A DNA stretch of 64,000 bases, taken from assembly GCF_019469425.1 (NCBI RefSeq), contig NZ_CP048272.1, forward strand, positions 558,001 to 622,000, in the 5' to 3' direction. Origin of the DNA: Bifidobacterium asteroides. GTDB taxonomy: Bacteria > Actinomycetota > Actinomycetes > Actinomycetales > Bifidobacteriaceae. Each line of letters opens with the position of its first letter. Positions within the stretch are counted from its first letter, which is position 1. The position numbers and the translations under genes are program-made. Positions 1 to 64,000 of the stretch are shown piece by piece. The notes below the pieces were generated by a model, which saw only the letters and a program-made list of their open reading frames with translations, was not told where the DNA came from and made no database searches.

Positions 1-257
1 CGCCCACCCCGCACAGCAAGCTGGCAGCCGGTCTGCTCAGCATCTTCCTGGGCTGCTTCGGCGTGGGCAACTTCTACCTGGGCAGGACCGGCCGGGGCGT
101 GGCCCAGCTCATGCTCACCCTGATCGGCTTCCTCTTCTTCTTCATTGGACCGACCATCGCCATAATCTGGGGACTTATCGAAGGCATCCTGATTCTGACA
201 TCCTCGGCCGGCTCCTTCTGGCATCGTGACGCTCGCGGATGGGAGCTGACGGATTGA
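1..257 (+). CDS. TM2 domain membrane protein, 3' part
   Basis: The reading frame is open from base 3, so the gene starts before the window and only its last 84 codons are seen. The visible part is a TM2 domain: a first hydrophobic helix (AAGLLSIFLGCFGVGNFYLG), a short polar turn (RTGRG) and a second helix (AQLMLTLIGFLFFFIGPTIA) continuing into IIWGLIEGILILTSS. TM2 proteins are small two-helix membrane proteins of poorly known function. The stop TGA at 255-257 overlaps a TTG start of the next gene, so the two may be translationally coupled. Confidence 0.85.
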   Translation, partial: PTPHSKLAAGLLSIFLGCFGVGNFYLGRTGRGVAQLMLTLIGFLFFFIGPTIAIIWGLIEGILILTSSAGSFWHRDARGWELTD

Positions 258-1486
258 ATCCGGCTCGTCTGCGTGGTGTCGGCAAGCAGACGAGCGGCAA
301 ACTGGCGGCCGTAACCCTGACCTTGGGCCGGGGATCCGACTCTCGTCCGTTCATCGCCTCATGCAGGATTGACGGCGACTTCTTCACGGAGCCAGCCCCG
401 GCAGCCTCTCAAGAATCCGAGGGAGATCATGGGCCGGTATCCATGCTGGAATCCGCAATATGCGACCTCCCGTTGCCCTTGGACCATGGTCTGGCTCTGG
501 AAAGGCTGGACAGGGTCATGGCAGAAGGGGATGGCCAACGAGTAGTCGGCGTGTCGCCATGGACCTTGGTGATTGCGTTGGAGCGCGCCCTGCCGGATGG
601 ATTAGTCATTCGGGGGCAAGGCGAGTCCGATCAACTGCCGTCACCGCCGGATCGGACCTCCTCCCTGCAGTCGCAGCCGGATGAGGCGGAATGCCGCCAT
701 CGTTGGTCTGGCTTGAAGCTGGACCTGATAAGGGACCGTCCACGTCAGCCGGCCATGCAGATGGCCATGGACCAGGCTCTCAATGACGCCGTGGCCCAGG
801 GCCGGTTGCCGCCTACCCTACGCATCTGGAATTGGTCTGCGTCGGCGGTCATCCTGGGGCGCTTCCAGTCCCTGAGCCGGGAGGTTCGCGTCGAGCGGGC
901 GCATAGTTTGGGCTTTACCGTGGTCCGTCGCTGCACAGGCGGTGGCACCATGGTCATTCAGCCTGACCGGGCCATCACCTATTCGCTCTATCTGCCCTTG
1001 GACTTCGTCAAAGGGGTCGATCTGATCGACTCCTACCGGATCTGCGACTATTGGCTGGTTCGTGGTCTGCGCATGCAAGGGATCCAGGCCGGCTGGCAGG
1101 GTATGAACGACATCGCCTCCTCAAGGGGCAAGATGGGGGGCGCCGCCCAGCGCAGGCTGCCAGCAGGTTCCCGCGGACCGGGCGGGCTGCTCCACCACAC
1201 CACGCTTTCTTATTCGGCGGATGCCGATCTGATGGCCCAGGTGCTCAAGGTGGACCCGGAAAAATTCCATGACAAGGCCGTGACTTCGGTCAGAAGCCGG
1301 GTGGACCCCATCGACAGGCAGACCAGTCTGTCCCGTCAATCCCTGATCAATGCCCTTCTGAACACCCTGCCCTCCCTGGTGGCGGATCTGCGCATATCCA
1401 GTCCAGCGCCTGAGGTCGAGCAACGGGCCCGCACTCTGCTCCGGCAGCGCTACGGCCGTCAGGAGTGGACCGCCCAGATCGCGTGA
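254..1486 (+). CDS. Lipoate-protein ligase A family protein, accessory domain at the N-terminus
   Basis: Member of the biotin/lipoate ligase (LplA/LipB/BPL) family, which attaches lipoate or a related acyl group to lysines of E2 or GcvH domains. The catalytic half (from about residue 150) shows the RRCTGGG substrate loop and RGKMGGAAQ, which carries the expected catalytic lysine. Residues 15-110 look like the small LplA accessory domain (GKLAAVTLTLGRG then CRIDGDFFTEP, compare the usual GGKL...GDFF..P pattern). In most bacterial LplA proteins that domain follows the catalytic domain; here it precedes it. I chose TTG at 254 because GGGAG at 241-245 lies 8 nt upstream and the codon overlaps the previous stop. 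ATG at 239 is in frame but has no ribosome-binding site. Lipoyl ligase is the best fit; octanoyltransferase activity is not excluded. Confidence 0.75.
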   Translation: MNPARLRGVGKQTSGKLAAVTLTLGRGSDSRPFIASCRIDGDFFTEPAPAASQESEGDHGPVSMLESAICDLPLPLDHGLALERLDRVMAEGDGQRVVGVSPWTLVIALERALPDGLVIRGQGESDQLPSPPDRTSSLQSQPDEAECRHRWSGLKLDLIRDRPRQPAMQMAMDQALNDAVAQGRLPPTLRIWNWSASAVILGRFQSLSREVRVERAHSLGFTVVRRCTGGGTMVIQPDRAITYSLYLPLDFVKGVDLIDSYRICDYWLVRGLRMQGIQAGWQGMNDIASSRGKMGGAAQRRLPAGSRGPGGLLHHTTLSYSADADLMAQVLKVDPEKFHDKAVTSVRSRVDPIDRQTSLSRQSLINALLNTLPSLVADLRISSPAPEVEQRARTLLRQRYGRQEWTAQIA

Positions 1487-1598
1487 TCGGAGGGGGTTGA
1501 TGTGTGAGTATAATCGTGCTCAGTCGCGTCGAATCCGGCGTGAGGTCATCAACCAGTCGGTGCAGACCCGCCAAATATGGCGAAAAGGAGTGCGGAGT

Positions 1599-2318
1599 AT
1601 GGCGGTTCACAAGCCCAACGAGATTCCCGATGACGGGAACGCCCTCAGGCAGACCGCCCTATTCAAACAAGTTCCCAGGCAGGATGCCGACCAGCTTTTG
1701 GACACCATGCACGAGTCCACTTACGCCAAGGGGTCCACGATCTTTCGACAGGGCGACACAGACCACCGCATGTATCTGCTGGAGGAGGGCCGGGTCAAGC
1801 TGGTCCGGCAGTCGCCCGACCGCCGCATCCAGCTGCTCAGCATCCACGGACGCGGGGAGATCCTGGGCGAGATTCCCGTCTTTGACCCTTCAGGCGGGCC
1901 TCGTACCGCATCGGCCGTGGTCATGGTCAACAAGACCAAGGTGGCTGCCCTGGACCATGACGCCCTCTTTGACTGGCTCAACCAGCATCCCAAGGTGGCT
2001 GTGGACATGCTTCAGGTGCTGGCCCACCGCCTGCGGACCGACAACGAGCGCATCTCCGACCTGGTCTTCCTGGACGTGCCGGCCCGCCTGGCCAAGACCC
2101 TGCTGGATCTGGCCACACGCTTCGGCGAACCCTTCGAGCAGGGGTTGATGGTTCCTTATGACCTGACTCAGGAGGAGCTGGCCCAGCTGGTAGGTGCCTC
2201 GCGCGAGACCGTCAACAAGGCCCTGATGGACTTCTCCAACCGGGGATGGATCTCTCGCAAGGGCCGCACCATCATCATTTTCCAGCCCGGGCCGCTGATT
2301 CGACGCTCACGCATGTGA
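1599..2318 (+). CDS. CRP/FNR-family transcriptional regulator (GlxR-like)
   Basis: 239-residue regulator. The N-terminal cyclic-nucleotide-binding fold covers about residues 20-140 (RQGDTDHRMYLLEEGRVKLV) and includes a phosphate-binding-cassette-like stretch GEIPVFDPSGGPRTASA. A long dimer helix leads to a C-terminal winged helix (LTQEELAQLVGASRETVNKA). This is the architecture of actinobacterial GlxR/Crp, a global cAMP-responsive regulator; ligand and targets cannot be read from sequence. The open frame extends upstream to 1497, but ATG 1599 has AAGGAG at 1585-1590 with an 8-nt spacer. It stands alone between the lipoate ligase and the penicillin-binding protein. Confidence 0.88.
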   Translation: MAVHKPNEIPDDGNALRQTALFKQVPRQDADQLLDTMHESTYAKGSTIFRQGDTDHRMYLLEEGRVKLVRQSPDRRIQLLSIHGRGEILGEIPVFDPSGGPRTASAVVMVNKTKVAALDHDALFDWLNQHPKVAVDMLQVLAHRLRTDNERISDLVFLDVPARLAKTLLDLATRFGEPFEQGLMVPYDLTQEELAQLVGASRETVNKALMDFSNRGWISRKGRTIIIFQPGPLIRRSRM

Positions 2319-2346
2319 GCGCCACTGTTAGGTAGAGCCAACGGCC

Positions 2347-2352
2347 TAGGAT
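2347..2352 (+). promoter_or_regulatory. Candidate -10 box of a leaderless promoter
   Basis: TAGGAT lies 7 nt before ATG 2360, the spacing expected if transcription starts at the A of the start codon. No convincing -35 box is visible. Confidence 0.35.
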
Positions 2353-2359
2353 GGAGACC

Positions 2360-4645
2360 ATGCCCGAACAAAAGAAATCCATGTCGGTCAGGCGCTTCTT
2401 CACGCTACTGCTGGCTTACCTCATCTTCTGCGTCGCAGGTGGCGTGGTAGTCTCTGGTTTCCTGTTTCCCGCTGTCTTCGGCATCAACGCCGCCTCCAGG
2501 AATCTGATGCCTGCCCTGAAGACGGACAACATCGACTTCAACGTGAACGATTTGCCCCAGCAGTCCAGGCTCTACGCCTCCGACGGGCATACGGTCATCG
2601 CCACCTTCTATGCGCAGAACAGGATCGTGGTGCCCATCAAGGACGTCTCTGACTACATGCAGAAGGCCGTGGTGGCCCGCGAGGACCGTCGTTTCTTCGA
2701 GCATGCCGGCGTGGACACCCAGGGCGTGCTCAGGGCTTTCATCCAGACTTACATCAAACAGGGCGACACCCAGGGCGGATCCTCCCTAACCCAGCAGTAT
2801 GTCAAGAATGTGCTCATGAGCCAGGCCGAGGAAAACAACGACCCCATCGCCGAGTACCACGCCCAGGAAGAGACCATAGCCCGCAAGATGCGGGAGATGC
2901 TGATTGCGGTCCAGATGGAGAAGAAATACTCCAAGGCCGAGATTCTTCAAGGATATTTGAATATAGCTCAGTTCGGCACCAACGTTTACGGGGTCGAGTC
3001 GGCGGCCAGGCGCTACTTCAGCAAGTCGGCCAAGGACCTGGATCCGGGTGAAGCTGCCACCATCGCCGCCGTGACCAAGAATCCCGCCCGCTTCGACCCT
3101 ACCGTCAATGTCAAGGTCTCCCAGGAGCAGCGGGACATCGTCCTGGACCTGATGCGCCAGGAGAACTACATCACCCAGCGCCAGTATGACGAGAACAAGG
3201 CCAAGCCTCTGGACCAGATGCTTCACGTGCAGTCGGTCGATGCCGGCTGCCAGGCGGCTGGAGACGCAGCCTTCTTCTGCGATTACGTGACCAAGCAGAT
3301 CCTCAACTCCAAGGAGTTCGGCAAGAGCCAGGATGAGCGCAACAAGCTCCTGAAGGAGGGCGGCCTGGACATCTACACCACCATGGACGTCAACGCCAAC
3401 GCCGCAGCCATGAAGGCGGCCCGGGACACCATCCCCGTGGATGATCGAAGCGGCTTCGAGGTCACGATAGCCTCCATTCGTCCGGGCACCGGCGAGGTCC
3501 TGGGCTTCGGCATCAACCGGATTTATGATGCCACCCAGAACTCGGGCGGCGGCACACGCACGGCCATCAACTACGCCGTTGATCAGGTCGACGGCGGCGG
3601 CTGGGGTTTCCCTGTGGGATCCACCTGGAAGCCCATCAACCTGGTGTCCTGGATGAAGGCCGGCAAGTCCATCAACCAGTCCCTGCGCACCTCCACCAGC
3701 TATCCGCAGACCTCCTTCGCCTGCAAGATGGCGGACGGCACCCCCTACGGGTTCGGCACCGGCAGCTGGCATGTGGAGAACTCTGGCGGCGGCACCACAT
3801 CGCCGGAGACACCCCTGCAGGGTCTGGTACGCTCGCACAACACCACCCAGGCCTCCATGGCCCAGCAGATCGGTCTGTGCACCATAGCCGACACGGCCAA
3901 GGACATGGGCTACCACAATTCGCCCAAAGATCAGATGGACATCCACTCGGACAACACCTTCCAGCCGCCTATGGTCATCGGTGCGGTCCAGGCCTCCCCG
4001 CTGACCATGGCCAACGTCTACGCCACCATCGCCGCCAAGGGAGTGGCCTGCAGCCCCATAGCCATGACCAAGGTGATCGACAAGAACGGTAAGTCCGTCA
4101 AGGTGCCCAAGGCAAACTGCCACCAGGCCATCGATCCGGGCATCGCCGAGACGGCCGCCTATGCACTCAACCAGGGCGTTGTCCAGCCCGGGGGCGAGGC
4201 GTCCACGACCCAGCTGGACGGGGGGCGCAAGACTTTCGCCAAGACCGGCACCCACGAGGACAAGTACATGCTGACCGGCGGATTCGTGCCCCAGGTGGCC
4301 GCCTTCGTCACCGTGGGCAATGCGGAGGGCCAGGTCTCCTTCACCAACAGGACCATCAACGGGCGGTCCATGCACACCTGGTACGGCATGTATATCGCCA
4401 CCCCGGCCTGGAAGGACTTCATGAACACCTATCTGGCCGCAGCCAATATCCAGCCGGACAACTCCTATGGCAATCCCGATCCTCGGTTCACCGGCGGGGT
4501 CCAGCAGCCTCAACCATCTCAGCAGTCCCAGCAACGGTCCTCGGGCAGACAGCGGCAGACCTACCGTCACAGCCAAGGAGGACAGCAAGGCAACCAGGGG
4601 ACCAGTCAGGACCAGTCGCAGACGGTGGATTCGCCGGAGGACTAG
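2360..4645 (+). CDS. Bifunctional class A penicillin-binding protein
   Basis: 761-residue peptidoglycan synthase with both glycosyltransferase and transpeptidase activity, acting outside the cytoplasmic membrane. A membrane anchor lies at about residues 13-37. The GT51 domain follows (REDRRFFEHAGVD near 106, GGSSLTQQYVKN near 139). The transpeptidase domain has all three active-site motifs: S421-T-W-K, S492-H-N and K628-T-G. The last 60 residues are Gln/Ser-rich and probably disordered; no PASTA repeats are present. ATG 2351 is also in frame; 2360 was preferred because of the -10-like box placed for a leaderless start. It is likely monocistronic. Confidence 0.93.
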   Translation: MPEQKKSMSVRRFFTLLLAYLIFCVAGGVVVSGFLFPAVFGINAASRNLMPALKTDNIDFNVNDLPQQSRLYASDGHTVIATFYAQNRIVVPIKDVSDYMQKAVVAREDRRFFEHAGVDTQGVLRAFIQTYIKQGDTQGGSSLTQQYVKNVLMSQAEENNDPIAEYHAQEETIARKMREMLIAVQMEKKYSKAEILQGYLNIAQFGTNVYGVESAARRYFSKSAKDLDPGEAATIAAVTKNPARFDPTVNVKVSQEQRDIVLDLMRQENYITQRQYDENKAKPLDQMLHVQSVDAGCQAAGDAAFFCDYVTKQILNSKEFGKSQDERNKLLKEGGLDIYTTMDVNANAAAMKAARDTIPVDDRSGFEVTIASIRPGTGEVLGFGINRIYDATQNSGGGTRTAINYAVDQVDGGGWGFPVGSTWKPINLVSWMKAGKSINQSLRTSTSYPQTSFACKMADGTPYGFGTGSWHVENSGGGTTSPETPLQGLVRSHNTTQASMAQQIGLCTIADTAKDMGYHNSPKDQMDIHSDNTFQPPMVIGAVQASPLTMANVYATIAAKGVACSPIAMTKVIDKNGKSVKVPKANCHQAIDPGIAETAAYALNQGVVQPGGEASTTQLDGGRKTFAKTGTHEDKYMLTGGFVPQVAAFVTVGNAEGQVSFTNRTINGRSMHTWYGMYIATPAWKDFMNTYLAAANIQPDNSYGNPDPRFTGGVQQPQPSQQSQQRSSGRQRQTYRHSQGGQQGNQGTSQDQSQTVDSPED

Positions 4646-4655
4646 GGCCTGTGCC

Positions 4656-4734
4656 TACAATGGAGACCATGAGGGATTCGTCAACGGGCGGACCACGAGG
4701 AGTGTGGCCGCCCGCCGAGAGAGGCAGGAACTGA
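4656..4734 (+). other. Possible leaderless leader peptide (21 codons) with its -10 box
   Basis: TACAAT at 4656-4661 is followed after 7 nt by ATG 4669. The frame encodes 21 residues and ends at TGA 4732-4734, whose last base is the A of ATG 4734. That ATG is in frame with the downstream oxidoreductase and upstream of its best start. The arrangement could couple translation or be coincidental. The peptide resembles nothing I recognise. Confidence 0.25.
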
Positions 4735-4790
4735 TGGTCCAGGAATATCCAGAGCTGGATGACAAGGCCCCTCGGGCCGACAGCCGGGTC

Positions 4791-4797
4791 AAGGAGG
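4791..4797 (+). promoter_or_regulatory. Ribosome-binding site that decides the oxidoreductase start
   Basis: AAGGAGG with an 8-nt spacer to ATG 4806. It is much stronger than anything before the in-frame ATGs at 4467 and 4734. Confidence 0.7.
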
Positions 4798-4805
4798 ATC
4801 AGGCG

Positions 4806-6095
4806 ATGCCGGGGCCGGTGAGCGGCTCTGGCAGGCTGGATGTGTCCAAACCGATCCGGCCCTTTGAGCCGGGTGCCGCCGATGGAAAGAAAAAGGCAGG
4901 CAAGGCTGCCAAGCCAATCAAATCAGCCAAGAAGGGCAAGAAAGACAAAAGAGTAAGAAAGGCTGGGAAATCAAAATCAGGCAGAAGGCAGGAGAAGGAC
5001 CTGCCTGCGCTCTTCCGGCCCATGGAACTGCGCGACCAGCACATCCGCAACAGGATCTGGATGCCGCCAATGGACACCTATTCGGCCCTGCGGCACGACG
5101 GGGTTCCCACCAACTTCCACTACCAGCACTATGTGTCCCGGGCCCTGGGCGGCTTCGGAGCCGTCATTGGGGAGGCCACGGCCGTGGACCCCCAGGGGCG
5201 GATCTCGCCTTGCGATGTCGGACTGTGGAACGACGAGCAGACCAGGGCCTGGCAGGGCATTGTCCGGGATGTCAAGGCCGCTGGAGCAGTGCCCATCGTC
5301 CAGCTCAACCACTCGGGTCGCAAGGGTTCCTCCGGCTGCTCCTCCATGGGCTACATCAACGCCACCGTGCCGGTAGCCGAGGGTGGCTGGCAGCCTGTGG
5401 GCCCCAGCCCCATCGCCTTTGGGAGGATGGCGGTCCCGGTCCAGCTCTCGCGGGCTCAGATAGCCTCCATCGTGGCCGACTTCCGCTCCGCTGCTGTGCG
5501 AGCCGTTCAGGCCGGCTTCCTGGGAGTGGAGTTGCATGCCGCCCACGGCTACCTGCTCTCCCAATTCCTCGACCCCCTGATCAACCGACGCAGTGACGAG
5601 TACGGGGGCGACCTGTCCAACAGAATGCGCCTGCTGATCCAAGTGACCGATGCTGTACGCGAGGTCATTCCCTCGGGCATGCCCCTGCTGGTGCGCATGT
5701 CCGCCACCGACTGGGCCACTGGGGGATGGGGTCTGGACGAGACCATACGCACTGCCAAAGTGCTCAAACTGCATGGGGTGGACCTGATTGACGTTTCCAC
5801 CGGGGGTCTGGTGCCAGGCGTGAAGATTCCGGCCGCTCCCAACTACCAGGTGCCCTTCTCCTACCAGGTGCGCAGCCAGGTGCTGATTCCCACCACGGCG
5901 GTGGGGCTGATCACCAAGCCCCGGCAGGCTGATCGGATTGTGCGCAAGGGCCTGGCCGATGCGGTCGAGATCGGTCGAGCCAGCCTGCGCGACCCCTACT
6001 GGCCGCTCAGGGCTGCCTACAAGCTGGGGCTGTCTGCCGAGCAGACCCCCTACCCTGAGCCTTACCGGCGCGGGGCCTATGGCATCGCACGCTGA
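4806..6095 (+). CDS. NADH:flavin oxidoreductase, Old Yellow Enzyme family
   Basis: 429-residue FMN-dependent ene-reductase of the YqjM-like class, reducing activated C=C bonds with NAD(P)H. The TIM-barrel starts near residue 65 (LFRPMELRDQHIRNRI). It carries the QLNHSGRKG segment and the ELHAAHGYLLSQFLDP / NRRSDEYGGDL signature, with FMN-binding AVGLITKP and ADAVEIGRASLRDP near the C-terminus. The first 60 residues are an unusual low-complexity tail rich in Lys, Gly and Ser, not part of the enzyme fold. The start at 4806 rests on the strong Shine-Dalgarno. The physiological substrate is unknown. The next gene begins 8 nt after the stop, so the two are probably cotranscribed. Confidence 0.88.
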   Translation: MPGPVSGSGRLDVSKPIRPFEPGAADGKKKAGKAAKPIKSAKKGKKDKRVRKAGKSKSGRRQEKDLPALFRPMELRDQHIRNRIWMPPMDTYSALRHDGVPTNFHYQHYVSRALGGFGAVIGEATAVDPQGRISPCDVGLWNDEQTRAWQGIVRDVKAAGAVPIVQLNHSGRKGSSGCSSMGYINATVPVAEGGWQPVGPSPIAFGRMAVPVQLSRAQIASIVADFRSAAVRAVQAGFLGVELHAAHGYLLSQFLDPLINRRSDEYGGDLSNRMRLLIQVTDAVREVIPSGMPLLVRMSATDWATGGWGLDETIRTAKVLKLHGVDLIDVSTGGLVPGVKIPAAPNYQVPFSYQVRSQVLIPTTAVGLITKPRQADRIVRKGLADAVEIGRASLRDPYWPLRAAYKLGLSAEQTPYPEPYRRGAYGIAR

Positions 6096-6103
6096 GAGCG
6101 GCC

Positions 6104-6847
6104 ATGGGAGTTGTTCGTGGCGGAGCAGGGACCATTGTGGTCATGCCCACCTATCAGGAGGCTGACAACATTGGGGTTACCCTTCCTCAGCTCTTGGACT
6201 GCTGCCCCGAGGTCGATGTCCTGGTCGTCGACGACAACTCGCCGGACGGCACCGGCGCCTTGGCCGAGGATATGGCCAAGCGCAATCCTCGCGTGCACGT
6301 CATCCATCGGCATGCCCGCCGCGGGCTGGGCCCAGCCTACGTGCAGGGGTTCCGTTGGTCGTTGGATCAGGGCTATGACCTGATTTGCGAGATGGACATG
6401 GACGGTTCCCATCGGCCCCAGGATCTGTCGAGTATGTTGGCTGTGGCGCAAGGTCATGCACATCCGGGCCTGGTCATCGGCTCGCGCCGGGTGCGCGGAG
6501 GTCGCACTCGACATTGGCCCTGGTATCGGGATCTGATCTCGCGTGCGGGATCCTGGTATGCCCGCACCGCCCTGGGTTCCTCGGTAAGGGACATGACCGC
6601 CGGCCTGCGGGTCTACCGAGCGGACGTGTTGAAGCGGATCGATCTGGGAAGGGTTCGCTCCAGTGGATACGTCTTCCAGGTGGATATGCTGCGTCGAGTC
6701 CAGGCCGTGGGCGTTAGCGTCGTCGAAGTGCCTATAGTCTTCGTGGAGCGGGTTCGCGGCAGCTCGAAGATGGATGCCGGGATCGTGCTGGAGGCCATGG
6801 CCCAGGTGACCCTGTGGGGACTTGAACGGTTGACCCGCCGAAAATGA
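6104..6847 (+). CDS. Polyprenol-monophosphomannose synthase-like glycosyltransferase
   Basis: 247-residue GT-A fold enzyme of family 2, closest to dolichol-phosphate mannose synthases (actinobacterial Ppm1 catalytic domain). These transfer mannose from GDP-mannose to a polyprenyl phosphate at the inner membrane face for use in glycolipids or glycoproteins. Seen: TIVVMPTYQEADN at the nucleotide-binding start, VVDDNSPDGTG, and the metal-binding EMDMDGSHRP, followed by ASPs-like regions ending in KMDAGIVLEAM. There is no C-terminal membrane domain, so it is the soluble short form. It lies 8 nt after the oxidoreductase stop, with no strong ribosome-binding site. The sugar specificity is inferred from family resemblance. 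Confidence 0.8.
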   Translation: MGVVRGGAGTIVVMPTYQEADNIGVTLPQLLDCCPEVDVLVVDDNSPDGTGALAEDMAKRNPRVHVIHRHARRGLGPAYVQGFRWSLDQGYDLICEMDMDGSHRPQDLSSMLAVAQGHAHPGLVIGSRRVRGGRTRHWPWYRDLISRAGSWYARTALGSSVRDMTAGLRVYRADVLKRIDLGRVRSSGYVFQVDMLRRVQAVGVSVVEVPIVFVERVRGSSKMDAGIVLEAMAQVTLWGLERLTRRK

Positions 6848-7048
6848 CATTGGCTCGCATTTGTGTTCGTTTTCATAAGCGACCTTGCAGGGCTTGTTGA
6901 AGTCTTCGAGTACGAATTACGCTTTGAAAAAGGGATTCCTGCAAGAGCTCAGGCGGGCCTCAGATGTGTCTAAGAGTGGTCCAAGCGTCGAAGGAATGTC
7001 GATTTTACGACCCTGCTTTGTGGCGGCGACCATAGTCCGATAGCCGGC

Positions 7049-7078
7049 TTGCCAATTTGGGCGAATGTGTGCGATAAT
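7049..7078 (+). promoter_or_regulatory. Promoter of the DeoR-type regulator (leaderless)
   Basis: TTGCCA at 7049-7054, an 18-nt spacer, then GATAAT at 7073-7078. ATG 7085 lies 6 nt after the -10 box, so the transcript would start at or next to the start codon. Confidence 0.55.
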
Positions 7079-7087
7079 GTTCGAATG
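7062..7087 (+). repeat. Direct repeat CGAATG flanking the -10 box, candidate operator
   Basis: CGAATG occurs at 7062-7067 and again at 7082-7087, exactly 20 bp apart (about two helical turns) and bracketing the -10 box. That placement would suit autoregulation by the DeoR protein. Confidence 0.3.
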
Positions 7088-7924
7088 ATATCGTCACAAC
7101 GCCAACACTTGATATTGAACCGGTTGCGTACTCGTGGCGCAGTCCGTATCACCGCCCTCTCCAAGGAGCTGGGCGTCTCCGCCATGACCATCCGCCGTGA
7201 CATTGCCGACCTGGCGGACAAGGGCCTGCTCAAGAGGGTCCACGGAGGGGCCGTCACCACCAGCTCGCTTCTGGCTGAGCCGCTCTTCTCGGTCAAGTCG
7301 CAGATGGACATGGGTCTCAAGGACACTATCGCCCGTCGCGCCATCGACTATGTCTCCCCGGGCGACGTCATCGCCATCGGGGGCGGAACCACGGCCTATG
7401 TCTTTGCCCAGCACCTGCTGGAGAGTCGTCAGTGCGCGGGCGTGACCCTGCTGACCAATTCCATCCCCGTGGCCGAACTGGTACAGGCCATGGAGAGCAA
7501 AGATGTGGAGGTCATAGTCACCGGTGGGGTCATCACCCGGTCCAACTCCCTGGTAGGTCCCATCGCGGACAAGGTCATCGCCTCTCTGCGGGTCAACACG
7601 GTCTTCCTTGGGACCCACTCGGTCTCCATACCACGTGGCTTCCTGATGCCCAACTCCCTGGAGGCGGCCACGGATATGGCCCTGATGGACATCGCCGACC
7701 GGACCATCATCCTGACCGACCACACCAAGTGGAGCTGCACCTCCCTGTCCCTGTTCGCCTCCTTCGACCAGGTGGACACCGTCATTACCGACGACCAGCT
7801 GGACCAGGAGTCGGCCGAGGCCACCCGGTCCCTGGTCAAGCGGCTGGTTTTGGTGCCGGTCAACCCTGAGGAAGGCCAGGCTCAAGACGGGTCCTCCGAC
7901 GGGTCTGAAGCCCAGGTTCAATGA
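7085..7924 (+). CDS. DeoR-family sugar-metabolism repressor
   Basis: 279-residue regulator with an N-terminal winged helix (RQHLILNRLRTRG, then ITALSKELGVSAMTIRRDI at about residues 20-40) and the C-terminal DeoRC sensor domain (IAIGGGTTAYVFAQHL, LLTNSIPVAEL, VIVTGG, ADRTIILTDHTKW). DeoRC domains bind phosphorylated sugars. It sits 81 nt upstream of galT-galK on the same strand, so a role in galactose (Leloir) control is likely. The start at 7085 follows the leaderless promoter. An in-frame ATG at 7049 lies inside the -35 box and is rejected. Confidence 0.88.
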   Translation: MISSQRQHLILNRLRTRGAVRITALSKELGVSAMTIRRDIADLADKGLLKRVHGGAVTTSSLLAEPLFSVKSQMDMGLKDTIARRAIDYVSPGDVIAIGGGTTAYVFAQHLLESRQCAGVTLLTNSIPVAELVQAMESKDVEVIVTGGVITRSNSLVGPIADKVIASLRVNTVFLGTHSVSIPRGFLMPNSLEAATDMALMDIADRTIILTDHTKWSCTSLSLFASFDQVDTVITDDQLDQESAEATRSLVKRLVLVPVNPEEGQAQDGSSDGSEAQVQ

Positions 7925-8005
7925 ACGATCAGTCACTCAGGGCGCGCAGGTTGTCATAGCGGGTTGCCATGGATTGTCAATCATCACGGACGATGAAGGA
8001 GCAGC

Positions 8006-9289
8006 ATGAAGTCAGAGCAGTATGTCCCCCAACGGTATGTTCCCGGCGACTATGCCAGGGAGCACATCCGCATCACCCCCACCAGGCTGGCCGACGGACG
8101 CCGATTCTTCTACCTGGACGATGACCCCGAGTACGTCTCCGGCAGCAGGACCAGGCGTCTGGACGATCCTCGTCCGCTGACCGACCGGTTCGCCCCGCAC
8201 CAGGATCAGGAGGGCAGGACGGTGCCCTTCCAGCCGCCGCAGATGCGCCGGGACCCTCTGACCGGAGACTGGATCCCCATGGCCACAGCCCGGATGAACC
8301 GGCCCATCACCGCTGGCCCCCAGGCCACCGCCAAGGGCAACCCCCTGGCTGCCAGAAAGCCGGGAGACCCCTACCAGGATGGGGAGATCCCCGATGTGGA
8401 CTACAACGTGGCGGTCTTCGAGAACCGTTTCCCCTCCATGATGCAGGTGCCCAATACTCGGGCGGCCGACCAGGCCTCCTTGGTGGACGGCAACCCACTC
8501 TGGCCGGTGCGCGAGGCCAACGGACGCTGCGAGGTAGTTTGCTTCGACCCTGACGAACACGCGCTCCCTGCCGATCTGCCGGTCTCCCGTCTGCGGACGG
8601 TGGTGGAGGCCTGGGCCTTCCGCACTGCGGAAATCTCGACCATGGAGGGCATCGAACAGATCTTCCCATTCGAGAACCACGGCCAGGAGATCGGCGTCTC
8701 CCTAGCTCACCCCCACGGACAGATTTACTGCTATCCCTTCATTGCCCCACGGCTGGAGCAGGAGCTAAGGCAGTGCGCCGACTACAAGGAGCGCACCGGA
8801 GGCAACCTTCTGGCAGACATTCTCAAGGCTGAGCTGGACTCTGGCCGACGTGTCGTCTTCCGCAACGCCACTTGGGTGGCCTATGTGCCCGCCGCTGCCC
8901 GCTGGCCCTTGGAAGTCCACGTGGCCCCCGTCCGCGATGGAATCCTGAGTCTGGACCAGCTCAACGACCAGGAGCGCTGGGACCTGGCCGTCATGTATTC
9001 CACACTGCTCAAGCGGGGCAACGCCTTCTTCGACAAGGGCGACGGCAGGGGGATGGATCTGCCCTACATCGCCGCCTGGCACCAAGCCCCGCTGCACGAT
9101 CCGCGGCGTGAGGACTACCGGCTCAACCTGCAGTTCTTCTCCTTCCGCCGTGCCGTGGACAAAATCAAGTATCTTGCCGGGTCCGAGTCAGGCATGGCTG
9201 CCTGGGTGTCGGACACCACCCCCGAGCGAATCGCCGACCGTTTCCGCCAGCTGGGGCCCCTGGATCTGGAGAATGGAGAGAATCAATGA
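8006..9289 (+). CDS. galT: Galactose-1-phosphate uridylyltransferase
   Basis: 427-residue GalT that swaps galactose-1-phosphate and glucose between UDP and phosphate in the Leloir pathway. The active-site motif is present as His235-Pro-His237-Gly-Gln239 (LAHPHGQIY), preceded by FENHGQEIGVS. The N-terminal half shows RRDPLTGDW and FENRFPSM, typical of the family. AAGGAG precedes ATG 8006 at good distance. The stop overlaps the galK start by ATGA, so the two are translationally coupled. In bifidobacteria this step also serves galactose released from lactose or host glycans. Confidence 0.95.
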   Translation: MKSEQYVPQRYVPGDYAREHIRITPTRLADGRRFFYLDDDPEYVSGSRTRRLDDPRPLTDRFAPHQDQEGRTVPFQPPQMRRDPLTGDWIPMATARMNRPITAGPQATAKGNPLAARKPGDPYQDGEIPDVDYNVAVFENRFPSMMQVPNTRAADQASLVDGNPLWPVREANGRCEVVCFDPDEHALPADLPVSRLRTVVEAWAFRTAEISTMEGIEQIFPFENHGQEIGVSLAHPHGQIYCYPFIAPRLEQELRQCADYKERTGGNLLADILKAELDSGRRVVFRNATWVAYVPAAARWPLEVHVAPVRDGILSLDQLNDQERWDLAVMYSTLLKRGNAFFDKGDGRGMDLPYIAAWHQAPLHDPRREDYRLNLQFFSFRRAVDKIKYLAGSESGMAAWVSDTTPERIADRFRQLGPLDLENGENQ

Positions 9290-10548
9290 CGACGACAGTG
9301 GAATTCATACACGCCTGGACCCAGGGCGCTGACGGCCAAGGGGCCACCAAGGCCCGTGGGCTCTTCCAAAAGGTCTATGGCGAGAATCCCCAGGGCGTCT
9401 GGAGCGCCCCTGGCCGAGTCAATCTGATCGGCGAGCACACGGATTACAACGCCGGGCTCTGTCTGCCCATAGCCCTGCCCACCCGCACCTATGTGGCCGT
9501 CAGCCCCAGGACAGACAGCCGGGTCCGACTGGTCTCCACCATGGATCCGGAGCATCCGGTCCAGGCTGACATGGATGGGCTTCAGGCCCGGGGAGTGAGC
9601 GGCTGGGCGGCCTATCCGGTAGGCGTGGCCTGGGCCCTGCAGCGGGATGGCTTCCCCCAGGTTCAAGGGTTCGATCTGGCCCTGGCATCCTGCGTGCCGG
9701 TGGGGTCCGGGTTGAGCTCTTCGGCGGCCATGACCTGTGCAGTAGCCCTGGCCTTGGATGACCTCTTCGGTCTGGGGCTGGGCGGCGACGAGGCTGGCCG
9801 GGTCAGGCTGGTCCAGGCCGCCATCACGGCTGAGAACGATATGGCCGGCGCTTCCACCGGGGGCATGGATCAGAGCGCCTCCATGCGGTGTCGATCCGGC
9901 TGCGCCCTGCGGCTGGACTGCCGGCCGGAGCTGGATGCCATGAGCAATGTGCGCCAGGTCCTCTTCGACCTGCAGGATGCGGGCCTGGAGCTGCTGGTCG
10001 TCGACACCAGGGCCCAGCACCAGCTCAACGATGGCCAATACGAACAGCGGCGGGCCAGCTGCGAACAGGCTGCGCGTCTGCTGGGGGTGCCCAACCTGCG
10101 CCAGGTGGCAGACCAGGTCAATGGGGCCGCTGATCCCCCATCCGCCCTGCATGCCCTGCTGGAGCAGCTGCCGGATGAGACCATGCGTCGGCGGGTCCGT
10201 CACGTGGTCAGCGAGATAGGACGGGTGGACCGCTTCATCGAGGCTTTCGGCAGGGGCGATCACGTCCTGGCCGGCCGCCTGCTCAACGCCTCCCATGACT
10301 CCCTTCGGGACGACTACGAGGTCACCTGCCCGGAGCTGGATGAGGCCGTGGACGCAGCACGCCAGGGCGGGGCCTACGGGGCTCGCATGACCGGCGGCGG
10401 GTTCGGCGGATCCATCATCGCCCTGGCTGACGCCGGCAAGGGCTCCGATCTTGCCCGTGACATCGCCGAACGATTCGCCTCCAAAGGATTCAAGGCCCCC
10501 AGAGCCTTGATCGCCCTGCCCTCCTCGGCAGCTGCGCGTGAATCCTGA
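9286..10548 (+). CDS. galK: Galactokinase
   Basis: 420-residue GHMP-family kinase that makes galactose-1-phosphate from galactose and ATP. Signature 1 is APGRVNLIGEHTDYN (about residues 40-54). The ATP-binding GHMP motif is PVGSGLSSSAAM (near 140), and the C-terminal GHMP motif is MTGGGFGGSII (near 367). It overlaps galT by 4 nt and is followed by a hairpin terminator, so the unit is galT-galK, probably regulated by the DeoR gene upstream. Confidence 0.95.
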   Translation: MTTTVEFIHAWTQGADGQGATKARGLFQKVYGENPQGVWSAPGRVNLIGEHTDYNAGLCLPIALPTRTYVAVSPRTDSRVRLVSTMDPEHPVQADMDGLQARGVSGWAAYPVGVAWALQRDGFPQVQGFDLALASCVPVGSGLSSSAAMTCAVALALDDLFGLGLGGDEAGRVRLVQAAITAENDMAGASTGGMDQSASMRCRSGCALRLDCRPELDAMSNVRQVLFDLQDAGLELLVVDTRAQHQLNDGQYEQRRASCEQAARLLGVPNLRQVADQVNGAADPPSALHALLEQLPDETMRRRVRHVVSEIGRVDRFIEAFGRGDHVLAGRLLNASHDSLRDDYEVTCPELDEAVDAARQGGAYGARMTGGGFGGSIIALADAGKGSDLARDIAERFASKGFKAPRALIALPSSAAARES

Positions 10549-10571
10549 ATCCGGACTGCAGGCCTCTACGA

Positions 10572-10614
10572 CCCCCGCTTCTCCCGGCGCTCCTCTAAGC
10601 TGGGGGAGCGGGGT
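10572..10614 (+). terminator. Hairpin terminator after galK
   Basis: CCCCGCT...CTCCC at 10572-10585 pairs with GGGGGAGCGGGG at 10602-10613. A short T-containing tail (CCCGGTTTTC) follows. Confidence 0.55.
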
Positions 10615-10665
10615 CCCGGTTTTCAAGGGGTCCGGTCAAGGGCGAGGTGGATGAGGAGGACGGTC

Positions 10666-10938
10666 ATGGACAAGGCGATCATCACGGTGGTGGGCAAGGA
10701 TGCTATCGGCATCATCGGCAAGGTCTGCACAGACCTCTCCCAGCAGGGGATCAATGTGCTGGATATTTCGCAGACCATTCTGGATGGCTTCTTCACCATG
10801 ATGATGATCGTGGACTGCACTGCATGCCGGAATGATTTCGACGCGCTGAGCCAGCGGATGGAATCCCTCGGAGAGGAGATCGGAGTCTCCATCCGCTGTC
10901 AGCGCGAGGAGATCTTCACTAGGATGCACCGGGTCTGA
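10666..10938 (+). CDS. ACT-domain protein, UPF0237 family
   Basis: 90-residue single ACT domain ([40 protein letters not shown]). ACT domains bind small ligands, often amino acids, as dimers. It is paired with the UPF0210 gene 10 nt downstream, an arrangement conserved in many Gram-positives, which suggests a regulator-enzyme couple of unknown chemistry. AGGAGGA at 10654-10660 precedes ATG 10666; the in-frame ATG 10651 lies in the ribosome-binding site and is not used. Confidence 0.85.
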
Positions 10939-10948
10939 GGAGGCAGCC

Positions 10949-12313
10949 ATGATCACACGCGACGAGGTCCTGGAGACCAACGACATGATCGACCGGGAGC
11001 GTCTGGACGTGCGCACCATCACCATGGGCATCAGCCTGCTGGATTGTGTGAGCGGGGATGTGGACATGCTCTGCCGGAACATCCATCGCAAGATCGTCTC
11101 CCTGGCCGGAGATCTGGTGTCCACTGGGGACTCCATCGCCCGAGAATACGGCATTCCCATCGTCAATAAGCGCATCACCGTCACTCCCATATCTCTGGTG
11201 GCCGCCGGCGCCTGCCACTCCGTGGAGGACTATGTAGCCGTGGCTAAGACCCTGGACCGCTCGTCCCAGGAGGTCGGCGTCAACCTGATCGGCGGCTACT
11301 CGGCCCTGGTCGGCAAGGGCATGACTCCGGCCGAGCGGCTGCTGATCAAGTCCCTGCCCAGGGCCCTGAGCCAGACGGAACGGGTCTGTGCCAGCGTCAA
11401 CGTGGGCTCCACCAGAACGGGCATCGACATGGATGCCGTAGCCCTGATGGGCCGGGTCATCAAGGCCACTGCCGAGAGCACCGCCGACTCGGACAGCTCC
11501 GGCTGCACCAAGCTGGTGGTCTTCTGCAACGCTCCGGACGACAACCCCTTCATGGCCGGAGGCTTCCACGGGGTCAGCCAGGGGTCGGCCGTCATCAACG
11601 TGGGGGTCTCCGGTCCCGGCGTGGTCAAGACCGCCCTGGAGTCAGCCAGGGGTGCGGACTTCGGGCAGCTCTGCGAAACCATCAAGCGTACGGCTTTCAA
11701 GATCACCCGGGTGGGCCAGCTGGTGGCCCAGGAGGCCAGCCGCCGACTGGACGTGCCCTTCGGGATCATCGACCTGTCCCTGGCACCCACCCCTGCCGTC
11801 GGAGACTCAGTGGGGGAGGTTCTGCGGATCATGGGCCTGGAGCAGGTGGGCGTCCCGGGGACCACTGCTGCCCTGGCCATCCTCAATGATCAGGTCAAGA
11901 AGGGCGGCATCATGGCATCTAGCTCGGTGGGCGGGCTGTCAGGGGCCTTCATACCTGTGTCCGAGGATGCCGCCATGATCCAGGCCGCCGAAGAGGGGAG
12001 CCTGACCCTGGAGAAGCTTGAGGCCATGACCTGTGTCTGCTCTGTGGGGCTGGACATGATCCCCATCCCCGGGGATACATCTTCTGAGTCCATTGCCGGC
12101 CTTATCGCCGACGAGGCGGCCATCGGCATGATCAATCAGAAGACCACTGCCGTCAGGGTCATTCCTGTCGTCGGCAAGCAGGTGGGCGACCGGGCCGAAT
12201 TCGGCGGGCTCATGGGCGGCGGCCCGGTCCTGCCCGTCAATACCGGCTCCTGTGCTGACTTCGTTAATCGGGGCGGACACATCCCGGCGCCTATTCACAG
12301 TTTCAAGAATTGA
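10949..12313 (+). CDS. UPF0210 (DUF711) family protein
   Basis: 454-residue protein belonging to UPF0210, a family with known structures but no assigned reaction. Recognisable features include [14 protein letters not shown] near the N-terminus, FIGGYSAL-like glycine-rich segments, [17 protein letters not shown] and [14 protein letters not shown] near the end. AGGAGG lies just before ATG 10949. It forms a two-gene unit with the ACT-domain protein and converges with trmL, only 15 nt between their stops. The short palindrome GAGCGCGCTC spans the stop region. Confidence 0.85.
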
Positions 12314-12328
12314 GCGCGCTCGCGGGGT

Positions 12329-12976
12329 TCAGCGGCCGCCTTGGAATCCCAGCTGCCGCCAGGCCTCGTAGATGGCTATGGAGGCGCAGTTGGTCAGGTT
12401 CAGGCTGCGCAGGCTTGGCCGCATGGGCAGCCTGACCTGTTCGGCCACGTGAGGGCCGGTCATGATGTCCATGGGGTCGGGGATGTCGCCGGGTTCCGGG
12501 CCGAATAGGAGGATGTCGTCCGGCCGGTAGCTGACCTGGGTGTAGAGCTTGTCGGCGTGGGCGGTGAAGGCGATGATCCGGCTGTCGGGCATGGAGCGGA
12601 CCAGGTCGTCGAAGTCCGGGTGCAGTACCACGTGGGCCATGTCATGGTAGTCCAGGCCGGCCCGGCGCAGCTTGGTGTCTTTGAGGTTGAAGCCGAGGGG
12701 CTCTATCAGGTGCAGGATGGTGCCGGTCACGGCGCACAGGCGGATGGCTGAGCCGGTGTTTCCGGGGATTCGCGGCGAATAGTAGCACAGGTGGGGCGTG
12801 GAGGTTTTCACCCGGTTGGCCTGATCGGCTTTCATCATGGCGTCCACCACCGAGATGGGGTTGCCGTGGGCGTCGGTGACCAGCTCGTCGGGACCATAAT
12901 TCGATTTGCGGTATCCGTACTCGTACATGCTTTCGATGGCCTTCGACGGGTTTCCGGACTGCTCCTGCCTGTTCAT
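12329..12976 (-). CDS. trmL: tRNA (cytidine/uridine-34-2'-O-)-methyltransferase
   Basis: 215-residue SPOUT-class methylase of the TrmL type, which 2'-O-methylates the wobble base of certain leucine tRNAs with S-adenosylmethionine. Motif 1 is IPGNTGSAIRLCA, motif 2 LLFGPEPGDIPD, motif 3 LPMRPSLRSLNLTNCASIAI. These make the trefoil-knot SAM site. About 55 residues precede the core (Tyr/Asn-rich, poorly conserved), longer than E. coli TrmL. TAGGTT lies 6 nt before the ATG on this strand, compatible with leaderless transcription. Confidence 0.85.
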   Translation of the reverse strand: MNRQEQSGNPSKAIESMYEYGYRKSNYGPDELVTDAHGNPISVVDAMMKADQANRVKTSTPHLCYYSPRIPGNTGSAIRLCAVTGTILHLIEPLGFNLKDTKLRRAGLDYHDMAHVVLHPDFDDLVRSMPDSRIIAFTAHADKLYTQVSYRPDDILLFGPEPGDIPDPMDIMTGPHVAEQVRLPMRPSLRSLNLTNCASIAIYEAWRQLGFQGGR

Positions 12977-13087
12977 GAGGCCAACCTACCGTCGCCAACC
13001 GACAGGCCAGGCAGGGCTGGTCGGCACCGTCGGGCAGAATACGGCGGTTGAATGAGGCAGAATCGGATGGCGAAGGGCGGTGCAACC

Positions 13088-14077
13088 ATGGAGAACGCGG
13101 AAACGACTTTGGCGGAGACTGAACCCATCCGCCTGCGGCTGTTCGACTGGTGGAGCCGATACGCCCGCGACCTGCCTTGGCGCTTTGGGCGGACCACGCC
13201 CTGGGGGGTCCTGGTCTCCGAGGTCATGAGCCAGCAGACCCAGATGAGCCGGGTGGTGCCCTACTGGACTGCTTGGATGAAAATCTGGCCGGATGCGGCC
13301 TCCCTGGCTGCTGCACCCAAGGCCGAGATCATCACAGCTTGGGGCCGGCTGGGCTACCCGCGCCGAGCCCTGCGCCTGCAGGAGTGCGCGCAGCAGGTGG
13401 CCGGCCAGTATGCAGACCGCCTGCCTCGTGATTACGACCAGCTGGTGGCCCTGCCGGGCATCGGCGACTACACAGCCAGCGCTGTCATGAGCTTTGCCTA
13501 CGGCGAGAGGATCGCCGTCATCGACACCAACATCCGCAGGGTGCTCTCTAGGGTCTTTTTGGGGCGCGAATCCACTGGTGGCGCTGCCAGCCGAGAGGAG
13601 CGCCAGCTGGCCTGGCAGGTCCTGCCTGAGGATGTCGATGCCGGGGACAGCGGCGCCCAGGAAGATAGTGGTCGTTTGGGACTGGCTGATCCGAAGGTCA
13701 GGTCGGCAGCCTGGCGGGAGCCGTCCTCGGCCCGATGGAACCAGGCCGTCATGGAGCTGGGCGCCACAGTCTGCATTGCCCGCAAGCCTGCCTGCGGCAT
13801 CTGCCCTTTGGCTGGTCACTGCCGCTTTCTCAAGGCCGGACTGCCCGGTCTGGGCGCAGGCAGAACCAGGCCCCGGCAGCGCTTCGCTGGTACCGACCGG
13901 CAGGTCCGCGGTGCGATCCTCCGGGCCCTACGGCAGGCTTCGGGCGCGCCCGTCTCAAGGAAGGACCTGGAACCCCTGTGCGAGGACGAAATCCGACTTG
14001 ATCGGTGCATCGCCTCCCTGGACGAGGACGGTCTTCTGGAGATCGGCCAGGACGGCCGCCTGAGTCTGCCGCAGTGA
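13088..14077 (+). CDS. mutY: A/G-specific adenine DNA glycosylase
   Basis: 329-residue glycosylase that removes adenine mispaired with 8-oxoguanine. The catalytic glutamate lies in SEVMSQQTQMS. The helix-hairpin-helix with catalytic Asp is LPGIGDYTASAV...AVIDTNIRRV. The four cysteines of the 4Fe-4S cluster are in CIARKPACGICPLAGHC (C-x6-C-x2-C-x5-C). An insertion of about 40 residues rich in Glu, Asp and Gly precedes WNQAVMELGA. The C-terminal MutT-like domain is short or missing; a winged-helix-like tail follows instead. ATG 13088 was chosen over in-frame ATGs at 13052 and 13067 because GAAGGG lies about 10 nt upstream. Confidence 0.9.
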   Translation: MENAETTLAETEPIRLRLFDWWSRYARDLPWRFGRTTPWGVLVSEVMSQQTQMSRVVPYWTAWMKIWPDAASLAAAPKAEIITAWGRLGYPRRALRLQECAQQVAGQYADRLPRDYDQLVALPGIGDYTASAVMSFAYGERIAVIDTNIRRVLSRVFLGRESTGGAASREERQLAWQVLPEDVDAGDSGAQEDSGRLGLADPKVRSAAWREPSSARWNQAVMELGATVCIARKPACGICPLAGHCRFLKAGLPGLGAGRTRPRQRFAGTDRQVRGAILRALRQASGAPVSRKDLEPLCEDEIRLDRCIASLDEDGLLEIGQDGRLSLPQ

Positions 14078-14107
14078 AGGCCGCCCTGACGATTAGACTG
14101 GAGAAGT

Positions 14108-14764
14108 ATGGCCAAGCGAAGCACGAGCGAGAAGAAGCGGCGGATGTACCGTCGCCGGAGGATTGCGGCCGCCCTGTTGGCGGTGCTCTTTCTATTGGTC
14201 TGCGCTGGCCTGGTTTGGGGTGTGGGGGCCGGTATCAGAGCCCTGCGGGGAGGCGATGGGGGCCAGGGAGCCTCGACCAGCGCTCAGCAGGGCGTAAAGA
14301 CCAAATCCAAGGACAAGCAGGATAAGGATCAGAAGAAGGATGCTGGCAAGAAGCGTTTCTCCGGAGCTCCTGACTGCGACAGGGGTGATCTGGCTCTGGA
14401 GCTGGCTGCGCCCAATCCCAGCACTCGAGTTGGCGGATCTATCGACTTTGCAGTGACCATCCGTCACAAGGGAACAGGTTCATGCTTGGTTGACGGCTCC
14501 AACGGCGGCCGGGTGCTGGTCATCACCAGCGGCGAGGATACCGTTTGGCGTTCCGATGCCTGCCCGGTGGGGGCGCGCACCCTGCTTATAGCCACCGGCG
14601 ACAAGGACGTACAGACCATAACCTGGCATGCCGACAGGAGCCAGGACAGCTGCCAGCCCGACCAGAAGCTGCCCAGGGTCAAGGCCGGCTCCTACCAGGC
14701 CAAGCTGGTGCTCAAGGCTGATTCGCACGTGGTTTCCCAGCCAGTGCCGGTCATGGTCCAATAG
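14108..14764 (+). CDS. Membrane-anchored extracytoplasmic protein, DUF4232-like
   Basis: 218 residues of unknown function. A basic cytoplasmic start (KKRRMYRRRR) and one membrane helix (IAAALLAVLFLLVCAGLVWG) are followed by a Lys/Asp-rich linker and a beta-rich extracellular domain with four cysteines (PDCDRG, GSCLVDG, SDACPVG, DSCQPD) that could form two disulphides. It resembles small actinobacterial DUF4232-type modules, a weak match. TAGACT at 14094-14099 lies 8 nt before the ATG, and GGAG lies very close, so it may be leaderless. It is followed by the rpoB promoter region. Confidence 0.7.
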   Translation: MAKRSTSEKKRRMYRRRRIAAALLAVLFLLVCAGLVWGVGAGIRALRGGDGGQGASTSAQQGVKTKSKDKQDKDQKKDAGKKRFSGAPDCDRGDLALELAAPNPSTRVGGSIDFAVTIRHKGTGSCLVDGSNGGRVLVITSGEDTVWRSDACPVGARTLLIATGDKDVQTITWHADRSQDSCQPDQKLPRVKAGSYQAKLVLKADSHVVSQPVPVMVQ

Positions 14765-14789
14765 CAGCTTTTCCAAGACGACACGCCGA

Positions 14790-14818
14790 TTGCGTCTGGA
14801 GTCTTTGTCTGCTATAGT
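14790..14818 (+). promoter_or_regulatory. rpoB promoter P1
   Basis: TTGCGT (14790-14795), a 17-nt spacer, TATAGT (14813-14818). A start near 14825 would give a leader of about 134 nt. Confidence 0.6.
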
Positions 14819-14819
14819 T

Positions 14820-14848
14820 TTGTCTTTGCATGAGGTGTGTCATATAGC
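14820..14848 (+). promoter_or_regulatory. rpoB promoter P2
   Basis: TTGTCT (14820-14825), a 17-nt spacer, TATAGC (14843-14848). It begins two bases after P1 ends, so the two are tandem and may compete for polymerase. Confidence 0.5.
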
Positions 14849-14876
14849 GGGCATGCATCATCGAGGAGATGCCCGC
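14847..14876 (+). promoter_or_regulatory. Inverted repeat in the rpoB leader
   Basis: GCGGGCAT (14847-14854) and ATGCCCGC (14869-14876) form a perfect 8-bp stem with a 14-nt loop. There is no T-run, so it is more likely a leader RNA structure or a protein site than a terminator. Confidence 0.45.
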
Positions 14877-14958
14877 GAATAGGCATATGGCGGCCATTCG
14901 GCATCTCCCTGGGGTAACAGGAATGATCGAGTACGGCGAGCGATAAGGAACGTCCATT

Positions 14959-17900
14959 TTGGCTGCCAATAAAGCTGTAAGTAGTACCACCGCCACGCAG
15001 GCACGCGCTGACGAACACGACATCAAACTGCACAAGGCCACCGATCGTGTCAATTTCGGATCCATCCGCGAACCCATCGAGGTGCCCTACCTCCTGGGCG
15101 TGCAGACCGATAGCTTCGACTGGCTGGTCGGCAATGACCGCTGGAAGAAGCGGGTCGAAGAGGATCAGGTCAACGGGACCCATACCGTGGCCCCCGTCTC
15201 CGGTCTGGATGAGGTCTTCCAGGAGATCTCTCCCATTGAGAACTTTGCCCAGACCATGAGCCTGACCTTCTCGGATCCCTACTTCGAGGAGCCCCGGCAC
15301 ACGGTCCAGGAGTGCAAGGAGAAGGACTACACCTACTCCGCTCCTCTGTACGTGAACGCCGAGTTCGAGAACGGGGACACTGGCGAGATCAAGTCGCAGA
15401 CCGTCTTCATGGGCGACTTCCCGCTGCAGACACCACACGGCACCTTCATCATCGGCGGCTCGGAGCGCGTCATCGTCTCCCAGCTGGTCCGCTCTCCTGG
15501 CGTCTACTTCGACCGCACCCAGGACCGCAACTCCGACAAGGAGATCTTCGGGGCCAAGATCATCCCCAGCCGGGGCGCCTGGCTGGAGTTCGAGATCGAC
15601 AAGCGCGATGTGCTGGGCGTGCGCGTGGACCGCAAGCGCAAGCAGTCCGCCATCGTCTTCCTTATGGCCATCGGCATGACCAAGCCGCAGATCCGCAAGG
15701 CCTTCAAGGGCTATCCGCTGGTCCTGGATGCCCTGGAGAAGGAGACCATCGAGACCCAGGACGAGGCCCTGACCGACCTCTACCGTAAGATCCGGCCTGC
15801 GGACACCGCCTCGCCCGAGGCCGGCCGCAACCTGCTGGACTCCTTCTACTTCAACACCAAGCGCTACGACCTGGCCCGGGTCGGCCGCTACAAGATCAAC
15901 CGCAAGCTTGGGCTTGAGGCCGACTTCAACGACCGCAGCCTGCATCCTGAGGACATCATCGCCACCCTGAAGTACCTGGTGACCCTGCATGCCGGCGGAC
16001 AGACCTTCCCTGGCCGCCGCGACGGCCAGGACATCGAGCTGCGGGTGGACGTGGACGATATCGACCACTTCGGCAACCGCCGCATCCGTCAGGTGGGCGA
16101 GCTGATCCAGAACCAGCTGCGTACCGGTCTGAGCCGTATGGAACGCGTGGTCCGTGAGAGGATGACCACCCAGGACGCGGAGGCCATCACCCCGCAGTCC
16201 CTGATCAACATCCGCCCGGTCAACGCCACCATCAAGGAGTTCTTCGGAACCTCCCAGCTCAGCCAGTTCATGGATCAGAACAACCCTCTGGCCGGCGTGA
16301 CCAACAAGCGTCGTCTCTCGGCCCTGGGCCCCGGCGGCCTGTCCCGCGACCGCGCCTCCATGGAGGTGCGCGATGTGCACCCCTCCCACTACGGACGCAT
16401 GTGCCCCATCGAGTCTCCTGAAGGCCCCAACATCGGCCTGATCGGCTCCCTGGCCACCTTCGCCCGGGTCAACCCCTTCGGCTTCATCGAGACCCCCTAC
16501 CGCAAGGTCATTGATGGCCAGGTGACCGACGACGTGGTCTACATGACCGCCGACCAGGAGTCCGAGCACACCATCGCCCAGGCCAACCAGGAGATCGACG
16601 AGACTGGGCACTTCGTCGAGGACGAGGCTCTGGTGCGTGACGCCGAGGCCGAGGCCAAGGATGTGCCCGTCTCCCAGGTGGACCTGATGGACGTCTCCCC
16701 CCGGCAGATGGTTTCGGTGGGCGCCTCCCTGATCCCCTTCCTGGAGCACGACGAGGGCCACCGGGCACTGATGGGCACCAACATGCAGCGTCAGGCCGTC
16801 CCCCTGGTCAAGTCCGAGCGTCCCCTGGTAGGCACCGGCTCCGAGTGGCGCTCCGCCATCGACTCGGGCGATGTCATCCTGGCCGAGAAGCCGGGCGTGG
16901 TCACCTACGTCTCCGCCGACATCATCCGTGTCATGAATGACGACGGCACTCAGTCCTCCTACAAGTTGGCCAAGTTCCAGCGGTCCAACCAGACCACCTG
17001 CTACAACCAGGTCCCCCTGATCAAGGACGGGGAGCGTGTCGAGGCCGGCACGGTCCTGGCTGACGGCCCCGCCACCGAGAAGGGCGAGATGGCCCTGGGC
17101 AAGAACGTCCTGGTGGCCTTCATGCCTTGGAACGGCTACAACTACGAGGACGCCGTCATCATCTCCCAGCGGCTGGTCCAGGATGACACTCTGAGCTCCA
17201 TCCACATCGAGGAGTACGAGACCGACGCCCGCGAGACCAAGCTGGGCGCCGAGGAGATCACCCGGGACCTGCCCAACGTGGGCGAGGATGCGGTGGCCAA
17301 CTTGGATGAGCGCGGCATCATCCGCATCGGCGCCGAGGTCGAGGCCGGGGACATCCTGGTCGGCAAGGTCACTCCCAAGGGCGAGACCGAGCTCACTCCC
17401 GAGGAGCGGCTTCTGCGGGCCATCTTCGGCGAGAAGAGCCGCGAGGTGCGCGACACCAGCCTGCGGGTGCCCCACGGCGAGACCGGCACGGTCATCGAGG
17501 TCAAGGAGGTCACCCGCGAGGATGCTGAGGAGGACGGCGACGAGCTGCCCAACGGCGTCAACCGGATGATCCGGGTCTACATCGCCCAGCACCGCAAGAT
17601 CACCCAAGGCGACAAGCTCTCGGGCCGTCACGGCAACAAGGGCGTCATCTCGAGGATCCTGCCCGAGGAGGATATGCCCTTCATGGCCGATGGCACCCCC
17701 ATCGACATCATGCTCAACCCGCTGGGCGTCCCCTCCCGTATGAACCTGGGTCAGGTCCTGGAGCTCCACCTGGGGTGGATCGCGCACTCCGGCTGGGACA
17801 TCAGCCTGGATCCCGACCTGGAGGCCGAGTGGAAGAAACACATTCCCGCAGGGGCCGAGAAGGCCGACCCTGGCACCACCGTGGCCACCCCGGTCTTCGA

Positions 17901-18525
17901 CGGCGTGCGTCAGGATGCCCTGAACGGTCTGCTCAAGACCACCCTGCCCAACCGTGACGGCGAGCGCCTGGTGGGCGACGACGGCAAGGCCGTGCTCTAC
18001 GACGGCCGCACCGGCGAGCCCTTCACCAAGCCGATCTCCGTGGGCTACATGTACATGCTCAAGCTCCACCACCTGGTGGACGACAAGATCCACGCCCGGT
18101 CCACTGGCCCCTACTCCATGATCACCCAGCAGCCCCTGGGCGGCAAGGCCCAGTTCGGCGGCCAGCGCTTCGGTGAGATGGAGGTCTGGGCCCTGGAGGC
18201 CTACGGCGCCGCCTACACCCTGCACGAGATGATGACCACCAAGTCCGACGACGTGGATGGCCGTGTCCGGGCTTACGGAGCCATCGTGCGCGGGGAGAAC
18301 CTGCCGGCGGCCGGTATCCCCGAATCCTTCAAGGTGCTGCTCAAGGAGATGCAGTCGCTCTCCTTGAACGTTGAGGTGCTCAACGCGGAAGGCAACGTGA
18401 TCGAGATGAAGGACGAGGACGACGACCCCAGCGCCGCCTCCGACGACTTGGGCTTCAATATCGGAGCCCGTCCGGACGCCGCCGCCAAGGCCGACCAGTC
18501 CGCTCCCGAACCGGAGTACCGCTGA
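14959..18525 (+). CDS. rpoB: RNA polymerase beta subunit
   Basis: 1,188-residue beta subunit of the core polymerase. The start is TTG 14959, with AAGGA about 9 nt upstream. The rifampicin region reads [19 protein letters not shown], then [20 protein letters not shown], then [20 protein letters not shown]. The residue equivalent to E. coli His526 is Asn449 here (codon AAC at 16303-16305). Other landmarks are [13 protein letters not shown] (catalytic-centre lysines) and [20 protein letters not shown] near the C-terminus. The last 45 residues are acidic and Ala/Pro-rich. Two promoters and a leader hairpin precede it; rpoC follows 88 nt downstream with a hairpin between. Confidence 0.98.
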
Positions 18526-18538
18526 ATCACCAGTCACA

Positions 18539-18563
18539 GGGATGCCCGCCTGACGGGCATCCC
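18539..18563 (+). promoter_or_regulatory. Perfect hairpin between rpoB and rpoC
   Basis: GGGATGCCCG (18539-18548), loop CCTGA, CGGGCATCCC (18554-18563): a 10-bp perfect stem without a T-tail. It could be an RNA-processing or partial-attenuation site that tunes rpoC relative to rpoB. Confidence 0.55.
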
Positions 18564-18613
18564 TCCAAGAGGCAAACTTCAGAGCAGTTACAAGATCAGA
18601 GACAGGACACAGA

Positions 18614-22762
<4,149 letters not shown>

Positions 22763-22805
22763 TTCATTGAGCTGATCGATCCGGTCAAAACGCAGGATCG
22801 CATAA

Positions 22806-22848
22806 GGGCCTCGTCCGGCGACAAGTCGGCCGAGGCCCCTTTCTTCGT
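22806..22848 (+). terminator. rpoBC terminator, possibly bidirectional
   Basis: GGGCCTCGTCCG and CGGCCGAGGCCC form a strong GC stem with loop GCGACAAGT, followed by CTTTCTTCGTT. It may also stop transcription arriving from the minus-strand operon. Confidence 0.8.
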
Positions 22849-22960
22849 TATGGTCCCGCCTTGTCATGGCTCCGCTGCGGCGGCTTCTGTGACAAACAGG
22901 AAGGGCATGCTGCTTGCCATCTTGTCGAGGTTGGGCAGGGGGACCAGCAGCAGTGGGGAT

Positions 22961-25387
22961 TCAGAAGAGGTGGCGCAGTGACAGCCGCGTCCTCCAGCGC
23001 CTGAAACGGGGCAGGCCCTGCAGGATGGACCGGCGAACCTGATCTACGAGACGCCAGTATTCGGCTGCTTCCTGGTCAGATGCCGGAAGATTGCCGAAGC
23101 TGGTCCTGTCGGCCAGATTGCAGAGCCAGTTCAGCTTGTCCATGTTGGTATTCCGCTGTCCTGTGGTCTTCTGCCGGCCCGGCAGGCCCTGCCTGATGGC
23201 TCTGGTCTGTTCCCTTCTGGTCCCTTGCGGTCTGAGGCCTGACTGCCAAGCCAGGTTGCTGATCTGTTTCCACCCCTGCTCGATGCGCCTTTGGGGCGAG
23301 CCCTTCGTTCTTGCCCGGTTCAAAAGCCAGGCCTTGAACGCCAGAATGATCAGGATCAATAGGACGGTAACCCAGACTGGCGAGGAATAGGCTAGAGCCT
23401 TCCCGGCCAGGGGGCCGAATCGTGTCCAGAAAGAGGGGCCGGACATCTGGTCGGCATCCTGTCCTCCGATGCGGGTCCTGCCCTTGGCGCGCTGGTCGTC
23501 CCGGAGAGGATCGGCCAGCGGGGGCGGCGGCTGTCTGACCAGGGTCTTGGGGTTGGGAGGGGTCAGATTCAGGTTCTTGTCCGGTGTCTTCGTCTCCTGC
23601 GGTGTGGGGTAGAAGGACACCCAGCCCAGGCTCGCCAGGTTGATCTCGACCCAGGCCTCGGCGTCCTCCCCTTTGAAATCCACGGTTGTGCCGCCGCCGG
23701 GGTCCTGGTGGGTGCGGGTCTTGCTGATGCCTCCCTGTCTGTCCTTGGGGATGAAACCCAGGACAACCCGGGAGGGGAGACCCATCTGCCTGGCCAGAAG
23801 TGCCATGGTGGAGGCGTACTGTTCGCTGTCGCCTACCATGGCCTGCGCCTGAAGGAGCTGGTTGATCCGATAGTCGCCGTGGCCGGCGGGGGACGGATAG
23901 TCGCCCTCCAGGCCATGGGAGAACCAGCCGTCCTGATGGAGCCTGGTCTCGATGGCCAGGGCCCTGGCGCCTGGCTTGTCCTGGAAGGATGTCATCAGGG
24001 CCGCTGCCTTGGGCAGGGAATCCGGCGGATCCGAGACTTGGGGGACCTGAGCCGCTCCTGCCTGGCTGTTCCTGATGGCTTCCTGTCTTGGTCTGACGCT
24101 CAGGTTCCCCTCGACCGTATAGGTGGTGTTGGCGCTTAGGGGTGTGGCCGAAAGGGCGGAATCGGTTCCCCTGTTGTAATAAAGGTCCTCCCGGCTCAGA
24201 TTCCTTCCTGGGCTGATGGATGAGGCACGGCCGGCCGTGGGCAGCCAGGAGCGTCCGAACCCCTGGTGGATGGTGAAGGAGGCCTTAAAGGACGGGCCCT
24301 GGGCCAGTTTGTCGTCAGCTTCTCCACCATCCCGGCCGGGGGAAATGAGGTTGCCGATGCGCCGGTAATCGTAGGACTGTCCGGGCATGGCGCTGTCGGA
24401 AAGGTTCCAGACCTTGCCATCGAACCGGTCCATGACGGCCATGCGGATCGGTGTGCCGGCCGGCAGATTGTGCACGGTCACCAGGGTGTCATCCTTGTGA
24501 TCCTTGATGTAGGACCGGTAGTCGCTCAGGGGGCTGGTGAACTGGTAGGGGTCGATCGGAGGCTGGTAACGGTCACGGAGCACCAGACGGTCAAGCGGGA
24601 CCAGGAGCGTCCCGCCCATGGCGATGCTCAAGGCCGGGACAAGGGTCAGGACCTTGGCCAGGAGTCTGCCGGACCGGATCAGTTGCAGGCGCCAGGAAGT
24701 CCAGAAAAGGAGCAGGGCCCACAGGCAGCATCCCATAAGCCCTGGATGCCATCCATGGCTGGTTCCTAGGAGTGCCGATACCGACAAGGTGACCAGTATC
24801 GGCAGGGTGGCAAGGATCGGGGTGGGGTCTACGGTGCCGTCAGGCCGCCTGGGCCGGTCATAGGGATGCGCTTGCGCCAGGAAGGCCGCCAGGAATGAGG
24901 TCCACAGGAGAAGGGTCCACAGGGCCATGAAGCCGCCCGCCTCCCAGCCCAGCGGAGGGTCGATGGCGACCAGGGTCTTGAAAGAGCCGAAGGTGTCCGT
25001 CCACCCTTGGACCAGGGTTCTGGGGGTGGGTATCAGATGGAGGAAGGTGGTTTCATTCAGGGTCACGACGGGTCCCAGGATGAATTGGGCCGCAATCAGC
25101 AATACGGCTTGAAGAATATAAGGGCGGAGGGCATGGCGGGAACGGATCATAGCGGTGAGGGCCCCGGCCAGGCCGGCCAGGAATCCCACCATGAGCCATC
25201 CCGCAAGGTCCCCGTACACAGGAAGCAGCTGGACGGCGGCAAGGAGGTTGACTGGGACCAATGACAGGGTGGAGAGAAATCCCAGGGTATGGCTCCTGGG
25301 ATCTTCCCGTGGCATCGATCGGCTACCATGCAGCATGCGGACCGGCGAGGGGATTGGCCCGGCCTGCCAGGTTCCGGGGATCTTCAT
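22961..25387 (-). CDS. tgm: Transglutaminase-fold membrane protein with lost catalytic triad
   Basis: 808-residue protein of the TgpA type. Five to six membrane helices lie in the first 240 residues. An extracytoplasmic region with a transglutaminase-like core follows (DGWFSHGLEGDYPSPAG to WVSFYPTP, about 490-596), then a Pro-rich linker, a helix near 685-705 and a basic cytoplasmic tail. In active members the core has Cys (GxCEQ/YFA), His (HAWVE) and Asp (VDPTP). Here they are Ser521 (GDSEQYAS), Glu577 (EAWVEI) and Tyr593 (FYPTP), so enzyme activity is unlikely and a structural or binding role is inferred. Its ATG overlaps the DUF58 stop (ATGA). It is the last gene of the PFNA-like operon. 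Confidence 0.85.
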   Translation of the reverse strand: MKIPGTWQAGPIPSPVRMLHGSRSMPREDPRSHTLGFLSTLSLVPVNLLAAVQLLPVYGDLAGWLMVGFLAGLAGALTAMIRSRHALRPYILQAVLLIAAQFILGPVVTLNETTFLHLIPTPRTLVQGWTDTFGSFKTLVAIDPPLGWEAGGFMALWTLLLWTSFLAAFLAQAHPYDRPRRPDGTVDPTPILATLPILVTLSVSALLGTSHGWHPGLMGCCLWALLLFWTSWRLQLIRSGRLLAKVLTLVPALSIAMGGTLLVPLDRLVLRDRYQPPIDPYQFTSPLSDYRSYIKDHKDDTLVTVHNLPAGTPIRMAVMDRFDGKVWNLSDSAMPGQSYDYRRIGNLISPGRDGGEADDKLAQGPSFKASFTIHQGFGRSWLPTAGRASSISPGRNLSREDLYYNRGTDSALSATPLSANTTYTVEGNLSVRPRQEAIRNSQAGAAQVPQVSDPPDSLPKAAALMTSFQDKPGARALAIETRLHQDGWFSHGLEGDYPSPAGHGDYRINQLLQAQAMVGDSEQYASTMALLARQMGLPSRVVLGFIPKDRQGGISKTRTHQDPGGGTTVDFKGEDAEAWVEINLASLGWVSFYPTPQETKTPDKNLNLTPPNPKTLVRQPPPPLADPLRDDQRAKGRTRIGGQDADQMSGPSFWTRFGPLAGKALAYSSPVWVTVLLILIILAFKAWLLNRARTKGSPQRRIEQGWKQISNLAWQSGLRPQGTRREQTRAIRQGLPGRQKTTGQRNTNMDKLNWLCNLADRTSFGNLPASDQEAAEYWRLVDQVRRSILQGLPRFRRWRTRLSLRHLF

Positions 25388-26712
25388 ACGAGGGTCTCCG
25401 TAATCAGGGGGAGGTCCTCAAGGGTTCCCAGGCGGGCCAGGGTCATGGCCCCCTGCTCATGGATGGCGCGCGCTTCCTCTCTTGCGGCGATCAGGACCAT
25501 GGTTCGAATGGATTCGGGCAACCCGACGGTCATGGTCTGGGTTGCCTGTCGGTCGGTCCGGGAGCCCGAGACCAGGAGGATCAGAGAGGTGTCGGGGACA
25601 TGGGTCTCAATCATGCCGAGCCAGGGGGCCGAGGACTGACCTGGTTTTTCTCCCGCTGGTGCCTCTACTGGGAAAATGGAGCTGCAATCATCCAAGAAGT
25701 TGCGGGGGGAGTCGGTGCGGAGGAAGCTGGTTTTCCAAGCGGAATGATTCTGCCGGAGTCTGTTGGGCCGGAAGCCGGCAGGGGCATCAACCCGGTTTCG
25801 GGTTTGATCGGCGGGGACCATGGCCGCCAGGCGGCGGTTGTCCAGCAGGCATCGTTCCCCCAGCGAAGCGAAGATGCTGACGGCTAGTTCGAATTCCTCA
25901 GCACTGGCGTATGAGGATGGATCGGTATCCATCCAGAGAGCGGTGGCTGTACGGAGGGTGGGCTCGTATTGGCGGACCATCAGGGAACCGGTCTTGGCTG
26001 TGGAGAGCCAGTGGACACGCTTGATGTCATCCCCGGGCTGGTAAGGGCGCAGGGCGTGGAATTCCAGGTCGTCATCCACGATTCCGGAGGCCGCGCGCCC
26101 ATCGAGATCCCGTTGGAGCCCGGCTGTGATCGGTGCCAGGTCAATGGTTCGAGGGTGGACATACAGCTGGTTTCCATCAGTCAGGATCCGCTTCCTGAGG
26201 ATGGCGCCATAGGGGTCGCCGGCCTCCATGGTCACCGGTCCCACATGGACGGCGCCGCGGTGCGATGCCTGAAGTCTCAGGTTCAGGTGATCGGATTGGC
26301 CGGCTGCAAGTGCCGGAAAGGCCAGATACGCGGGCTCGCTCCCGATCATGATGCTGATTCTGCACCTGTGTGCGGTGCGCGGACCCGGGTTGGATAGTGT
26401 TACGGAAAGCTCCGACTCCTGACCCACGACAAGGCGGATCTGGCCCAGGTTGAGATCAGCCCGGCAGCCAAGGTTTCCCATGCTCATGATCAGGCCGGTG
26501 GATATCATGATCAGGCTGGTCAGAAGGAAGACCAGAAGCTCGGCCCAGCCGACCAAGGCCAGGCCGACACCGGCGATCACCATGATCGTGATTATCCCCC
26601 AACCCAGCGGTGTCACCATGGAAAGGGCCTGGTGCAACGGGGTGTTGCTTGAAAGTGTCCGAAGTGTCTCCGAGGTGTGCATGGATGTCTTGGCTGATCT
26701 CCATGTGGTCAT
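25384..26712 (-). CDS. DUF58 domain membrane protein
   Basis: 442 residues. Two membrane helices lie near the N-terminus (about residues 30-75, GWGIITIMVIAGVGLALVGW onward), followed by a beta domain and the DUF58 signature around residue 220 (RPYQPGDDIKRVHWLSTAKT). DUF58 proteins usually contain a divergent von Willebrand A fold and work with MoxR ATPases. The open frame runs upstream to 26880, but ATG at 26712 is right behind the moxR stop (4 nt), so the start was placed there. Role inferred from context: a MoxR-driven complex at the membrane. Confidence 0.85.
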   Translation of the reverse strand: MTTWRSAKTSMHTSETLRTLSSNTPLHQALSMVTPLGWGIITIMVIAGVGLALVGWAELLVFLLTSLIMISTGLIMSMGNLGCRADLNLGQIRLVVGQESELSVTLSNPGPRTAHRCRISIMIGSEPAYLAFPALAAGQSDHLNLRLQASHRGAVHVGPVTMEAGDPYGAILRKRILTDGNQLYVHPRTIDLAPITAGLQRDLDGRAASGIVDDDLEFHALRPYQPGDDIKRVHWLSTAKTGSLMVRQYEPTLRTATALWMDTDPSSYASAEEFELAVSIFASLGERCLLDNRRLAAMVPADQTRNRVDAPAGFRPNRLRQNHSAWKTSFLRTDSPRNFLDDCSSIFPVEAPAGEKPGQSSAPWLGMIETHVPDTSLILLVSGSRTDRQATQTMTVGLPESIRTMVLIAAREEARAIHEQGAMTLARLGTLEDLPLITETLV

Positions 26713-26716
26713 GGTC

Positions 26717-28240
26717 TCAGTGCTCCGCCGTGGGGATGGGGACTGTGGCCAGGGCTTCAGCCAGGGCCTGGTGCTCATCGACCCCGGAGAGCCTGGCCTC
26801 GGTTTCCAGAACCAGGCGATGGGCCAGGACCGGATCGACAAGCTCCTTGACATCGTCGGGAATGACGTAATCGCGGCCATGGGAGTAGGCCCAGATCCGG
26901 GCGCAGCGGATCAGGGCCAAGCCTCCACGGATGGAGGAGCCCACCTTGATGGCCTTGCTGTGTCGTGTGGCCTCGATGATTCGGATGATGTACTCCATGA
27001 TTGAGGAATCACAGTAGACCTTGGATGCGCTTCGGGCCATTTCGGCAATCCCGTCCGCACCGATCACCGGGGTGACCAGGCCGGCCCTGTCCTTGATGTC
27101 GGCCTCCTGAAGGATGCGCATGCTGGCCTCATGACCAGGAGCGCCCATGGAGGTCCTGATCAGGAAGCGATCCATCTGAGCCTCCGGCAGGCTGTAGGTG
27201 CCCAACTGCTCGATAGGGTTCTGGGTCGCCAGCACCATGAAGGGGTGGGGAACCTGGTAGGTGGCGCCGTCTACCGTGACCTTCTCTTCTTCCATGACCT
27301 CCAGGAGGGCGGACTGGGTCTTGGGCGATGCCCGGTTGATCTCGTCGGCCAGAACCATGGAGGCGAAGACCGGGCCCGGTCTGAACGAGAAGCTTCCCTC
27401 GGCCTGGTCGTAGAAGGTGACACCCACGACATCCGAAGGAAGGAGGTCGGGGGTGAACTGGATGCGCTTGAACCCCACGTCGATGGATCTGGCCAGCGCT
27501 CGCGCCAGCTGGGTCTTGCCGGTGCCCGGATTGTCCTCAAGAAGGATATGGCCGCCCGCGATCAGGGCCGTGACGCACAGCTCCACCGTCTCGGCCTTGC
27601 CGACGACTGCCTTGCCGATGTTCTCGGTAATGGCGTGGAAGGCGCGGGCAAAGTCGTTGGAGTTCATTGCCGGGCTGCCTGTTGTGGAGGTCGGTCCGGT
27701 GTGGTGCCTGGTTCCACGGCCGATGGCAAGGGGCGGGTCCGTATGGGTCTCGTCGGATGCGGACGGTTCCGTCTTTCTTAAGGATTCGGCTGCCATGGTT
27801 GGTTCTGAGGTCATGCGCCTGGCGGGAACCGTTCCTGTTTGAGGATTGCTGTTGTCAGTGGGCTGTCGCCCACCAGCCTGGTCACGCTTGCGCCCAAGAC
27901 CACCCAGCATGGCCTCGCGCTGCCGTTGCAGTATGCGTATGCGGCTGGATCTGCCAGACTCGTCTTCAAAAGTCATGTCATTTTCATTCAGAACCAGCGG
28001 CTTGTCGGCCGCCAGGGGTCTGGCACGGTAAGTGCCCAGTCTGGTCCTGTCTTCGAGGTCGGCGGCTTGGCCGGTCCTTCGGGCTCCAGCCGTCTGATCG
28101 GCGGGTGGATTCGGATCGGGTAGGGTTGGCGGCACTTGACCCGATTCGGATTGGTGGTTGCTCATGACGGTGGCATCATTCAGAGGCCTGCCTTTATCCT
28201 GGGTGGCATCATCCTGGAATTGGTCATTCATGTCTGTCAA
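26717..28240 (-). CDS. MoxR-family AAA+ ATPase with long disordered N-terminus
   Basis: 507 residues. The ATPase domain starts near residue 192 (MNSNDFARAFHAITENIG) with Walker A NPGTGKTQ (near 234), Walker B MVLADEINRA (near 293) and sensor 1 PFMVLATQNPIEQLGTY. MoxR ATPases act as chaperones that mature or remodel partner complexes, typically with DUF58/VWA proteins, as here. The first 190 residues are rich in Asp, Gln, Pro and Thr and probably disordered; an ATG at 27667 gives the standard-length protein and could be an alternative start. The upstream start overlaps the end of the fn3 gene by 17 nt. Confidence 0.87.
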   Translation of the reverse strand: MTDMNDQFQDDATQDKGRPLNDATVMSNHQSESGQVPPTLPDPNPPADQTAGARRTGQAADLEDRTRLGTYRARPLAADKPLVLNENDMTFEDESGRSSRIRILQRQREAMLGGLGRKRDQAGGRQPTDNSNPQTGTVPARRMTSEPTMAAESLRKTEPSASDETHTDPPLAIGRGTRHHTGPTSTTGSPAMNSNDFARAFHAITENIGKAVVGKAETVELCVTALIAGGHILLEDNPGTGKTQLARALARSIDVGFKRIQFTPDLLPSDVVGVTFYDQAEGSFSFRPGPVFASMVLADEINRASPKTQSALLEVMEEEKVTVDGATYQVPHPFMVLATQNPIEQLGTYSLPEAQMDRFLIRTSMGAPGHEASMRILQEADIKDRAGLVTPVIGADGIAEMARSASKVYCDSSIMEYIIRIIEATRHSKAIKVGSSIRGGLALIRCARIWAYSHGRDYVIPDDVKELVDPVLAHRLVLETEARLSGVDEHQALAEALATVPIPTAEH

Positions 28241-31200
28241 TCCTTGTTTTCATGGGGGCTGATTGGTTCCATCTGACTGGAATCCCGGGCTGTTCCGCAG
28301 TTTCCTGCGGTCTGTGCCCAGTTTTTCGAGTGGATGGCGTTCGGCGGTTCTCCAAGGTGTGCTTCGTGGATGACTGTCCTCCTGCAAGTGTCAGTTCCTT
28401 GGCGACTGTCGGTGAAAGTCCCTCGCTGCCTGCGCCGCTGATGCGGCTGACGGCTTTGAATCTCATGGTTGCTCCCGGTTGGGCAACCGAGGCAGGCAGG
28501 GTGACCTGCTTCCTTGCTGTCTGGGGGGTGCATCCCAGTGTCCATGAGGCGGTCGAGGGTTCGACTCCTTCAAGCGTGACCAGGATGTCCTTGCAGGGCC
28601 TGCCATGGCTGGCGCCCGGAGTCAATGCCAGATCGACCTTGGTGGGATCGTTGGCGGGGTCGTCTTGTTCGACCTTATCAAAGGAAGGCGGATCGGGGTG
28701 CGACCATGTGGATCCGGAGGCGGATTCGGCCGTTCCGGCTCCGGCCATGTTGGAGGGTACGACAGTGACGGAGCAGGCCAGCCCTGCGTCCTGGTGATCG
28801 ACGGAGAAGATCGCGCTGGTGGAGGTTGGTGGGCGATTCCGCATGGATCCGCAACCGGGTCCGTTGGCTTGGACCGTGTAACGGTCGACGGGCGAGCCAT
28901 GATTTTCGGGCTGGTCCCACTTTACCGTCAAGGTTTCCTTGACGCTGCCGTCCATCGACAGGTTGCGTACGCCTCCAGGTATCACATCCGGCCTGGCGGC
29001 GAGGGGGGAGGAGGCAGAGGACCATCCGGCCTCGTTGTGGGCCCGGACCGTGAAGCTATAGTCCCGACCATTGGTAAGACCCGTAACTGTGCAGGTGGTG
29101 GCCCTTGAACATGATTGCCGACCTGCGTCAGCATCCGACTGGTAGGAGACCTGGTACTCGTCAATGGGACTCCCATTGGCGCTCCCCGGCTCCCAAGCCA
29201 GGGAGACCGTCCCGTCTCCTGCGCGTGGAGATCCGACTAGGACCCGAGGGGGCTGCGGCTTGTCGATGATGCTGACTGTTATGGTTGCGCTGACCCGCCG
29301 GTCCTTGTCTCTGGTGCCGTCTTCCACGGTTGCCAGGACAGTGTTGGTCGATGCGCCGATATCCTTGCCGACCTTGATGGTCACCTGGCCGTTCTCGCCG
29401 GGGGAGGCGGACAGTTTCGATGCATCGTCGGTCACCACGCCAACCACCCGCAGAGGGCTGTCGGGGAAGGGATTCATGGCTCCCTCAAGGACATCGACAT
29501 CAAGACTCTGACCCGCCTTGGCTCTGATGGCGCGCGAGGGCACCGACGCCAGGGGACGGGTGGTCCTGACGATCCTGAAGGTCAGGCCTGTCTTGACGTT
29601 GCCATCCGCATAGGCGATGGTGATGGGCAGGATGGCCCTGGCTCCTGGCGCGGCGGTCTTGTCGGCGCTGACAGAGAGCTGGCCCTTGCGGGTGAGTGCG
29701 GCCTTGACTGGCCCTTCGGCTCCGCTGGTCGCATAGACGTATGAGCTGACACGGCTTCCCGCCGGGACCTGGGTCAAGGCCCTCAGGGAGATGGTCTGTG
29801 CAGGCTCTCCGGCCACGAGATCGATCGGTGGGGCCGAAAGGCGTGGCGGTTCTTCATGCCCTCCCTCGACGGTGATGGGAAGGGTCAAGACGGCCGAATT
29901 GACAATGGTTTTCCCATCGGGGACCCCGTCCTGTGCGGTGAAGGTCAGGGAGGCAGGTCCTGAATAGTCCTTGTTGGCGGCGAACCTGAGCGTAGTCGGA
30001 TTCACATAGGGCTCGGACCCATCGGATTTGGTCGCTGAAACCGAGTCTGCCGAGGCGATCCGGGCTGTTTTGCCGGCTCCTACACGTACCTGATCGGCGA
30101 TGTCGATGGTGATGCTCTGCCCGGCCCGGACCCGAAGGGCAGGTGCCTTGGGTCGGAGAGTCGGAGGGAAGACGCCGTATGCCGGCACCTTGACGAAGGC
30201 AGTGGACGTGATCTTGTACCGGGTGTTGGTGACCGTGTAGGGGACCGCCCTGGCCTGGTCCGTCAGATCGATGCTGAGCGTGGTCGATCCCGGGCCGCCC
30301 TTGATCCGGGCGTGATTGCTGGCGCTGGGATGCACCGCCAGTTTCAGATCGTCCATGGTCCCCGAGGGGTTGGCCATGGAGTCGACAAGGTTGACATCGA
30401 CCGAACGTTTGTCGATCGTATCGGCAGGGGCCACATCGTAGTCCTGGAGGGTCGGCGGCTGTATCGGCGCCTTGGGGTCCGTGGTGACGGTCAGGGTGGC
30501 CTGATCACTGATGCCGGCCTGGTTTTTGGCCCGATAGACCACGTATGAGGTACCGGCCTGGGTCGGAGCGGTCAGGCGGATCATGTCGCCGACGACCTTG
30601 GCGTCGTGGACCCCGGTGGTTTCAAGGTCGGGGTCCAGGGCCAGCGTGGTGTCATCCCCCGAGATGTCGTTGGACAGGACAGGTACGTCCACTGCCGTCC
30701 CCGGCCTCAGATTCACCTGGTCGTCACGGCTGAAAACGCCCCCTGAGGCAGTGCTCTGGAAGACGCCGACGCGGATATGTCCCTGGGCCCGTTGTCCGAC
30801 CCAGTCTTCGACAGCATAGGTGAAGTCGTCCGTGCCTTTTGAGTCGGCATAAGCCTCGTAGATCAGGTAGTCGGCTCCTACTTGGGTGATCCTTCCCAAT
30901 TTGGGCGCCTGGTTTCCCAATCCCGACAGGGTGTCGCAGTCGCCGTCCGGATCGATGCCGGTCAGGGATATGGGGATGCGGACCTTGGCTCCTGCAGCTG
31001 CCTGGGCCTCGATGTCATCTGGGGTGGGTGCCGGCTTGTCCCGCTGGTTGTCGGCATGGACCTTGAAGGTAATGGTCCCGGAGGCCGTGTTGCCCAGGTT
31101 GTCCTTGACCGTGTAGGTGACTGGGTAGGTGCCCGTCTCGTGTCCGGCTTGGTAACGCACCGTGTCGCCGGAGACGAAGATCAATCCCCTGAAGGTCGCC

Positions 31201-33773
31201 TGGTCTCTGCCCAGGTCCGGCTCCAGGCCGACCGTAGCGCCATCGGGGTAGGTTACGTGGTCCATGACCCTGACAGTGACCAGACCCCCTTGCCGTACCT
31301 GTGCGCTGATGTTGCCCGCTTTTGGGGTGGAAGCGCTCCGGTCCAGTGGTGGCGGCTGCAGGGTGATGGTCCCACGGGCATCGCCGGCTGCGTTGGTGAC
31401 GGTATAGAAAATCCTGACCGGTCTGGTGGGGATCTGACGCGCCGTCAGATAGACCCGCTTGTGATCGACGATCCCAGCCTTGATTCCCATGGCTGGATCC
31501 GTCGACACCGAAGTCAGAGATAGAACCCCGCCCATGGGGTCCAGGTCGTTGTCCATGGGTTCGACGATCGCGGTCTGCCCGGCCCCTAGCAGGGCTACGT
31601 CGTTGACGGCGACAGGCTTTGCCGCGTCAGCCCTGAACTGGGCCACCTCCAATCGGACCAGCCCCTGGGTGGCATGATCACCCTGGGCCACCGTGTAGGG
31701 AATGTAGTAGGTGCCCGGTGTCGGGGAGCTGAAAGCGAAAGACATGTCCTCTGTATTGGCCTCCACCTTGGTCCCCCCGGGCTGACCCACCTTGGTCAGT
31801 TGCAGCGGCTGGGCCGAGTTGCCATGTACGGCCTTCTTCAGGTCTATCCTGATCGTCCGTCCGGGCTGGGTCTGTCTGACGACCGGGTCGACCAGGGGGT
31901 TCAGCGTGTTGGCTGGCCGGATGGAGAAGTAGACCAGACCCTCCCCGCTGAGTCTGCCGTCCGAGACGGTCACCTTGACGCTGATTCGGCCGGATGTTGC
32001 GGATCCGGCGGCCAGGGTCAGCCTGCCATCGGTCCGGGTGGAGACCGAAACCTGATCCGAGTTGGCGGGGCTGGCTGATACCAGGGTCATGGGATCCCCA
32101 TCAGGGTCCACAATACCGGCCAGGGCATTGACTTCGATGGTGGCTCCCTGCTCCACCTCGTACTCGGCCGGGGTGTCGACCTGCTGAGGGGGCTTGTCCC
32201 CGCCTTCCATGTCGCTCGGGGCGATCGTCAGGTCGATACCCGCCGATGAGACCTGCCCGTGGCCGTCGGTGATGGAGTAGTTTATCCTGACGGTGCCTGG
32301 ATGGGCCCGGGACGCGTCCACCTGGAGGAAGCGGCCATCGTACACAGGAGACAGGGTGATCTCACCGCTGGATGTTCTTGCGTCGCTGATCTGTAGGACC
32401 GAGCAGTCCGTCTGGTGGTCGTTGCGCAGAGGGTCAAGGATGGCCTGGGACCCAGCCCTGATGCCGAACTGGTCGTCTTCGGCGGTGATGGTCCCGGAAC
32501 GGGCGTCGCAGGTTGGGGCGAACCGTTGCTGATTGTTGGCTGAGTCCTCCTTCTGGTCCGAGGGCCGGGTCTCCCTGACGTCTATGGTCTGCCACTGGAT
32601 TTTTATCATCTTCGTGGATTTGCGGGGATTCCAGACATTCCCGGCCTGGACGTCATTGAGGATGACCTGGCGGTGGTTGGCGCGGAAGACCAGGTCGTCG
32701 GTCGGGGTGATGGATTGGAGGGTGACCAGACGGTTGTCCAGGCCGGACCCTTGACCCCGGTTACGACCCGCCGGCATTTCACCCTTGGTGCCGCACAGCC
32801 GGATGAAGTTCCTGGCAGGCGAGGACCATGCAGCCCAGAGACAACCCCCCGACGAGACCGGCCGTGCGGGTTGTCCGCTTCCGCCGGTGGCGATCAGGGT
32901 GGGATCCGCGCCTGGTGCGTTCAGATTGACCAGATGCACGCCCTGGTCATCGCTGACCCCCACCCAGGTAGACTGCTGGCTCCGGTCGATCGGGGTCTCC
33001 TGCAGTCTTGGATCGCCTGAACAGTGCAGGCGGGCGGACCCCCTGGACCAGTACAGCGTCCTGTCCGAAAGGACCACCGGCTGGTCGCCGACCACGGTCA
33101 TCCCATCGGCCCTGACCGGTCTGCCGCCGGTTATGGAATCCAGGGCATGGTGGGTTCTTCCATCGGGCCTGTCCACCACCAGAACCGCACCGTCGGACGG
33201 TCTGAAGGCATAGACGGATCCCTGTGGGGTGACGGCCACGGCCCCGCCCCGGCCCAGGGTCAGGATGGGTTGTCTATGGTCGGGATCGATGGACTTCAGA
33301 GCATCGGTGCTGCCCACCCACAGCTTGCCGGTGGACTTCTGAAAAAGCGCCACGGTTGTCCCGTTGACCATCTGCTCGACTTGGGCACCCAGCCTGGTCC
33401 GGTCGCCGATGCTGGCGGTCGAGGCCCTGATGGCCGACATGGCCCCATCCTGCCCCAGGATGGTGGCGTACCCGCTCTGGGCCAGATCGAACCTGTGCGT
33501 ATTGGTTGACAGGGCCACATCGGCCTCGTCAATCCCCGGCTTGAACCGGGCCACCTTGCCCTGATCCTGGGAGGCGACCCAGACGCTGCCGTCATCAACC
33601 TGTACCTGTCGCCGGTTGACCGTGTTCAGCAGAACGGCCCCGACAGCAACAAGCATCAAGGCCAGAAGAACCATGATCGGCATGGTCCAGGGGGTGCATG
33701 CCCTGGATATTAGGGAGCGGACGCGTCGCCTGGCCCGGCGCTGCCACGAGGGACCGCTCCCGTTACTCATCAT
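28224..33773 (-). CDS. fn3: Giant type II membrane protein with cadherin/Ig-like repeats and Fn3 domains
   Basis: 1,849 residues. A basic cytoplasmic start (RRARRRVRS) and one membrane helix (PIMVLLALMLVAVGAVLLNT) leave everything else outside. Residues 60-370 resemble a beta-propeller (SVWVASQDQGKVARF, GKLWVGSTDALKSID). They are followed by about ten cadherin/Ig-like modules (for example VEPMDNDLDPMGGVLSL, VVDPDGDPMT-like turns) and two to three fibronectin type III domains near the C-terminus (TVSLAWEPGSANGSPIDEYQ, TVKWDQPENHGSPVDRYTVQ). Bifidobacterial Fn3 proteins of this operon have been reported to bind host cytokine TNF-alpha; whether this one does is unknown. GTG/ATG starts exist at 33809 and 33773; 33773 has AGGGGG just upstream. 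Confidence 0.85.
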   Translation of the reverse strand: MMSNGSGPSWQRRARRRVRSLISRACTPWTMPIMVLLALMLVAVGAVLLNTVNRRQVQVDDGSVWVASQDQGKVARFKPGIDEADVALSTNTHRFDLAQSGYATILGQDGAMSAIRASTASIGDRTRLGAQVEQMVNGTTVALFQKSTGKLWVGSTDALKSIDPDHRQPILTLGRGGAVAVTPQGSVYAFRPSDGAVLVVDRPDGRTHHALDSITGGRPVRADGMTVVGDQPVVLSDRTLYWSRGSARLHCSGDPRLQETPIDRSQQSTWVGVSDDQGVHLVNLNAPGADPTLIATGGSGQPARPVSSGGCLWAAWSSPARNFIRLCGTKGEMPAGRNRGQGSGLDNRLVTLQSITPTDDLVFRANHRQVILNDVQAGNVWNPRKSTKMIKIQWQTIDVRETRPSDQKEDSANNQQRFAPTCDARSGTITAEDDQFGIRAGSQAILDPLRNDHQTDCSVLQISDARTSSGEITLSPVYDGRFLQVDASRAHPGTVRINYSITDGHGQVSSAGIDLTIAPSDMEGGDKPPQQVDTPAEYEVEQGATIEVNALAGIVDPDGDPMTLVSASPANSDQVSVSTRTDGRLTLAAGSATSGRISVKVTVSDGRLSGEGLVYFSIRPANTLNPLVDPVVRQTQPGRTIRIDLKKAVHGNSAQPLQLTKVGQPGGTKVEANTEDMSFAFSSPTPGTYYIPYTVAQGDHATQGLVRLEVAQFRADAAKPVAVNDVALLGAGQTAIVEPMDNDLDPMGGVLSLTSVSTDPAMGIKAGIVDHKRVYLTARQIPTRPVRIFYTVTNAAGDARGTITLQPPPLDRSASTPKAGNISAQVRQGGLVTVRVMDHVTYPDGATVGLEPDLGRDQATFRGLIFVSGDTVRYQAGHETGTYPVTYTVKDNLGNTASGTITFKVHADNQRDKPAPTPDDIEAQAAAGAKVRIPISLTGIDPDGDCDTLSGLGNQAPKLGRITQVGADYLIYEAYADSKGTDDFTYAVEDWVGQRAQGHIRVGVFQSTASGGVFSRDDQVNLRPGTAVDVPVLSNDISGDDTTLALDPDLETTGVHDAKVVGDMIRLTAPTQAGTSYVVYRAKNQAGISDQATLTVTTDPKAPIQPPTLQDYDVAPADTIDKRSVDVNLVDSMANPSGTMDDLKLAVHPSASNHARIKGGPGSTTLSIDLTDQARAVPYTVTNTRYKITSTAFVKVPAYGVFPPTLRPKAPALRVRAGQSITIDIADQVRVGAGKTARIASADSVSATKSDGSEPYVNPTTLRFAANKDYSGPASLTFTAQDGVPDGKTIVNSAVLTLPITVEGGHEEPPRLSAPPIDLVAGEPAQTISLRALTQVPAGSRVSSYVYATSGAEGPVKAALTRKGQLSVSADKTAAPGARAILPITIAYADGNVKTGLTFRIVRTTRPLASVPSRAIRAKAGQSLDVDVLEGAMNPFPDSPLRVVGVVTDDASKLSASPGENGQVTIKVGKDIGASTNTVLATVEDGTRDKDRRVSATITVSIIDKPQPPRVLVGSPRAGDGTVSLAWEPGSANGSPIDEYQVSYQSDADAGRQSCSRATTCTVTGLTNGRDYSFTVRAHNEAGWSSASSPLAARPDVIPGGVRNLSMDGSVKETLTVKWDQPENHGSPVDRYTVQANGPGCGSMRNRPPTSTSAIFSVDHQDAGLACSVTVVPSNMAGAGTAESASGSTWSHPDPPSFDKVEQDDPANDPTKVDLALTPGASHGRPCKDILVTLEGVEPSTASWTLGCTPQTARKQVTLPASVAQPGATMRFKAVSRISGAGSEGLSPTVAKELTLAGGQSSTKHTLENRRTPSTRKTGHRPQETAEQPGIPVRWNQSAPMKTRIDRHE

Positions 33774-33913
33774 TGCCCCCTGCCTTGTGGTGAAGTTTCC
33801 GATATGCATTCATGGTGCCATTCCGAGCTTTTCCGTCTCGGCGGAGCAGACTGGATTGTCGCCGCCGCCTATTCGGGCCTCTCGGTAATTCGAGTCTAAC
33901 TTCCTGCCTTGTG

Positions 33914-33942
33914 AAAATAGGCCAAGAGAACAATGTGGTCAA
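33914..33942 (-). promoter_or_regulatory. Promoter for fn3-moxR-DUF58-tgm
   Basis: On the minus strand TTGACC, a 17-nt spacer and TATTTT, about 140 nt before the fn3 start. It suggests the four downstream genes can be expressed separately from the kinase. Confidence 0.6.
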
Positions 33943-33975
33943 CTGTGCCCGTCCGAGAATCCAGCAGGGGTCCGG

Positions 33976-35508
33976 TCATCCCTGCTGCTGAGCGGCGCAA
34001 ATAGTCGTAGGCTCCTGGGATATCCGTCTGTCGGCCCGTACCAGGCTGACAGAGATGCAGGTCTGGGGCCCTTGGGCAGGGTCAATCATGGCCCTTGGAT
34101 CCTTGGTCTGGACGCTCGCCCCGCGGTTGCCTCCTCCCTGCCCGTCCAGTAAATGCCATGTATAAATGTCTCCTGGCCTGGGATCGGGATTGCTCCAAGT
34201 GAAGATGACCGCAGATTTCTGATAGGTGCCCTTGCCGTCGGTGACCGAAGGCACTGGCGCTTTTTCGTCATCGTGCTCCTCCGGATCGGTGCTCTCCTGG
34301 GTTGCAGCCGAACCGTCCCGCCCAGGTGCAGATATCGCCGAACCTGTCTCGAGGCTGTCGTGGCCGGTAATGACGACCAGTCCCACTGCCAGGGCGATGA
34401 CCGCCAGGACCAAGAGTGCGATACCCGTTAAAAGGCCTGTATGGAATCGTTTGCTCAAGGATGACCGGCTCGCCCTCGATTTGCCGGTACCGTTTCGGCC
34501 AGGCAGCGACAGCACCGATTCCTGTCCGGCTCGAAGGCCCCGTCCGCCCGTCTGGATCCCTTCGCTCCGCTGCTCGGGTCGCCGGCCGCTGCTCGGGTCG
34601 CCGGCCGAACCGGCATGGCCATTCTCCGGGAATGGCGCGATGCCCTTTCCGACAAAGGGGGTCATGTGGCCGTAAGCATCCTGCTGAACGATTTGCATGG
34701 CCCGTCCGAAGTCCAGCGCCGAAAAGTAGCGGTCATCCCGGTCGTAAGCCATGGCCCTGTCTAAAATATGTTCGAATTCCGGTGCCGCCTCGCCATTGCG
34801 CAGGGTCGGCAGGTCCCTGTGCATGATGGCCTGTGCCAGCTGGTCCTCGTTTGCCACCGAGTAGCCGTATTCGAATGGTGACAGGCCGGTCAGCATTCCG
34901 AAAAGTGAGGCCCCGAGGGAATAAATGTCGCTGGCCTCAGACCCGCCTGAATGGCCGGCAAGGACCTCGGGCGCGGACCATGGTATCGAGAGGCCTTCGG
35001 CCCGGTCGGTTCCATAGGTGGAAGCCGAGATGCCGAAGTCCGCAAGAACGGGCAGACCCTGGTCGGTGATCAGGAAATTGCCCGGCTTGACGTCGCGATG
35101 GACGATTCCCTTGGCATGGGCGCTGTAGAGTGCGCTTGCCATTCTCACACCGAGGTCAAGCGTCTGTTCCTCATCAAGTCCTCCTGAGCGCATGATGGTT
35201 CGGCAGTTGCCTCCGGGGGCATATTCAAGGATGAGGCACTCCCGTCCTTCTTGGCTGACCATAGCCTGGTGGATGGTGAGGATGTAGGGATGTGTAGAGA
35301 GCTTGGCCAGGTAGTCGGCCTCATTGAGAAAGCTGTCGTGAGCAGTGCGGCGGTACATGCTTTCTTTGACAGCCACAAGGCGGGCTGGGAATTCCTGCTC
35401 ATATAGATAGACCCATGAGGTGCCGCCTTCACCCAAAAAGCCGACATACCGGTAACCCGTCAGATTCGGGATGCCGCTCGGTTGGACTTCGGCAGGCTGG
35501 TTCGTCAT
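33976..35508 (-). CDS. pkb2: Membrane Ser/Thr protein kinase (Pkb2-like)
   Basis: 510-residue Hanks-type kinase. The kinase domain covers about residues 15-285: glycine loop GEGGTSWVYL, catalytic lysine in VAVKES, catalytic loop VHRDVKPGNFL, DFG (LADFGISAS) and APE (SAPEVLAG). A disordered linker of about 85 residues leads to one membrane helix (GLLTGIALLVLAVIALAVGL) and an extracellular domain of about 115 residues with a Fn3-like look (AVIFTWSNPDPRPGDIYTWH). There are no PASTA repeats, so its signal differs from PknB. A GTG 24 nt upstream is in frame; ATG 35508 was chosen because an AT-rich -10-like box lies 8 nt before it. It is divergent from the type VII locus, and head of the PFNA-like operon. 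Confidence 0.9.
   Translation of the reverse strand: MTNQPAEVQPSGIPNLTGYRYVGFLGEGGTSWVYLYEQEFPARLVAVKESMYRRTAHDSFLNEADYLAKLSTHPYILTIHQAMVSQEGRECLILEYAPGGNCRTIMRSGGLDEEQTLDLGVRMASALYSAHAKGIVHRDVKPGNFLITDQGLPVLADFGISASTYGTDRAEGLSIPWSAPEVLAGHSGGSEASDIYSLGASLFGMLTGLSPFEYGYSVANEDQLAQAIMHRDLPTLRNGEAAPEFEHILDRAMAYDRDDRYFSALDFGRAMQIVQQDAYGHMTPFVGKGIAPFPENGHAGSAGDPSSGRRPEQRSEGIQTGGRGLRAGQESVLSLPGRNGTGKSRASRSSLSKRFHTGLLTGIALLVLAVIALAVGLVVITGHDSLETGSAISAPGRDGSAATQESTDPEEHDDEKAPVPSVTDGKGTYQKSAVIFTWSNPDPRPGDIYTWHLLDGQGGGNRGASVQTKDPRAMIDPAQGPQTCISVSLVRADRRISQEPTTICAAQQQG
34567..34607. repeat. 19-bp tandem repeat, two copies, inside the kinase linker
   Basis: Copies at 34569-34587 and 34588-34606 are identical (19 bp); flanking bases extend the period to 41 nt. 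Nineteen is not a multiple of three, so gain or loss of one copy would shift the kinase frame before its membrane helix. Confidence 0.8.
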
Positions 35509-35516
35509 AGGACAAC

Positions 35517-35525
35517 AATATAATA
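35517..35525 (-). promoter_or_regulatory. AT-rich -10 region of the Pkb2-like kinase
   Basis: On the minus strand TATTATATT ends 8 nt before ATG 35508. Either TATTAT or TATATT could be the -10 box; the second gives a leaderless start. The -35 is not evident. Confidence 0.4.
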
Positions 35526-35557
35526 GCCGCACTTAACTAGGCCTGATGGGGTCCCTG

Positions 35558-35587
35558 TTGGAATGCATACGTGTTGCGTGGTATTAT
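35558..35587 (+). promoter_or_regulatory. Promoter of the WXG100 gene
   Basis: TTGGAA (35558-35563), an 18-nt spacer, TATTAT (35582-35587). The start would be near 35594, giving a leader of about 68 nt. It lies in the 153-bp divergent region shared with the kinase. Confidence 0.5.
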
Positions 35588-35661
35588 CAAGCTGGCTGCA
35601 GAAAAGTTATCGCTTTTCGTAGCCCATGATCGTTGTTGTCCGCGATGGAGAGGATGTAGTT

Positions 35662-35955
35662 ATGGCAAACGTATCAGTCAGTTATGGTGATCTTGACACT
35701 GCTGTCAGTGACTTGAGGAATGGCCACGATACGCTGGTTTCCGAATTGAACACATTGAAGAGCAAAATTGATGCTCTCGTCAGCGGCGGGTTCGTCACTG
35801 ATCGTGCTTCTGGTGCTTTTCAGCAGTCTTACGAGGAGTTTACCAAAGGTGCGACTCAGACGGTTGACGGACTGAATGGCATGGAAGACTTCTTGAACAA
35901 GACCAAGCAGTCGATGACTGATTTGGACACTCAGTTGGCCAGCTCCTTGCAGTGA
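35662..35955 (+). CDS. WXG100-family (ESX-like) secreted protein
   Basis: 97 residues, the family's typical length, predicted as two helices with a turn. In place of the W-x-G turn it has SGGFVTDRASGAF, a variant found in other actinobacterial family members, and the second helix reads FLNKTKQSMTDLDTQLASSL. WXG100 proteins are exported as dimers by EssC/EccC ATPases without a classical signal peptide. The GGAGAGG ribosome-binding site precedes ATG 35662 (an in-frame ATG at 35626 is rejected). It has its own promoter and is followed by a 457-bp gap, so it is probably transcribed at a higher level than the rest of the locus. Confidence 0.85.
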   Translation: MANVSVSYGDLDTAVSDLRNGHDTLVSELNTLKSKIDALVSGGFVTDRASGAFQQSYEEFTKGATQTVDGLNGMEDFLNKTKQSMTDLDTQLASSLQ

Positions 35956-36412
35956 ATGGAACGGCATCGGGAATCAGGATGCGCTTGTTTTGAAGCACTT
36001 CGGTGATCGAGTGCAAAGGGCAGTTGTTATTGAGCTTGGTTTTGCAGAAGTGCTGTAATAGCGCGCTGACAGGTGCAGGTTTCGCGGATTAGCTGAGTGC
36101 AGTCTCCTGAGCTCGGCAGGGAGGATGCTTCTCTTCGCGGTTCCCGCATCTTGTCTATGTGTCGAGCATTGCCTATATGCAATCGGGGCATAACTGTCAG
36201 AGTTTGATTCGTTATGCCCTTCTCGGTATTTTCGATGCTGCATGTCTTCAGAGTTCTGGGCATATGTCGTGGCGGCCAGAAGGGTTTAGCTGTTTATGCT
36301 CCGTTATGGCGGTCCTTCCTGCGGTACCTGATGCCTTGCCCTGTCCAGCGGCTATAGGGCTTTGAGCATATTTGGATTGTGGATAATCAGACTGAGATAT
36401 CTGGGGAGAGAA
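35956..36412 (+). other. Gene-free stretch between WXG100 and the second kinase
   Basis: No credible coding sequence on either strand. It contains a 9-bp inverted repeat at 36186-36219, the -10-like GATAAT at 36382-36387, and is noticeably more AT-rich than the flanking housekeeping regions. It probably ends the WXG100 transcript and starts the operon of the secretion machine. Confidence 0.5.
36186..36219 (+). terminator. Terminator-like inverted repeat
   Basis: GGGCATAAC (36186-36194) pairs perfectly with GTTATGCCC (36211-36219), 16-nt loop, followed by TTCTCGGTATTTT. The T-run is late, so termination is only probable. Confidence 0.4.
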
Positions 36413-38146
36413 GTGGTTGCTGAGAATACGGTAGTCGGGGGACGATATCGTATCCTGACGCAGATAGGCAAGGGCGGAATGTCCACCGTCTATCTCGCGC
36501 TCGATACTTCGCTGAATAAACAGTGGGCCGTCAAAGAGATCAAGCAAGTGACGGATCCCGTCAAACGCGACATGCTCATCAAGAGCATCACCGTTGAAGC
36601 TAACATGATCAAACGCTTTGACCATCCCTCCATTCCCCGGATTGTCGATTTGATTGACGACCATGGCACTCTTTACGTCGTCATGGATTACGTTGAAGGG
36701 CGTACGCTTGCCGATATTCTTAAGAACGAGGGTCCCCAGCCTGAGGATACGGTCGTAGATTGGGGGATACAGCTTTGCGATGCCCTTGATTATCTTCATC
36801 GTCGCCATCCTCCGGTCGTGTATAGGGATATGAAGCCCTCAAACGTGATGGTTACTCCGGATGGAGCTATCAAGCTGATAGACTTCGGCATCGCCATAGA
36901 GATGGGCGCAGACGAGAATCGTGGTTCGCTCATCGGCGACGACAGGCAATTGGGCACTCCCGGCTATGGTGCTCCGGAGCAGTTCTCCGAAAAAGGACGT
37001 ATCGATCAGAGGACCGATATCTATGCCTTGGGTGCCACGCTTTATAATCTCTTGACAGGCGAACATCCTCGTCCAGGGTCGTTCAAACCCATTCGTGAGC
37101 TTGTATCCACCCTGTCTCCGGGGTTGGAAAGCGTCGTGGCCACGGCGACACAGAGCAATCCTGACGACCGTTTCCAGAATTGCGCTGAAATGGCCTTTGC
37201 GCTTCGGCATTATAAGGAAGTCGACGAGGTTCATCGTCAGGCTTTGTCCAGGAAGTGGCGCACTTTCCTCGGCACGGCAATTGCCTCAGTGGTTTGCCTC
37301 GCCCTGTCCGCCTGTTCCCTGGGAATGGCATATCGGACGCGCAACGGAGATTTTCGGTATTGGATGGAGCAGGCCACTCAGACCACGGTAGATGCCAGGG
37401 CTGAAAGCGATTATGTTCGGGCAGCTTCCATCAAGCCCGACTCAATAGAACCTTATCTGAGCCTTATCAGCATGTATACCGCCGATGGAAGTTTTGACAG
37501 CAAAGAGGAGCACGTCTACAACGCAACGATTACCGAACATGCCGACGCCCTTCGCAGGCATGCCGACGACTGGTCCCGTCTCTGCTTCGAAACCGGGAAG
37601 TTGTATTGGTACTACTACGACGCTCCTGAAAATGACAAGTCGGTGCCGACCACGGCCGCATCGAATCAGGAGTCGGCCAGAATGGACAGGATCCGGGCTG
37701 CGTCGCCGTGGATGCACGACGCTGCTGGAAACAAGAAATTCAAGAGCGCCGGTCTTGCGGATATATACGCTGGCATGGCGGATTTCAACACACAGATCGT
37801 TCCTCTTATCAATGAAGGGTCGGATGCAGGCAGATACAAGCCTTACGCAAAGCGGTTGCAGCAGCTGATGGATGCTTCTCATGGGGAAAGCAATGATGTC
37901 ATTCGTCTCGAGGTGTCCAACATGACCTTGGATGCCCTGCGCATATTCCCCAGGAAGTTCAGAGCGGATGGTGTGACCAAGGAAGCGATGGATTCCCTGG
38001 CCGACAAGGCCATTTCCTTGGCTGGTACGGTCACGCCCACAACCACTGTACTCGATGAGAAAAAGCAGGAGGCTAATGAGTCGGCACGGGTTGTCCACTC
38101 GGAGATCGACAACGCCTTTGTAGACATCAAAGGAGATAAACGGTGA
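36413..38146 (+). CDS. Membrane Ser/Thr protein kinase of the type VII locus
   Basis: 577 residues from GTG 36413 (GGGGAG just upstream; a TTG at 36362 is also in frame). Kinase domain at about residues 7-265: IGKGGMSTVYLAL, catalytic Lys41 (WAVKEI), catalytic loop VVYRDMKPSNVM in which the usual His of HRD is Tyr, DFG (LIDFGIAIE) and APE-like GAPEQF. One membrane helix (about 280-303, FLGTAIASVVCLALSACSLG) is followed by about 270 residues outside. These are helical and Tyr/Asp-rich with no recognised fold, perhaps TPR-like. It overlaps the next gene by GTGA. Position and topology suggest it senses the cell surface and phosphorylates locus proteins. Confidence 0.88.
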   Translation: MVAENTVVGGRYRILTQIGKGGMSTVYLALDTSLNKQWAVKEIKQVTDPVKRDMLIKSITVEANMIKRFDHPSIPRIVDLIDDHGTLYVVMDYVEGRTLADILKNEGPQPEDTVVDWGIQLCDALDYLHRRHPPVVYRDMKPSNVMVTPDGAIKLIDFGIAIEMGADENRGSLIGDDRQLGTPGYGAPEQFSEKGRIDQRTDIYALGATLYNLLTGEHPRPGSFKPIRELVSTLSPGLESVVATATQSNPDDRFQNCAEMAFALRHYKEVDEVHRQALSRKWRTFLGTAIASVVCLALSACSLGMAYRTRNGDFRYWMEQATQTTVDARAESDYVRAASIKPDSIEPYLSLISMYTADGSFDSKEEHVYNATITEHADALRRHADDWSRLCFETGKLYWYYYDAPENDKSVPTTAASNQESARMDRIRAASPWMHDAAGNKKFKSAGLADIYAGMADFNTQIVPLINEGSDAGRYKPYAKRLQQLMDASHGESNDVIRLEVSNMTLDALRIFPRKFRADGVTKEAMDSLADKAISLAGTVTPTTTVLDEKKQEANESARVVHSEIDNAFVDIKGDKR

Positions 38147-38583
38147 GCACCCAGACCTGGAGAATGCTGGCCCTTGTATTTCTGGCGATCGCCTTTGTCC
38201 TGGCCATTGTTGCGATCGTGCTGTTCAGGATACTGCACATACGTCAGGTGCGGGATGTGCTTACCGGCCGCAGTGAGGCTGAGGAGATTGAGCGGATGCG
38301 CTCAGCCAGAGCCGGAACATGGGGAATGGCCGACTTCCAGAAGTTCGGTGCTGCCGGCCGCAAGGAATCTGACGAATCCAACTGGCGAAAACCGGCATCT
38401 CCCTCAACTCAATCCGTTGAATTCAAGGTGCACTCCGTGGATACCCCGTCTGAACCGGTTTCGCAGGCGAGCGGCGCCAAGGACTGGGATGACGAAGGGG
38501 CGACTTCATTGATGGGCGACGGGCATGTCCAATCCGGCGATGCTGATGATGAAGCCAAGACCACGCTTGCAGGAAGGTCCTAA
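38143..38583 (+). CDS. Small one-TM protein with acidic threonine motifs
   Basis: 146 residues of unknown family. A membrane helix near the N-terminus (ALVFLAIAFVLAIVAIVLF) is followed by a soluble cytoplasmic tail. The tail carries two acidic Thr motifs, DDEGATSLM (near 116) and DDEAKTTLAG (at the end), of the pT-x-x-[LIV] kind that FHA domains read. It starts with GTG overlapping the kinase stop (GTGA), so kinase and protein are coupled. Inferred role: a substrate of the neighbouring kinase that docks an FHA protein at the membrane. No homologue is recognised. Confidence 0.7.
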   Translation: MSTQTWRMLALVFLAIAFVLAIVAIVLFRILHIRQVRDVLTGRSEAEEIERMRSARAGTWGMADFQKFGAAGRKESDESNWRKPASPSTQSVEFKVHSVDTPSEPVSQASGAKDWDDEGATSLMGDGHVQSGDADDEAKTTLAGRS

Positions 38584-38586
38584 ACA

Positions 38587-41500
38587 ATGGAAAAACACAG
38601 TGGACGGAGTGGACTGCTTTGCAGCATCATTTGCTTGATCGGCTTGCCGGCACTGGCTTTCTGCCTTTGTTTGCTGGCACAGATGTTCGTTCCCTTACAA
38701 GCCATGGCCGCCCCCGCTGAAGGTGGTGGGAGCCATGTAGATGTGTCCATGCACTATCAGCAGACAAAACCTGATGATGATATAACCGACGGTAAAACGT
38801 GGGTGGCATATGGCGACAGAACCATCACCATGACCATTCGGCAGGTTCCTGCAGACCAGGGCGAACTCACTGTTACGGATGCCAGGATAACCAGCAGCTC
38901 AACCGATTCGGCATGTCCTGTCTTGAAAAAAGAAGCGGATGCCTACACGCTCACCTATCAAGACCCGGCTGGGGAGCAGAGTGGTCAAGAGTATGGCTTG
39001 AGCAAATGCCAGTTAGCAGTCAACTACTCTCTGAAACCAACAGACGGCAACGGGAATGCTTCAGTCTCCAAGATGACCTTCAAAAAGTCGCTGGACGAAA
39101 TAGGAATGACCACTCTCGACGCCCGAGGAGAATCCGTACCTTTCGCAAGTACTGTGCATTCGTTGATTGTGGATTCCACTCCGGACAGGAGTGTTCGGCT
39201 ATGGGTGGAAGGGCAGCCTGAGGGTGACCCACTACGTGGCAACTTCAGAAAGGCTGATTCCGTATCGCTCTCATCAAAGGATCCCTGGATAGATCGTGTA
39301 GTCAATATCGCCTATGCCAACCATAAACGGGACCATCCCGATGCCCCCTTCAGCCTGATGACGCTGGATCAGGAACCCAGGCAGAACCAGGCCGATGATC
39401 CCAGGCATGAAGAGCCGTTTAAGCTCGCCTGCCCTACAGGCACTTATAGTGCGGATAGCCGACGGATAACGAAAGGCCCGAAGGATCATCAGGGATCATG
39501 GAATGTGCTCACTCCCTCGTGCAGGCTGGTCAATATTAAAGACTTGAGTTCATACAACTCGAATGCCAGGTATACAGCAAAAGTGCAGGACGAGATAGCA
39601 AAGTATCTGCGTCCGGAGGATCCCGCGCGGAATGCTGAGTTCCTCTCATTCGTCTATGATACGCAAATTCCGATGCTGACTTCCGTATCATATATTCAGC
39701 CCGGTCATGACAGTAACTCTGATGATCGGGATTACGCGTTTCCCGGTGACGGGGTCATGGCCTTCAAGGATCGCACTGTCAGACTGAGGGTCAAGGATAA
39801 GCTTCCCCTTAGACCAGCGGTGGACAAAGAGGGCAACCCGCAGGACAGACAGCTGGACAGGACTGATCAAGCATCTGATTCCAATGCCTCCGGCGCGGAT
39901 ACTCTCATCCTGACTGGAAGTCGATATTCGGACACCAGCAAGCAGCATGGGGCTCAACTTGTGGAGTGTCCCTCGGGCGGCACAACCCCAACCAGCAAAG
40001 GCTGCGACTATACAGTGAGCACTGGGACTGACCCTACTTCCCCCAGCTCCCGGTTTTTTGACGTGAATTTCAGCTCAACCGGCTATTACGATTTGACTTC
40101 CATCACGGCAAAAGTGGTCGATAAGGCAGGGAATGAAGACCAGGCTTTTGCTTTGAAAGGAGCCACTGAAGACGGCAAAGCCCCAGACACGAGCCATATG
40201 ATCGGCAAGCTACTGATAGACCTGAGCTATCAGGACTCCGGCGATCAACTGAGAATTGCAGTAACCAGCCATCATGACCATGCCTCTCAGGCGCCGGATG
40301 CGGTTCCCCCTGCCCCATCAGGCAGCGACCTGTATTATTACAACTCCGATGTGGATCTGACGCTACAAGTCAAAAGTGCGCTTCTGAAGGATTATCTGCT
40401 GCTGATTGCCAATCAGCCGGGACAGAGCCAACAAAAAATCAAGTTGCTGAAATACAATCTGGCGCCTCCTGCAGGCACCAACGACACAGAAACGACCTGT
40501 ACCATTGACCCGACCAGTTTGAAGAGCAGCAGCGCCCAATGGAGGTGGAGCCTTCCATGTGGTGGAGGAATCGATCACCTATCGGACGGGTCGAATCCCG
40601 CCAACGGTGCATATACCTTCAAGCTCAACGATAGTTTTCTGCCGAGCTTCCTAGGGGCTACCGTCAAGTTCGGCATCGATACGAACCCGCCTGTGGTCAG
40701 TGAATTCGAAGGACCTACCGGTGGCCACGATCTGAAGCTGGTCAAATTCAATGGCCAGACCATTGTTACCAGCCCCTCGGGGAACAGTGTGAGGGTTCGG
40801 GTCCAGGATCTTCTCCCCAAGGAGCAGCGGGGGAACGAGCGAATCGACACTGCTGCCCAGCAGGGTACGTCCGGGATCTCCGACGGAGGCGACAAAAATA
40901 ACCGTTTCGGCAGTGTCGTGGTCGAAATGCCCGCTCCGAAGGATCTGAACCGCAAGCTCATAAGCAACGGCACAGCCAACAAGCTGCAGACTCTGCCGAT
41001 CAACAATGATGGTCGGTTTACCATACGCTTCGATGACGAGGGGCTGTACGATCTGTCTGAAGTCAAACTTACCGTCCATGACCGGGCGGACTATCCCAAG
41101 GCCAGCAATGATGGGGCTGGAAGCGCGACGGGGAATGGTCTTACGACCAATCTTGCAGACTTGGTCAAACAGCATGAGCAAACCAACAGTTTTGGCGAGC
41201 CCTATGATGCCTTGGTGATCGATAATCCAAGGGGAAAGAGGGAAGCCCGGATATCCCTGAGTCAGGCGGAGGGGAACCCGCCCTCGACAAAGCCTGGATA
41301 CTACTTCAGAGGGGATGCCATTGTCGATTTCTCAGTGACCGATAGATGGTTCCCCCTTTATCAGAAATTGGATGAAACCACGCACAAGCACTTCTTGAAT
41401 CCAACAGTGGCGCCATCTTCACCGACTGATTTCCCAGCGGTCCCGTTCGGGCAAAAAGCCTGGGAGCGTGTCAAGTCGGAGTCGGACACCTGGATATATC

Positions 41501-43863
41501 GCGGATATCAAGTTCCCCGCTCGGTTGTCAACTCTGATCTCCCTCATGAAGGGACATACAAACTGGATGTCTCCTATGCGGGTCTGCAGTCCGACAGCCA
41601 ATATTTCGCCTCTGCGCATTCTGAGTTCGTCATCGACTATACAGGGCCCAAGCTGGGCGGTTTGCATCTGTCGACGACCGCTCCTCAGCATTGGCAGTGG
41701 GTCTTCCCCACCTCCCCCTTGCATGTCTCCCTGGACGGCGTCAATGATGCCGTGTCAGGGATTGATGCCCAGACATTGGCCTTCGCTGATTTCAGGGGCC
41801 CTGACCCCACACCAATGCTCGGTTATGACCCATGGCTGGCACCACAAGGCGCGGATACGCCTGAATCGACTCTGCGGTTCGAATCGGATGATGTGGTGGG
41901 CTTCGACATGAACACCGACAGCCAGCGCCTGAGGTTCGACGGCACGTCGATTGCCGTCAAGGACAAGGCCGGGAATCCTTCATCGACGCATGCTCTGGAC
42001 GCCTACGGCGATAAGCAGAGCGGCATCGTCAATGACGCCAGAGGACTTACCGGGGCGGCTTTGGACTTTGCTTCGCCCAAGCTATCCCTGAAGTATGACA
42101 ACAACGATGTCAGGAACGGGAAATACTACAAGGCCAAGAGGGTGGCGACCGTGACCATCGACGAGTCGAATTTCGACTTCGTAGCCGGGCACGATAGCAA
42201 GCGCGTCATCGTCACCTCCGCGGTGGATGGTCGAAAGTCGCAACTCAGGGCCGAGGATTTCTCCAACCCCAGCGGCGACAAGCACACCTACGTGGCGAGC
42301 CTCAGTTGTGAAACCGACGGCGACTGGGTGATGGATGCGGCCTTTACCGATCCGGGGGATCATCAGGGCAATCCGGTACATGACGAATTCGTCATCGATA
42401 CGACCAGACCCGTCCTTTCCCTTGCCTTTGACAACAATGACAGCAAGAACGGCATGTATTACAAGGCTCCGAGGGTGGCGACCGTCAAACTGGTCGAGCG
42501 CAACATGAGCGACAAAGAATCGACGGTAACGACCACAGCCAAGAACGATGCCAACCAGGATGTTCCCGCGCCTTCGGGCGACGGTTGGTCGCAGATCGGT
42601 GATGCCGGCAAGTACACGTTTGTCCAGCATGTCCCCTTCTCAGGGGAGCATCATTATACCCTAGAAGCTAGGGCGACCGATTTGGCAGGGAACGTCGCCG
42701 ATGCGGCCAAGGAACCAGAGTTCGTCGTCGACATGACCAAGCCTGATCTCCATATCGACAAAGTGGAGGACAAGACTGCGTACGCCGGCACCGTTGCTCC
42801 TCGGATCATGGCCGTCGATGCCAACATGGATCAGGGGAAGACGACCTACGAGCTTGCGGGAGACCGACGGGGCAGGATCAAGTCGATCGACCTCGATGCC
42901 CAAGAGGGCGGGGACGATAATTCACTCACTGTCGATATCCCCGATTTCAAGCGCAAGGCTGAGAACGACGACGTGTACACCCTGACCGCCAAGAGCGAGG
43001 ACATGGCGGGGAATTCGGCCACCGTCACCAAAACATTCTCAGTCAACAGATTCGGTTCCACATACCTGTTCTCTGCGGGGACGGCGTCGATCAGAGGCGC
43101 CTATCTGAAAAAGGCGGTGCCGGTCACTGTCACCGAGCTGAACGTCAGCGGCATCGACCAGAGGAATTCGAGAATCGACTTGGCAAAGGACGGGCGCATA
43201 GGCACTGTACCCGAATCCGGCTACCAGGTCATCAAGTCTACTGACAAGGGCTGGAGCAAGCAGACATATGAGATACCGGCAAATGTGTTTAAGGGTGACG
43301 GGTATTATCGCCTGATGTTCACATCGACCGACAAAGCAGGTAATTTGTCGGAGAACTCGATGCAGCACAAGGATGCCAAGCGGAAGGGCGATGCATCCGT
43401 GAACTTCGCCCTGGATTCGCAGGCTCCTACCGTCTCTGCGCTCGGCATCGACTCCAACCGTGTATATTACGGGCAACGACGTGACGTCGGAATCGATGCC
43501 AAGGACAACATGAAGATCCGCTTGGCGAAAGTCTATGTCGATGGCGTAAAGCGCGGCGAATGGCCTGAGAATGACCTCCTGAAGGGCATGCAGTACATCG
43601 ACTTGCCGGCCGATGCGCATAACCATACGGTGACTGTCAGGACTGAGGATGCGGCCGGCAACGTGTCGACAGCCACATACCATGGTGTTATTGTGGCCTC
43701 GAACTTGTGGCAATACATACGCGAGAACGGTTTGCTTTTCGTCCTGGTCGTCTGTACGGGGATCCTTTTTGTCCTGATGATTCTGGTGGCTGCCGTCCTG
43801 ATTGTTCGTCGGCGCTCGGAACTCGCCTACAGGCGCAATCCCTTCGGCAAATCAGGACGGTAG
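38587..43863 (+). CDS. Giant surface protein with Ig-like modules and C-terminal membrane anchor
   Basis: 1,758 residues. An N-terminal signal peptide (LLCSIICLIGLPALAFCLCLL, ending near AMAAPAEGG) and a C-terminal helix (LLFVLVVCTGILFVLMILVA) with a short basic tail (VRRRSELAYRRNPFGKSGR) make it type I, nearly all outside. The second half holds repeated bacterial Ig-like modules: YDNNDVRNGKYYKAKRVATV near 1169 and FDNNDSKNGMYYKAPRVATV near 1280 are clear duplicates, and many modules end in EFVIDxTxP linkers. There is no LPxTG motif. It begins 4 nt after the previous stop and ends 4 nt before the EssC gene, so it belongs to the secretion operon. It may form the extracellular part of the machine, a place taken by EsaA in Firmicutes; this is inference. 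Confidence 0.85.
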   Translation: MEKHSGRSGLLCSIICLIGLPALAFCLCLLAQMFVPLQAMAAPAEGGGSHVDVSMHYQQTKPDDDITDGKTWVAYGDRTITMTIRQVPADQGELTVTDARITSSSTDSACPVLKKEADAYTLTYQDPAGEQSGQEYGLSKCQLAVNYSLKPTDGNGNASVSKMTFKKSLDEIGMTTLDARGESVPFASTVHSLIVDSTPDRSVRLWVEGQPEGDPLRGNFRKADSVSLSSKDPWIDRVVNIAYANHKRDHPDAPFSLMTLDQEPRQNQADDPRHEEPFKLACPTGTYSADSRRITKGPKDHQGSWNVLTPSCRLVNIKDLSSYNSNARYTAKVQDEIAKYLRPEDPARNAEFLSFVYDTQIPMLTSVSYIQPGHDSNSDDRDYAFPGDGVMAFKDRTVRLRVKDKLPLRPAVDKEGNPQDRQLDRTDQASDSNASGADTLILTGSRYSDTSKQHGAQLVECPSGGTTPTSKGCDYTVSTGTDPTSPSSRFFDVNFSSTGYYDLTSITAKVVDKAGNEDQAFALKGATEDGKAPDTSHMIGKLLIDLSYQDSGDQLRIAVTSHHDHASQAPDAVPPAPSGSDLYYYNSDVDLTLQVKSALLKDYLLLIANQPGQSQQKIKLLKYNLAPPAGTNDTETTCTIDPTSLKSSSAQWRWSLPCGGGIDHLSDGSNPANGAYTFKLNDSFLPSFLGATVKFGIDTNPPVVSEFEGPTGGHDLKLVKFNGQTIVTSPSGNSVRVRVQDLLPKEQRGNERIDTAAQQGTSGISDGGDKNNRFGSVVVEMPAPKDLNRKLISNGTANKLQTLPINNDGRFTIRFDDEGLYDLSEVKLTVHDRADYPKASNDGAGSATGNGLTTNLADLVKQHEQTNSFGEPYDALVIDNPRGKREARISLSQAEGNPPSTKPGYYFRGDAIVDFSVTDRWFPLYQKLDETTHKHFLNPTVAPSSPTDFPAVPFGQKAWERVKSESDTWIYRGYQVPRSVVNSDLPHEGTYKLDVSYAGLQSDSQYFASAHSEFVIDYTGPKLGGLHLSTTAPQHWQWVFPTSPLHVSLDGVNDAVSGIDAQTLAFADFRGPDPTPMLGYDPWLAPQGADTPESTLRFESDDVVGFDMNTDSQRLRFDGTSIAVKDKAGNPSSTHALDAYGDKQSGIVNDARGLTGAALDFASPKLSLKYDNNDVRNGKYYKAKRVATVTIDESNFDFVAGHDSKRVIVTSAVDGRKSQLRAEDFSNPSGDKHTYVASLSCETDGDWVMDAAFTDPGDHQGNPVHDEFVIDTTRPVLSLAFDNNDSKNGMYYKAPRVATVKLVERNMSDKESTVTTTAKNDANQDVPAPSGDGWSQIGDAGKYTFVQHVPFSGEHHYTLEARATDLAGNVADAAKEPEFVVDMTKPDLHIDKVEDKTAYAGTVAPRIMAVDANMDQGKTTYELAGDRRGRIKSIDLDAQEGGDDNSLTVDIPDFKRKAENDDVYTLTAKSEDMAGNSATVTKTFSVNRFGSTYLFSAGTASIRGAYLKKAVPVTVTELNVSGIDQRNSRIDLAKDGRIGTVPESGYQVIKSTDKGWSKQTYEIPANVFKGDGYYRLMFTSTDKAGNLSENSMQHKDAKRKGDASVNFALDSQAPTVSALGIDSNRVYYGQRRDVGIDAKDNMKIRLAKVYVDGVKRGEWPENDLLKGMQYIDLPADAHNHTVTVRTEDAAGNVSTATYHGVIVASNLWQYIRENGLLFVLVVCTGILFVLMILVAAVLIVRRRSELAYRRNPFGKSGR

Positions 43864-43866
43864 ATC

Positions 43867-46800
43867 ATGCAGGGATTGGTCAATATTCATGATTCCAAGT
43901 CGGATACCCGTTTTACGGCTTACCTGGACGTCCCCGGGGAGTCGACCTTGGCGGATGTCGTCCCCTCGCTGGCCGGCATCGCCAAAGAGACGGGCGGCAG
44001 CGTCACGGGTGTCAATGTCGACGGCCGCCAGGTGGATCCTCGTCAGACGCTCAACAGAATCGGTCTGCATGAAGGGTCATGGATCTCCCTCCTGTGTGAG
44101 GGCGCGCGGATCGTCAACCCTCTCGCATGTTCGATCGACGACCCTGCGGCGGTGCAGTTGCGTTTTCTGAGTGGAGTCAACGCCGGTGCCATATATGACG
44201 TTCTTCCAGGAATCCTGAAGATGAGTTCCCTAATGGATCCGGAACAGGTATCGGTCAGTGCGGATTTCCTTCTTGACGTGCATCCTGATGGCGGTCTGAT
44301 GGTCATACCCAATGTGAGGGAAGGCGCTCGGACCAAGACAGGCCTCTTCTTCCATAGGACGAAGAGGGAGCTCCACTCCGATATATGGATGGAAGGCCAT
44401 GAGCTGGTGGAACCGACCAAGCTCGAATATGGCCAGGAGCTGGTGCTCCCCGAGTTCATCGTCAGTGTGACCAAAGGTCATGACGATTCCGTCCCGGTCA
44501 ATGTGGAGGACAGCCCCGGGCATTGGCTGTATACCCGCCCGCCGAAGATTCGGAACGAAGTAAAGACCAGGCGATTCACTTTGCCGGCTGCCCCCACCCG
44601 TCCGGAAAAGGCTCCGATTCCGATCATATCGACTCTCTTGCCTTTGGCCATGTCAGTGGGCATGGCCGTCATCCTGAAGAATTATTCCTACCTCGCCTTC
44701 GGCATCATGTCTCCGGTGATGATGGTGGCCTCGTACTTCTCCGGCAACAGCAGCATGAAGAAGAGGTACAAGGCACAGGTCAAGCGGTATGAGAAGAGCC
44801 GGGACCTGATAACGAAGAAGGCCAATCAAGCGCTGAAGCAGGAGATTCATGATGTCCGGACGGAGTATCCCGATCCCGCCGCTTTGCTCGATATAGGCAC
44901 CAGGCATACTGCCCAGCTATGGAACAGAAGGGCCTCGGATGATTCCTGGCTTGGACTGCGCATAGGCACAGGAACCGTGAAATCGCACATATCCCTGGAG
45001 ACGCCGGACAATCTCGAATTCGAACGAGTCAAGACCTGGGACCTTCATCAGTTCCCTGTCGTGGTGAGCCTGCCGGAAGCCGGATGTCTGGGTTGCACCG
45101 GCGAGCAATCGGTCATATTCCCAACGGTGCAGTGGATGGTCGCTCAGATGGCGGCCCTCCATTCGGCCCGTGACCTGTCGGTATACTTGCTTTCCCCCGG
45201 ATCTCGGAAGCAGAGCGAAAAAAATCGGTCTTCCTACGTTCAGGCGCAGATTGATTGGAGCTTTGCTCAATGGCTTCCCCAGTTGGTTCCCCAAGAGGGG
45301 CAGAATACGGTTCGCACCCTGGCAACGGGTGCGGAAGACATAGCCATGAGGATTTCGGAACTTGTCGCCATGCTGGACGACCGCAAGGAAATGATGCATT
45401 CCCAGTCCATGCAGAAGTGGGCCGGTCCCTCCGTGGTTGTGGTCATGGAGCATGCCCATGTGCTCAGATCCATGCCAGGCACCATCAGACTGCTCAAGGA
45501 GGGCCCGCAGGTCGGCATGTACATGCTCTGCGTGGAGATCGACGAGCGGCTCCTGCCTGAGGAATGCCAGACCGTGGTGACCGGCGAGGCCGGCGAGCTG
45601 AAGGTCCGCAGCAATGTTGCCGATGACCTCAATGAGGTCATGCCGGACCTGGTCTCGAGGCAATGGCTGGACTCCCTGGCCTTGGCCTTGGCACCTGTGG
45701 AGGACGGCAGCCCAGATGAGAGCCAGTCCGCCATTCCTTCGCAAAGCAAACTCCTGGATCTGCTGAAGCTGACGCCGACCTCAGAAGAGATCGAAGCCCG
45801 GTGGGCTCTGCAACCCCGCTCGACCTACTGCGTGATCGGCGAATCGGTCGACGGACCCTTCGGCCTTGACATCGCCAAAGACGGCCCCCATGGGTTGATT
45901 GCCGGCACAACCGGCTCGGGCAAGTCGGAGCTGCTCCAGTCACTAGTGGCTTCGCTGGCCGTGGCGAATAGACCGGAATCGCTGAACTTCGTGCTTGTCG
46001 ATTACAAGGGAGGCGCAGCGTTCAAGGATTGCGTCAAGCTTCCCCATACGGTCGGAATGGTCACGGACCTTGACAACCACCTGGTTACCAGGGCCTTGGT
46101 CTCGCTCGGCGCGGAACTGAACTACCGCGAGCATCTTCTGGCACTCGCCGGTGCCAAGGACCTTGACGATTACATGGATTTGCGTGAGCTCCACCCTGAT
46201 CTGACGGAGATTCCCCGTCTGCTGATCGTCATCGACGAGTTCGCCTCCCTGGCCAGGGAGCTTCCCGACTTTGTCACCGGACTCGTGAATATTGCGCAAA
46301 GGGGCAGGTCACTGGGTATCCACCTTCTCCTGGCGACTCAGCGGCCCGGAGGTGTGGTCTCTCCGGAGATCAGGGCGAACACCAACCTTCGTATAGCCCT
46401 GCGCATGACGGACGACAGCGAAAGCCAGGATGTGATCGACGCCAAGGATGCGTCGCTGATCAGCAAGTCCACACCGGGCAGGGCCGTTGTGAGGCTCGGG
46501 TCGAATTCCTTGGTCCCCTTCCAGTCCGCCAGGGTAGGAGGCAGGTATATCGACCCGAATGACAAGGCTGAGAAAAAAACAGAGAAGCCTTTCGTCCGTG
46601 TGCTCTCCTTCCCTCAGATCGGCCAGCCTGCTCCTGCGCGTCCCAAGTCGAAAGAGGACAAGGGCGATGTAAGCGTGACCGACCTTATGAAGTTGGTCGG
46701 GAGCATCTGCGAGGTTGCCAAGGATGAGGGCATTCCCCAGCAGCGGCAGCCCTGGCTGCCTGCCTTGACCGATGAGATTGGTCTGGATGATCTGCCCGAC

Positions 46801-48441
46801 AGCGAAGATGGCGATGCCCAGTTAAGCCTTCAAGTCCCCTTCGCCATGGGGGATTACCCCAAACTGCAGAAGCAGAACACGGTTTTCCTCGATATGTCGA
46901 CTTTCGGCAACCTCTTTGTCATCGGCACGTCGCGCAGCGGCAAGACCACGGCCCTTCGGACCATAGCTTTCTCCGCCTGCGAAAGGTATGCACCCACGAA
47001 GGTCCAGGTCTATTGCATCGATGGCGGCAATGGCGGCCTCGCCCCTCTCACGGCCTTCCCCAATGTTGGGGTTGTGGCCCTGCGCAGCGAAACGCAGAAG
47101 ATCGAACGGCTCCTGAACAAGATCGAAAGGGTGCTCAAGGCCAGGTCGGCCACGCTCTCCAAGGGCGGATACAGCAATATCGACGAGTTCAATCGGGGGC
47201 TTGACCAGGATCATGAGGACCAGACCCTGCCGCATATGCTGGTCATGCTGGATTCCTGGGACGGGTACAGCTCCACCTTCGAATCCTATGACGGCGGTTC
47301 CCTGATCAGTCGCATGCAGAATCTGATGCGGGAGGGGCCGTCGGTCGGCGTGCATTTCATCCTCACCGGCGACCGCTCCCTCCTGTCAGGTCGAATGACC
47401 CTGCTGGCAGACAGCAAGATCATGCTGCGGCTGGTCGACAAGACCGACTATTCGGAAATCGGGATCCCCGCCAAGGAAGTACCTGACAAGATGGCGGACG
47501 GTCGAGGTTACCAATCCGTTGACGATGCTGAGATTCAGATTGCGCAGATTCGCCAGGGTGTGGTGGGCCAACAGGAATCCGAGGCCATCCGCGCCGCCGG
47601 TGTCGCTCTGGCTTCCGGCAGGGACGCCGGCCTCTCGCGGTCCCGTCTGCCCTTCAACGTCGAACAGCTGCCCGATGAGGTGTCCTTCGACCAGCTATAC
47701 GCCTTGGTCGAGGAATCCAAGCCTCTGGCCAGTGGTCTGCTGCCTCTGGGCATTGGCGGTGAGGACAACGATCTCATTGCCTACGACCCGGGCGCAACGC
47801 CGATCCTTCCGATTTTCGGCGGCATGCAGAGCGGCAAGACGACGTTGCTGGTCTGGCTGTCCAACATGGCGCTGTCTGCTGGATACCATCTGGTCATCGC
47901 GGCCCCCAAGGACAATGCCCTGAGGCGTTTCGACGGGGTGCCCGGGGTTGTGCGCTTGTTCACGACCCCTGCGGACCTGACGCAGGAGAATCTTGAACCA
48001 TACGCCCGCAATGACGACGAGAAGGCCGTGGAAAGCAGAACCGAAACGGGGTTCAAAGGCAATCTCCTGGTGTTTGACGACTGTCAGCTGCTCAAGGAGA
48101 TTCCCGCCAGCGGGTGGATGCAGAACCTGGTTGGATCATTATCGAACAGTGACGCCTCATGCATCTTTGCTGGAGATATCATCGATTTCCCCCAGGGCTT
48201 CGGGAACTGGGGGGCTTCAATGAAGAAGATCAAGCAGGGAGTCCTGATCAGGCCTGAGGATATGATATATGCGGATTTGATAGGCGCAAGGGTAAAACGG
48301 TCTCTTTTCAAGTCCGATATGCCTCAAGGGCGTGGAATTGCGAAGCTGGGCATGCAAACTGTTTCTGTTCAGTTCCCGAAGCTGAGCGGACAGTTCAGTG
48401 TCCCCTATAGTTTCGACAATGCCGGAGGTTTGAACAAATGA
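43867..48441 (+). CDS. EssC/EccC-type FtsK/SpoIIIE triple ATPase of type VII secretion
   Basis: 1,524-residue motor of the ESX/Ess pathway. In order: a ubiquitin-like (YukD/EccD-like) domain at about residues 10-78 (STLADVVPSLAGIA, VDGRQVDPRQTL), a degenerate FHA-like domain (85-205), two membrane helices (250-292, IPIISTLLPLAMSVGMAVIL), a linker domain, and three P-loop domains. D1 has Walker A GTTGSGKSEL (near 682) and Walker B LLIVIDEFA; D2 has GTSRSGKTTA (near 1019) with a degenerate Walker B (VMLDSWD); D3 has GGMQSGKTTL (near 1317) and VFDDCQ. D1 is thus the intact engine, as in other EssC/EccC proteins. It overlaps the FHA gene by ATGA. Confidence 0.93.
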   Translation: MQGLVNIHDSKSDTRFTAYLDVPGESTLADVVPSLAGIAKETGGSVTGVNVDGRQVDPRQTLNRIGLHEGSWISLLCEGARIVNPLACSIDDPAAVQLRFLSGVNAGAIYDVLPGILKMSSLMDPEQVSVSADFLLDVHPDGGLMVIPNVREGARTKTGLFFHRTKRELHSDIWMEGHELVEPTKLEYGQELVLPEFIVSVTKGHDDSVPVNVEDSPGHWLYTRPPKIRNEVKTRRFTLPAAPTRPEKAPIPIISTLLPLAMSVGMAVILKNYSYLAFGIMSPVMMVASYFSGNSSMKKRYKAQVKRYEKSRDLITKKANQALKQEIHDVRTEYPDPAALLDIGTRHTAQLWNRRASDDSWLGLRIGTGTVKSHISLETPDNLEFERVKTWDLHQFPVVVSLPEAGCLGCTGEQSVIFPTVQWMVAQMAALHSARDLSVYLLSPGSRKQSEKNRSSYVQAQIDWSFAQWLPQLVPQEGQNTVRTLATGAEDIAMRISELVAMLDDRKEMMHSQSMQKWAGPSVVVVMEHAHVLRSMPGTIRLLKEGPQVGMYMLCVEIDERLLPEECQTVVTGEAGELKVRSNVADDLNEVMPDLVSRQWLDSLALALAPVEDGSPDESQSAIPSQSKLLDLLKLTPTSEEIEARWALQPRSTYCVIGESVDGPFGLDIAKDGPHGLIAGTTGSGKSELLQSLVASLAVANRPESLNFVLVDYKGGAAFKDCVKLPHTVGMVTDLDNHLVTRALVSLGAELNYREHLLALAGAKDLDDYMDLRELHPDLTEIPRLLIVIDEFASLARELPDFVTGLVNIAQRGRSLGIHLLLATQRPGGVVSPEIRANTNLRIALRMTDDSESQDVIDAKDASLISKSTPGRAVVRLGSNSLVPFQSARVGGRYIDPNDKAEKKTEKPFVRVLSFPQIGQPAPARPKSKEDKGDVSVTDLMKLVGSICEVAKDEGIPQQRQPWLPALTDEIGLDDLPDSEDGDAQLSLQVPFAMGDYPKLQKQNTVFLDMSTFGNLFVIGTSRSGKTTALRTIAFSACERYAPTKVQVYCIDGGNGGLAPLTAFPNVGVVALRSETQKIERLLNKIERVLKARSATLSKGGYSNIDEFNRGLDQDHEDQTLPHMLVMLDSWDGYSSTFESYDGGSLISRMQNLMREGPSVGVHFILTGDRSLLSGRMTLLADSKIMLRLVDKTDYSEIGIPAKEVPDKMADGRGYQSVDDAEIQIAQIRQGVVGQQESEAIRAAGVALASGRDAGLSRSRLPFNVEQLPDEVSFDQLYALVEESKPLASGLLPLGIGGEDNDLIAYDPGATPILPIFGGMQSGKTTLLVWLSNMALSAGYHLVIAAPKDNALRRFDGVPGVVRLFTTPADLTQENLEPYARNDDEKAVESRTETGFKGNLLVFDDCQLLKEIPASGWMQNLVGSLSNSDASCIFAGDIIDFPQGFGNWGASMKKIKQGVLIRPEDMIYADLIGARVKRSLFKSDMPQGRGIAKLGMQTVSVQFPKLSGQFSVPYSFDNAGGLNK

Positions 48442-48941
48442 GCGGGCATAGCAAGAAACCGGGGCTGGCGCAATCCCTGCAGTCGGCAAAGGTGTTTGCG
48501 GAGATTCCTGTGCTTCCGCCGATTCTGCAGCCCTCCGTCGTCGACGGATGGGATTTGCATGATAAGACATTGAAACCGCGATCAGTTGGTGAAGATGCCG
48601 ACCGCCGAGCGGAATCGTATCAGTTGGTCTTTTCCGATGGGCAACGGGTGCCATGTCAAGGACATGGCGTCGTGGGGCGGATGCCGGAACAGCCAGGCGA
48701 AAAATATACTGCTTACATAGTTGTCGAAGATTCTTCGCATCAGACTTCCCGAAGGCACTTTGAATTTGGGACGACACCCATTGGTCAGGTCTGGGTCATG
48801 GATCTTGGGTCGGCGAATGGTACTTTCGTCCGTTCCGGTGAGGCGTATATGCAATTACAGGCAAAGCAGCGAACCGTTTTGTCTGAAAATGATGTGATCA
48901 GGTTCGGTAGTCTCAGCGCAAAAGTCGAAAGGAGCAATTGA
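48438..48941 (+). CDS. FHA-domain protein
   Basis: 167 residues. About 60 flexible residues precede one forkhead-associated domain with all key residues: GHGVVGRMPE (Gly-Arg), SRRHFEF (Ser and His) and DLGSANGTFV (Asn-Gly). FHA domains bind phosphothreonine peptides. It lies between the EssC ATPase (ATGA overlap) and the second small helical protein, and likely reads marks set by the locus kinase, such as the acidic Thr motifs of the one-TM protein. Codon use is more AT-rich than in the ATPase gene. Confidence 0.88.
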   Translation: MSGHSKKPGLAQSLQSAKVFAEIPVLPPILQPSVVDGWDLHDKTLKPRSVGEDADRRAESYQLVFSDGQRVPCQGHGVVGRMPEQPGEKYTAYIVVEDSSHQTSRRHFEFGTTPIGQVWVMDLGSANGTFVRSGEAYMQLQAKQRTVLSENDVIRFGSLSAKVERSN

Positions 48942-48943
48942 TC

Positions 48944-49267
48944 ATGGCTGACGATCTTAAAATCTCATATGGTGAACTCAGCAGTGCTTCCAGGGTTCTG
49001 AAGAATATAGAAAAGATAATTGGCGATTTTACGGGCGCCGAAGCCGATTTGGATTGCATGGGCCATCCCAGAGTGAGTCAGGCATATGGTGATTGCATAA
49101 CCCGTTTGCATACGCTGAGCCGTAAATACTCCAGGAAGGCGGGTGATCTTGGGTCGATGCTTGACAGTGTGGTCACGGAGTTCCGCAATGCGGACAACAG
49201 GATAGGGGATCAGGCTAGCCAGATACTCAGCCCCAGCTCAAATTCACAGGCGGTGCATCATGACTGA
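48944..49267 (+). CDS. Second WXG100-like small helical protein
   Basis: 107 residues, predicted as two long helices. It begins SYGELSSASRVLKNIE, very like the start of the first WXG100 protein (SYGDLDTAVSDLRN). The turn region reads LDCMGHPRVSQAYGD, so W-x-G is replaced by M-G-H, and there are two Cys residues. AAGGAG at 48929-48934 fits ATG 48944. It overlaps the next gene by 8 nt. Likely an export partner or chaperone for the LXG-like protein two genes downstream, as small Lap proteins are for LXG toxins. Confidence 0.7.
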   Translation: MADDLKISYGELSSASRVLKNIEKIIGDFTGAEADLDCMGHPRVSQAYGDCITRLHTLSRKYSRKAGDLGSMLDSVVTEFRNADNRIGDQASQILSPSSNSQAVHHD

Positions 49268-49880
49268 TCAGGACATCCATTTCAGTATGGCGATCCCCGA
49301 TGACTGGGAACGAATGGATCTTACCGGAAGGGGGAGGCGGGATTACGCCTGCATTCAGGCCCAAAGAGTGGCGGAGCAGATACCGGCTTTGGCGAGCAAA
49401 AGGAAGGTGATAGAGAACAGCCTCTACCATGAGCTCACATCTTCTTGGGCAAAGGGCGTGAGGTATGGGGCCGCAATGGCGCAGCCCACTGCCGATGGGT
49501 TTCTGGACGCTTCGATAACTGTCTCGATCCTTCCTGAGCCTCCTCATCACGACGAAGAGTCTGTTTTCGAGGCGATATCCGCCACCGTCCATGAGAATGA
49601 TGAAGATTCGGATGGTGATGACGAGTCGGATGTTTCGATGATCAATCTGCCCCGGGCGGGGAGGGCGGTGCGGGTTTTGGGGCATCGTACCCTGCACCCG
49701 GGCGAAGGCTCCTCATCCCTCAAGTATTCGATCTTGCAGACTTTTATCCCTTTTGGAGGTCGTGTGGTCATGGTGATGGGTTCCACTTTTTCCTCTGATG
49801 TAGAGGATCAGTTATTTGAATTGTTCGATTTGATCACCGGTACATTGTCGGTATGGCTTGAGAGGGGCGTTGACAGATGA
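49260..49880 (+). CDS. Unknown alpha/beta protein of the type VII locus
   Basis: 206 residues, no signal peptide or membrane helix. The pattern (IHFSMAIPDDWERM at the start, DASITVSILPEPP, an acidic loop EDSDGDDESD, then SILQTFIPFGGRVVMVMGST and LFELFDLITGTLSVWL) resembles the PsbP/Mog1-like fold of LpqN/DcrB-type domains, a weak impression. It is tightly coupled on both sides (8-nt overlap upstream, ATGA downstream), between the small helical protein and the candidate effector. This suggests an adaptor or chaperone for export. Confidence 0.6.
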   Translation: MTDQDIHFSMAIPDDWERMDLTGRGRRDYACIQAQRVAEQIPALASKRKVIENSLYHELTSSWAKGVRYGAAMAQPTADGFLDASITVSILPEPPHHDEESVFEAISATVHENDEDSDGDDESDVSMINLPRAGRAVRVLGHRTLHPGEGSSSLKYSILQTFIPFGGRVVMVMGSTFSSDVEDQLFELFDLITGTLSVWLERGVDR

Positions 49881-51352
49881 GTTTGGGTCTTGACTGGTCC
49901 GTGATCGAGTTATCCATGGATCCTGTACCCGGGGATCCGGCCGGGGTCAGGCAGTGTGCCGCCAAGGCAAGGTCGAAGTCTTCAACAGTGGATTCACTTA
50001 AAGATGATGTGAGCCGAATCAGGTCCGATCACGACAATGGCTCCGTGTTCGTCGGCAAAGCGGCGAACAAGTTTATCTCCAAGCTGGACGATTTTCCCAG
50101 CAACCTTTCCAGCTTATCGAATGGATTGAGCGCGACGTATAAGACCCTGGATTCATGGTCCGCCTGCATGGAGGATTGCCAGCGCAGGGCCGGCAATGCC
50201 TATCATCGGGCGGTGACGGCCAAGAACAGCATTGCCAGTGCGCGGTCAAATCTGGATGGCGCTAGCGGCGACGCATTGAAGGCCAATGCCGACAAGGATC
50301 TGCTACAGGTCAAGCGTACGCTGGGCGCGGATGTCGATGATGCGGATATGCGACGGGCGCAGCGCCGTGCCGACGCGGCCGAGGGGCAGGTGGCTTCTTT
50401 CCGTAGACAGCTGGAAAGCGCGCAGGGATCGTATGATGCAGCTCGGCGCGATGTTCTCAAGGCTGGCGATGAGTACAATAACGGTGCCGACACCGCTGTT
50501 CGCGGGCTGAACGGGGCCCTGGACGATTTGCCGCCTGTCTCAATGTTCGATCGTATCTATTACAGCGATACCTGGCGGACGATCGTCAAAGTCGCAGAGA
50601 TAGCCGGCTATGTTGTTAGCGCAGCGATGATATTGTTAGGGCCTGGAGGCATACTCGGCCTGCTTGCTTTCGCGCTGGCCGCCGTAGGCTTCGCAAATGA
50701 TCTGCTGGCTTATGCCCATGGAGATGAAAATAGGAAGCAATTAGGGCTTGGTGCTCTTTCAATGATTATGTCTTTTCCGGGTGGTGCAGCGAAAGAGGGC
50801 GCAGCTGGTTTGCGGTTTTTCGCCAATTCAAAGGAATTGCCGATGTATCAGCGGGTGATCGGCGGGCTGAATTCGTATGGCCGCAACTCCGGCATGGTCA
50901 CGGATGTCGAGACCGCATTCTGGGCAAGCAATTTTAAATTGTTTGATGAAACTGGCCTCGTTAAGAAAGGGAATGCTATGGGGGTCATTGTGGATCTTGG
51001 CCTCGGAAGAAAAAAGGAAGCGACCCGGATATTCAATGATTATCAGATAAGCGGCTTATTGCCGCATGATTGGAAATGGATACTGGGGAAAAGCGATCTG
51101 TACGGGGTCTTCAACCCGGCGGACGTTGCGACGATAAAGCGGTATGGGCTGGATGCAAGCCGCGAGGCTTTGCGCCAAGACGCAATGAAGAATGTGATCA
51201 AGGATATGGTGGATGCAGAAAAGCGTGTCGAAGACCATAAAGCTGAGGGCAAGAGTGGGCTTGGGGCCGGCTTGACGGAGTGGGCCGGCCTGCTTGCCCC
51301 GGCTGCGCCGGTCCTTGGCCTGGCGGGTGAAGTGGCGGATTCGAGGCTTTGA
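49877..51352 (+). CDS. LXG-like candidate type VII effector
   Basis: 491 residues. The N-terminal 110 residues look like an ESX/LXG-type export domain (WSVIELSMDPVPGDPAGVRQ, then helices with FVGKAANKFISKL). A long coiled coil follows at 120-215 (RRAQRRADAAEGQVASFRRQ), then a hydrophobic hairpin at 235-280 (VVSAAMILLGPGGILGLLAF), then a C-terminal domain of about 200 residues without a recognised toxin fold. There is no classical signal peptide. The architecture matches polymorphic toxins exported by EssC systems, some of which act on membranes through such a hairpin. It starts with ATGA overlap and is followed after 19 nt by a polytopic membrane gene, a fitting immunity candidate. Confidence 0.7.
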   Translation: MSLGLDWSVIELSMDPVPGDPAGVRQCAAKARSKSSTVDSLKDDVSRIRSDHDNGSVFVGKAANKFISKLDDFPSNLSSLSNGLSATYKTLDSWSACMEDCQRRAGNAYHRAVTAKNSIASARSNLDGASGDALKANADKDLLQVKRTLGADVDDADMRRAQRRADAAEGQVASFRRQLESAQGSYDAARRDVLKAGDEYNNGADTAVRGLNGALDDLPPVSMFDRIYYSDTWRTIVKVAEIAGYVVSAAMILLGPGGILGLLAFALAAVGFANDLLAYAHGDENRKQLGLGALSMIMSFPGGAAKEGAAGLRFFANSKELPMYQRVIGGLNSYGRNSGMVTDVETAFWASNFKLFDETGLVKKGNAMGVIVDLGLGRKKEATRIFNDYQISGLLPHDWKWILGKSDLYGVFNPADVATIKRYGLDASREALRQDAMKNVIKDMVDAEKRVEDHKAEGKSGLGAGLTEWAGLLAPAAPVLGLAGEVADSRL

Positions 51353-51357
51353 GCAAG

Positions 51358-52149
51358 GGGGGTGGTGTGTGATGGCTGGTGGTGTTTCTGGTTCTTTGCG
51401 GCTTCCTGTGGGGAAGTCCTGGCTGGAGAGCGCGTCTTCGATCATGTCGCGGGTGGCGGGGTGCGCGCGTCATGCGGCTGCGGGGGAGCGTGCCTTTTCG
51501 CGTGCTGGCGTGGTGCGCAAGCTGGCGGTGTACGGGACGGCTTTCCTGGCGGGGTTCGTGCCGGGCTGGGCGTTCCTGTATGGGGATGAGCAGTGGATGC
51601 GCGACCGTTTCATCCAGTTTTGCGTGGCTGGCCTGTTTTCGGGTTTTGCGATGTGGTGGTTTTTGGGCCGGTTCGAGGACCGTGGGGGGCGTCCGGGGTT
51701 CTGGTGCCTGGCTTTGACGATGCCGATGATGCCCTGCTGGGGGGTGATGTTCGGCGCGATGACCGGTGAGAGTCCGGGGGTGATGCGTTGGGTGTTTGTG
51801 TCGGTGGCTGTGCTGGTGGTGGCTGGGGTGACCTGGCTGCGGTTTGTGTCGGATCGGGTGCGTAACCGTGTGGCGGCGTGGGCGGCTGCGGCTTCGTCGT
51901 GCGTGGTGCCGTCGTGGATGCTGTGCTTGTTGTTCGGGGGTTCTCCCTTGTCGTGCCTGCCTTGGTGCATGGCGGTGGGCGCGGTGGGCGCCTTGTGGTT
52001 TCTGCAGGACTTGTGGGCGATCGACTATTGTGCGGGCGACAACCGTGATGCCGCTTTCGAATGGCTGGCGGCCTGGGCGCTGATCTTCGACCTGATTACC
52101 CTGGTGGCCGCCCTGGCACGCGGCAGCAGCGCCGCACAAGGACAATGAG
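51358..52149. repeat. 792-bp direct repeat, copy 1
   Basis: Matches 55425-56216 with no gaps at an offset of 4,067 bp. I found only three differences, all in the last 160 bp: 51992 C/T, 52079 G/A (both silent) and 52097 T/G (Ile to Met). The repeat contains exactly the polytopic gene plus 14 bp before its ATG. Confidence 0.95.
51372..52148 (+). CDS. Polytopic membrane protein, copy 1 (candidate immunity protein)
   Basis: 258 residues with about seven membrane helices: LAVYGTAFLAGFVPGWAFLY, FIQFCVAGLFSGFAMWWFLG, LALTMPMMPCWGVMFGAM, VFVSVAVLVVAGVTWLRF, AAASSCVVPSWMLCLLFG, MAVGAVGALWFLQDLWAI and LAAWALIFDLITLVAALA. The count and the Asp in the last helix recall Bax-inhibitor-1-like proteins, but this is not secure. 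Coding-strand bases are very G/T-rich (strings of GTG, GCG, TGG codons), unlike neighbouring genes. It begins 19 nt after the candidate effector; only GGGGGTGG serves as a ribosome-binding site. Nearly identical to the gene at 55439. Immunity to the effector is inferred from position. Confidence 0.8.
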   Translation: MAGGVSGSLRLPVGKSWLESASSIMSRVAGCARHAAAGERAFSRAGVVRKLAVYGTAFLAGFVPGWAFLYGDEQWMRDRFIQFCVAGLFSGFAMWWFLGRFEDRGGRPGFWCLALTMPMMPCWGVMFGAMTGESPGVMRWVFVSVAVLVVAGVTWLRFVSDRVRNRVAAWAAAASSCVVPSWMLCLLFGGSPLSCLPWCMAVGAVGALWFLQDLWAIDYCAGDNRDAAFEWLAAWALIFDLITLVAALARGSSAAQGQ

Positions 52150-52431
52150 GGCGTTGCTGGTGAGGAAGCTTTTGGACTTTTGACGTGTCCGTCGTGCATG
52201 TGGTCTGCTTGGCCGCGGTCGGGTTGGATGCCGGCTGTTTCGTTTGCTGCTGCGCGGCAGCAAGTGAAGCCTGCAATATAGGGAATCGTCCTGGACTTTG
52301 CTGGGCTTCAGGCCTTGCGTGAACGATGTCTACAGCCGGAATGCGATCTACGCTGGCTGTCGACGATGAAGTTGGTTGCGGCGGGATCCGTTCTGGCTGA
52401 CCGCTCGAGTTGCATAGAAGGAAAAGGAACC

Positions 52432-52977
52432 ATGGCTGTTGCCTTGTTTGAAGTTAGGCCGCCTCGTGTGGCAGAGATGAAGGGTTTCGAACCCATGTAT
52501 GACGCGACATTGCGAGAATGCCTGCAGCGGCCGTTCTACCTGTTTGCCCGGGGGCGGGGAAGATCGTGCCGCAAGGAGATATGGGTGTTCTTCATCTTTC
52601 TCTCAATTATAGAGTCGTCCCTGAGTAAGATATGCGGCAGGGGAACCTTCATCCCCCTGGTCTTCGACCTGATCATGGCGGTGCCGGAGTATGCAGTGGA
52701 GGTGCGGCGTCTGCATGATTTATTGCTGCCGGGATGGCTGACTTTGATTCCGTACGGTCTTATGGTTATAGCTACGATTGGGCTGGTGAAATCTCGAATG
52801 CTGACTATAGGTGGCGGTCCTTTGCTCTTGGCTGTCATCCCGTTGCTTGTGTCGATGGTGATTCAGCTGGTCATCATGTGCTCGCCTTCCCGGCGTCGTC
52901 ACCGTCCGTCCTTTGACAATGGGGCAATAGGGGCGGGAGTGAACCAGCCGGGTATGACTCGACCTCGGACTGACTAG
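52432..52977 (+). CDS. DUF805-like membrane protein
   Basis: 181 residues. It shows the DUF805 hallmarks FYLFARGRGRSCRKEIWVFF and VRRLHDLLLPGWLTLIP, with about four membrane helices. DUF805 proteins are small inner-membrane proteins of unknown function, often next to secretion or phage genes. ATG 52432 follows AAGGAA. The 282 bp upstream hold no gene; they contain a small hairpin (TTGCTGC / GCAGCAA, 52244-52263). An open frame from 52315 is in phase but lacks a ribosome-binding site. Confidence 0.78.
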   Translation: MAVALFEVRPPRVAEMKGFEPMYDATLRECLQRPFYLFARGRGRSCRKEIWVFFIFLSIIESSLSKICGRGTFIPLVFDLIMAVPEYAVEVRRLHDLLLPGWLTLIPYGLMVIATIGLVKSRMLTIGGGPLLLAVIPLLVSMVIQLVIMCSPSRRRHRPSFDNGAIGAGVNQPGMTRPRTD

Positions 52978-53042
52978 CCTGTACGGCAAGGATCAATGGC
53001 CGGTGAGGAACCGCACGTGTGGATTTATATAAGGAGACTGGG

Positions 53043-53567
53043 ATGACTGATACTGCTGCGGACGTGGAAGGACAGGGAACCGCTGGGGTGAGTGTGGATG
53101 AGCAATTATTGCAAGGCCTTCCGACTCCCGTTGTCCGCATAATACGACTGCTCGCTCAGCGGGGGATACCCTCGTTCGTCGATGCCAGCGGCGGCCCTGT
53201 ACTGGTGCCGCTGGTTGAGTGCGGCATTAATTTTGTAATGAGCAGAAGTCTGGATTCCATTGGTTTCAGAAGTCTGTGGAGCCGGGGATTCAGCTCCGCA
53301 AGGTATCGGGATGCAGTGAATATCTGCGCTGAATGGAACCGATCGGTTGGATATCTCAAGGCCTATGCCACCGAACCCTCCTTAGAGCAGAACCAGGCCG
53401 TCAGGATAGCGGGAGCCGGGCAGATCGTGTGCGACGAGCGGGAAGAGGTGCTTGGACAGCGTCTCGATGATTCCATCTATCTCATACAGAATTTTTATGC
53501 TTGGGTGAATGAGCAATGCCCGGATCCCATACGCATACCGAATGCACCATACGGAAGAAGGGCATGA
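53043..53567 (+). CDS. YbjN-like protein 1
   Basis: 174 residues. Pattern consistent with the YbjN family, whose fold resembles type III secretion chaperones: IRLLAQRGIPSFVDASGGPV at the start of the fold, then ARYRDAVNICAEWNRSVGYLK (the family's N-x-W-N-R-x helix) and YLIQNFYAWVNEQC. AAGGAG lies just before ATG 53043. It is followed by a second, shorter YbjN-like gene, so the pair may form a heterodimer. Suggested role: cytosolic chaperone or adaptor for exported proteins of this locus; not proven by the sequence. Confidence 0.7.
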   Translation: MTDTAADVEGQGTAGVSVDEQLLQGLPTPVVRIIRLLAQRGIPSFVDASGGPVLVPLVECGINFVMSRSLDSIGFRSLWSRGFSSARYRDAVNICAEWNRSVGYLKAYATEPSLEQNQAVRIAGAGQIVCDEREEVLGQRLDDSIYLIQNFYAWVNEQCPDPIRIPNAPYGRRA

Positions 53568-53583
53568 ATAATTGGAACAGCCG

Positions 53584-54003
53584 ATGAAATCCGTGGTTGA
53601 CGGGAAGAGAATACAGCAGTGGTTGGATGCCCAAGGATATCGTGTCGAGTATTATGAGCAGTCCTGGGTCGGTTTATGGGGGAATATTCTGCTCGATTTC
53701 AGCGTACGTGGCGAGCATGATGAGTATCTGGTGGTTCGCGGGACTGAACAGGGCAGTCATCCGAATGATCAGCTCGAGTTGCTTGAGGACTGTTGCAATG
53801 CCTGGAACCGGGGCTATGAGGGGCCGGCTGCCTATCTGCAGAGTTCCGAGGAAGGCCTGGTCTTCCGCACGCTTTTGGTGGTGAACTGCCAGGGCGGCAT
53901 GGACGACGATCAGTTCGATCGCCTGATGAAGTATGCCATGGCGGGTTCGGACGGTTTCCTTGGTTTCGCCCAGGGGCAGCTGTCGAAGATAAGGATGAGC
54001 TAG
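53584..54003 (+). CDS. YbjN-like protein 2
   Basis: 139 residues with the same plan as the preceding gene: IQQWLDAQGYRVEYYEQSWV, LLEDCCNAWNRGYEGPAAYL (again the N-x-W-N-R helix) and FDRLMKYAMAGSDGFLGFA. A TTG at 53572 is in frame; ATG 53584 has GGAAC upstream. The stop is one base before the GTG of the EssB-like gene, so these are cotranscribed. Same inferred chaperone-like role. Confidence 0.65.
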   Translation: MKSVVDGKRIQQWLDAQGYRVEYYEQSWVGLWGNILLDFSVRGEHDEYLVVRGTEQGSHPNDQLELLEDCCNAWNRGYEGPAAYLQSSEEGLVFRTLLVVNCQGGMDDDQFDRLMKYAMAGSDGFLGFAQGQLSKIRMS

Positions 54004-54004
54004 G

Positions 54005-55315
54005 GTGAAGTGCAGGGTCAGGCGTGACCGTGCTTCCGGAGCTCGCACGCTGGCGGTAAAACCGACCCGGGGTGAAATACCTGACCTGGCGCTGGCTCAG
54101 GTTCTGCTTTCGGGAAGGTATGCGGATTACCTGCTTCCTTTCACCTACGAAGGGGATCTGCGAGATGCCAGGTTCTACTATGATTTGACCGGAGCCACAT
54201 CCCTGGGCCGTGTTCTGCGGCATGGCATGACCGCGGACCGGTATGCCGGGGTTTTGCAGGCCATAGGGGATGTGGCTCGGGTGTGCGCGGAGGAGCGCGC
54301 GGTCCTGCAGACCGTGCTCTGGCATCAGGATTACCTCTACTTTGCCGGTGATGACACGGTTCCGCGAATGATGCAGGTTCCCATCGTCAATGGTCCTTAC
54401 TTCGATGCCAGTCCCCTTTCCCTGCTTTTCAGACTCAGCAAGGTCGACACTGGCGCTTTCGGGCACCCGGAGTGGTCGCGGTCGGTTGAGGCGTTCACGC
54501 GAACAAGCAAGGAGTTCAGTACGGATGCCTACCATGCCATGCTGGCATCGATCCTTCCGGCAGGCAGGCCCCGGACCCTGCCGGGAGGCGATGGCGCCAG
54601 CGCCGCATCCTCGGGCTTTGAAACCCGGAGCCAGAACGATGCCGGGACGGGCTCATCCGGCACGGATCCGACCGGGGATCATGCGGGTGAATCCCATGGC
54701 GAGGAAGATGAATACTACTCGGAAACGATTCTCAAGCTGCCGGAGGAGGGAGCTGCCGCGGGGGCTCCCTCTGGGGATCGGGCTCTGGAACCCGATGACC
54801 ATCCGGGAATTCGACTTTCGGATGAGGGCAATGACGGGGACACCGTTCTGGACATGTCCCCTCATCCCGACCAGGACATACGCAGGGCGGGCGAGGCCTC
54901 CGGCCTTTCCGGCGATGAGGGGCCGGCCAGCCCCAACATGAGCAGGTGGCCCCGCTTCCGTGTCACCAGGATCCGGGATGGATACCAGGTGGATTGCAAC
55001 CAGGATACGGCCACCATAGGGAGATCGGCCCGGGCTGACATCCATATGGGCGGCAATACGAACGTCAGCAGGATACATGCCCAAATCAGCCGTCTGCCTG
55101 GTGGCGGGTTCGAGATAACAGACCGGCATTCCTCCAATGGGACCAGGGTGTCCGGCCGTCTGCTCGCGCCTGGTGAAACTGCGCCTATCGGCCCTTCGGG
55201 CGCCTTCTCACTTGCTGATTCCGACTTCGTGATCGAAGAGCTTGACCACGACGGGGCGACGGGGCCGTGGAGCGGTTCTTCTTCTCCCTCTGGCCTAGGA
55301 GATAATGATGTCTGA
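54005..55315 (+). CDS. EssB-like / DUF6382-like protein fused to an FHA domain
   Basis: 436 residues. The N-terminal 185 residues resemble the pseudokinase-like part of EssB/DUF6382 proteins: YLLPFTYEGDLRDARFYYDL, TGATSLGRVL, and LWHQDYLYFAGDD, matching the usual HPENLYF-type turn. A disordered acidic linker (185-315) contains two pT-like motifs, EEDEYYSETILKL (near 240) and GNDGDTVLDMS (near 278). The C-terminal FHA domain has TIGRSARADIHM, VSRIHAQIS and DRHSSNGTRV. EssB is a core part of Firmicute type VII machines. No membrane helix is visible, unlike EssB. A phospho-switch, in which a phosphorylated linker binds its own FHA as in GarA, is plausible. GTG start with AGGATGAG upstream. Confidence 0.75.
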   Translation: MKCRVRRDRASGARTLAVKPTRGEIPDLALAQVLLSGRYADYLLPFTYEGDLRDARFYYDLTGATSLGRVLRHGMTADRYAGVLQAIGDVARVCAEERAVLQTVLWHQDYLYFAGDDTVPRMMQVPIVNGPYFDASPLSLLFRLSKVDTGAFGHPEWSRSVEAFTRTSKEFSTDAYHAMLASILPAGRPRTLPGGDGASAASSGFETRSQNDAGTGSSGTDPTGDHAGESHGEEDEYYSETILKLPEEGAAAGAPSGDRALEPDDHPGIRLSDEGNDGDTVLDMSPHPDQDIRRAGEASGLSGDEGPASPNMSRWPRFRVTRIRDGYQVDCNQDTATIGRSARADIHMGGNTNVSRIHAQISRLPGGGFEITDRHSSNGTRVSGRLLAPGETAPIGPSGAFSLADSDFVIEELDHDGATGPWSGSSSPSGLGDNDV

Positions 55316-55424
55316 GTCGAGCGGCGGGCGTGCCGGTGCCAGGGGATGTCGGATGCTTTATTCTGGTGGAGGCAGTGACGGTCCGAGTGGTCGGCAGCTG
55401 CTCTTTCCTTGTGTGATGTTGCCC

Positions 55425-56216
55425 GGGGGTGGTGTGTGATGGCTGGTGGTGTTTCTGGTTCTTTGCGGCTTCCTGTGGGGAAGTCCTGGCTGGAGAGCGC
55501 GTCTTCGATCATGTCGCGGGTGGCGGGGTGCGCGCGTCATGCGGCTGCGGGGGAGCGTGCCTTTTCGCGTGCTGGCGTGGTGCGCAAGCTGGCGGTGTAC
55601 GGGACGGCTTTCCTGGCGGGGTTCGTGCCGGGCTGGGCGTTCCTGTATGGGGATGAGCAGTGGATGCGCGACCGTTTCATCCAGTTTTGCGTGGCTGGCC
55701 TGTTTTCGGGTTTTGCGATGTGGTGGTTTTTGGGCCGGTTCGAGGACCGTGGGGGGCGTCCGGGGTTCTGGTGCCTGGCTTTGACGATGCCGATGATGCC
55801 CTGCTGGGGGGTGATGTTCGGCGCGATGACCGGTGAGAGTCCGGGGGTGATGCGTTGGGTGTTTGTGTCGGTGGCTGTGCTGGTGGTGGCTGGGGTGACC
55901 TGGCTGCGGTTTGTGTCGGATCGGGTGCGTAACCGTGTGGCGGCGTGGGCGGCTGCGGCTTCGTCGTGCGTGGTGCCGTCGTGGATGCTGTGCTTGTTGT
56001 TCGGGGGTTCTCCCTTGTCGTGCCTGCCTTGGTGCATGGCGGTGGGCGCGGTGGGCGCTTTGTGGTTTCTGCAGGACTTGTGGGCGATCGACTATTGTGC
56101 GGGCGACAACCGTGATGCCGCTTTCGAATGGCTGGCGGCCTGGGCACTGATCTTCGACCTGATGACCCTGGTGGCCGCCCTGGCACGCGGCAGCAGCGCC
56201 GCACAAGGACAATGAG
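55425..56216. repeat. 792-bp direct repeat, copy 2
   Basis: Copy of 51358-52149 on the same strand, ungapped, three substitutions (56059, 56146, 56164). No insertion-sequence ends or target duplications are visible at its borders. Confidence 0.95.
55439..56215 (+). CDS. Polytopic membrane protein, copy 2
   Basis: 258 residues, identical to the protein at 51372 except Met for Ile in the last helix (IFDLMTLVAALA). It lies 123 nt after the EssB-like gene, with no adjacent candidate effector, and thus looks like an orphan duplicate. The recent copying or gene conversion is clear from the near-perfect DNA identity. If copy 1 is an immunity protein, this copy would raise dosage or protect against kin. 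Confidence 0.8.
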   Translation: MAGGVSGSLRLPVGKSWLESASSIMSRVAGCARHAAAGERAFSRAGVVRKLAVYGTAFLAGFVPGWAFLYGDEQWMRDRFIQFCVAGLFSGFAMWWFLGRFEDRGGRPGFWCLALTMPMMPCWGVMFGAMTGESPGVMRWVFVSVAVLVVAGVTWLRFVSDRVRNRVAAWAAAASSCVVPSWMLCLLFGGSPLSCLPWCMAVGAVGALWFLQDLWAIDYCAGDNRDAAFEWLAAWALIFDLMTLVAALARGSSAAQGQ

Positions 56217-56343
56217 CATGCCCCAGGATGTGGACTTTTTATGGCTGGGTAGCGCGAAGTGATGGACAGACAGGGGCCGAAAGCGCAGCGTGGCGTGGAA
56301 TGTGAGCGTTTGTCCCCTGGCTGATTGATTCAGAGGCATGTTT

Positions 56344-59300
56344 ATGACGGATGGGGCGGTGACGACCGTCAACCTTACGGACCAGCCTAGGGCCTACCCT
56401 GAGGGCATGGACGAACACAGACCGGTGGATGCGGATCAGATCCCAGCAGCGGTTCAGGAATTGGCTGCAGACAGGCTCAAAGGGCCCGATGGGAAGAGCA
56501 CGTCGGTCTTGGTCGTCGATGGTCCGCCCCGCAGTGGGAAGACCGCCGTGGCTACTCGGGCCCTCCTGGCAGGCATGGAGGTCTTCGGCGATCGGGACGC
56601 CTTTATGGCGGTCTCAGGTCGCGTTGCTGCGGACATGGTCAGCCGCAGGGTCATACTGGAACGGGGAAGTACGGGCAGGACGCGGCCCGTGGGCACCCTT
56701 CAGGCCCTGGCCTTCCAGGTGCTGAGCCAAGCCGTCTCTTTTTCCGACGCCCGAAGATCCCTGCTTCCCCGGCTCCTCAACGGGGCCGAACAGGATGCTC
56801 TTCTCCGCCAAGTCATGGCCGATCACATCGAACACGTCCGGGCGGGCGACGATTGCGCGGTATGCAGGCTGCTGGAGCGTTACTTCCAAAGCGAGTCTGG
56901 CTGGTCCTCGGTTCTGGTTACCCAGTCGGACGGCCAGGCTGAAGGGGTCAGCAACCGGTTCATCGCCCAGCTGCGCGATATGTTCGCCCGGATGACCGAG
57001 CTGGGAGTCACCTCCGGCGACAGGGATCAGCTCCTTTCCGCCCTAAACGCCCAATCCATCGACCTTGACCGGAAAGAGCGTCTTGGCTTGCAATGGCGAT
57101 TGGCCTTCGCTCTGAACGACGAATACCTGAAATGCATTGACAGGACATACCCCGACGAATTCCGTCTGGATCCGTCCCAGCTGATGGTCAGGGCAGCCGA
57201 GGAAGCTGGCAGGGTCGCCGGACTGGCCCTGCCACGGTTCCTGGTCGTGGACGATTGGCAGGATGTCACCCTGGCGGGGATGGGATTCCTCCAGACCCTG
57301 AACCGGTCCGGATGCCGTTTGCTCCTTGTCGGTAACTGCGACCAGTCGGTCCAGTCCTTCCGCGGCTCCTATCCGGAATTCCTCGCTGCCCGGCTGACCT
57401 GCCTCAGCGCGCAGACCCATGGGGATGCGGTCCCTATGCTGGCTGATGACTTCGCCTGTCTCAATGCGAGGCGGATGGTCCTGAAACCGCGTCGTATCGT
57501 GGCCCCCCGCATGGACGGCCGGAAGGACGGTCAAGCGGGTGGATCCGGCCCGGATCGGTCATTGGCAGCCTCCATCCGCCAGCCGGGCGACGATTCCGCA
57601 GTAGACGCGGATACGTATCAGAATCCATCCATGCATTCGTCCGATAAGGAGAAACATGATGGCCCTGGCTCCTATGCGGATCTGGTGGCTGCCCGTATCT
57701 CCCTAGGCATTGCCAGCCTAGAAGAGGACGACAGGGCCCTTCCTGACAGGCCGGGCAAATTGCCCGCCTGGCCAGGCGCCGGGCCTGTGGCACTCTTGAC
57801 GCACGCCAACCCCCTCCTTGGCGATGGTTCGGTAACAGCCAGGCTCTTCCACACCCCGGCCCAGGAAGAGGACGACCTGGTCTGGCAGATCAAGCATGAG
57901 TTCCTGACTCAGGGCAGGGACTGGAACGAGATGGCCGTCATTGCCCACGACAACGCGACGATTCGCGCCCTGGGCCGCAAACTCAGAGTCCAGGGGGTCC
58001 CGGTCCGATACTCGTCGGTCACCAGGCCGCTCAGCGAGGAGCCGACAATCCAGGGGCTCTTCGCCTTGGTCGAGCTGGCCCGGGTCGTGCAGGACCCGTC
58101 CACCCTGCCGGCAGAAGAGAACGGCCCCGCCGCAGTCGCCTCCTGGGTCAGGCGGCATCTGCGCACGCTGATGGTCAGCCCCCTGATCAGCGCCCAAGTG
58201 GGGGAGGGCCGACGTGAACGCCCCGTACGCATGGAGCACCTGGAATCACTGATGGATTCCCTGGCTGTCCTGTCGAGGATCCGAACCTCCGAAGAAGCCC
58301 CCTCCATCCCGGACTTGGCTGAGAATGCGGAAGCAACGGATGCCGCCGAACAAACCCTGTCGGTCCTGCCCGATCTGGTTGCGACCTGGAGGGATTGGTC
58401 CCGGGCCATCCAGGACCAGGAGGCCGATGCCGCCCATCAGAGAGGCATCAGGGTCGATGACTCGCTGATTTCCGGGGCCGGGACTGCGTCGGCCTCTACG
58501 GCCGGACTGAGTGTGGATGCCCTCCAGACCATGCTCCTGCTGAATCAGCAGGATTCCTCGCCGGTGATCCTGACCGCCATGGCTGCCATCGCGGGCGGCC
58601 GCCGGGAGGATCCGGATGTTCACGCCCTCCGCCATGCCCTGAAGGTGGCCAGGGTCGCAGCCGGCAGGATCGCCGCCCTGCCTGATCCCCAACCTCAATA
58701 CGTGCTCTGGGAGGCCTGGCGCAGTCTGGGTCTGGCCGATGACTGGCAGCGGCGCGCCCTGGTGGCCACCCAGGAGGGCGAGGAGATCAACGACCGTCTG
58801 GATGCCCTGATGCGTCTGTTCCAGTATGCGTCTGGTTCCCAGCGGTTCCGCACCGTGCAAACCTTTATGGACCAGGTGCGCAGCATGCAGATCGAGGCGG
58901 ACTCCCTGGCTCATATCGGCCCCATCGAGCACGCGGTCACCCTGACCACCCCTGCCGGCGCCGCCGCCCTGGCCAGGGTCTGGCCTTTGGTTTGGCTCCC
59001 GGCCGTTCAGGATGGGGTCTGGCCCAACCTGACCCCCCGTGACACCATGTTCGGGGCCGAGGATCTGGCCGACCTGGTCCTCCACAACTGCATCGGGGAC
59101 CCCGACCGGTCCTCTTTCAGCCATGATCCCAGGCTCCAGTCGATCCTCTACGCCGAGAAGAAGGGGTTCCTGGAAGCGGTGACCCGGGCAGAGAAACAAG
59201 TGCGGGTCAGCGCCGTCTGGAACGATGACATGGTACCCTCGGACTTTCTCTACGGGTATCTTCCCGAGTGCTATGAGCGAACCTCCGACATGGCCCAGGC

Positions 59301-60939
59301 GGATTTTACCCAGGTGGGGGCCGGCGCCGACGAGAGCCGTGAATACGGTGGATTGGAGGTCTCGCCCAGAGGCCTGACCGCCGCCGCCCGCTCCCTTCTG
59401 GCCAGGCAGGCCCTCCGGGAGGATGGCGTCGACCAGGCCAGGGTCGATGATGCCGTCGATGCCCTGCGCCTGCTCTCAAAGTCGGGTCTGCGGGAGGCCG
59501 ATCCTAGAAACTGGCCCTTCCTGTATGCAGATTTTGGAGCAGCGGAACATGCGGATCAGTCCGGACCAGACCAGTCCGAAACAGGGCCATCCCTTTCGAA
59601 GGAGGTCGGGATTCCGGGGCCGACCATAGGGAAGTCTCCTGACCAAAAGCCGGAGGTCTCGAATCGAGTCGGGCCCCAGGCGGTCTCACTCTCTCCATCC
59701 GCCGTAGACAGGATCTGGCAGTGCCCGCTGGAATGGGTCCTGAATTACCGATACTCCGGTCCCCAGCCAAGTAGGGTGGCCACTGATTTCGGTTCCCTGA
59801 TCCACCAGGTCGCCCAGGAGGGCACCAATCGCGGGCTGGACAAGCCGGACCAGGGAAGGCTGGGTCGGGATGCCCGATCCCTGGCGGACCGCCAGGCCAG
59901 GGCATCAGCCGAATTGCTGGATATATACCATGAGTTCGCCCGCAATCCTCCTGACGGCCGGGACCCCAAGAGGCTCTATGACATCCACAGCCGGGAGCGC
60001 CAGGTCGAGGGGATCATCGACAACCTGGCCTCCTACTTCGTCCACGGGTCGGCCGAAGGGTACGGGTGCGGCGGGAGCAAACCGGTTCCTGCGGGGAGCC
60101 TGGAGGGCGTCCAGAGCGAGCGTTCCTTCAATGCGATCATCACCATGGACGGCCTCTGCCAGGTCTGGGGTGCCACCTTCCCCGATAGGCCATTGGGCCC
60201 GGAGCAGCTCTTCAACCTCCTCTCCGGTCTGGTCGGGGGATTCCCCGAGGCGCTCACCCCGGGAACGGCCGTCAGACTGACCGGCAGGATAGACAGGCTG
60301 GAATCCCGGTGCATAGATGGTCGGCACTATCTGCGGCTGGTGGATTACAAGACCGGACGCATTCACAAAGGCATTCAGCTTTTCAACGACCTTCAGCTGG
60401 TCTGTTACCAGCTCGGACTGGCCTTCCAGACCTCCGAGGAAGAGGGCCAGGCGAGTGCCGAGGCCGGCTGGTCCCTGCCCGGCGCCCCCGATCCCGGCCA
60501 GTTAGGCGGCCTTCCTGTCAGCCAGTCCATTCTCTTCGATGTGGCAAAGCCTCCCAAGGACCCCGACAAGGGGACCAGACCCGAAGAGGCCCGCTATCAG
60601 CCGCCCATCTTCCGCAACGGAGCCTTCACCCCCGACTATCAGGCCAGGACCGGAGTGCCGGATCCCTCCAGGTTGGCGGACCTGGATGACCTGCCGGCCG
60701 AACCCCCCCAGGGGGTTGACCGGGAGATCTGGGAGATGGTCCGCAACCATACCGGCGGGGCTCAGATCGTCTGGGACCTGACCATGGTGGCCCGGGTCTT
60801 CTTCGCCGCCGGGGTCAGGCTTTCGGCCAGCCTCCCCGATGCCCTCTTCGACCCCTCCCGCTGTCACAACCGTGGCAGGGACGGGGTCTGCCCGGCATGG
60901 GAGCGGCTGGCCCCCAACCTTCTGGAGGATCAGGAATGA
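56344..60939 (+). CDS. adnA: AdnA-like helicase-nuclease subunit
   Basis: 1,531-residue subunit of a heterodimeric resection enzyme for double-strand breaks. UvrD-like motor: Walker A GPPRSGKTAV, a weakened motif II VVDDWQD (usually DExQD), motif III VGNCDQSVQSFRG and a motif VI remnant EAVTRAEKQ. C-terminal PD-(D/E)XK nuclease: GSLIHQVAQEG, GRIDRLE, LVDYKTGR and QLVCYQL, all intact. Cysteines near the nuclease (WQCPLEWVLNY; SRCHNRGRDGVCPAW) suggest an iron-sulphur cluster, but I count three, one fewer than AddB-type clusters. In mycobacteria the AdnA motor is also the auxiliary one. ATG 56344 has GAGG 7 nt upstream; ATG 56338 is also in frame. It overlaps adnB by ATGA. Confidence 0.85.
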   Translation: MTDGAVTTVNLTDQPRAYPEGMDEHRPVDADQIPAAVQELAADRLKGPDGKSTSVLVVDGPPRSGKTAVATRALLAGMEVFGDRDAFMAVSGRVAADMVSRRVILERGSTGRTRPVGTLQALAFQVLSQAVSFSDARRSLLPRLLNGAEQDALLRQVMADHIEHVRAGDDCAVCRLLERYFQSESGWSSVLVTQSDGQAEGVSNRFIAQLRDMFARMTELGVTSGDRDQLLSALNAQSIDLDRKERLGLQWRLAFALNDEYLKCIDRTYPDEFRLDPSQLMVRAAEEAGRVAGLALPRFLVVDDWQDVTLAGMGFLQTLNRSGCRLLLVGNCDQSVQSFRGSYPEFLAARLTCLSAQTHGDAVPMLADDFACLNARRMVLKPRRIVAPRMDGRKDGQAGGSGPDRSLAASIRQPGDDSAVDADTYQNPSMHSSDKEKHDGPGSYADLVAARISLGIASLEEDDRALPDRPGKLPAWPGAGPVALLTHANPLLGDGSVTARLFHTPAQEEDDLVWQIKHEFLTQGRDWNEMAVIAHDNATIRALGRKLRVQGVPVRYSSVTRPLSEEPTIQGLFALVELARVVQDPSTLPAEENGPAAVASWVRRHLRTLMVSPLISAQVGEGRRERPVRMEHLESLMDSLAVLSRIRTSEEAPSIPDLAENAEATDAAEQTLSVLPDLVATWRDWSRAIQDQEADAAHQRGIRVDDSLISGAGTASASTAGLSVDALQTMLLLNQQDSSPVILTAMAAIAGGRREDPDVHALRHALKVARVAAGRIAALPDPQPQYVLWEAWRSLGLADDWQRRALVATQEGEEINDRLDALMRLFQYASGSQRFRTVQTFMDQVRSMQIEADSLAHIGPIEHAVTLTTPAGAAALARVWPLVWLPAVQDGVWPNLTPRDTMFGAEDLADLVLHNCIGDPDRSSFSHDPRLQSILYAEKKGFLEAVTRAEKQVRVSAVWNDDMVPSDFLYGYLPECYERTSDMAQADFTQVGAGADESREYGGLEVSPRGLTAAARSLLARQALREDGVDQARVDDAVDALRLLSKSGLREADPRNWPFLYADFGAAEHADQSGPDQSETGPSLSKEVGIPGPTIGKSPDQKPEVSNRVGPQAVSLSPSAVDRIWQCPLEWVLNYRYSGPQPSRVATDFGSLIHQVAQEGTNRGLDKPDQGRLGRDARSLADRQARASAELLDIYHEFARNPPDGRDPKRLYDIHSRERQVEGIIDNLASYFVHGSAEGYGCGGSKPVPAGSLEGVQSERSFNAIITMDGLCQVWGATFPDRPLGPEQLFNLLSGLVGGFPEALTPGTAVRLTGRIDRLESRCIDGRHYLRLVDYKTGRIHKGIQLFNDLQLVCYQLGLAFQTSEEEGQASAEAGWSLPGAPDPGQLGGLPVSQSILFDVAKPPKDPDKGTRPEEARYQPPIFRNGAFTPDYQARTGVPDPSRLADLDDLPAEPPQGVDREIWEMVRNHTGGAQIVWDLTMVARVFFAAGVRLSASLPDALFDPSRCHNRGRDGVCPAWERLAPNLLEDQE

Positions 60940-63900
60940 GACAGACAGCAGAGCAGTCGGCCATTGTCAATGCCGGGGTTGGCGAGGACCTCCTGGTCGT
61001 GGCAGGGGCGGGATCGGGCAAGACCATGACCATGACCCGGCGCATCATCGCACTGATCGGGAAGGGGGTCCCCCCGGAACAGATCCTGGGGCTGACCTTC
61101 ACCCGGAAGGCGGCCTCCGAGCTTCTCTCCAGGGTCTCCGCCGCCGTCATCAGGAGCCGTCCCGGCTCGCAATCCGGGCGGGTGGACCCTGAGAGGAACT
61201 TCCTCAAGCCTTCGGTCTTCACCTACGACGCCTTCTTCCAGTCCATCGTCCGCCAGTATGGACTCCTGGTCGGCATGGACCAGGACACCCAGCCCCTGAG
61301 CGCACCGGGGGCCTTCCAGCTGGCTGCCGGGGTCGTGGCCGACCACATCGACCTGGTCTTCCCCGACCGTCGGGAGGTCATGGATCAGGCCGAGAGCGGT
61401 CTGGACGTGGATGACCCCCTGTCCGGGTTTTCGGCGGCCACCATCGGCGGGCCGGACCAGGCGGCACGGTTGGCCCGGATCAGGGCGGGGGATCAGGATG
61501 ACGTGGGGTCCGGCACCTTCGAGACCACAGTCAACCAGGTTCTGGGCATCACCCGTGCGCTGACCTCCTCCATGATCAGCAGGGACTGCCCGGACTTCGA
61601 CCGGGCGCTGGCCCGGGTGCGGGCCTGGGATCGGGCTTTCATCGACCGGACGGAGGCTCTGATCGATGGCCGTCCCATACCGGATGCCGAGCCCTCTGAC
61701 AAGTCCATGGAACGCCCCAAAAGGGCGAAGAAGGACAGCGATGCGGACTATGCCCTCAAGCTGGGGAAGATGAGGGAGAGGCGTCTTGACTTCCGGCTCT
61801 ACCAGGCCAACCGTCTGCTCCGCACGGCCCGGACCCGGGAGAAGCTCCTGACCCTGGCCGACTACTACCAGAAGGCCAAGCGCCAGGCCAACATGGCCGA
61901 GTTCGGGGATTTCACCCTGGCCGCCTTCCAGCTGGTTGACCGCTTCCCCTCCATCGGCGCCCACTACCGACGCAGGTTCACCCACGTGTTCCTGGACGAA
62001 TACCAGGACACCTCCACCACCCAGGCCCTCCTCCTGGCTGCCATCTTCCATCCTGAAGACCGGGCAGGGGAGCCGGACGAAGCACACCCGGTCAGCCAGG
62101 ACCGTCCAGGCGGGTGGGATCAGCCCGGTGACCAGGCCCATCCCGATGATTATGCACCCATCCATGGTGGCGACGACCGAAATCAGGCTCGCTCGCATCC
62201 ATCCAGGTCGGCCGTGACCGCCGTAGGGGATCCCTTCCAGTCCATATACGCTTGGCGCGGAGCCAGCCCCGGCGCCTTCCGGACCTTCCAGTCCCAGTTC
62301 GGGATGCTGTCCGAGAGGCCCTCGGTCCAGGGCGGCCGGATGGGCGGGCTGGCCACCTTCGGCAGACCCGAGGACCAGGAGCCTCTGACTCTCTCCCGCA
62401 CCTTCAGGAATTCCAAGGTGGTCCTGCGGGCGGCCAACCTTCTGACGGCCCCGCTCAGGCAGGAGACGAATCGGTTCTCCAGTGCCCGGATGGCCGAGGT
62501 CGATGTGGCCCGCCTGAAGGCCAGGGAAGATGCCGACCAGGGGACCATCGGCCTGCTCGGGTACAGCACCATCGGCCAGGAGATCGATGCGGTGGTCAGG
62601 TTCGCCCTCCATGCCCGTTCCCGATACGGCAAGCCGGGCGCCGATGGCCGGGGCGAAGACCCTGATGCCCCCCACGTGGCCGTCCTCTTTCGTTCCAAGT
62701 CCAGAATGCCCCAGTACCGCCAGGCCTTGGAAGCGGCTGGGCTGACCTGTCAGGTGGTGGGATATTCGGCCCTCTTCGATCTTCCCGAGATCATGGACCT
62801 CCTGGCCCTCCTGAGGGTGATCTGCGACCATACCGACAGCAGATCCCTGATGCGTCTCCTGGCTTCCGCTCGGTTCGGCATGAATCCGGCGGATCTGAGC
62901 GCCCTGGCCTCCTTGGCTGAGGCCATCAATGCGGACAGTCAGTACCGGGCCCTCCTCCAGGCAGGGTTGGTCCCCGAGACCGAAGAGGGGGAGGCCAGAA
63001 GCGATCTGGTCCGTGAGCACCGGGACCAGGTGCCCAACTCACTCTTCCTGATCGACCTCCTCCTGCGCGACGACCTGGCAGACCTGCTGCGGACCTCCAG
63101 GCTCAGTCCCCGTGGCCGCAATCTGGCAACCCATGCCGCCGAGGTCATACAGGAGGTACAGTCCCAGTCATCCGCCCCGCTCAGGCAGGTCGTCATCGCC
63201 GCCATCCATGCCCTGGACCTGGACATCGACCTGGTCCTTTCCAGGGCCATGGACCAGCCTGACCAGCCCCTGCAACCCAGCCAGGCCAAGACCGGCATCG
63301 AGTCCCTCCTGGACCAGGTGGACACCTATGTCTCCGAGCTTCCTGCCGGTCTGGGGCCCAGCCTGCCCGGGTTCGTGGCCTGGGTGGATGCCATGGTCCA
63401 GAGCCCCGACCTGCCTGATACCGGGATCGACAACCATGCCGATGTGGCCCTGATGACCATCCACCAGGCCAAAGGCCTGGAGTGGGATGCCGTGGCCGTA
63501 GTGGGGCTGGCCCAGAGGGCCTTCCCCAGCAATCAGGGAGACAACCTGAAGATCGAGAAGCGCAAGGGCGGGACATCGGATGTGGGGCGGGACGGTGTGC
63601 CGTCCAATTACCTGAACACGGCTCGCACCTGGCTGGAGAATCCCCAGGCAGTACCCGTTCCGGTCAGGGCGGATGCCATGATTCTGCCCAGGTTCCCCCA
63701 TGACGCCCGGCTCGGGTCCGATCCTGGGGACGACCTTGGCGGTCTGGATCTGCCCGCCTTGGAGGACGAGGCGATAGGCGGGATAAGGGCCACCGGCGTG
63801 GACGAGGATGGGGAGCCCTGCGACTTCATGGGAAGCAGGGGATACTTGCCTCAGAAAGAGGAATACGGAAACCGCTACCACAACGACGAGCGAAGGCTGG

Positions 63901-64000
63901 CCTATGTGGCCGTGACCAGGGCCCGGCACGACCTTCTCATGACCTTCAGCGAGAAGGCCAACGACACCAATCCCGCCCTCAACACCCCCCAGGTCGATGC
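60936..64000 (+). CDS. adnB: AdnB-like helicase-nuclease subunit, 5' part
   Basis: At least 1,021 residues, cut by the window end. UvrD-family motor with intact motifs: Walker A AGAGSGKTMTM, GLTFTRKAASEL (Ia), THVFLDEYQDTS (II), VGDPFQSIYAWRG (III), LSRTFRNS (IV), MTIHQAKGLEWDAVAVVG (V) and RRLAYVAVTRARHDL (VI). It is therefore the active translocase of the pair; the expected C-terminal nuclease lies outside the window. GGAGGA precedes ATG 60936, whose A-T-G overlaps the adnA stop. An acidic/Gly-rich insertion of about 60 residues separates motifs II and III. Confidence 0.88.
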   Translation, partial: MRQTAEQSAIVNAGVGEDLLVVAGAGSGKTMTMTRRIIALIGKGVPPEQILGLTFTRKAASELLSRVSAAVIRSRPGSQSGRVDPERNFLKPSVFTYDAFFQSIVRQYGLLVGMDQDTQPLSAPGAFQLAAGVVADHIDLVFPDRREVMDQAESGLDVDDPLSGFSAATIGGPDQAARLARIRAGDQDDVGSGTFETTVNQVLGITRALTSSMISRDCPDFDRALARVRAWDRAFIDRTEALIDGRPIPDAEPSDKSMERPKRAKKDSDADYALKLGKMRERRLDFRLYQANRLLRTARTREKLLTLADYYQKAKRQANMAEFGDFTLAAFQLVDRFPSIGAHYRRRFTHVFLDEYQDTSTTQALLLAAIFHPEDRAGEPDEAHPVSQDRPGGWDQPGDQAHPDDYAPIHGGDDRNQARSHPSRSAVTAVGDPFQSIYAWRGASPGAFRTFQSQFGMLSERPSVQGGRMGGLATFGRPEDQEPLTLSRTFRNSKVVLRAANLLTAPLRQETNRFSSARMAEVDVARLKAREDADQGTIGLLGYSTIGQEIDAVVRFALHARSRYGKPGADGRGEDPDAPHVAVLFRSKSRMPQYRQALEAAGLTCQVVGYSALFDLPEIMDLLALLRVICDHTDSRSLMRLLASARFGMNPADLSALASLAEAINADSQYRALLQAGLVPETEEGEARSDLVREHRDQVPNSLFLIDLLLRDDLADLLRTSRLSPRGRNLATHAAEVIQEVQSQSSAPLRQVVIAAIHALDLDIDLVLSRAMDQPDQPLQPSQAKTGIESLLDQVDTYVSELPAGLGPSLPGFVAWVDAMVQSPDLPDTGIDNHADVALMTIHQAKGLEWDAVAVVGLAQRAFPSNQGDNLKIEKRKGGTSDVGRDGVPSNYLNTARTWLENPQAVPVPVRADAMILPRFPHDARLGSDPGDDLGGLDLPALEDEAIGGIRATGVDEDGEPCDFMGSRGYLPQKEEYGNRYHNDERRLAYVAVTRARHDLLMTFSEKANDTNPALNTPQVD

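Follow-up and report, generated by a model that had tools for sequence, protein, structure and literature searches.

The core of the type VII secretion subtype T7SSd was named TsdA, TsdC, TsdD, TsdH and TsdI by Garrett, Higginson and Palmer (2024; PMC11217815), and the available text of that survey describes T7SSd without a ubiquitin-like component. Type VII secretion systems (T7SSs) were reported in Bifidobacterium in 2016 (PMC4965825) and in 2018 (PMC5758520), according to the accessible parts of both articles. Since PMC11217815 already names the T7SSd core, the existence and the core parts of the Bifidobacterium asteroides locus described here are known, and the first-pass annotation of this DNA was wrong, as regards the core, to call the parts list undescribed. 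It was right about the kind of system: TIGR03928, PF06013 and the neighbouring D, H and I genes point to a T7SSd-type locus (Table 1; the window is the whole analysed stretch of 64,000 nucleotides). This locus is real, its core is kept across relatives, and most of its genes overlap, as had been stated, or lie a few bases apart. New are the type I EssC lineage, which is distinct from the EssC adjoining the same D-H-I genes in other bifidobacteria; the occurrence of D-H-I without EssC nearby; the acidic-Thr-hydrophobic motifs on H tails, the H-I fusions and the FHA domain at every D-EssC locus; a protein, J, that joins DUF6382, with a predicted kinase fold, to an FHA domain; and a ubiquitin-like component that, from a fold prediction and weak sequence evidence, appears to be fused to the EssC N-terminus. 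The PMC literature searched, in its available text, yielded no report of a fused ubiquitin-like domain on EssC, a separate FHA gene beside EssC, an actinobacterial DUF6382-FHA protein or the 206-aa partner protein, nor did it state that D-H-I can occur without EssC or that DUF6382 adopts a kinase fold. On balance, we lean towards reading the locus as a kinase-gated T7SS in which an ATPase cassette is docked onto a phospho-signalling surface module of different origin.

Table 1. Features of the B. asteroides T7SS locus (positions in the window)
Feature	Position	Strand	Evidence
WXG100 protein A (TsdA-like)	35662..35955	+	PF06013 2.8e-15
Ser/Thr kinase D (TsdD-like), one membrane helix, helical outer domain	36413..38146	+	Pkinase 1.9e-47
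One-helix protein H (TsdH-like), cytoplasmic tail with Thr motifs	38143..38583	+	tblastn relatives, motif count
Ig-like surface protein I (TsdI-like), 1758 aa	38587..43863	+	Big_13 1.6e-10, Big_3_3 2e-7
EssC-type ATPase, type I lineage	43867..48441	+	TIGR03928, two FtsK_SpoIIIE stretches, trees
Predicted ubiquitin-like (YukD-fold) domain, EssC residues 1-79	43867..44103	+	AF2 plus Foldseek/VIA-align
Predicted FHA-fold domain, EssC residues 88-206, without phosphothreonine signature	44128..44484	+	
FHA1, separate FHA protein, signature intact, overlaps EssC stop	48438..48941	+	PF00498 1.6e-9
Small protein, candidate co-secretion partner	48944..49267	+	relatives in 5
206-aa protein, candidate partner of type I cassette	49260..49880	+	neighbour conservation
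LXG-like candidate effector, two hydrophobic segments	49877..51352	+	PF06013 0.006, PF21725 0.0093, below cut-off
Multi-helix membrane protein, candidate immunity, copy 1	51358..52149	+	5 predicted helices
DUF805 membrane protein	52315..52977	+	PF05656 4.1e-8
182-aa protein, no accepted family	53019..53567	+	relatives in G078, G049
YbjN-family protein	53572..54003	+	PF10722 1.8e-14
J: DUF6382 (predicted kinase fold) plus FHA	54005..55315	+	relatives at D-H-I loci, EssC present or absent
Candidate immunity membrane protein, copy 2	55424..56215	+	

The sensor kinase, the phospho-motif tail and the giant surface protein together seem to make up a single unit. D, correctly read earlier as a membrane kinase, starts at a GTG inferred from 577-aa relatives, has a predicted helix at 300-324 of the 594-aa ORF and keeps the catalytic motifs AVK, YRDMKPSN and DFG. 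Its outer domain is found in 35 of 151 family genomes; there are 38 D matches, of which the seven weakest (23-32% identity) were left out, so that the counts below refer to 31 loci. The H tails from 29 of these loci (G119 and G045 are omitted) hold 75 acidic-Thr-hydrophobic motifs against 25 in shuffles, under a rule set after the sequences had been viewed and over related rows, seven of which were cut by hand (G079, G061, G022, G006c, G034c, G021, G005b). Taken singly, only 8 of the 29 tails have a count that fewer than 50 of 1000 shuffles reach, and B. asteroides H itself has one motif against 0.3 in shuffles. The same rule applied to H of G546, a genome of another class that also has D, H and I, gives 6 motifs against 3.8, a count reached by 169 of 1000 shuffles and hence no independent support; 12 looser T-x-V-L-like repeats are visible in this protein. 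Three genomes (G079, G061 and G022) encode H and I as one fused protein. I is the anchored surface protein that had been proposed, with a hydrophobic segment near each end (6-43 and 1710-1747); it looks interrupted in G102 and G150, for which only the C-terminal piece was used and the pieces were not joined. In topology, order and homologues the three proteins show the features of TsdD, TsdH and TsdI, as judged against the description in the available text of PMC11217815.

The EssC call of the first-pass annotation is supported by TIGR03928 (1.1e-178), at 596 bits and below the 778-bit equivalog cut-off. EssC proteins beside D-H-I fall into two lineages, here called type I and type II. Type I groups with other actinomycetes, and a single clade with type II is rejected (p-AU 2e-48); the tree clades were named after the first tree had been viewed, and a second tree leaves out the long branches G143, G114b and G088. 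Type I EssC is nearer to EssC of other actinomycete families (36-40%) than to the type II EssC of its own family (26-28%), and it is type II, not type I, that groups with EssC of G546. The grouping of type I EssC away from type II implies that motor and envelope module have recombined. Among the other type I loci examined, 9 of 10 have D, H and I adjoining EssC. Of 10 type II loci, 6 show the same arrangement and three more have the trio 6-16 kb from EssC, and in some loci an extra gene separates H from I; no D lies near the type I EssC of G005 or near the EssC of G088. This is the neighbourhood conservation that the earlier annotation had looked to, with kinase, tail protein and surface protein beside EssC in relatives; what it overlooked is that this module is separable from the secretion motor.

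It is tempting, if tentative, to propose that D-H-I-J is an autonomous phospho-signalling host that controls a wall-spanning surface protein, onto which unrelated EssC cassettes docked more than once, giving T7SSd. A somewhat unlikely alternative is that D, H, I, C and A co-evolved as one machine, the EssC-less loci being leftovers and the two EssC types reflecting fast divergence. The rejection of a single EssC clade and the greater nearness of type I to other actinomycetes speak against such co-evolution, as does the persistence of D-H-I operons, some with J, in six genomes in which no EssC was found. However, one EssC-less locus, in G023, keeps a 111-aa EssC remnant beside D-H-I-J, which means that D-H-I without EssC can also reflect EssC loss; D, H and I co-occur with an EssC 15 kb away in G546, outside the class; and a WXG100 gene lies between I and EssC in type I (G034, G006) as well as type II loci (G102, G107, G147, G116). 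Co-evolution is also favoured by the tail motif of I (YRRNPF in B. asteroides), which is rarer in loci without EssC, as counted in 30 of the 31 loci (G033, whose I is cut by the stretch fetched, is omitted) with a rule likewise set after the sequences had been viewed; the motif is absent from EssC-linked G034, G006 and G546. The same correlation counts against an unlikely third possibility, namely that D-H-I-J is an independent phospho-controlled surface system, an adhesin or sensor, whose adjacency to EssC reflects recombination at a favoured site rather than a joint machine. Such independence fits the 12 of 31 D loci without EssC in the stretch fetched, some of them near contig ends, the presence of J with D-H-I but without EssC in G013, G081, G114, G119 and G023, and the position of D-H-I in G079 and G061, where a homologue of the RecB-like gene found after the B. 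asteroides locus lies a few kb downstream. However, EssC of one of the two lineages is near 19 of the 31 D loci, and FHA1 tracks the EssC type, being present at all 10 D-linked type I loci. Under the docking proposal, relatives seem to have swapped or lost the export motor as if it were a plug-in component.

FHA domains accompany the joint loci throughout: a profile-positive one occurs at 19 of 19 D-EssC loci, whether within the ATPase, next to it or as part of J, by a profile seeded partly from five type II EssC FHA domains. Six of the EssC-less loci have no FHA gene close by. FHA1 had been recognised as an FHA protein and is one. The phosphothreonine signature is absent from the EssC FHA of all 11 type I proteins by signature and profile; among 10 type II EssC proteins the profile finds an FHA domain in 6 and weakly in one more (G033, 19 bits), the signature in 5, and G102, negative by signature, is recovered by the profile. 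For J, which had been taken for an EssB-like/FHA fusion, the FHA half holds (C-terminal, 4.4e-11), and the EssB half gives way to an N-terminal DUF6382 found in 10 of 11 J members (best 7.5e-12), although in B. asteroides J it scores below cut-off (0.027). No membrane helix is predicted for J, and its identification as EssB by sequence was rejected, there being no YukC match at J; a genome search for EssB/YukC gave nothing over cut-off, the best match (E 0.138) lying away from J. The best 50 rows of a fold search with the J model are kinases of other families, and EssB is not among these rows. J occurs at 4 of the 10 D-linked type I loci.

For the first 220 residues of EssC no family is listed, and the genome search found no free-standing YukD; the EssC N-terminus is the genome's best YukD match, yet below cut-off. 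YukD matches at E up to 10 reach only 2 of 8 type I members, single type I N-termini match unrelated families equally well or better (DUF7713, 0.025), and below-cut-off YukD matches also occur in three control genomes besides B. subtilis. The one Foldseek match at E <=0.001 is to an FHA domain. A PDB sequence search with the N-terminal alignment placed designed armadillo repeats on top, judged to be chance, with ubiquitin-like entries below; also judged chance was a 26-column match (21%) to the FHA region when the ubiquitin-like profile, seeded from 8 of 11 type I sequences, was compared with type II N-termini by hhalign. These low sequence scores, and the two N-terminal FHA domains described for T7SSb EssC in the available text of PMC11217815, would suit a degenerate FHA or other beta-grasp domain with T7SSd truly lacking a ubiquitin-like part, which we consider improbable because the AF2 model has a ubiquitin-like strand-helix order in the first domain and an FHA fold in the second, the VIA rows divide into those over residues 1-82 and those over 83-210, and, alone among five homologous N-termini, that of G316 matches YukD and passes the cut-off.

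Several of the remaining genes would supply the cargo and its partners. Of the two WXG100-like proteins proposed earlier, protein A (ATG at 35662) stands, and its homologues immediately precede EssC in G034 and G006 and lie close to the actinomycete EssC in G167 and G316; the second, the small protein downstream of FHA1 (ATG 48944, in an ORF opening at TTG 48938), has no Pfam WXG100 match, its relation to WXG100 being a weak 24-column profile match (53%). The 206-aa protein has no accepted Pfam or PDB match; of the 10 other type I loci, 8 have it by tblastn (one just as a 92-aa frame, one on the opposite strand) and two by phmmer, and it lies near EssC in G167. The proposed LXG-like effector matches WXG100 and T7SS_signal families below cut-off and the WXG100 set by profile (18%), and tblastn places relatives of it at 9 of the other 10 type I loci. 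The two candidate immunity genes are 792-bp copies, 99.6% identical. One of two supposed YbjN-like proteins is confirmed; the other, the 182-aa protein, does not match YbjN.

We infer roles in phosphorylation, FHA docking, gating, secretion, effector action and immunity, which could be arranged as follows. In the envelope module of D, H, I and J, D would span the membrane and sense the outside through its helical domain, H would hold its tail of threonine motifs at the membrane, I would cross the wall paired with H, and J would act as a soluble pseudokinase-FHA adaptor. The export cassette would consist of the WXG100 protein, EssC bearing a ubiquitin-like domain of its own, FHA1 and the 206-aa partner, and carry the LXG-like effector, the effector's small partner and membrane immunity proteins. 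A cell-surface signal would activate D, which would phosphorylate H (and J) on threonine; by binding the phosphothreonines thus made, FHA1 and J would recruit EssC to the H-I complex, and EssC would then export the WXG100 protein and the effector close to I, neighbouring bacteria being the probable target. If D-H-I-J is autonomous, it is the kinase/surface module that hosts and the T7SS motor that is the guest. The locus also suggests that, in a secretion system, envelope parts may outlive and change their motor. The fused domain is a candidate answer to the whereabouts of the ubiquitin-like part of T7SSd, and "may be regulated by phosphorylation" would become a wiring diagram in which both the candidate phospho-motifs, such as DEGATSL and DEAKTTL in H, and the FHA proteins that would read them are named. 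Among named relatives, bee-gut bifidobacteria are the nearest.

As far as the available text of PMC11217815 describes it, T7SSd shares with this locus the WXG100 protein, a membrane kinase with a helical outer domain, a one-helix protein with a cytoplasmic tail, a giant Ig-like protein bearing a signal at its N-terminus and a helix at its C-terminus, and an EssC N-terminal FHA fold. As differences, the EssC lineage here is distinct from the one to which EssC of G546 belongs, a predicted ubiquitin-like domain is fused to EssC, the EssC FHA lacks the phosphothreonine signature that TsdC keeps and is adjoined by a separate FHA gene, and J and the 206-aa partner are additional. In T7SSe, by the same text, the D/H/I set is joined by TseJ, a DUF6382-FHA protein, and by TseB, which is ubiquitin-like but free-standing; that survey places T7SSe in Bacillota only. 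Pfam found no PPM phosphatase among the 17 locus proteins scanned. T7SSb shares the EssC family, LXG-type cargo and, by the accessible part of PMC9600267, a pseudokinase and FHA as docking pair, whereas here there is no EssB match over cut-off and no free-standing YukD, and the kinase keeps its catalytic motifs. An EsaA search gave two below-cut-off matches far from the locus (C1:109980-113098), not accepted as EsaA; 7 of 14 control genomes match too, one over cut-off. EccB, reported absent earlier, has no genome match at E up to 1, and T7SSa/ESX shares an EccC-like ATPase, WXG100 and a ubiquitin-like domain fused to another component, which is EccD in ESX (PMC11217815, same text) and, by prediction, the ATPase here. 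Kinase-FHA control also operates in the Agrobacterium T6SS (PMC11217815, as excerpted) and in MviN(Rv3910)-PknB-FhaA cell-wall control (PMC12599244, in its available text); both are likened by description and have outputs that differ from those of the B. asteroides locus. The latter combines a membrane kinase, phosphothreonine on a membrane protein and an FHA adaptor, and MviN is described there as having a pseudokinase fold, to which the predicted fold of J may be compared.

Among 151 Bifidobacteriaceae genomes, two EssC lineages recur: type I, with 11 loci including that of the window, and type II, of which 10 loci were followed. The membrane Ser/Thr kinase D, the one-helix protein H and the giant Ig-like surface protein I adjoin both. 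While D and I are as similar to the window copies at type II loci (49% and 32-41% identical) as at the more distant type I loci of G001, G034 and G006 (48-49% and 33-39%), EssC identity to the window copy drops from 49-60% at these type I loci to 26-28% in type II. Type I EssC joins EssC from other actinomycete families in the tree (36-40% identical), and type II EssC joins that of G546, whose genome is from a different class. For the type II locus of G116, D and I group with those of G107, G136 and G147, and EssC groups with that of G102. Two constrained EssC groups, both chosen after the first trees had been looked at, are rejected: a single clade for the family's EssC (log-likelihood lower by 644.5, p-AU 2e-48) and G116 together with G107, G136, G147 and G150 (p-AU 1e-9). 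From the identities and the constraints rejected in both trees, we infer that recombination between the motor (EssC) and the envelope module (D-H-I) has taken place, probably twice. In the actinomycete G239, an EssC of the window's lineage has kinases nearby, and surface gene I beside type II EssC is split over two or more frames in G102 (L060) and G150 (L085), as if interrupted.

The module also occurs without a motor. Of the 151 family genomes, 35 have the outer domain of D (38 matches); across the phylum it is present in 2/396, the window's own genome and G546. The loci of the 31 strongest family matches were fetched: 10 lie beside type I EssC, nine have type II (6-16 kb away from D in three) and 12 have no EssC in the fetched stretch. 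When 22 genomes were searched with TIGR03928, only FtsK-like matches were returned in G013, G061, G079, G081, G022 and G045 (completeness 99, 99, 99, 99, 90 and 82%, respectively), each of which has one WXG100 gene over the cut-off. EssC is present at another locus in G006, G034 and G005, G119 and G114 have an additional EssC-like gene on a different contig from their EssC-less D loci, and in G023 an EssC remnant of 111 aa separates I from J, a DUF6382-FHA protein. J adjoins D-H-I without EssC in G013, G081, G114, G119 and G023, and EssC without D nearby is found in G005 (type I) and G088. Further EssC-like genes in some bifidobacteria (G119:C34, G143:C4, G114:C52) have open frames of 1311-1847 aa, the G114 copy forming a long branch that adjoins neither type I nor type II. 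Since H and I are a single fused protein in G079, G061 and G022, which occupy two distinct branches in the tree of D, the H tail is tied to the surface protein. In G079 and G061, a homologue of the RecB-like gene is located a few kb downstream of D-H-I, suggesting the same chromosomal site as the window locus.

Many H tails bear acidic-x-T-hydrophobic repeats (TTLL, APTVL, SDGTVVSDGTV). Under a rule fixed after the sequences had been read (T then V/I/L/M, with D/E within four preceding residues), 29 related tails hold 75 motifs, at least one each, against a mean of 25.05 and a maximum of 43 in 1000 shuffles. Taken singly, 8/29 tails have motif counts reached by fewer than 50 of 1000 shuffles; the window tail has one motif versus 0.3 in shuffles, and G546 H has six versus 3.8, which is not significant (169/1000 shuffles reach it), with 12 looser repeats visible. 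By FHA profile, a separate FHA gene (FHA1) directly follows EssC at 10/10 D-linked type I loci, and FHA lies inside EssC at six of the nine D-linked type II loci, the remaining three having J. Thus, a profile-positive FHA domain accompanies each of the 19 D-EssC loci, in cis or in trans. Of the 11 FHA domains in type I EssC, none has the phosphothreonine signature. In 28/31 D the RD-K-N catalytic loop is intact (G013 taken from the identical G081); the catalytic arginine of the HRD-type motif is lost in G033, G021 and G005b (FAD, FSD and FCD; L091, L090 and L089), the same three type II loci that carry J and have a weak or undetected EssC FHA. It is possible that these have switched away from active-kinase wiring, by analogy with EssB.

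Compared with the window, G078 is 75% identical in the LXG-like candidate effector, 84% in its small partner and 90% in the 206-aa protein; the other four same-genus relatives reach 33-35, 37-39 and 58-60%. Since the 206-aa protein and a WXG100 protein lie near EssC in the actinomycete G167, they seem to be part of the type I cassette. The gene that follows the effector, encoding a membrane protein, is repeated with 99.6% identity over 792 bp, versus 93.1% between the two G078 copies, which argues for recent duplication or gene conversion in the window. Gene position makes these membrane proteins candidates for immunity. The copies flank the DUF805-YbjN-J stretch and could support recombination of this segment.

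Features in and around the locus
Feature	Location	E value	Remark
PFNA cluster (Pkb2 kinase, FN3, MoxR ATPase, DUF58, transglutaminase TgpA)	window 22961-35532 (-)		divergently oriented to the adjacent T7SS locus; each set has a kinase and a giant surface protein
First WXG100 gene	window 35662		
Membrane protein gene after effector	window 51358-52149		
Membrane protein gene, repeat	window 55424-56215		
RecB-like gene	window 56338-60939		3' of locus
Second, orphan WXG100 gene	G000:C1:1463090-1463383 (L063:13091-13384)	4.5e-18	adjoins Cpn60 (groEL-type) gene
Matches to EsaA N-terminal model	G000:C1:109980-113098		two proteins, below cut-off (68, 34 bits)

The EsaA model also matches in 7/14 control genomes, and the two proteins may belong to a wider YhgE/Pip-like family.

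The genes listed by the first-pass annotation are present in the window (558001-622000 of the 2.23-Mb genome), in the order WXG100, D, H, I (1758 aa), EssC, FHA1, small protein, 206-aa protein, LXG-like protein, membrane protein, DUF805, 182-aa protein, YbjN, J and the membrane protein again. Among named genomes, EssC relatives are 86-87% identical in Bifidobacterium asteroides, B. mellis, B. choladohabitans and B. sp. 7101, from which the window most likely belongs to a bifidobacterium of the bee gut. A T7SS was recorded for Bifidobacterium in 2016 (PMC4965825) and 2018 (PMC5758520). That annotation was right in its label, T7SSd, and wrong to regard the core parts as undescribed, because Garrett, Higginson and Palmer (PMC11217815) define T7SSd in Actinomycetota, Olsenella and Bifidobacterium included, by a WXG100 protein (TsdA), an EssC with FHA (TsdC), a kinase (TsdD), a protein of one helix with a short cytoplasmic stretch (TsdH) and a large Ig-like protein (TsdI). 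A T7SSd-like locus is therefore the ordinary part of the finding. As far as the searches show, what is new within the literature covered is the predicted fusion of a ubiquitin-like domain to EssC, the presence of J in an actinobacterial locus (Garrett and colleagues give it for Bacillota systems only), the cis/trans FHA rule, motor exchange and the motor-free module. Whereas published T7SSd has a phosphothreonine-competent FHA on its ATPase and is reported by the same authors to lack a ubiquitin-like protein, the window EssC lacks the phosphothreonine signature in its predicted FHA domain and has a predicted fused ubiquitin-like domain; the locus is thus a variant of T7SSd rather than a plain member.
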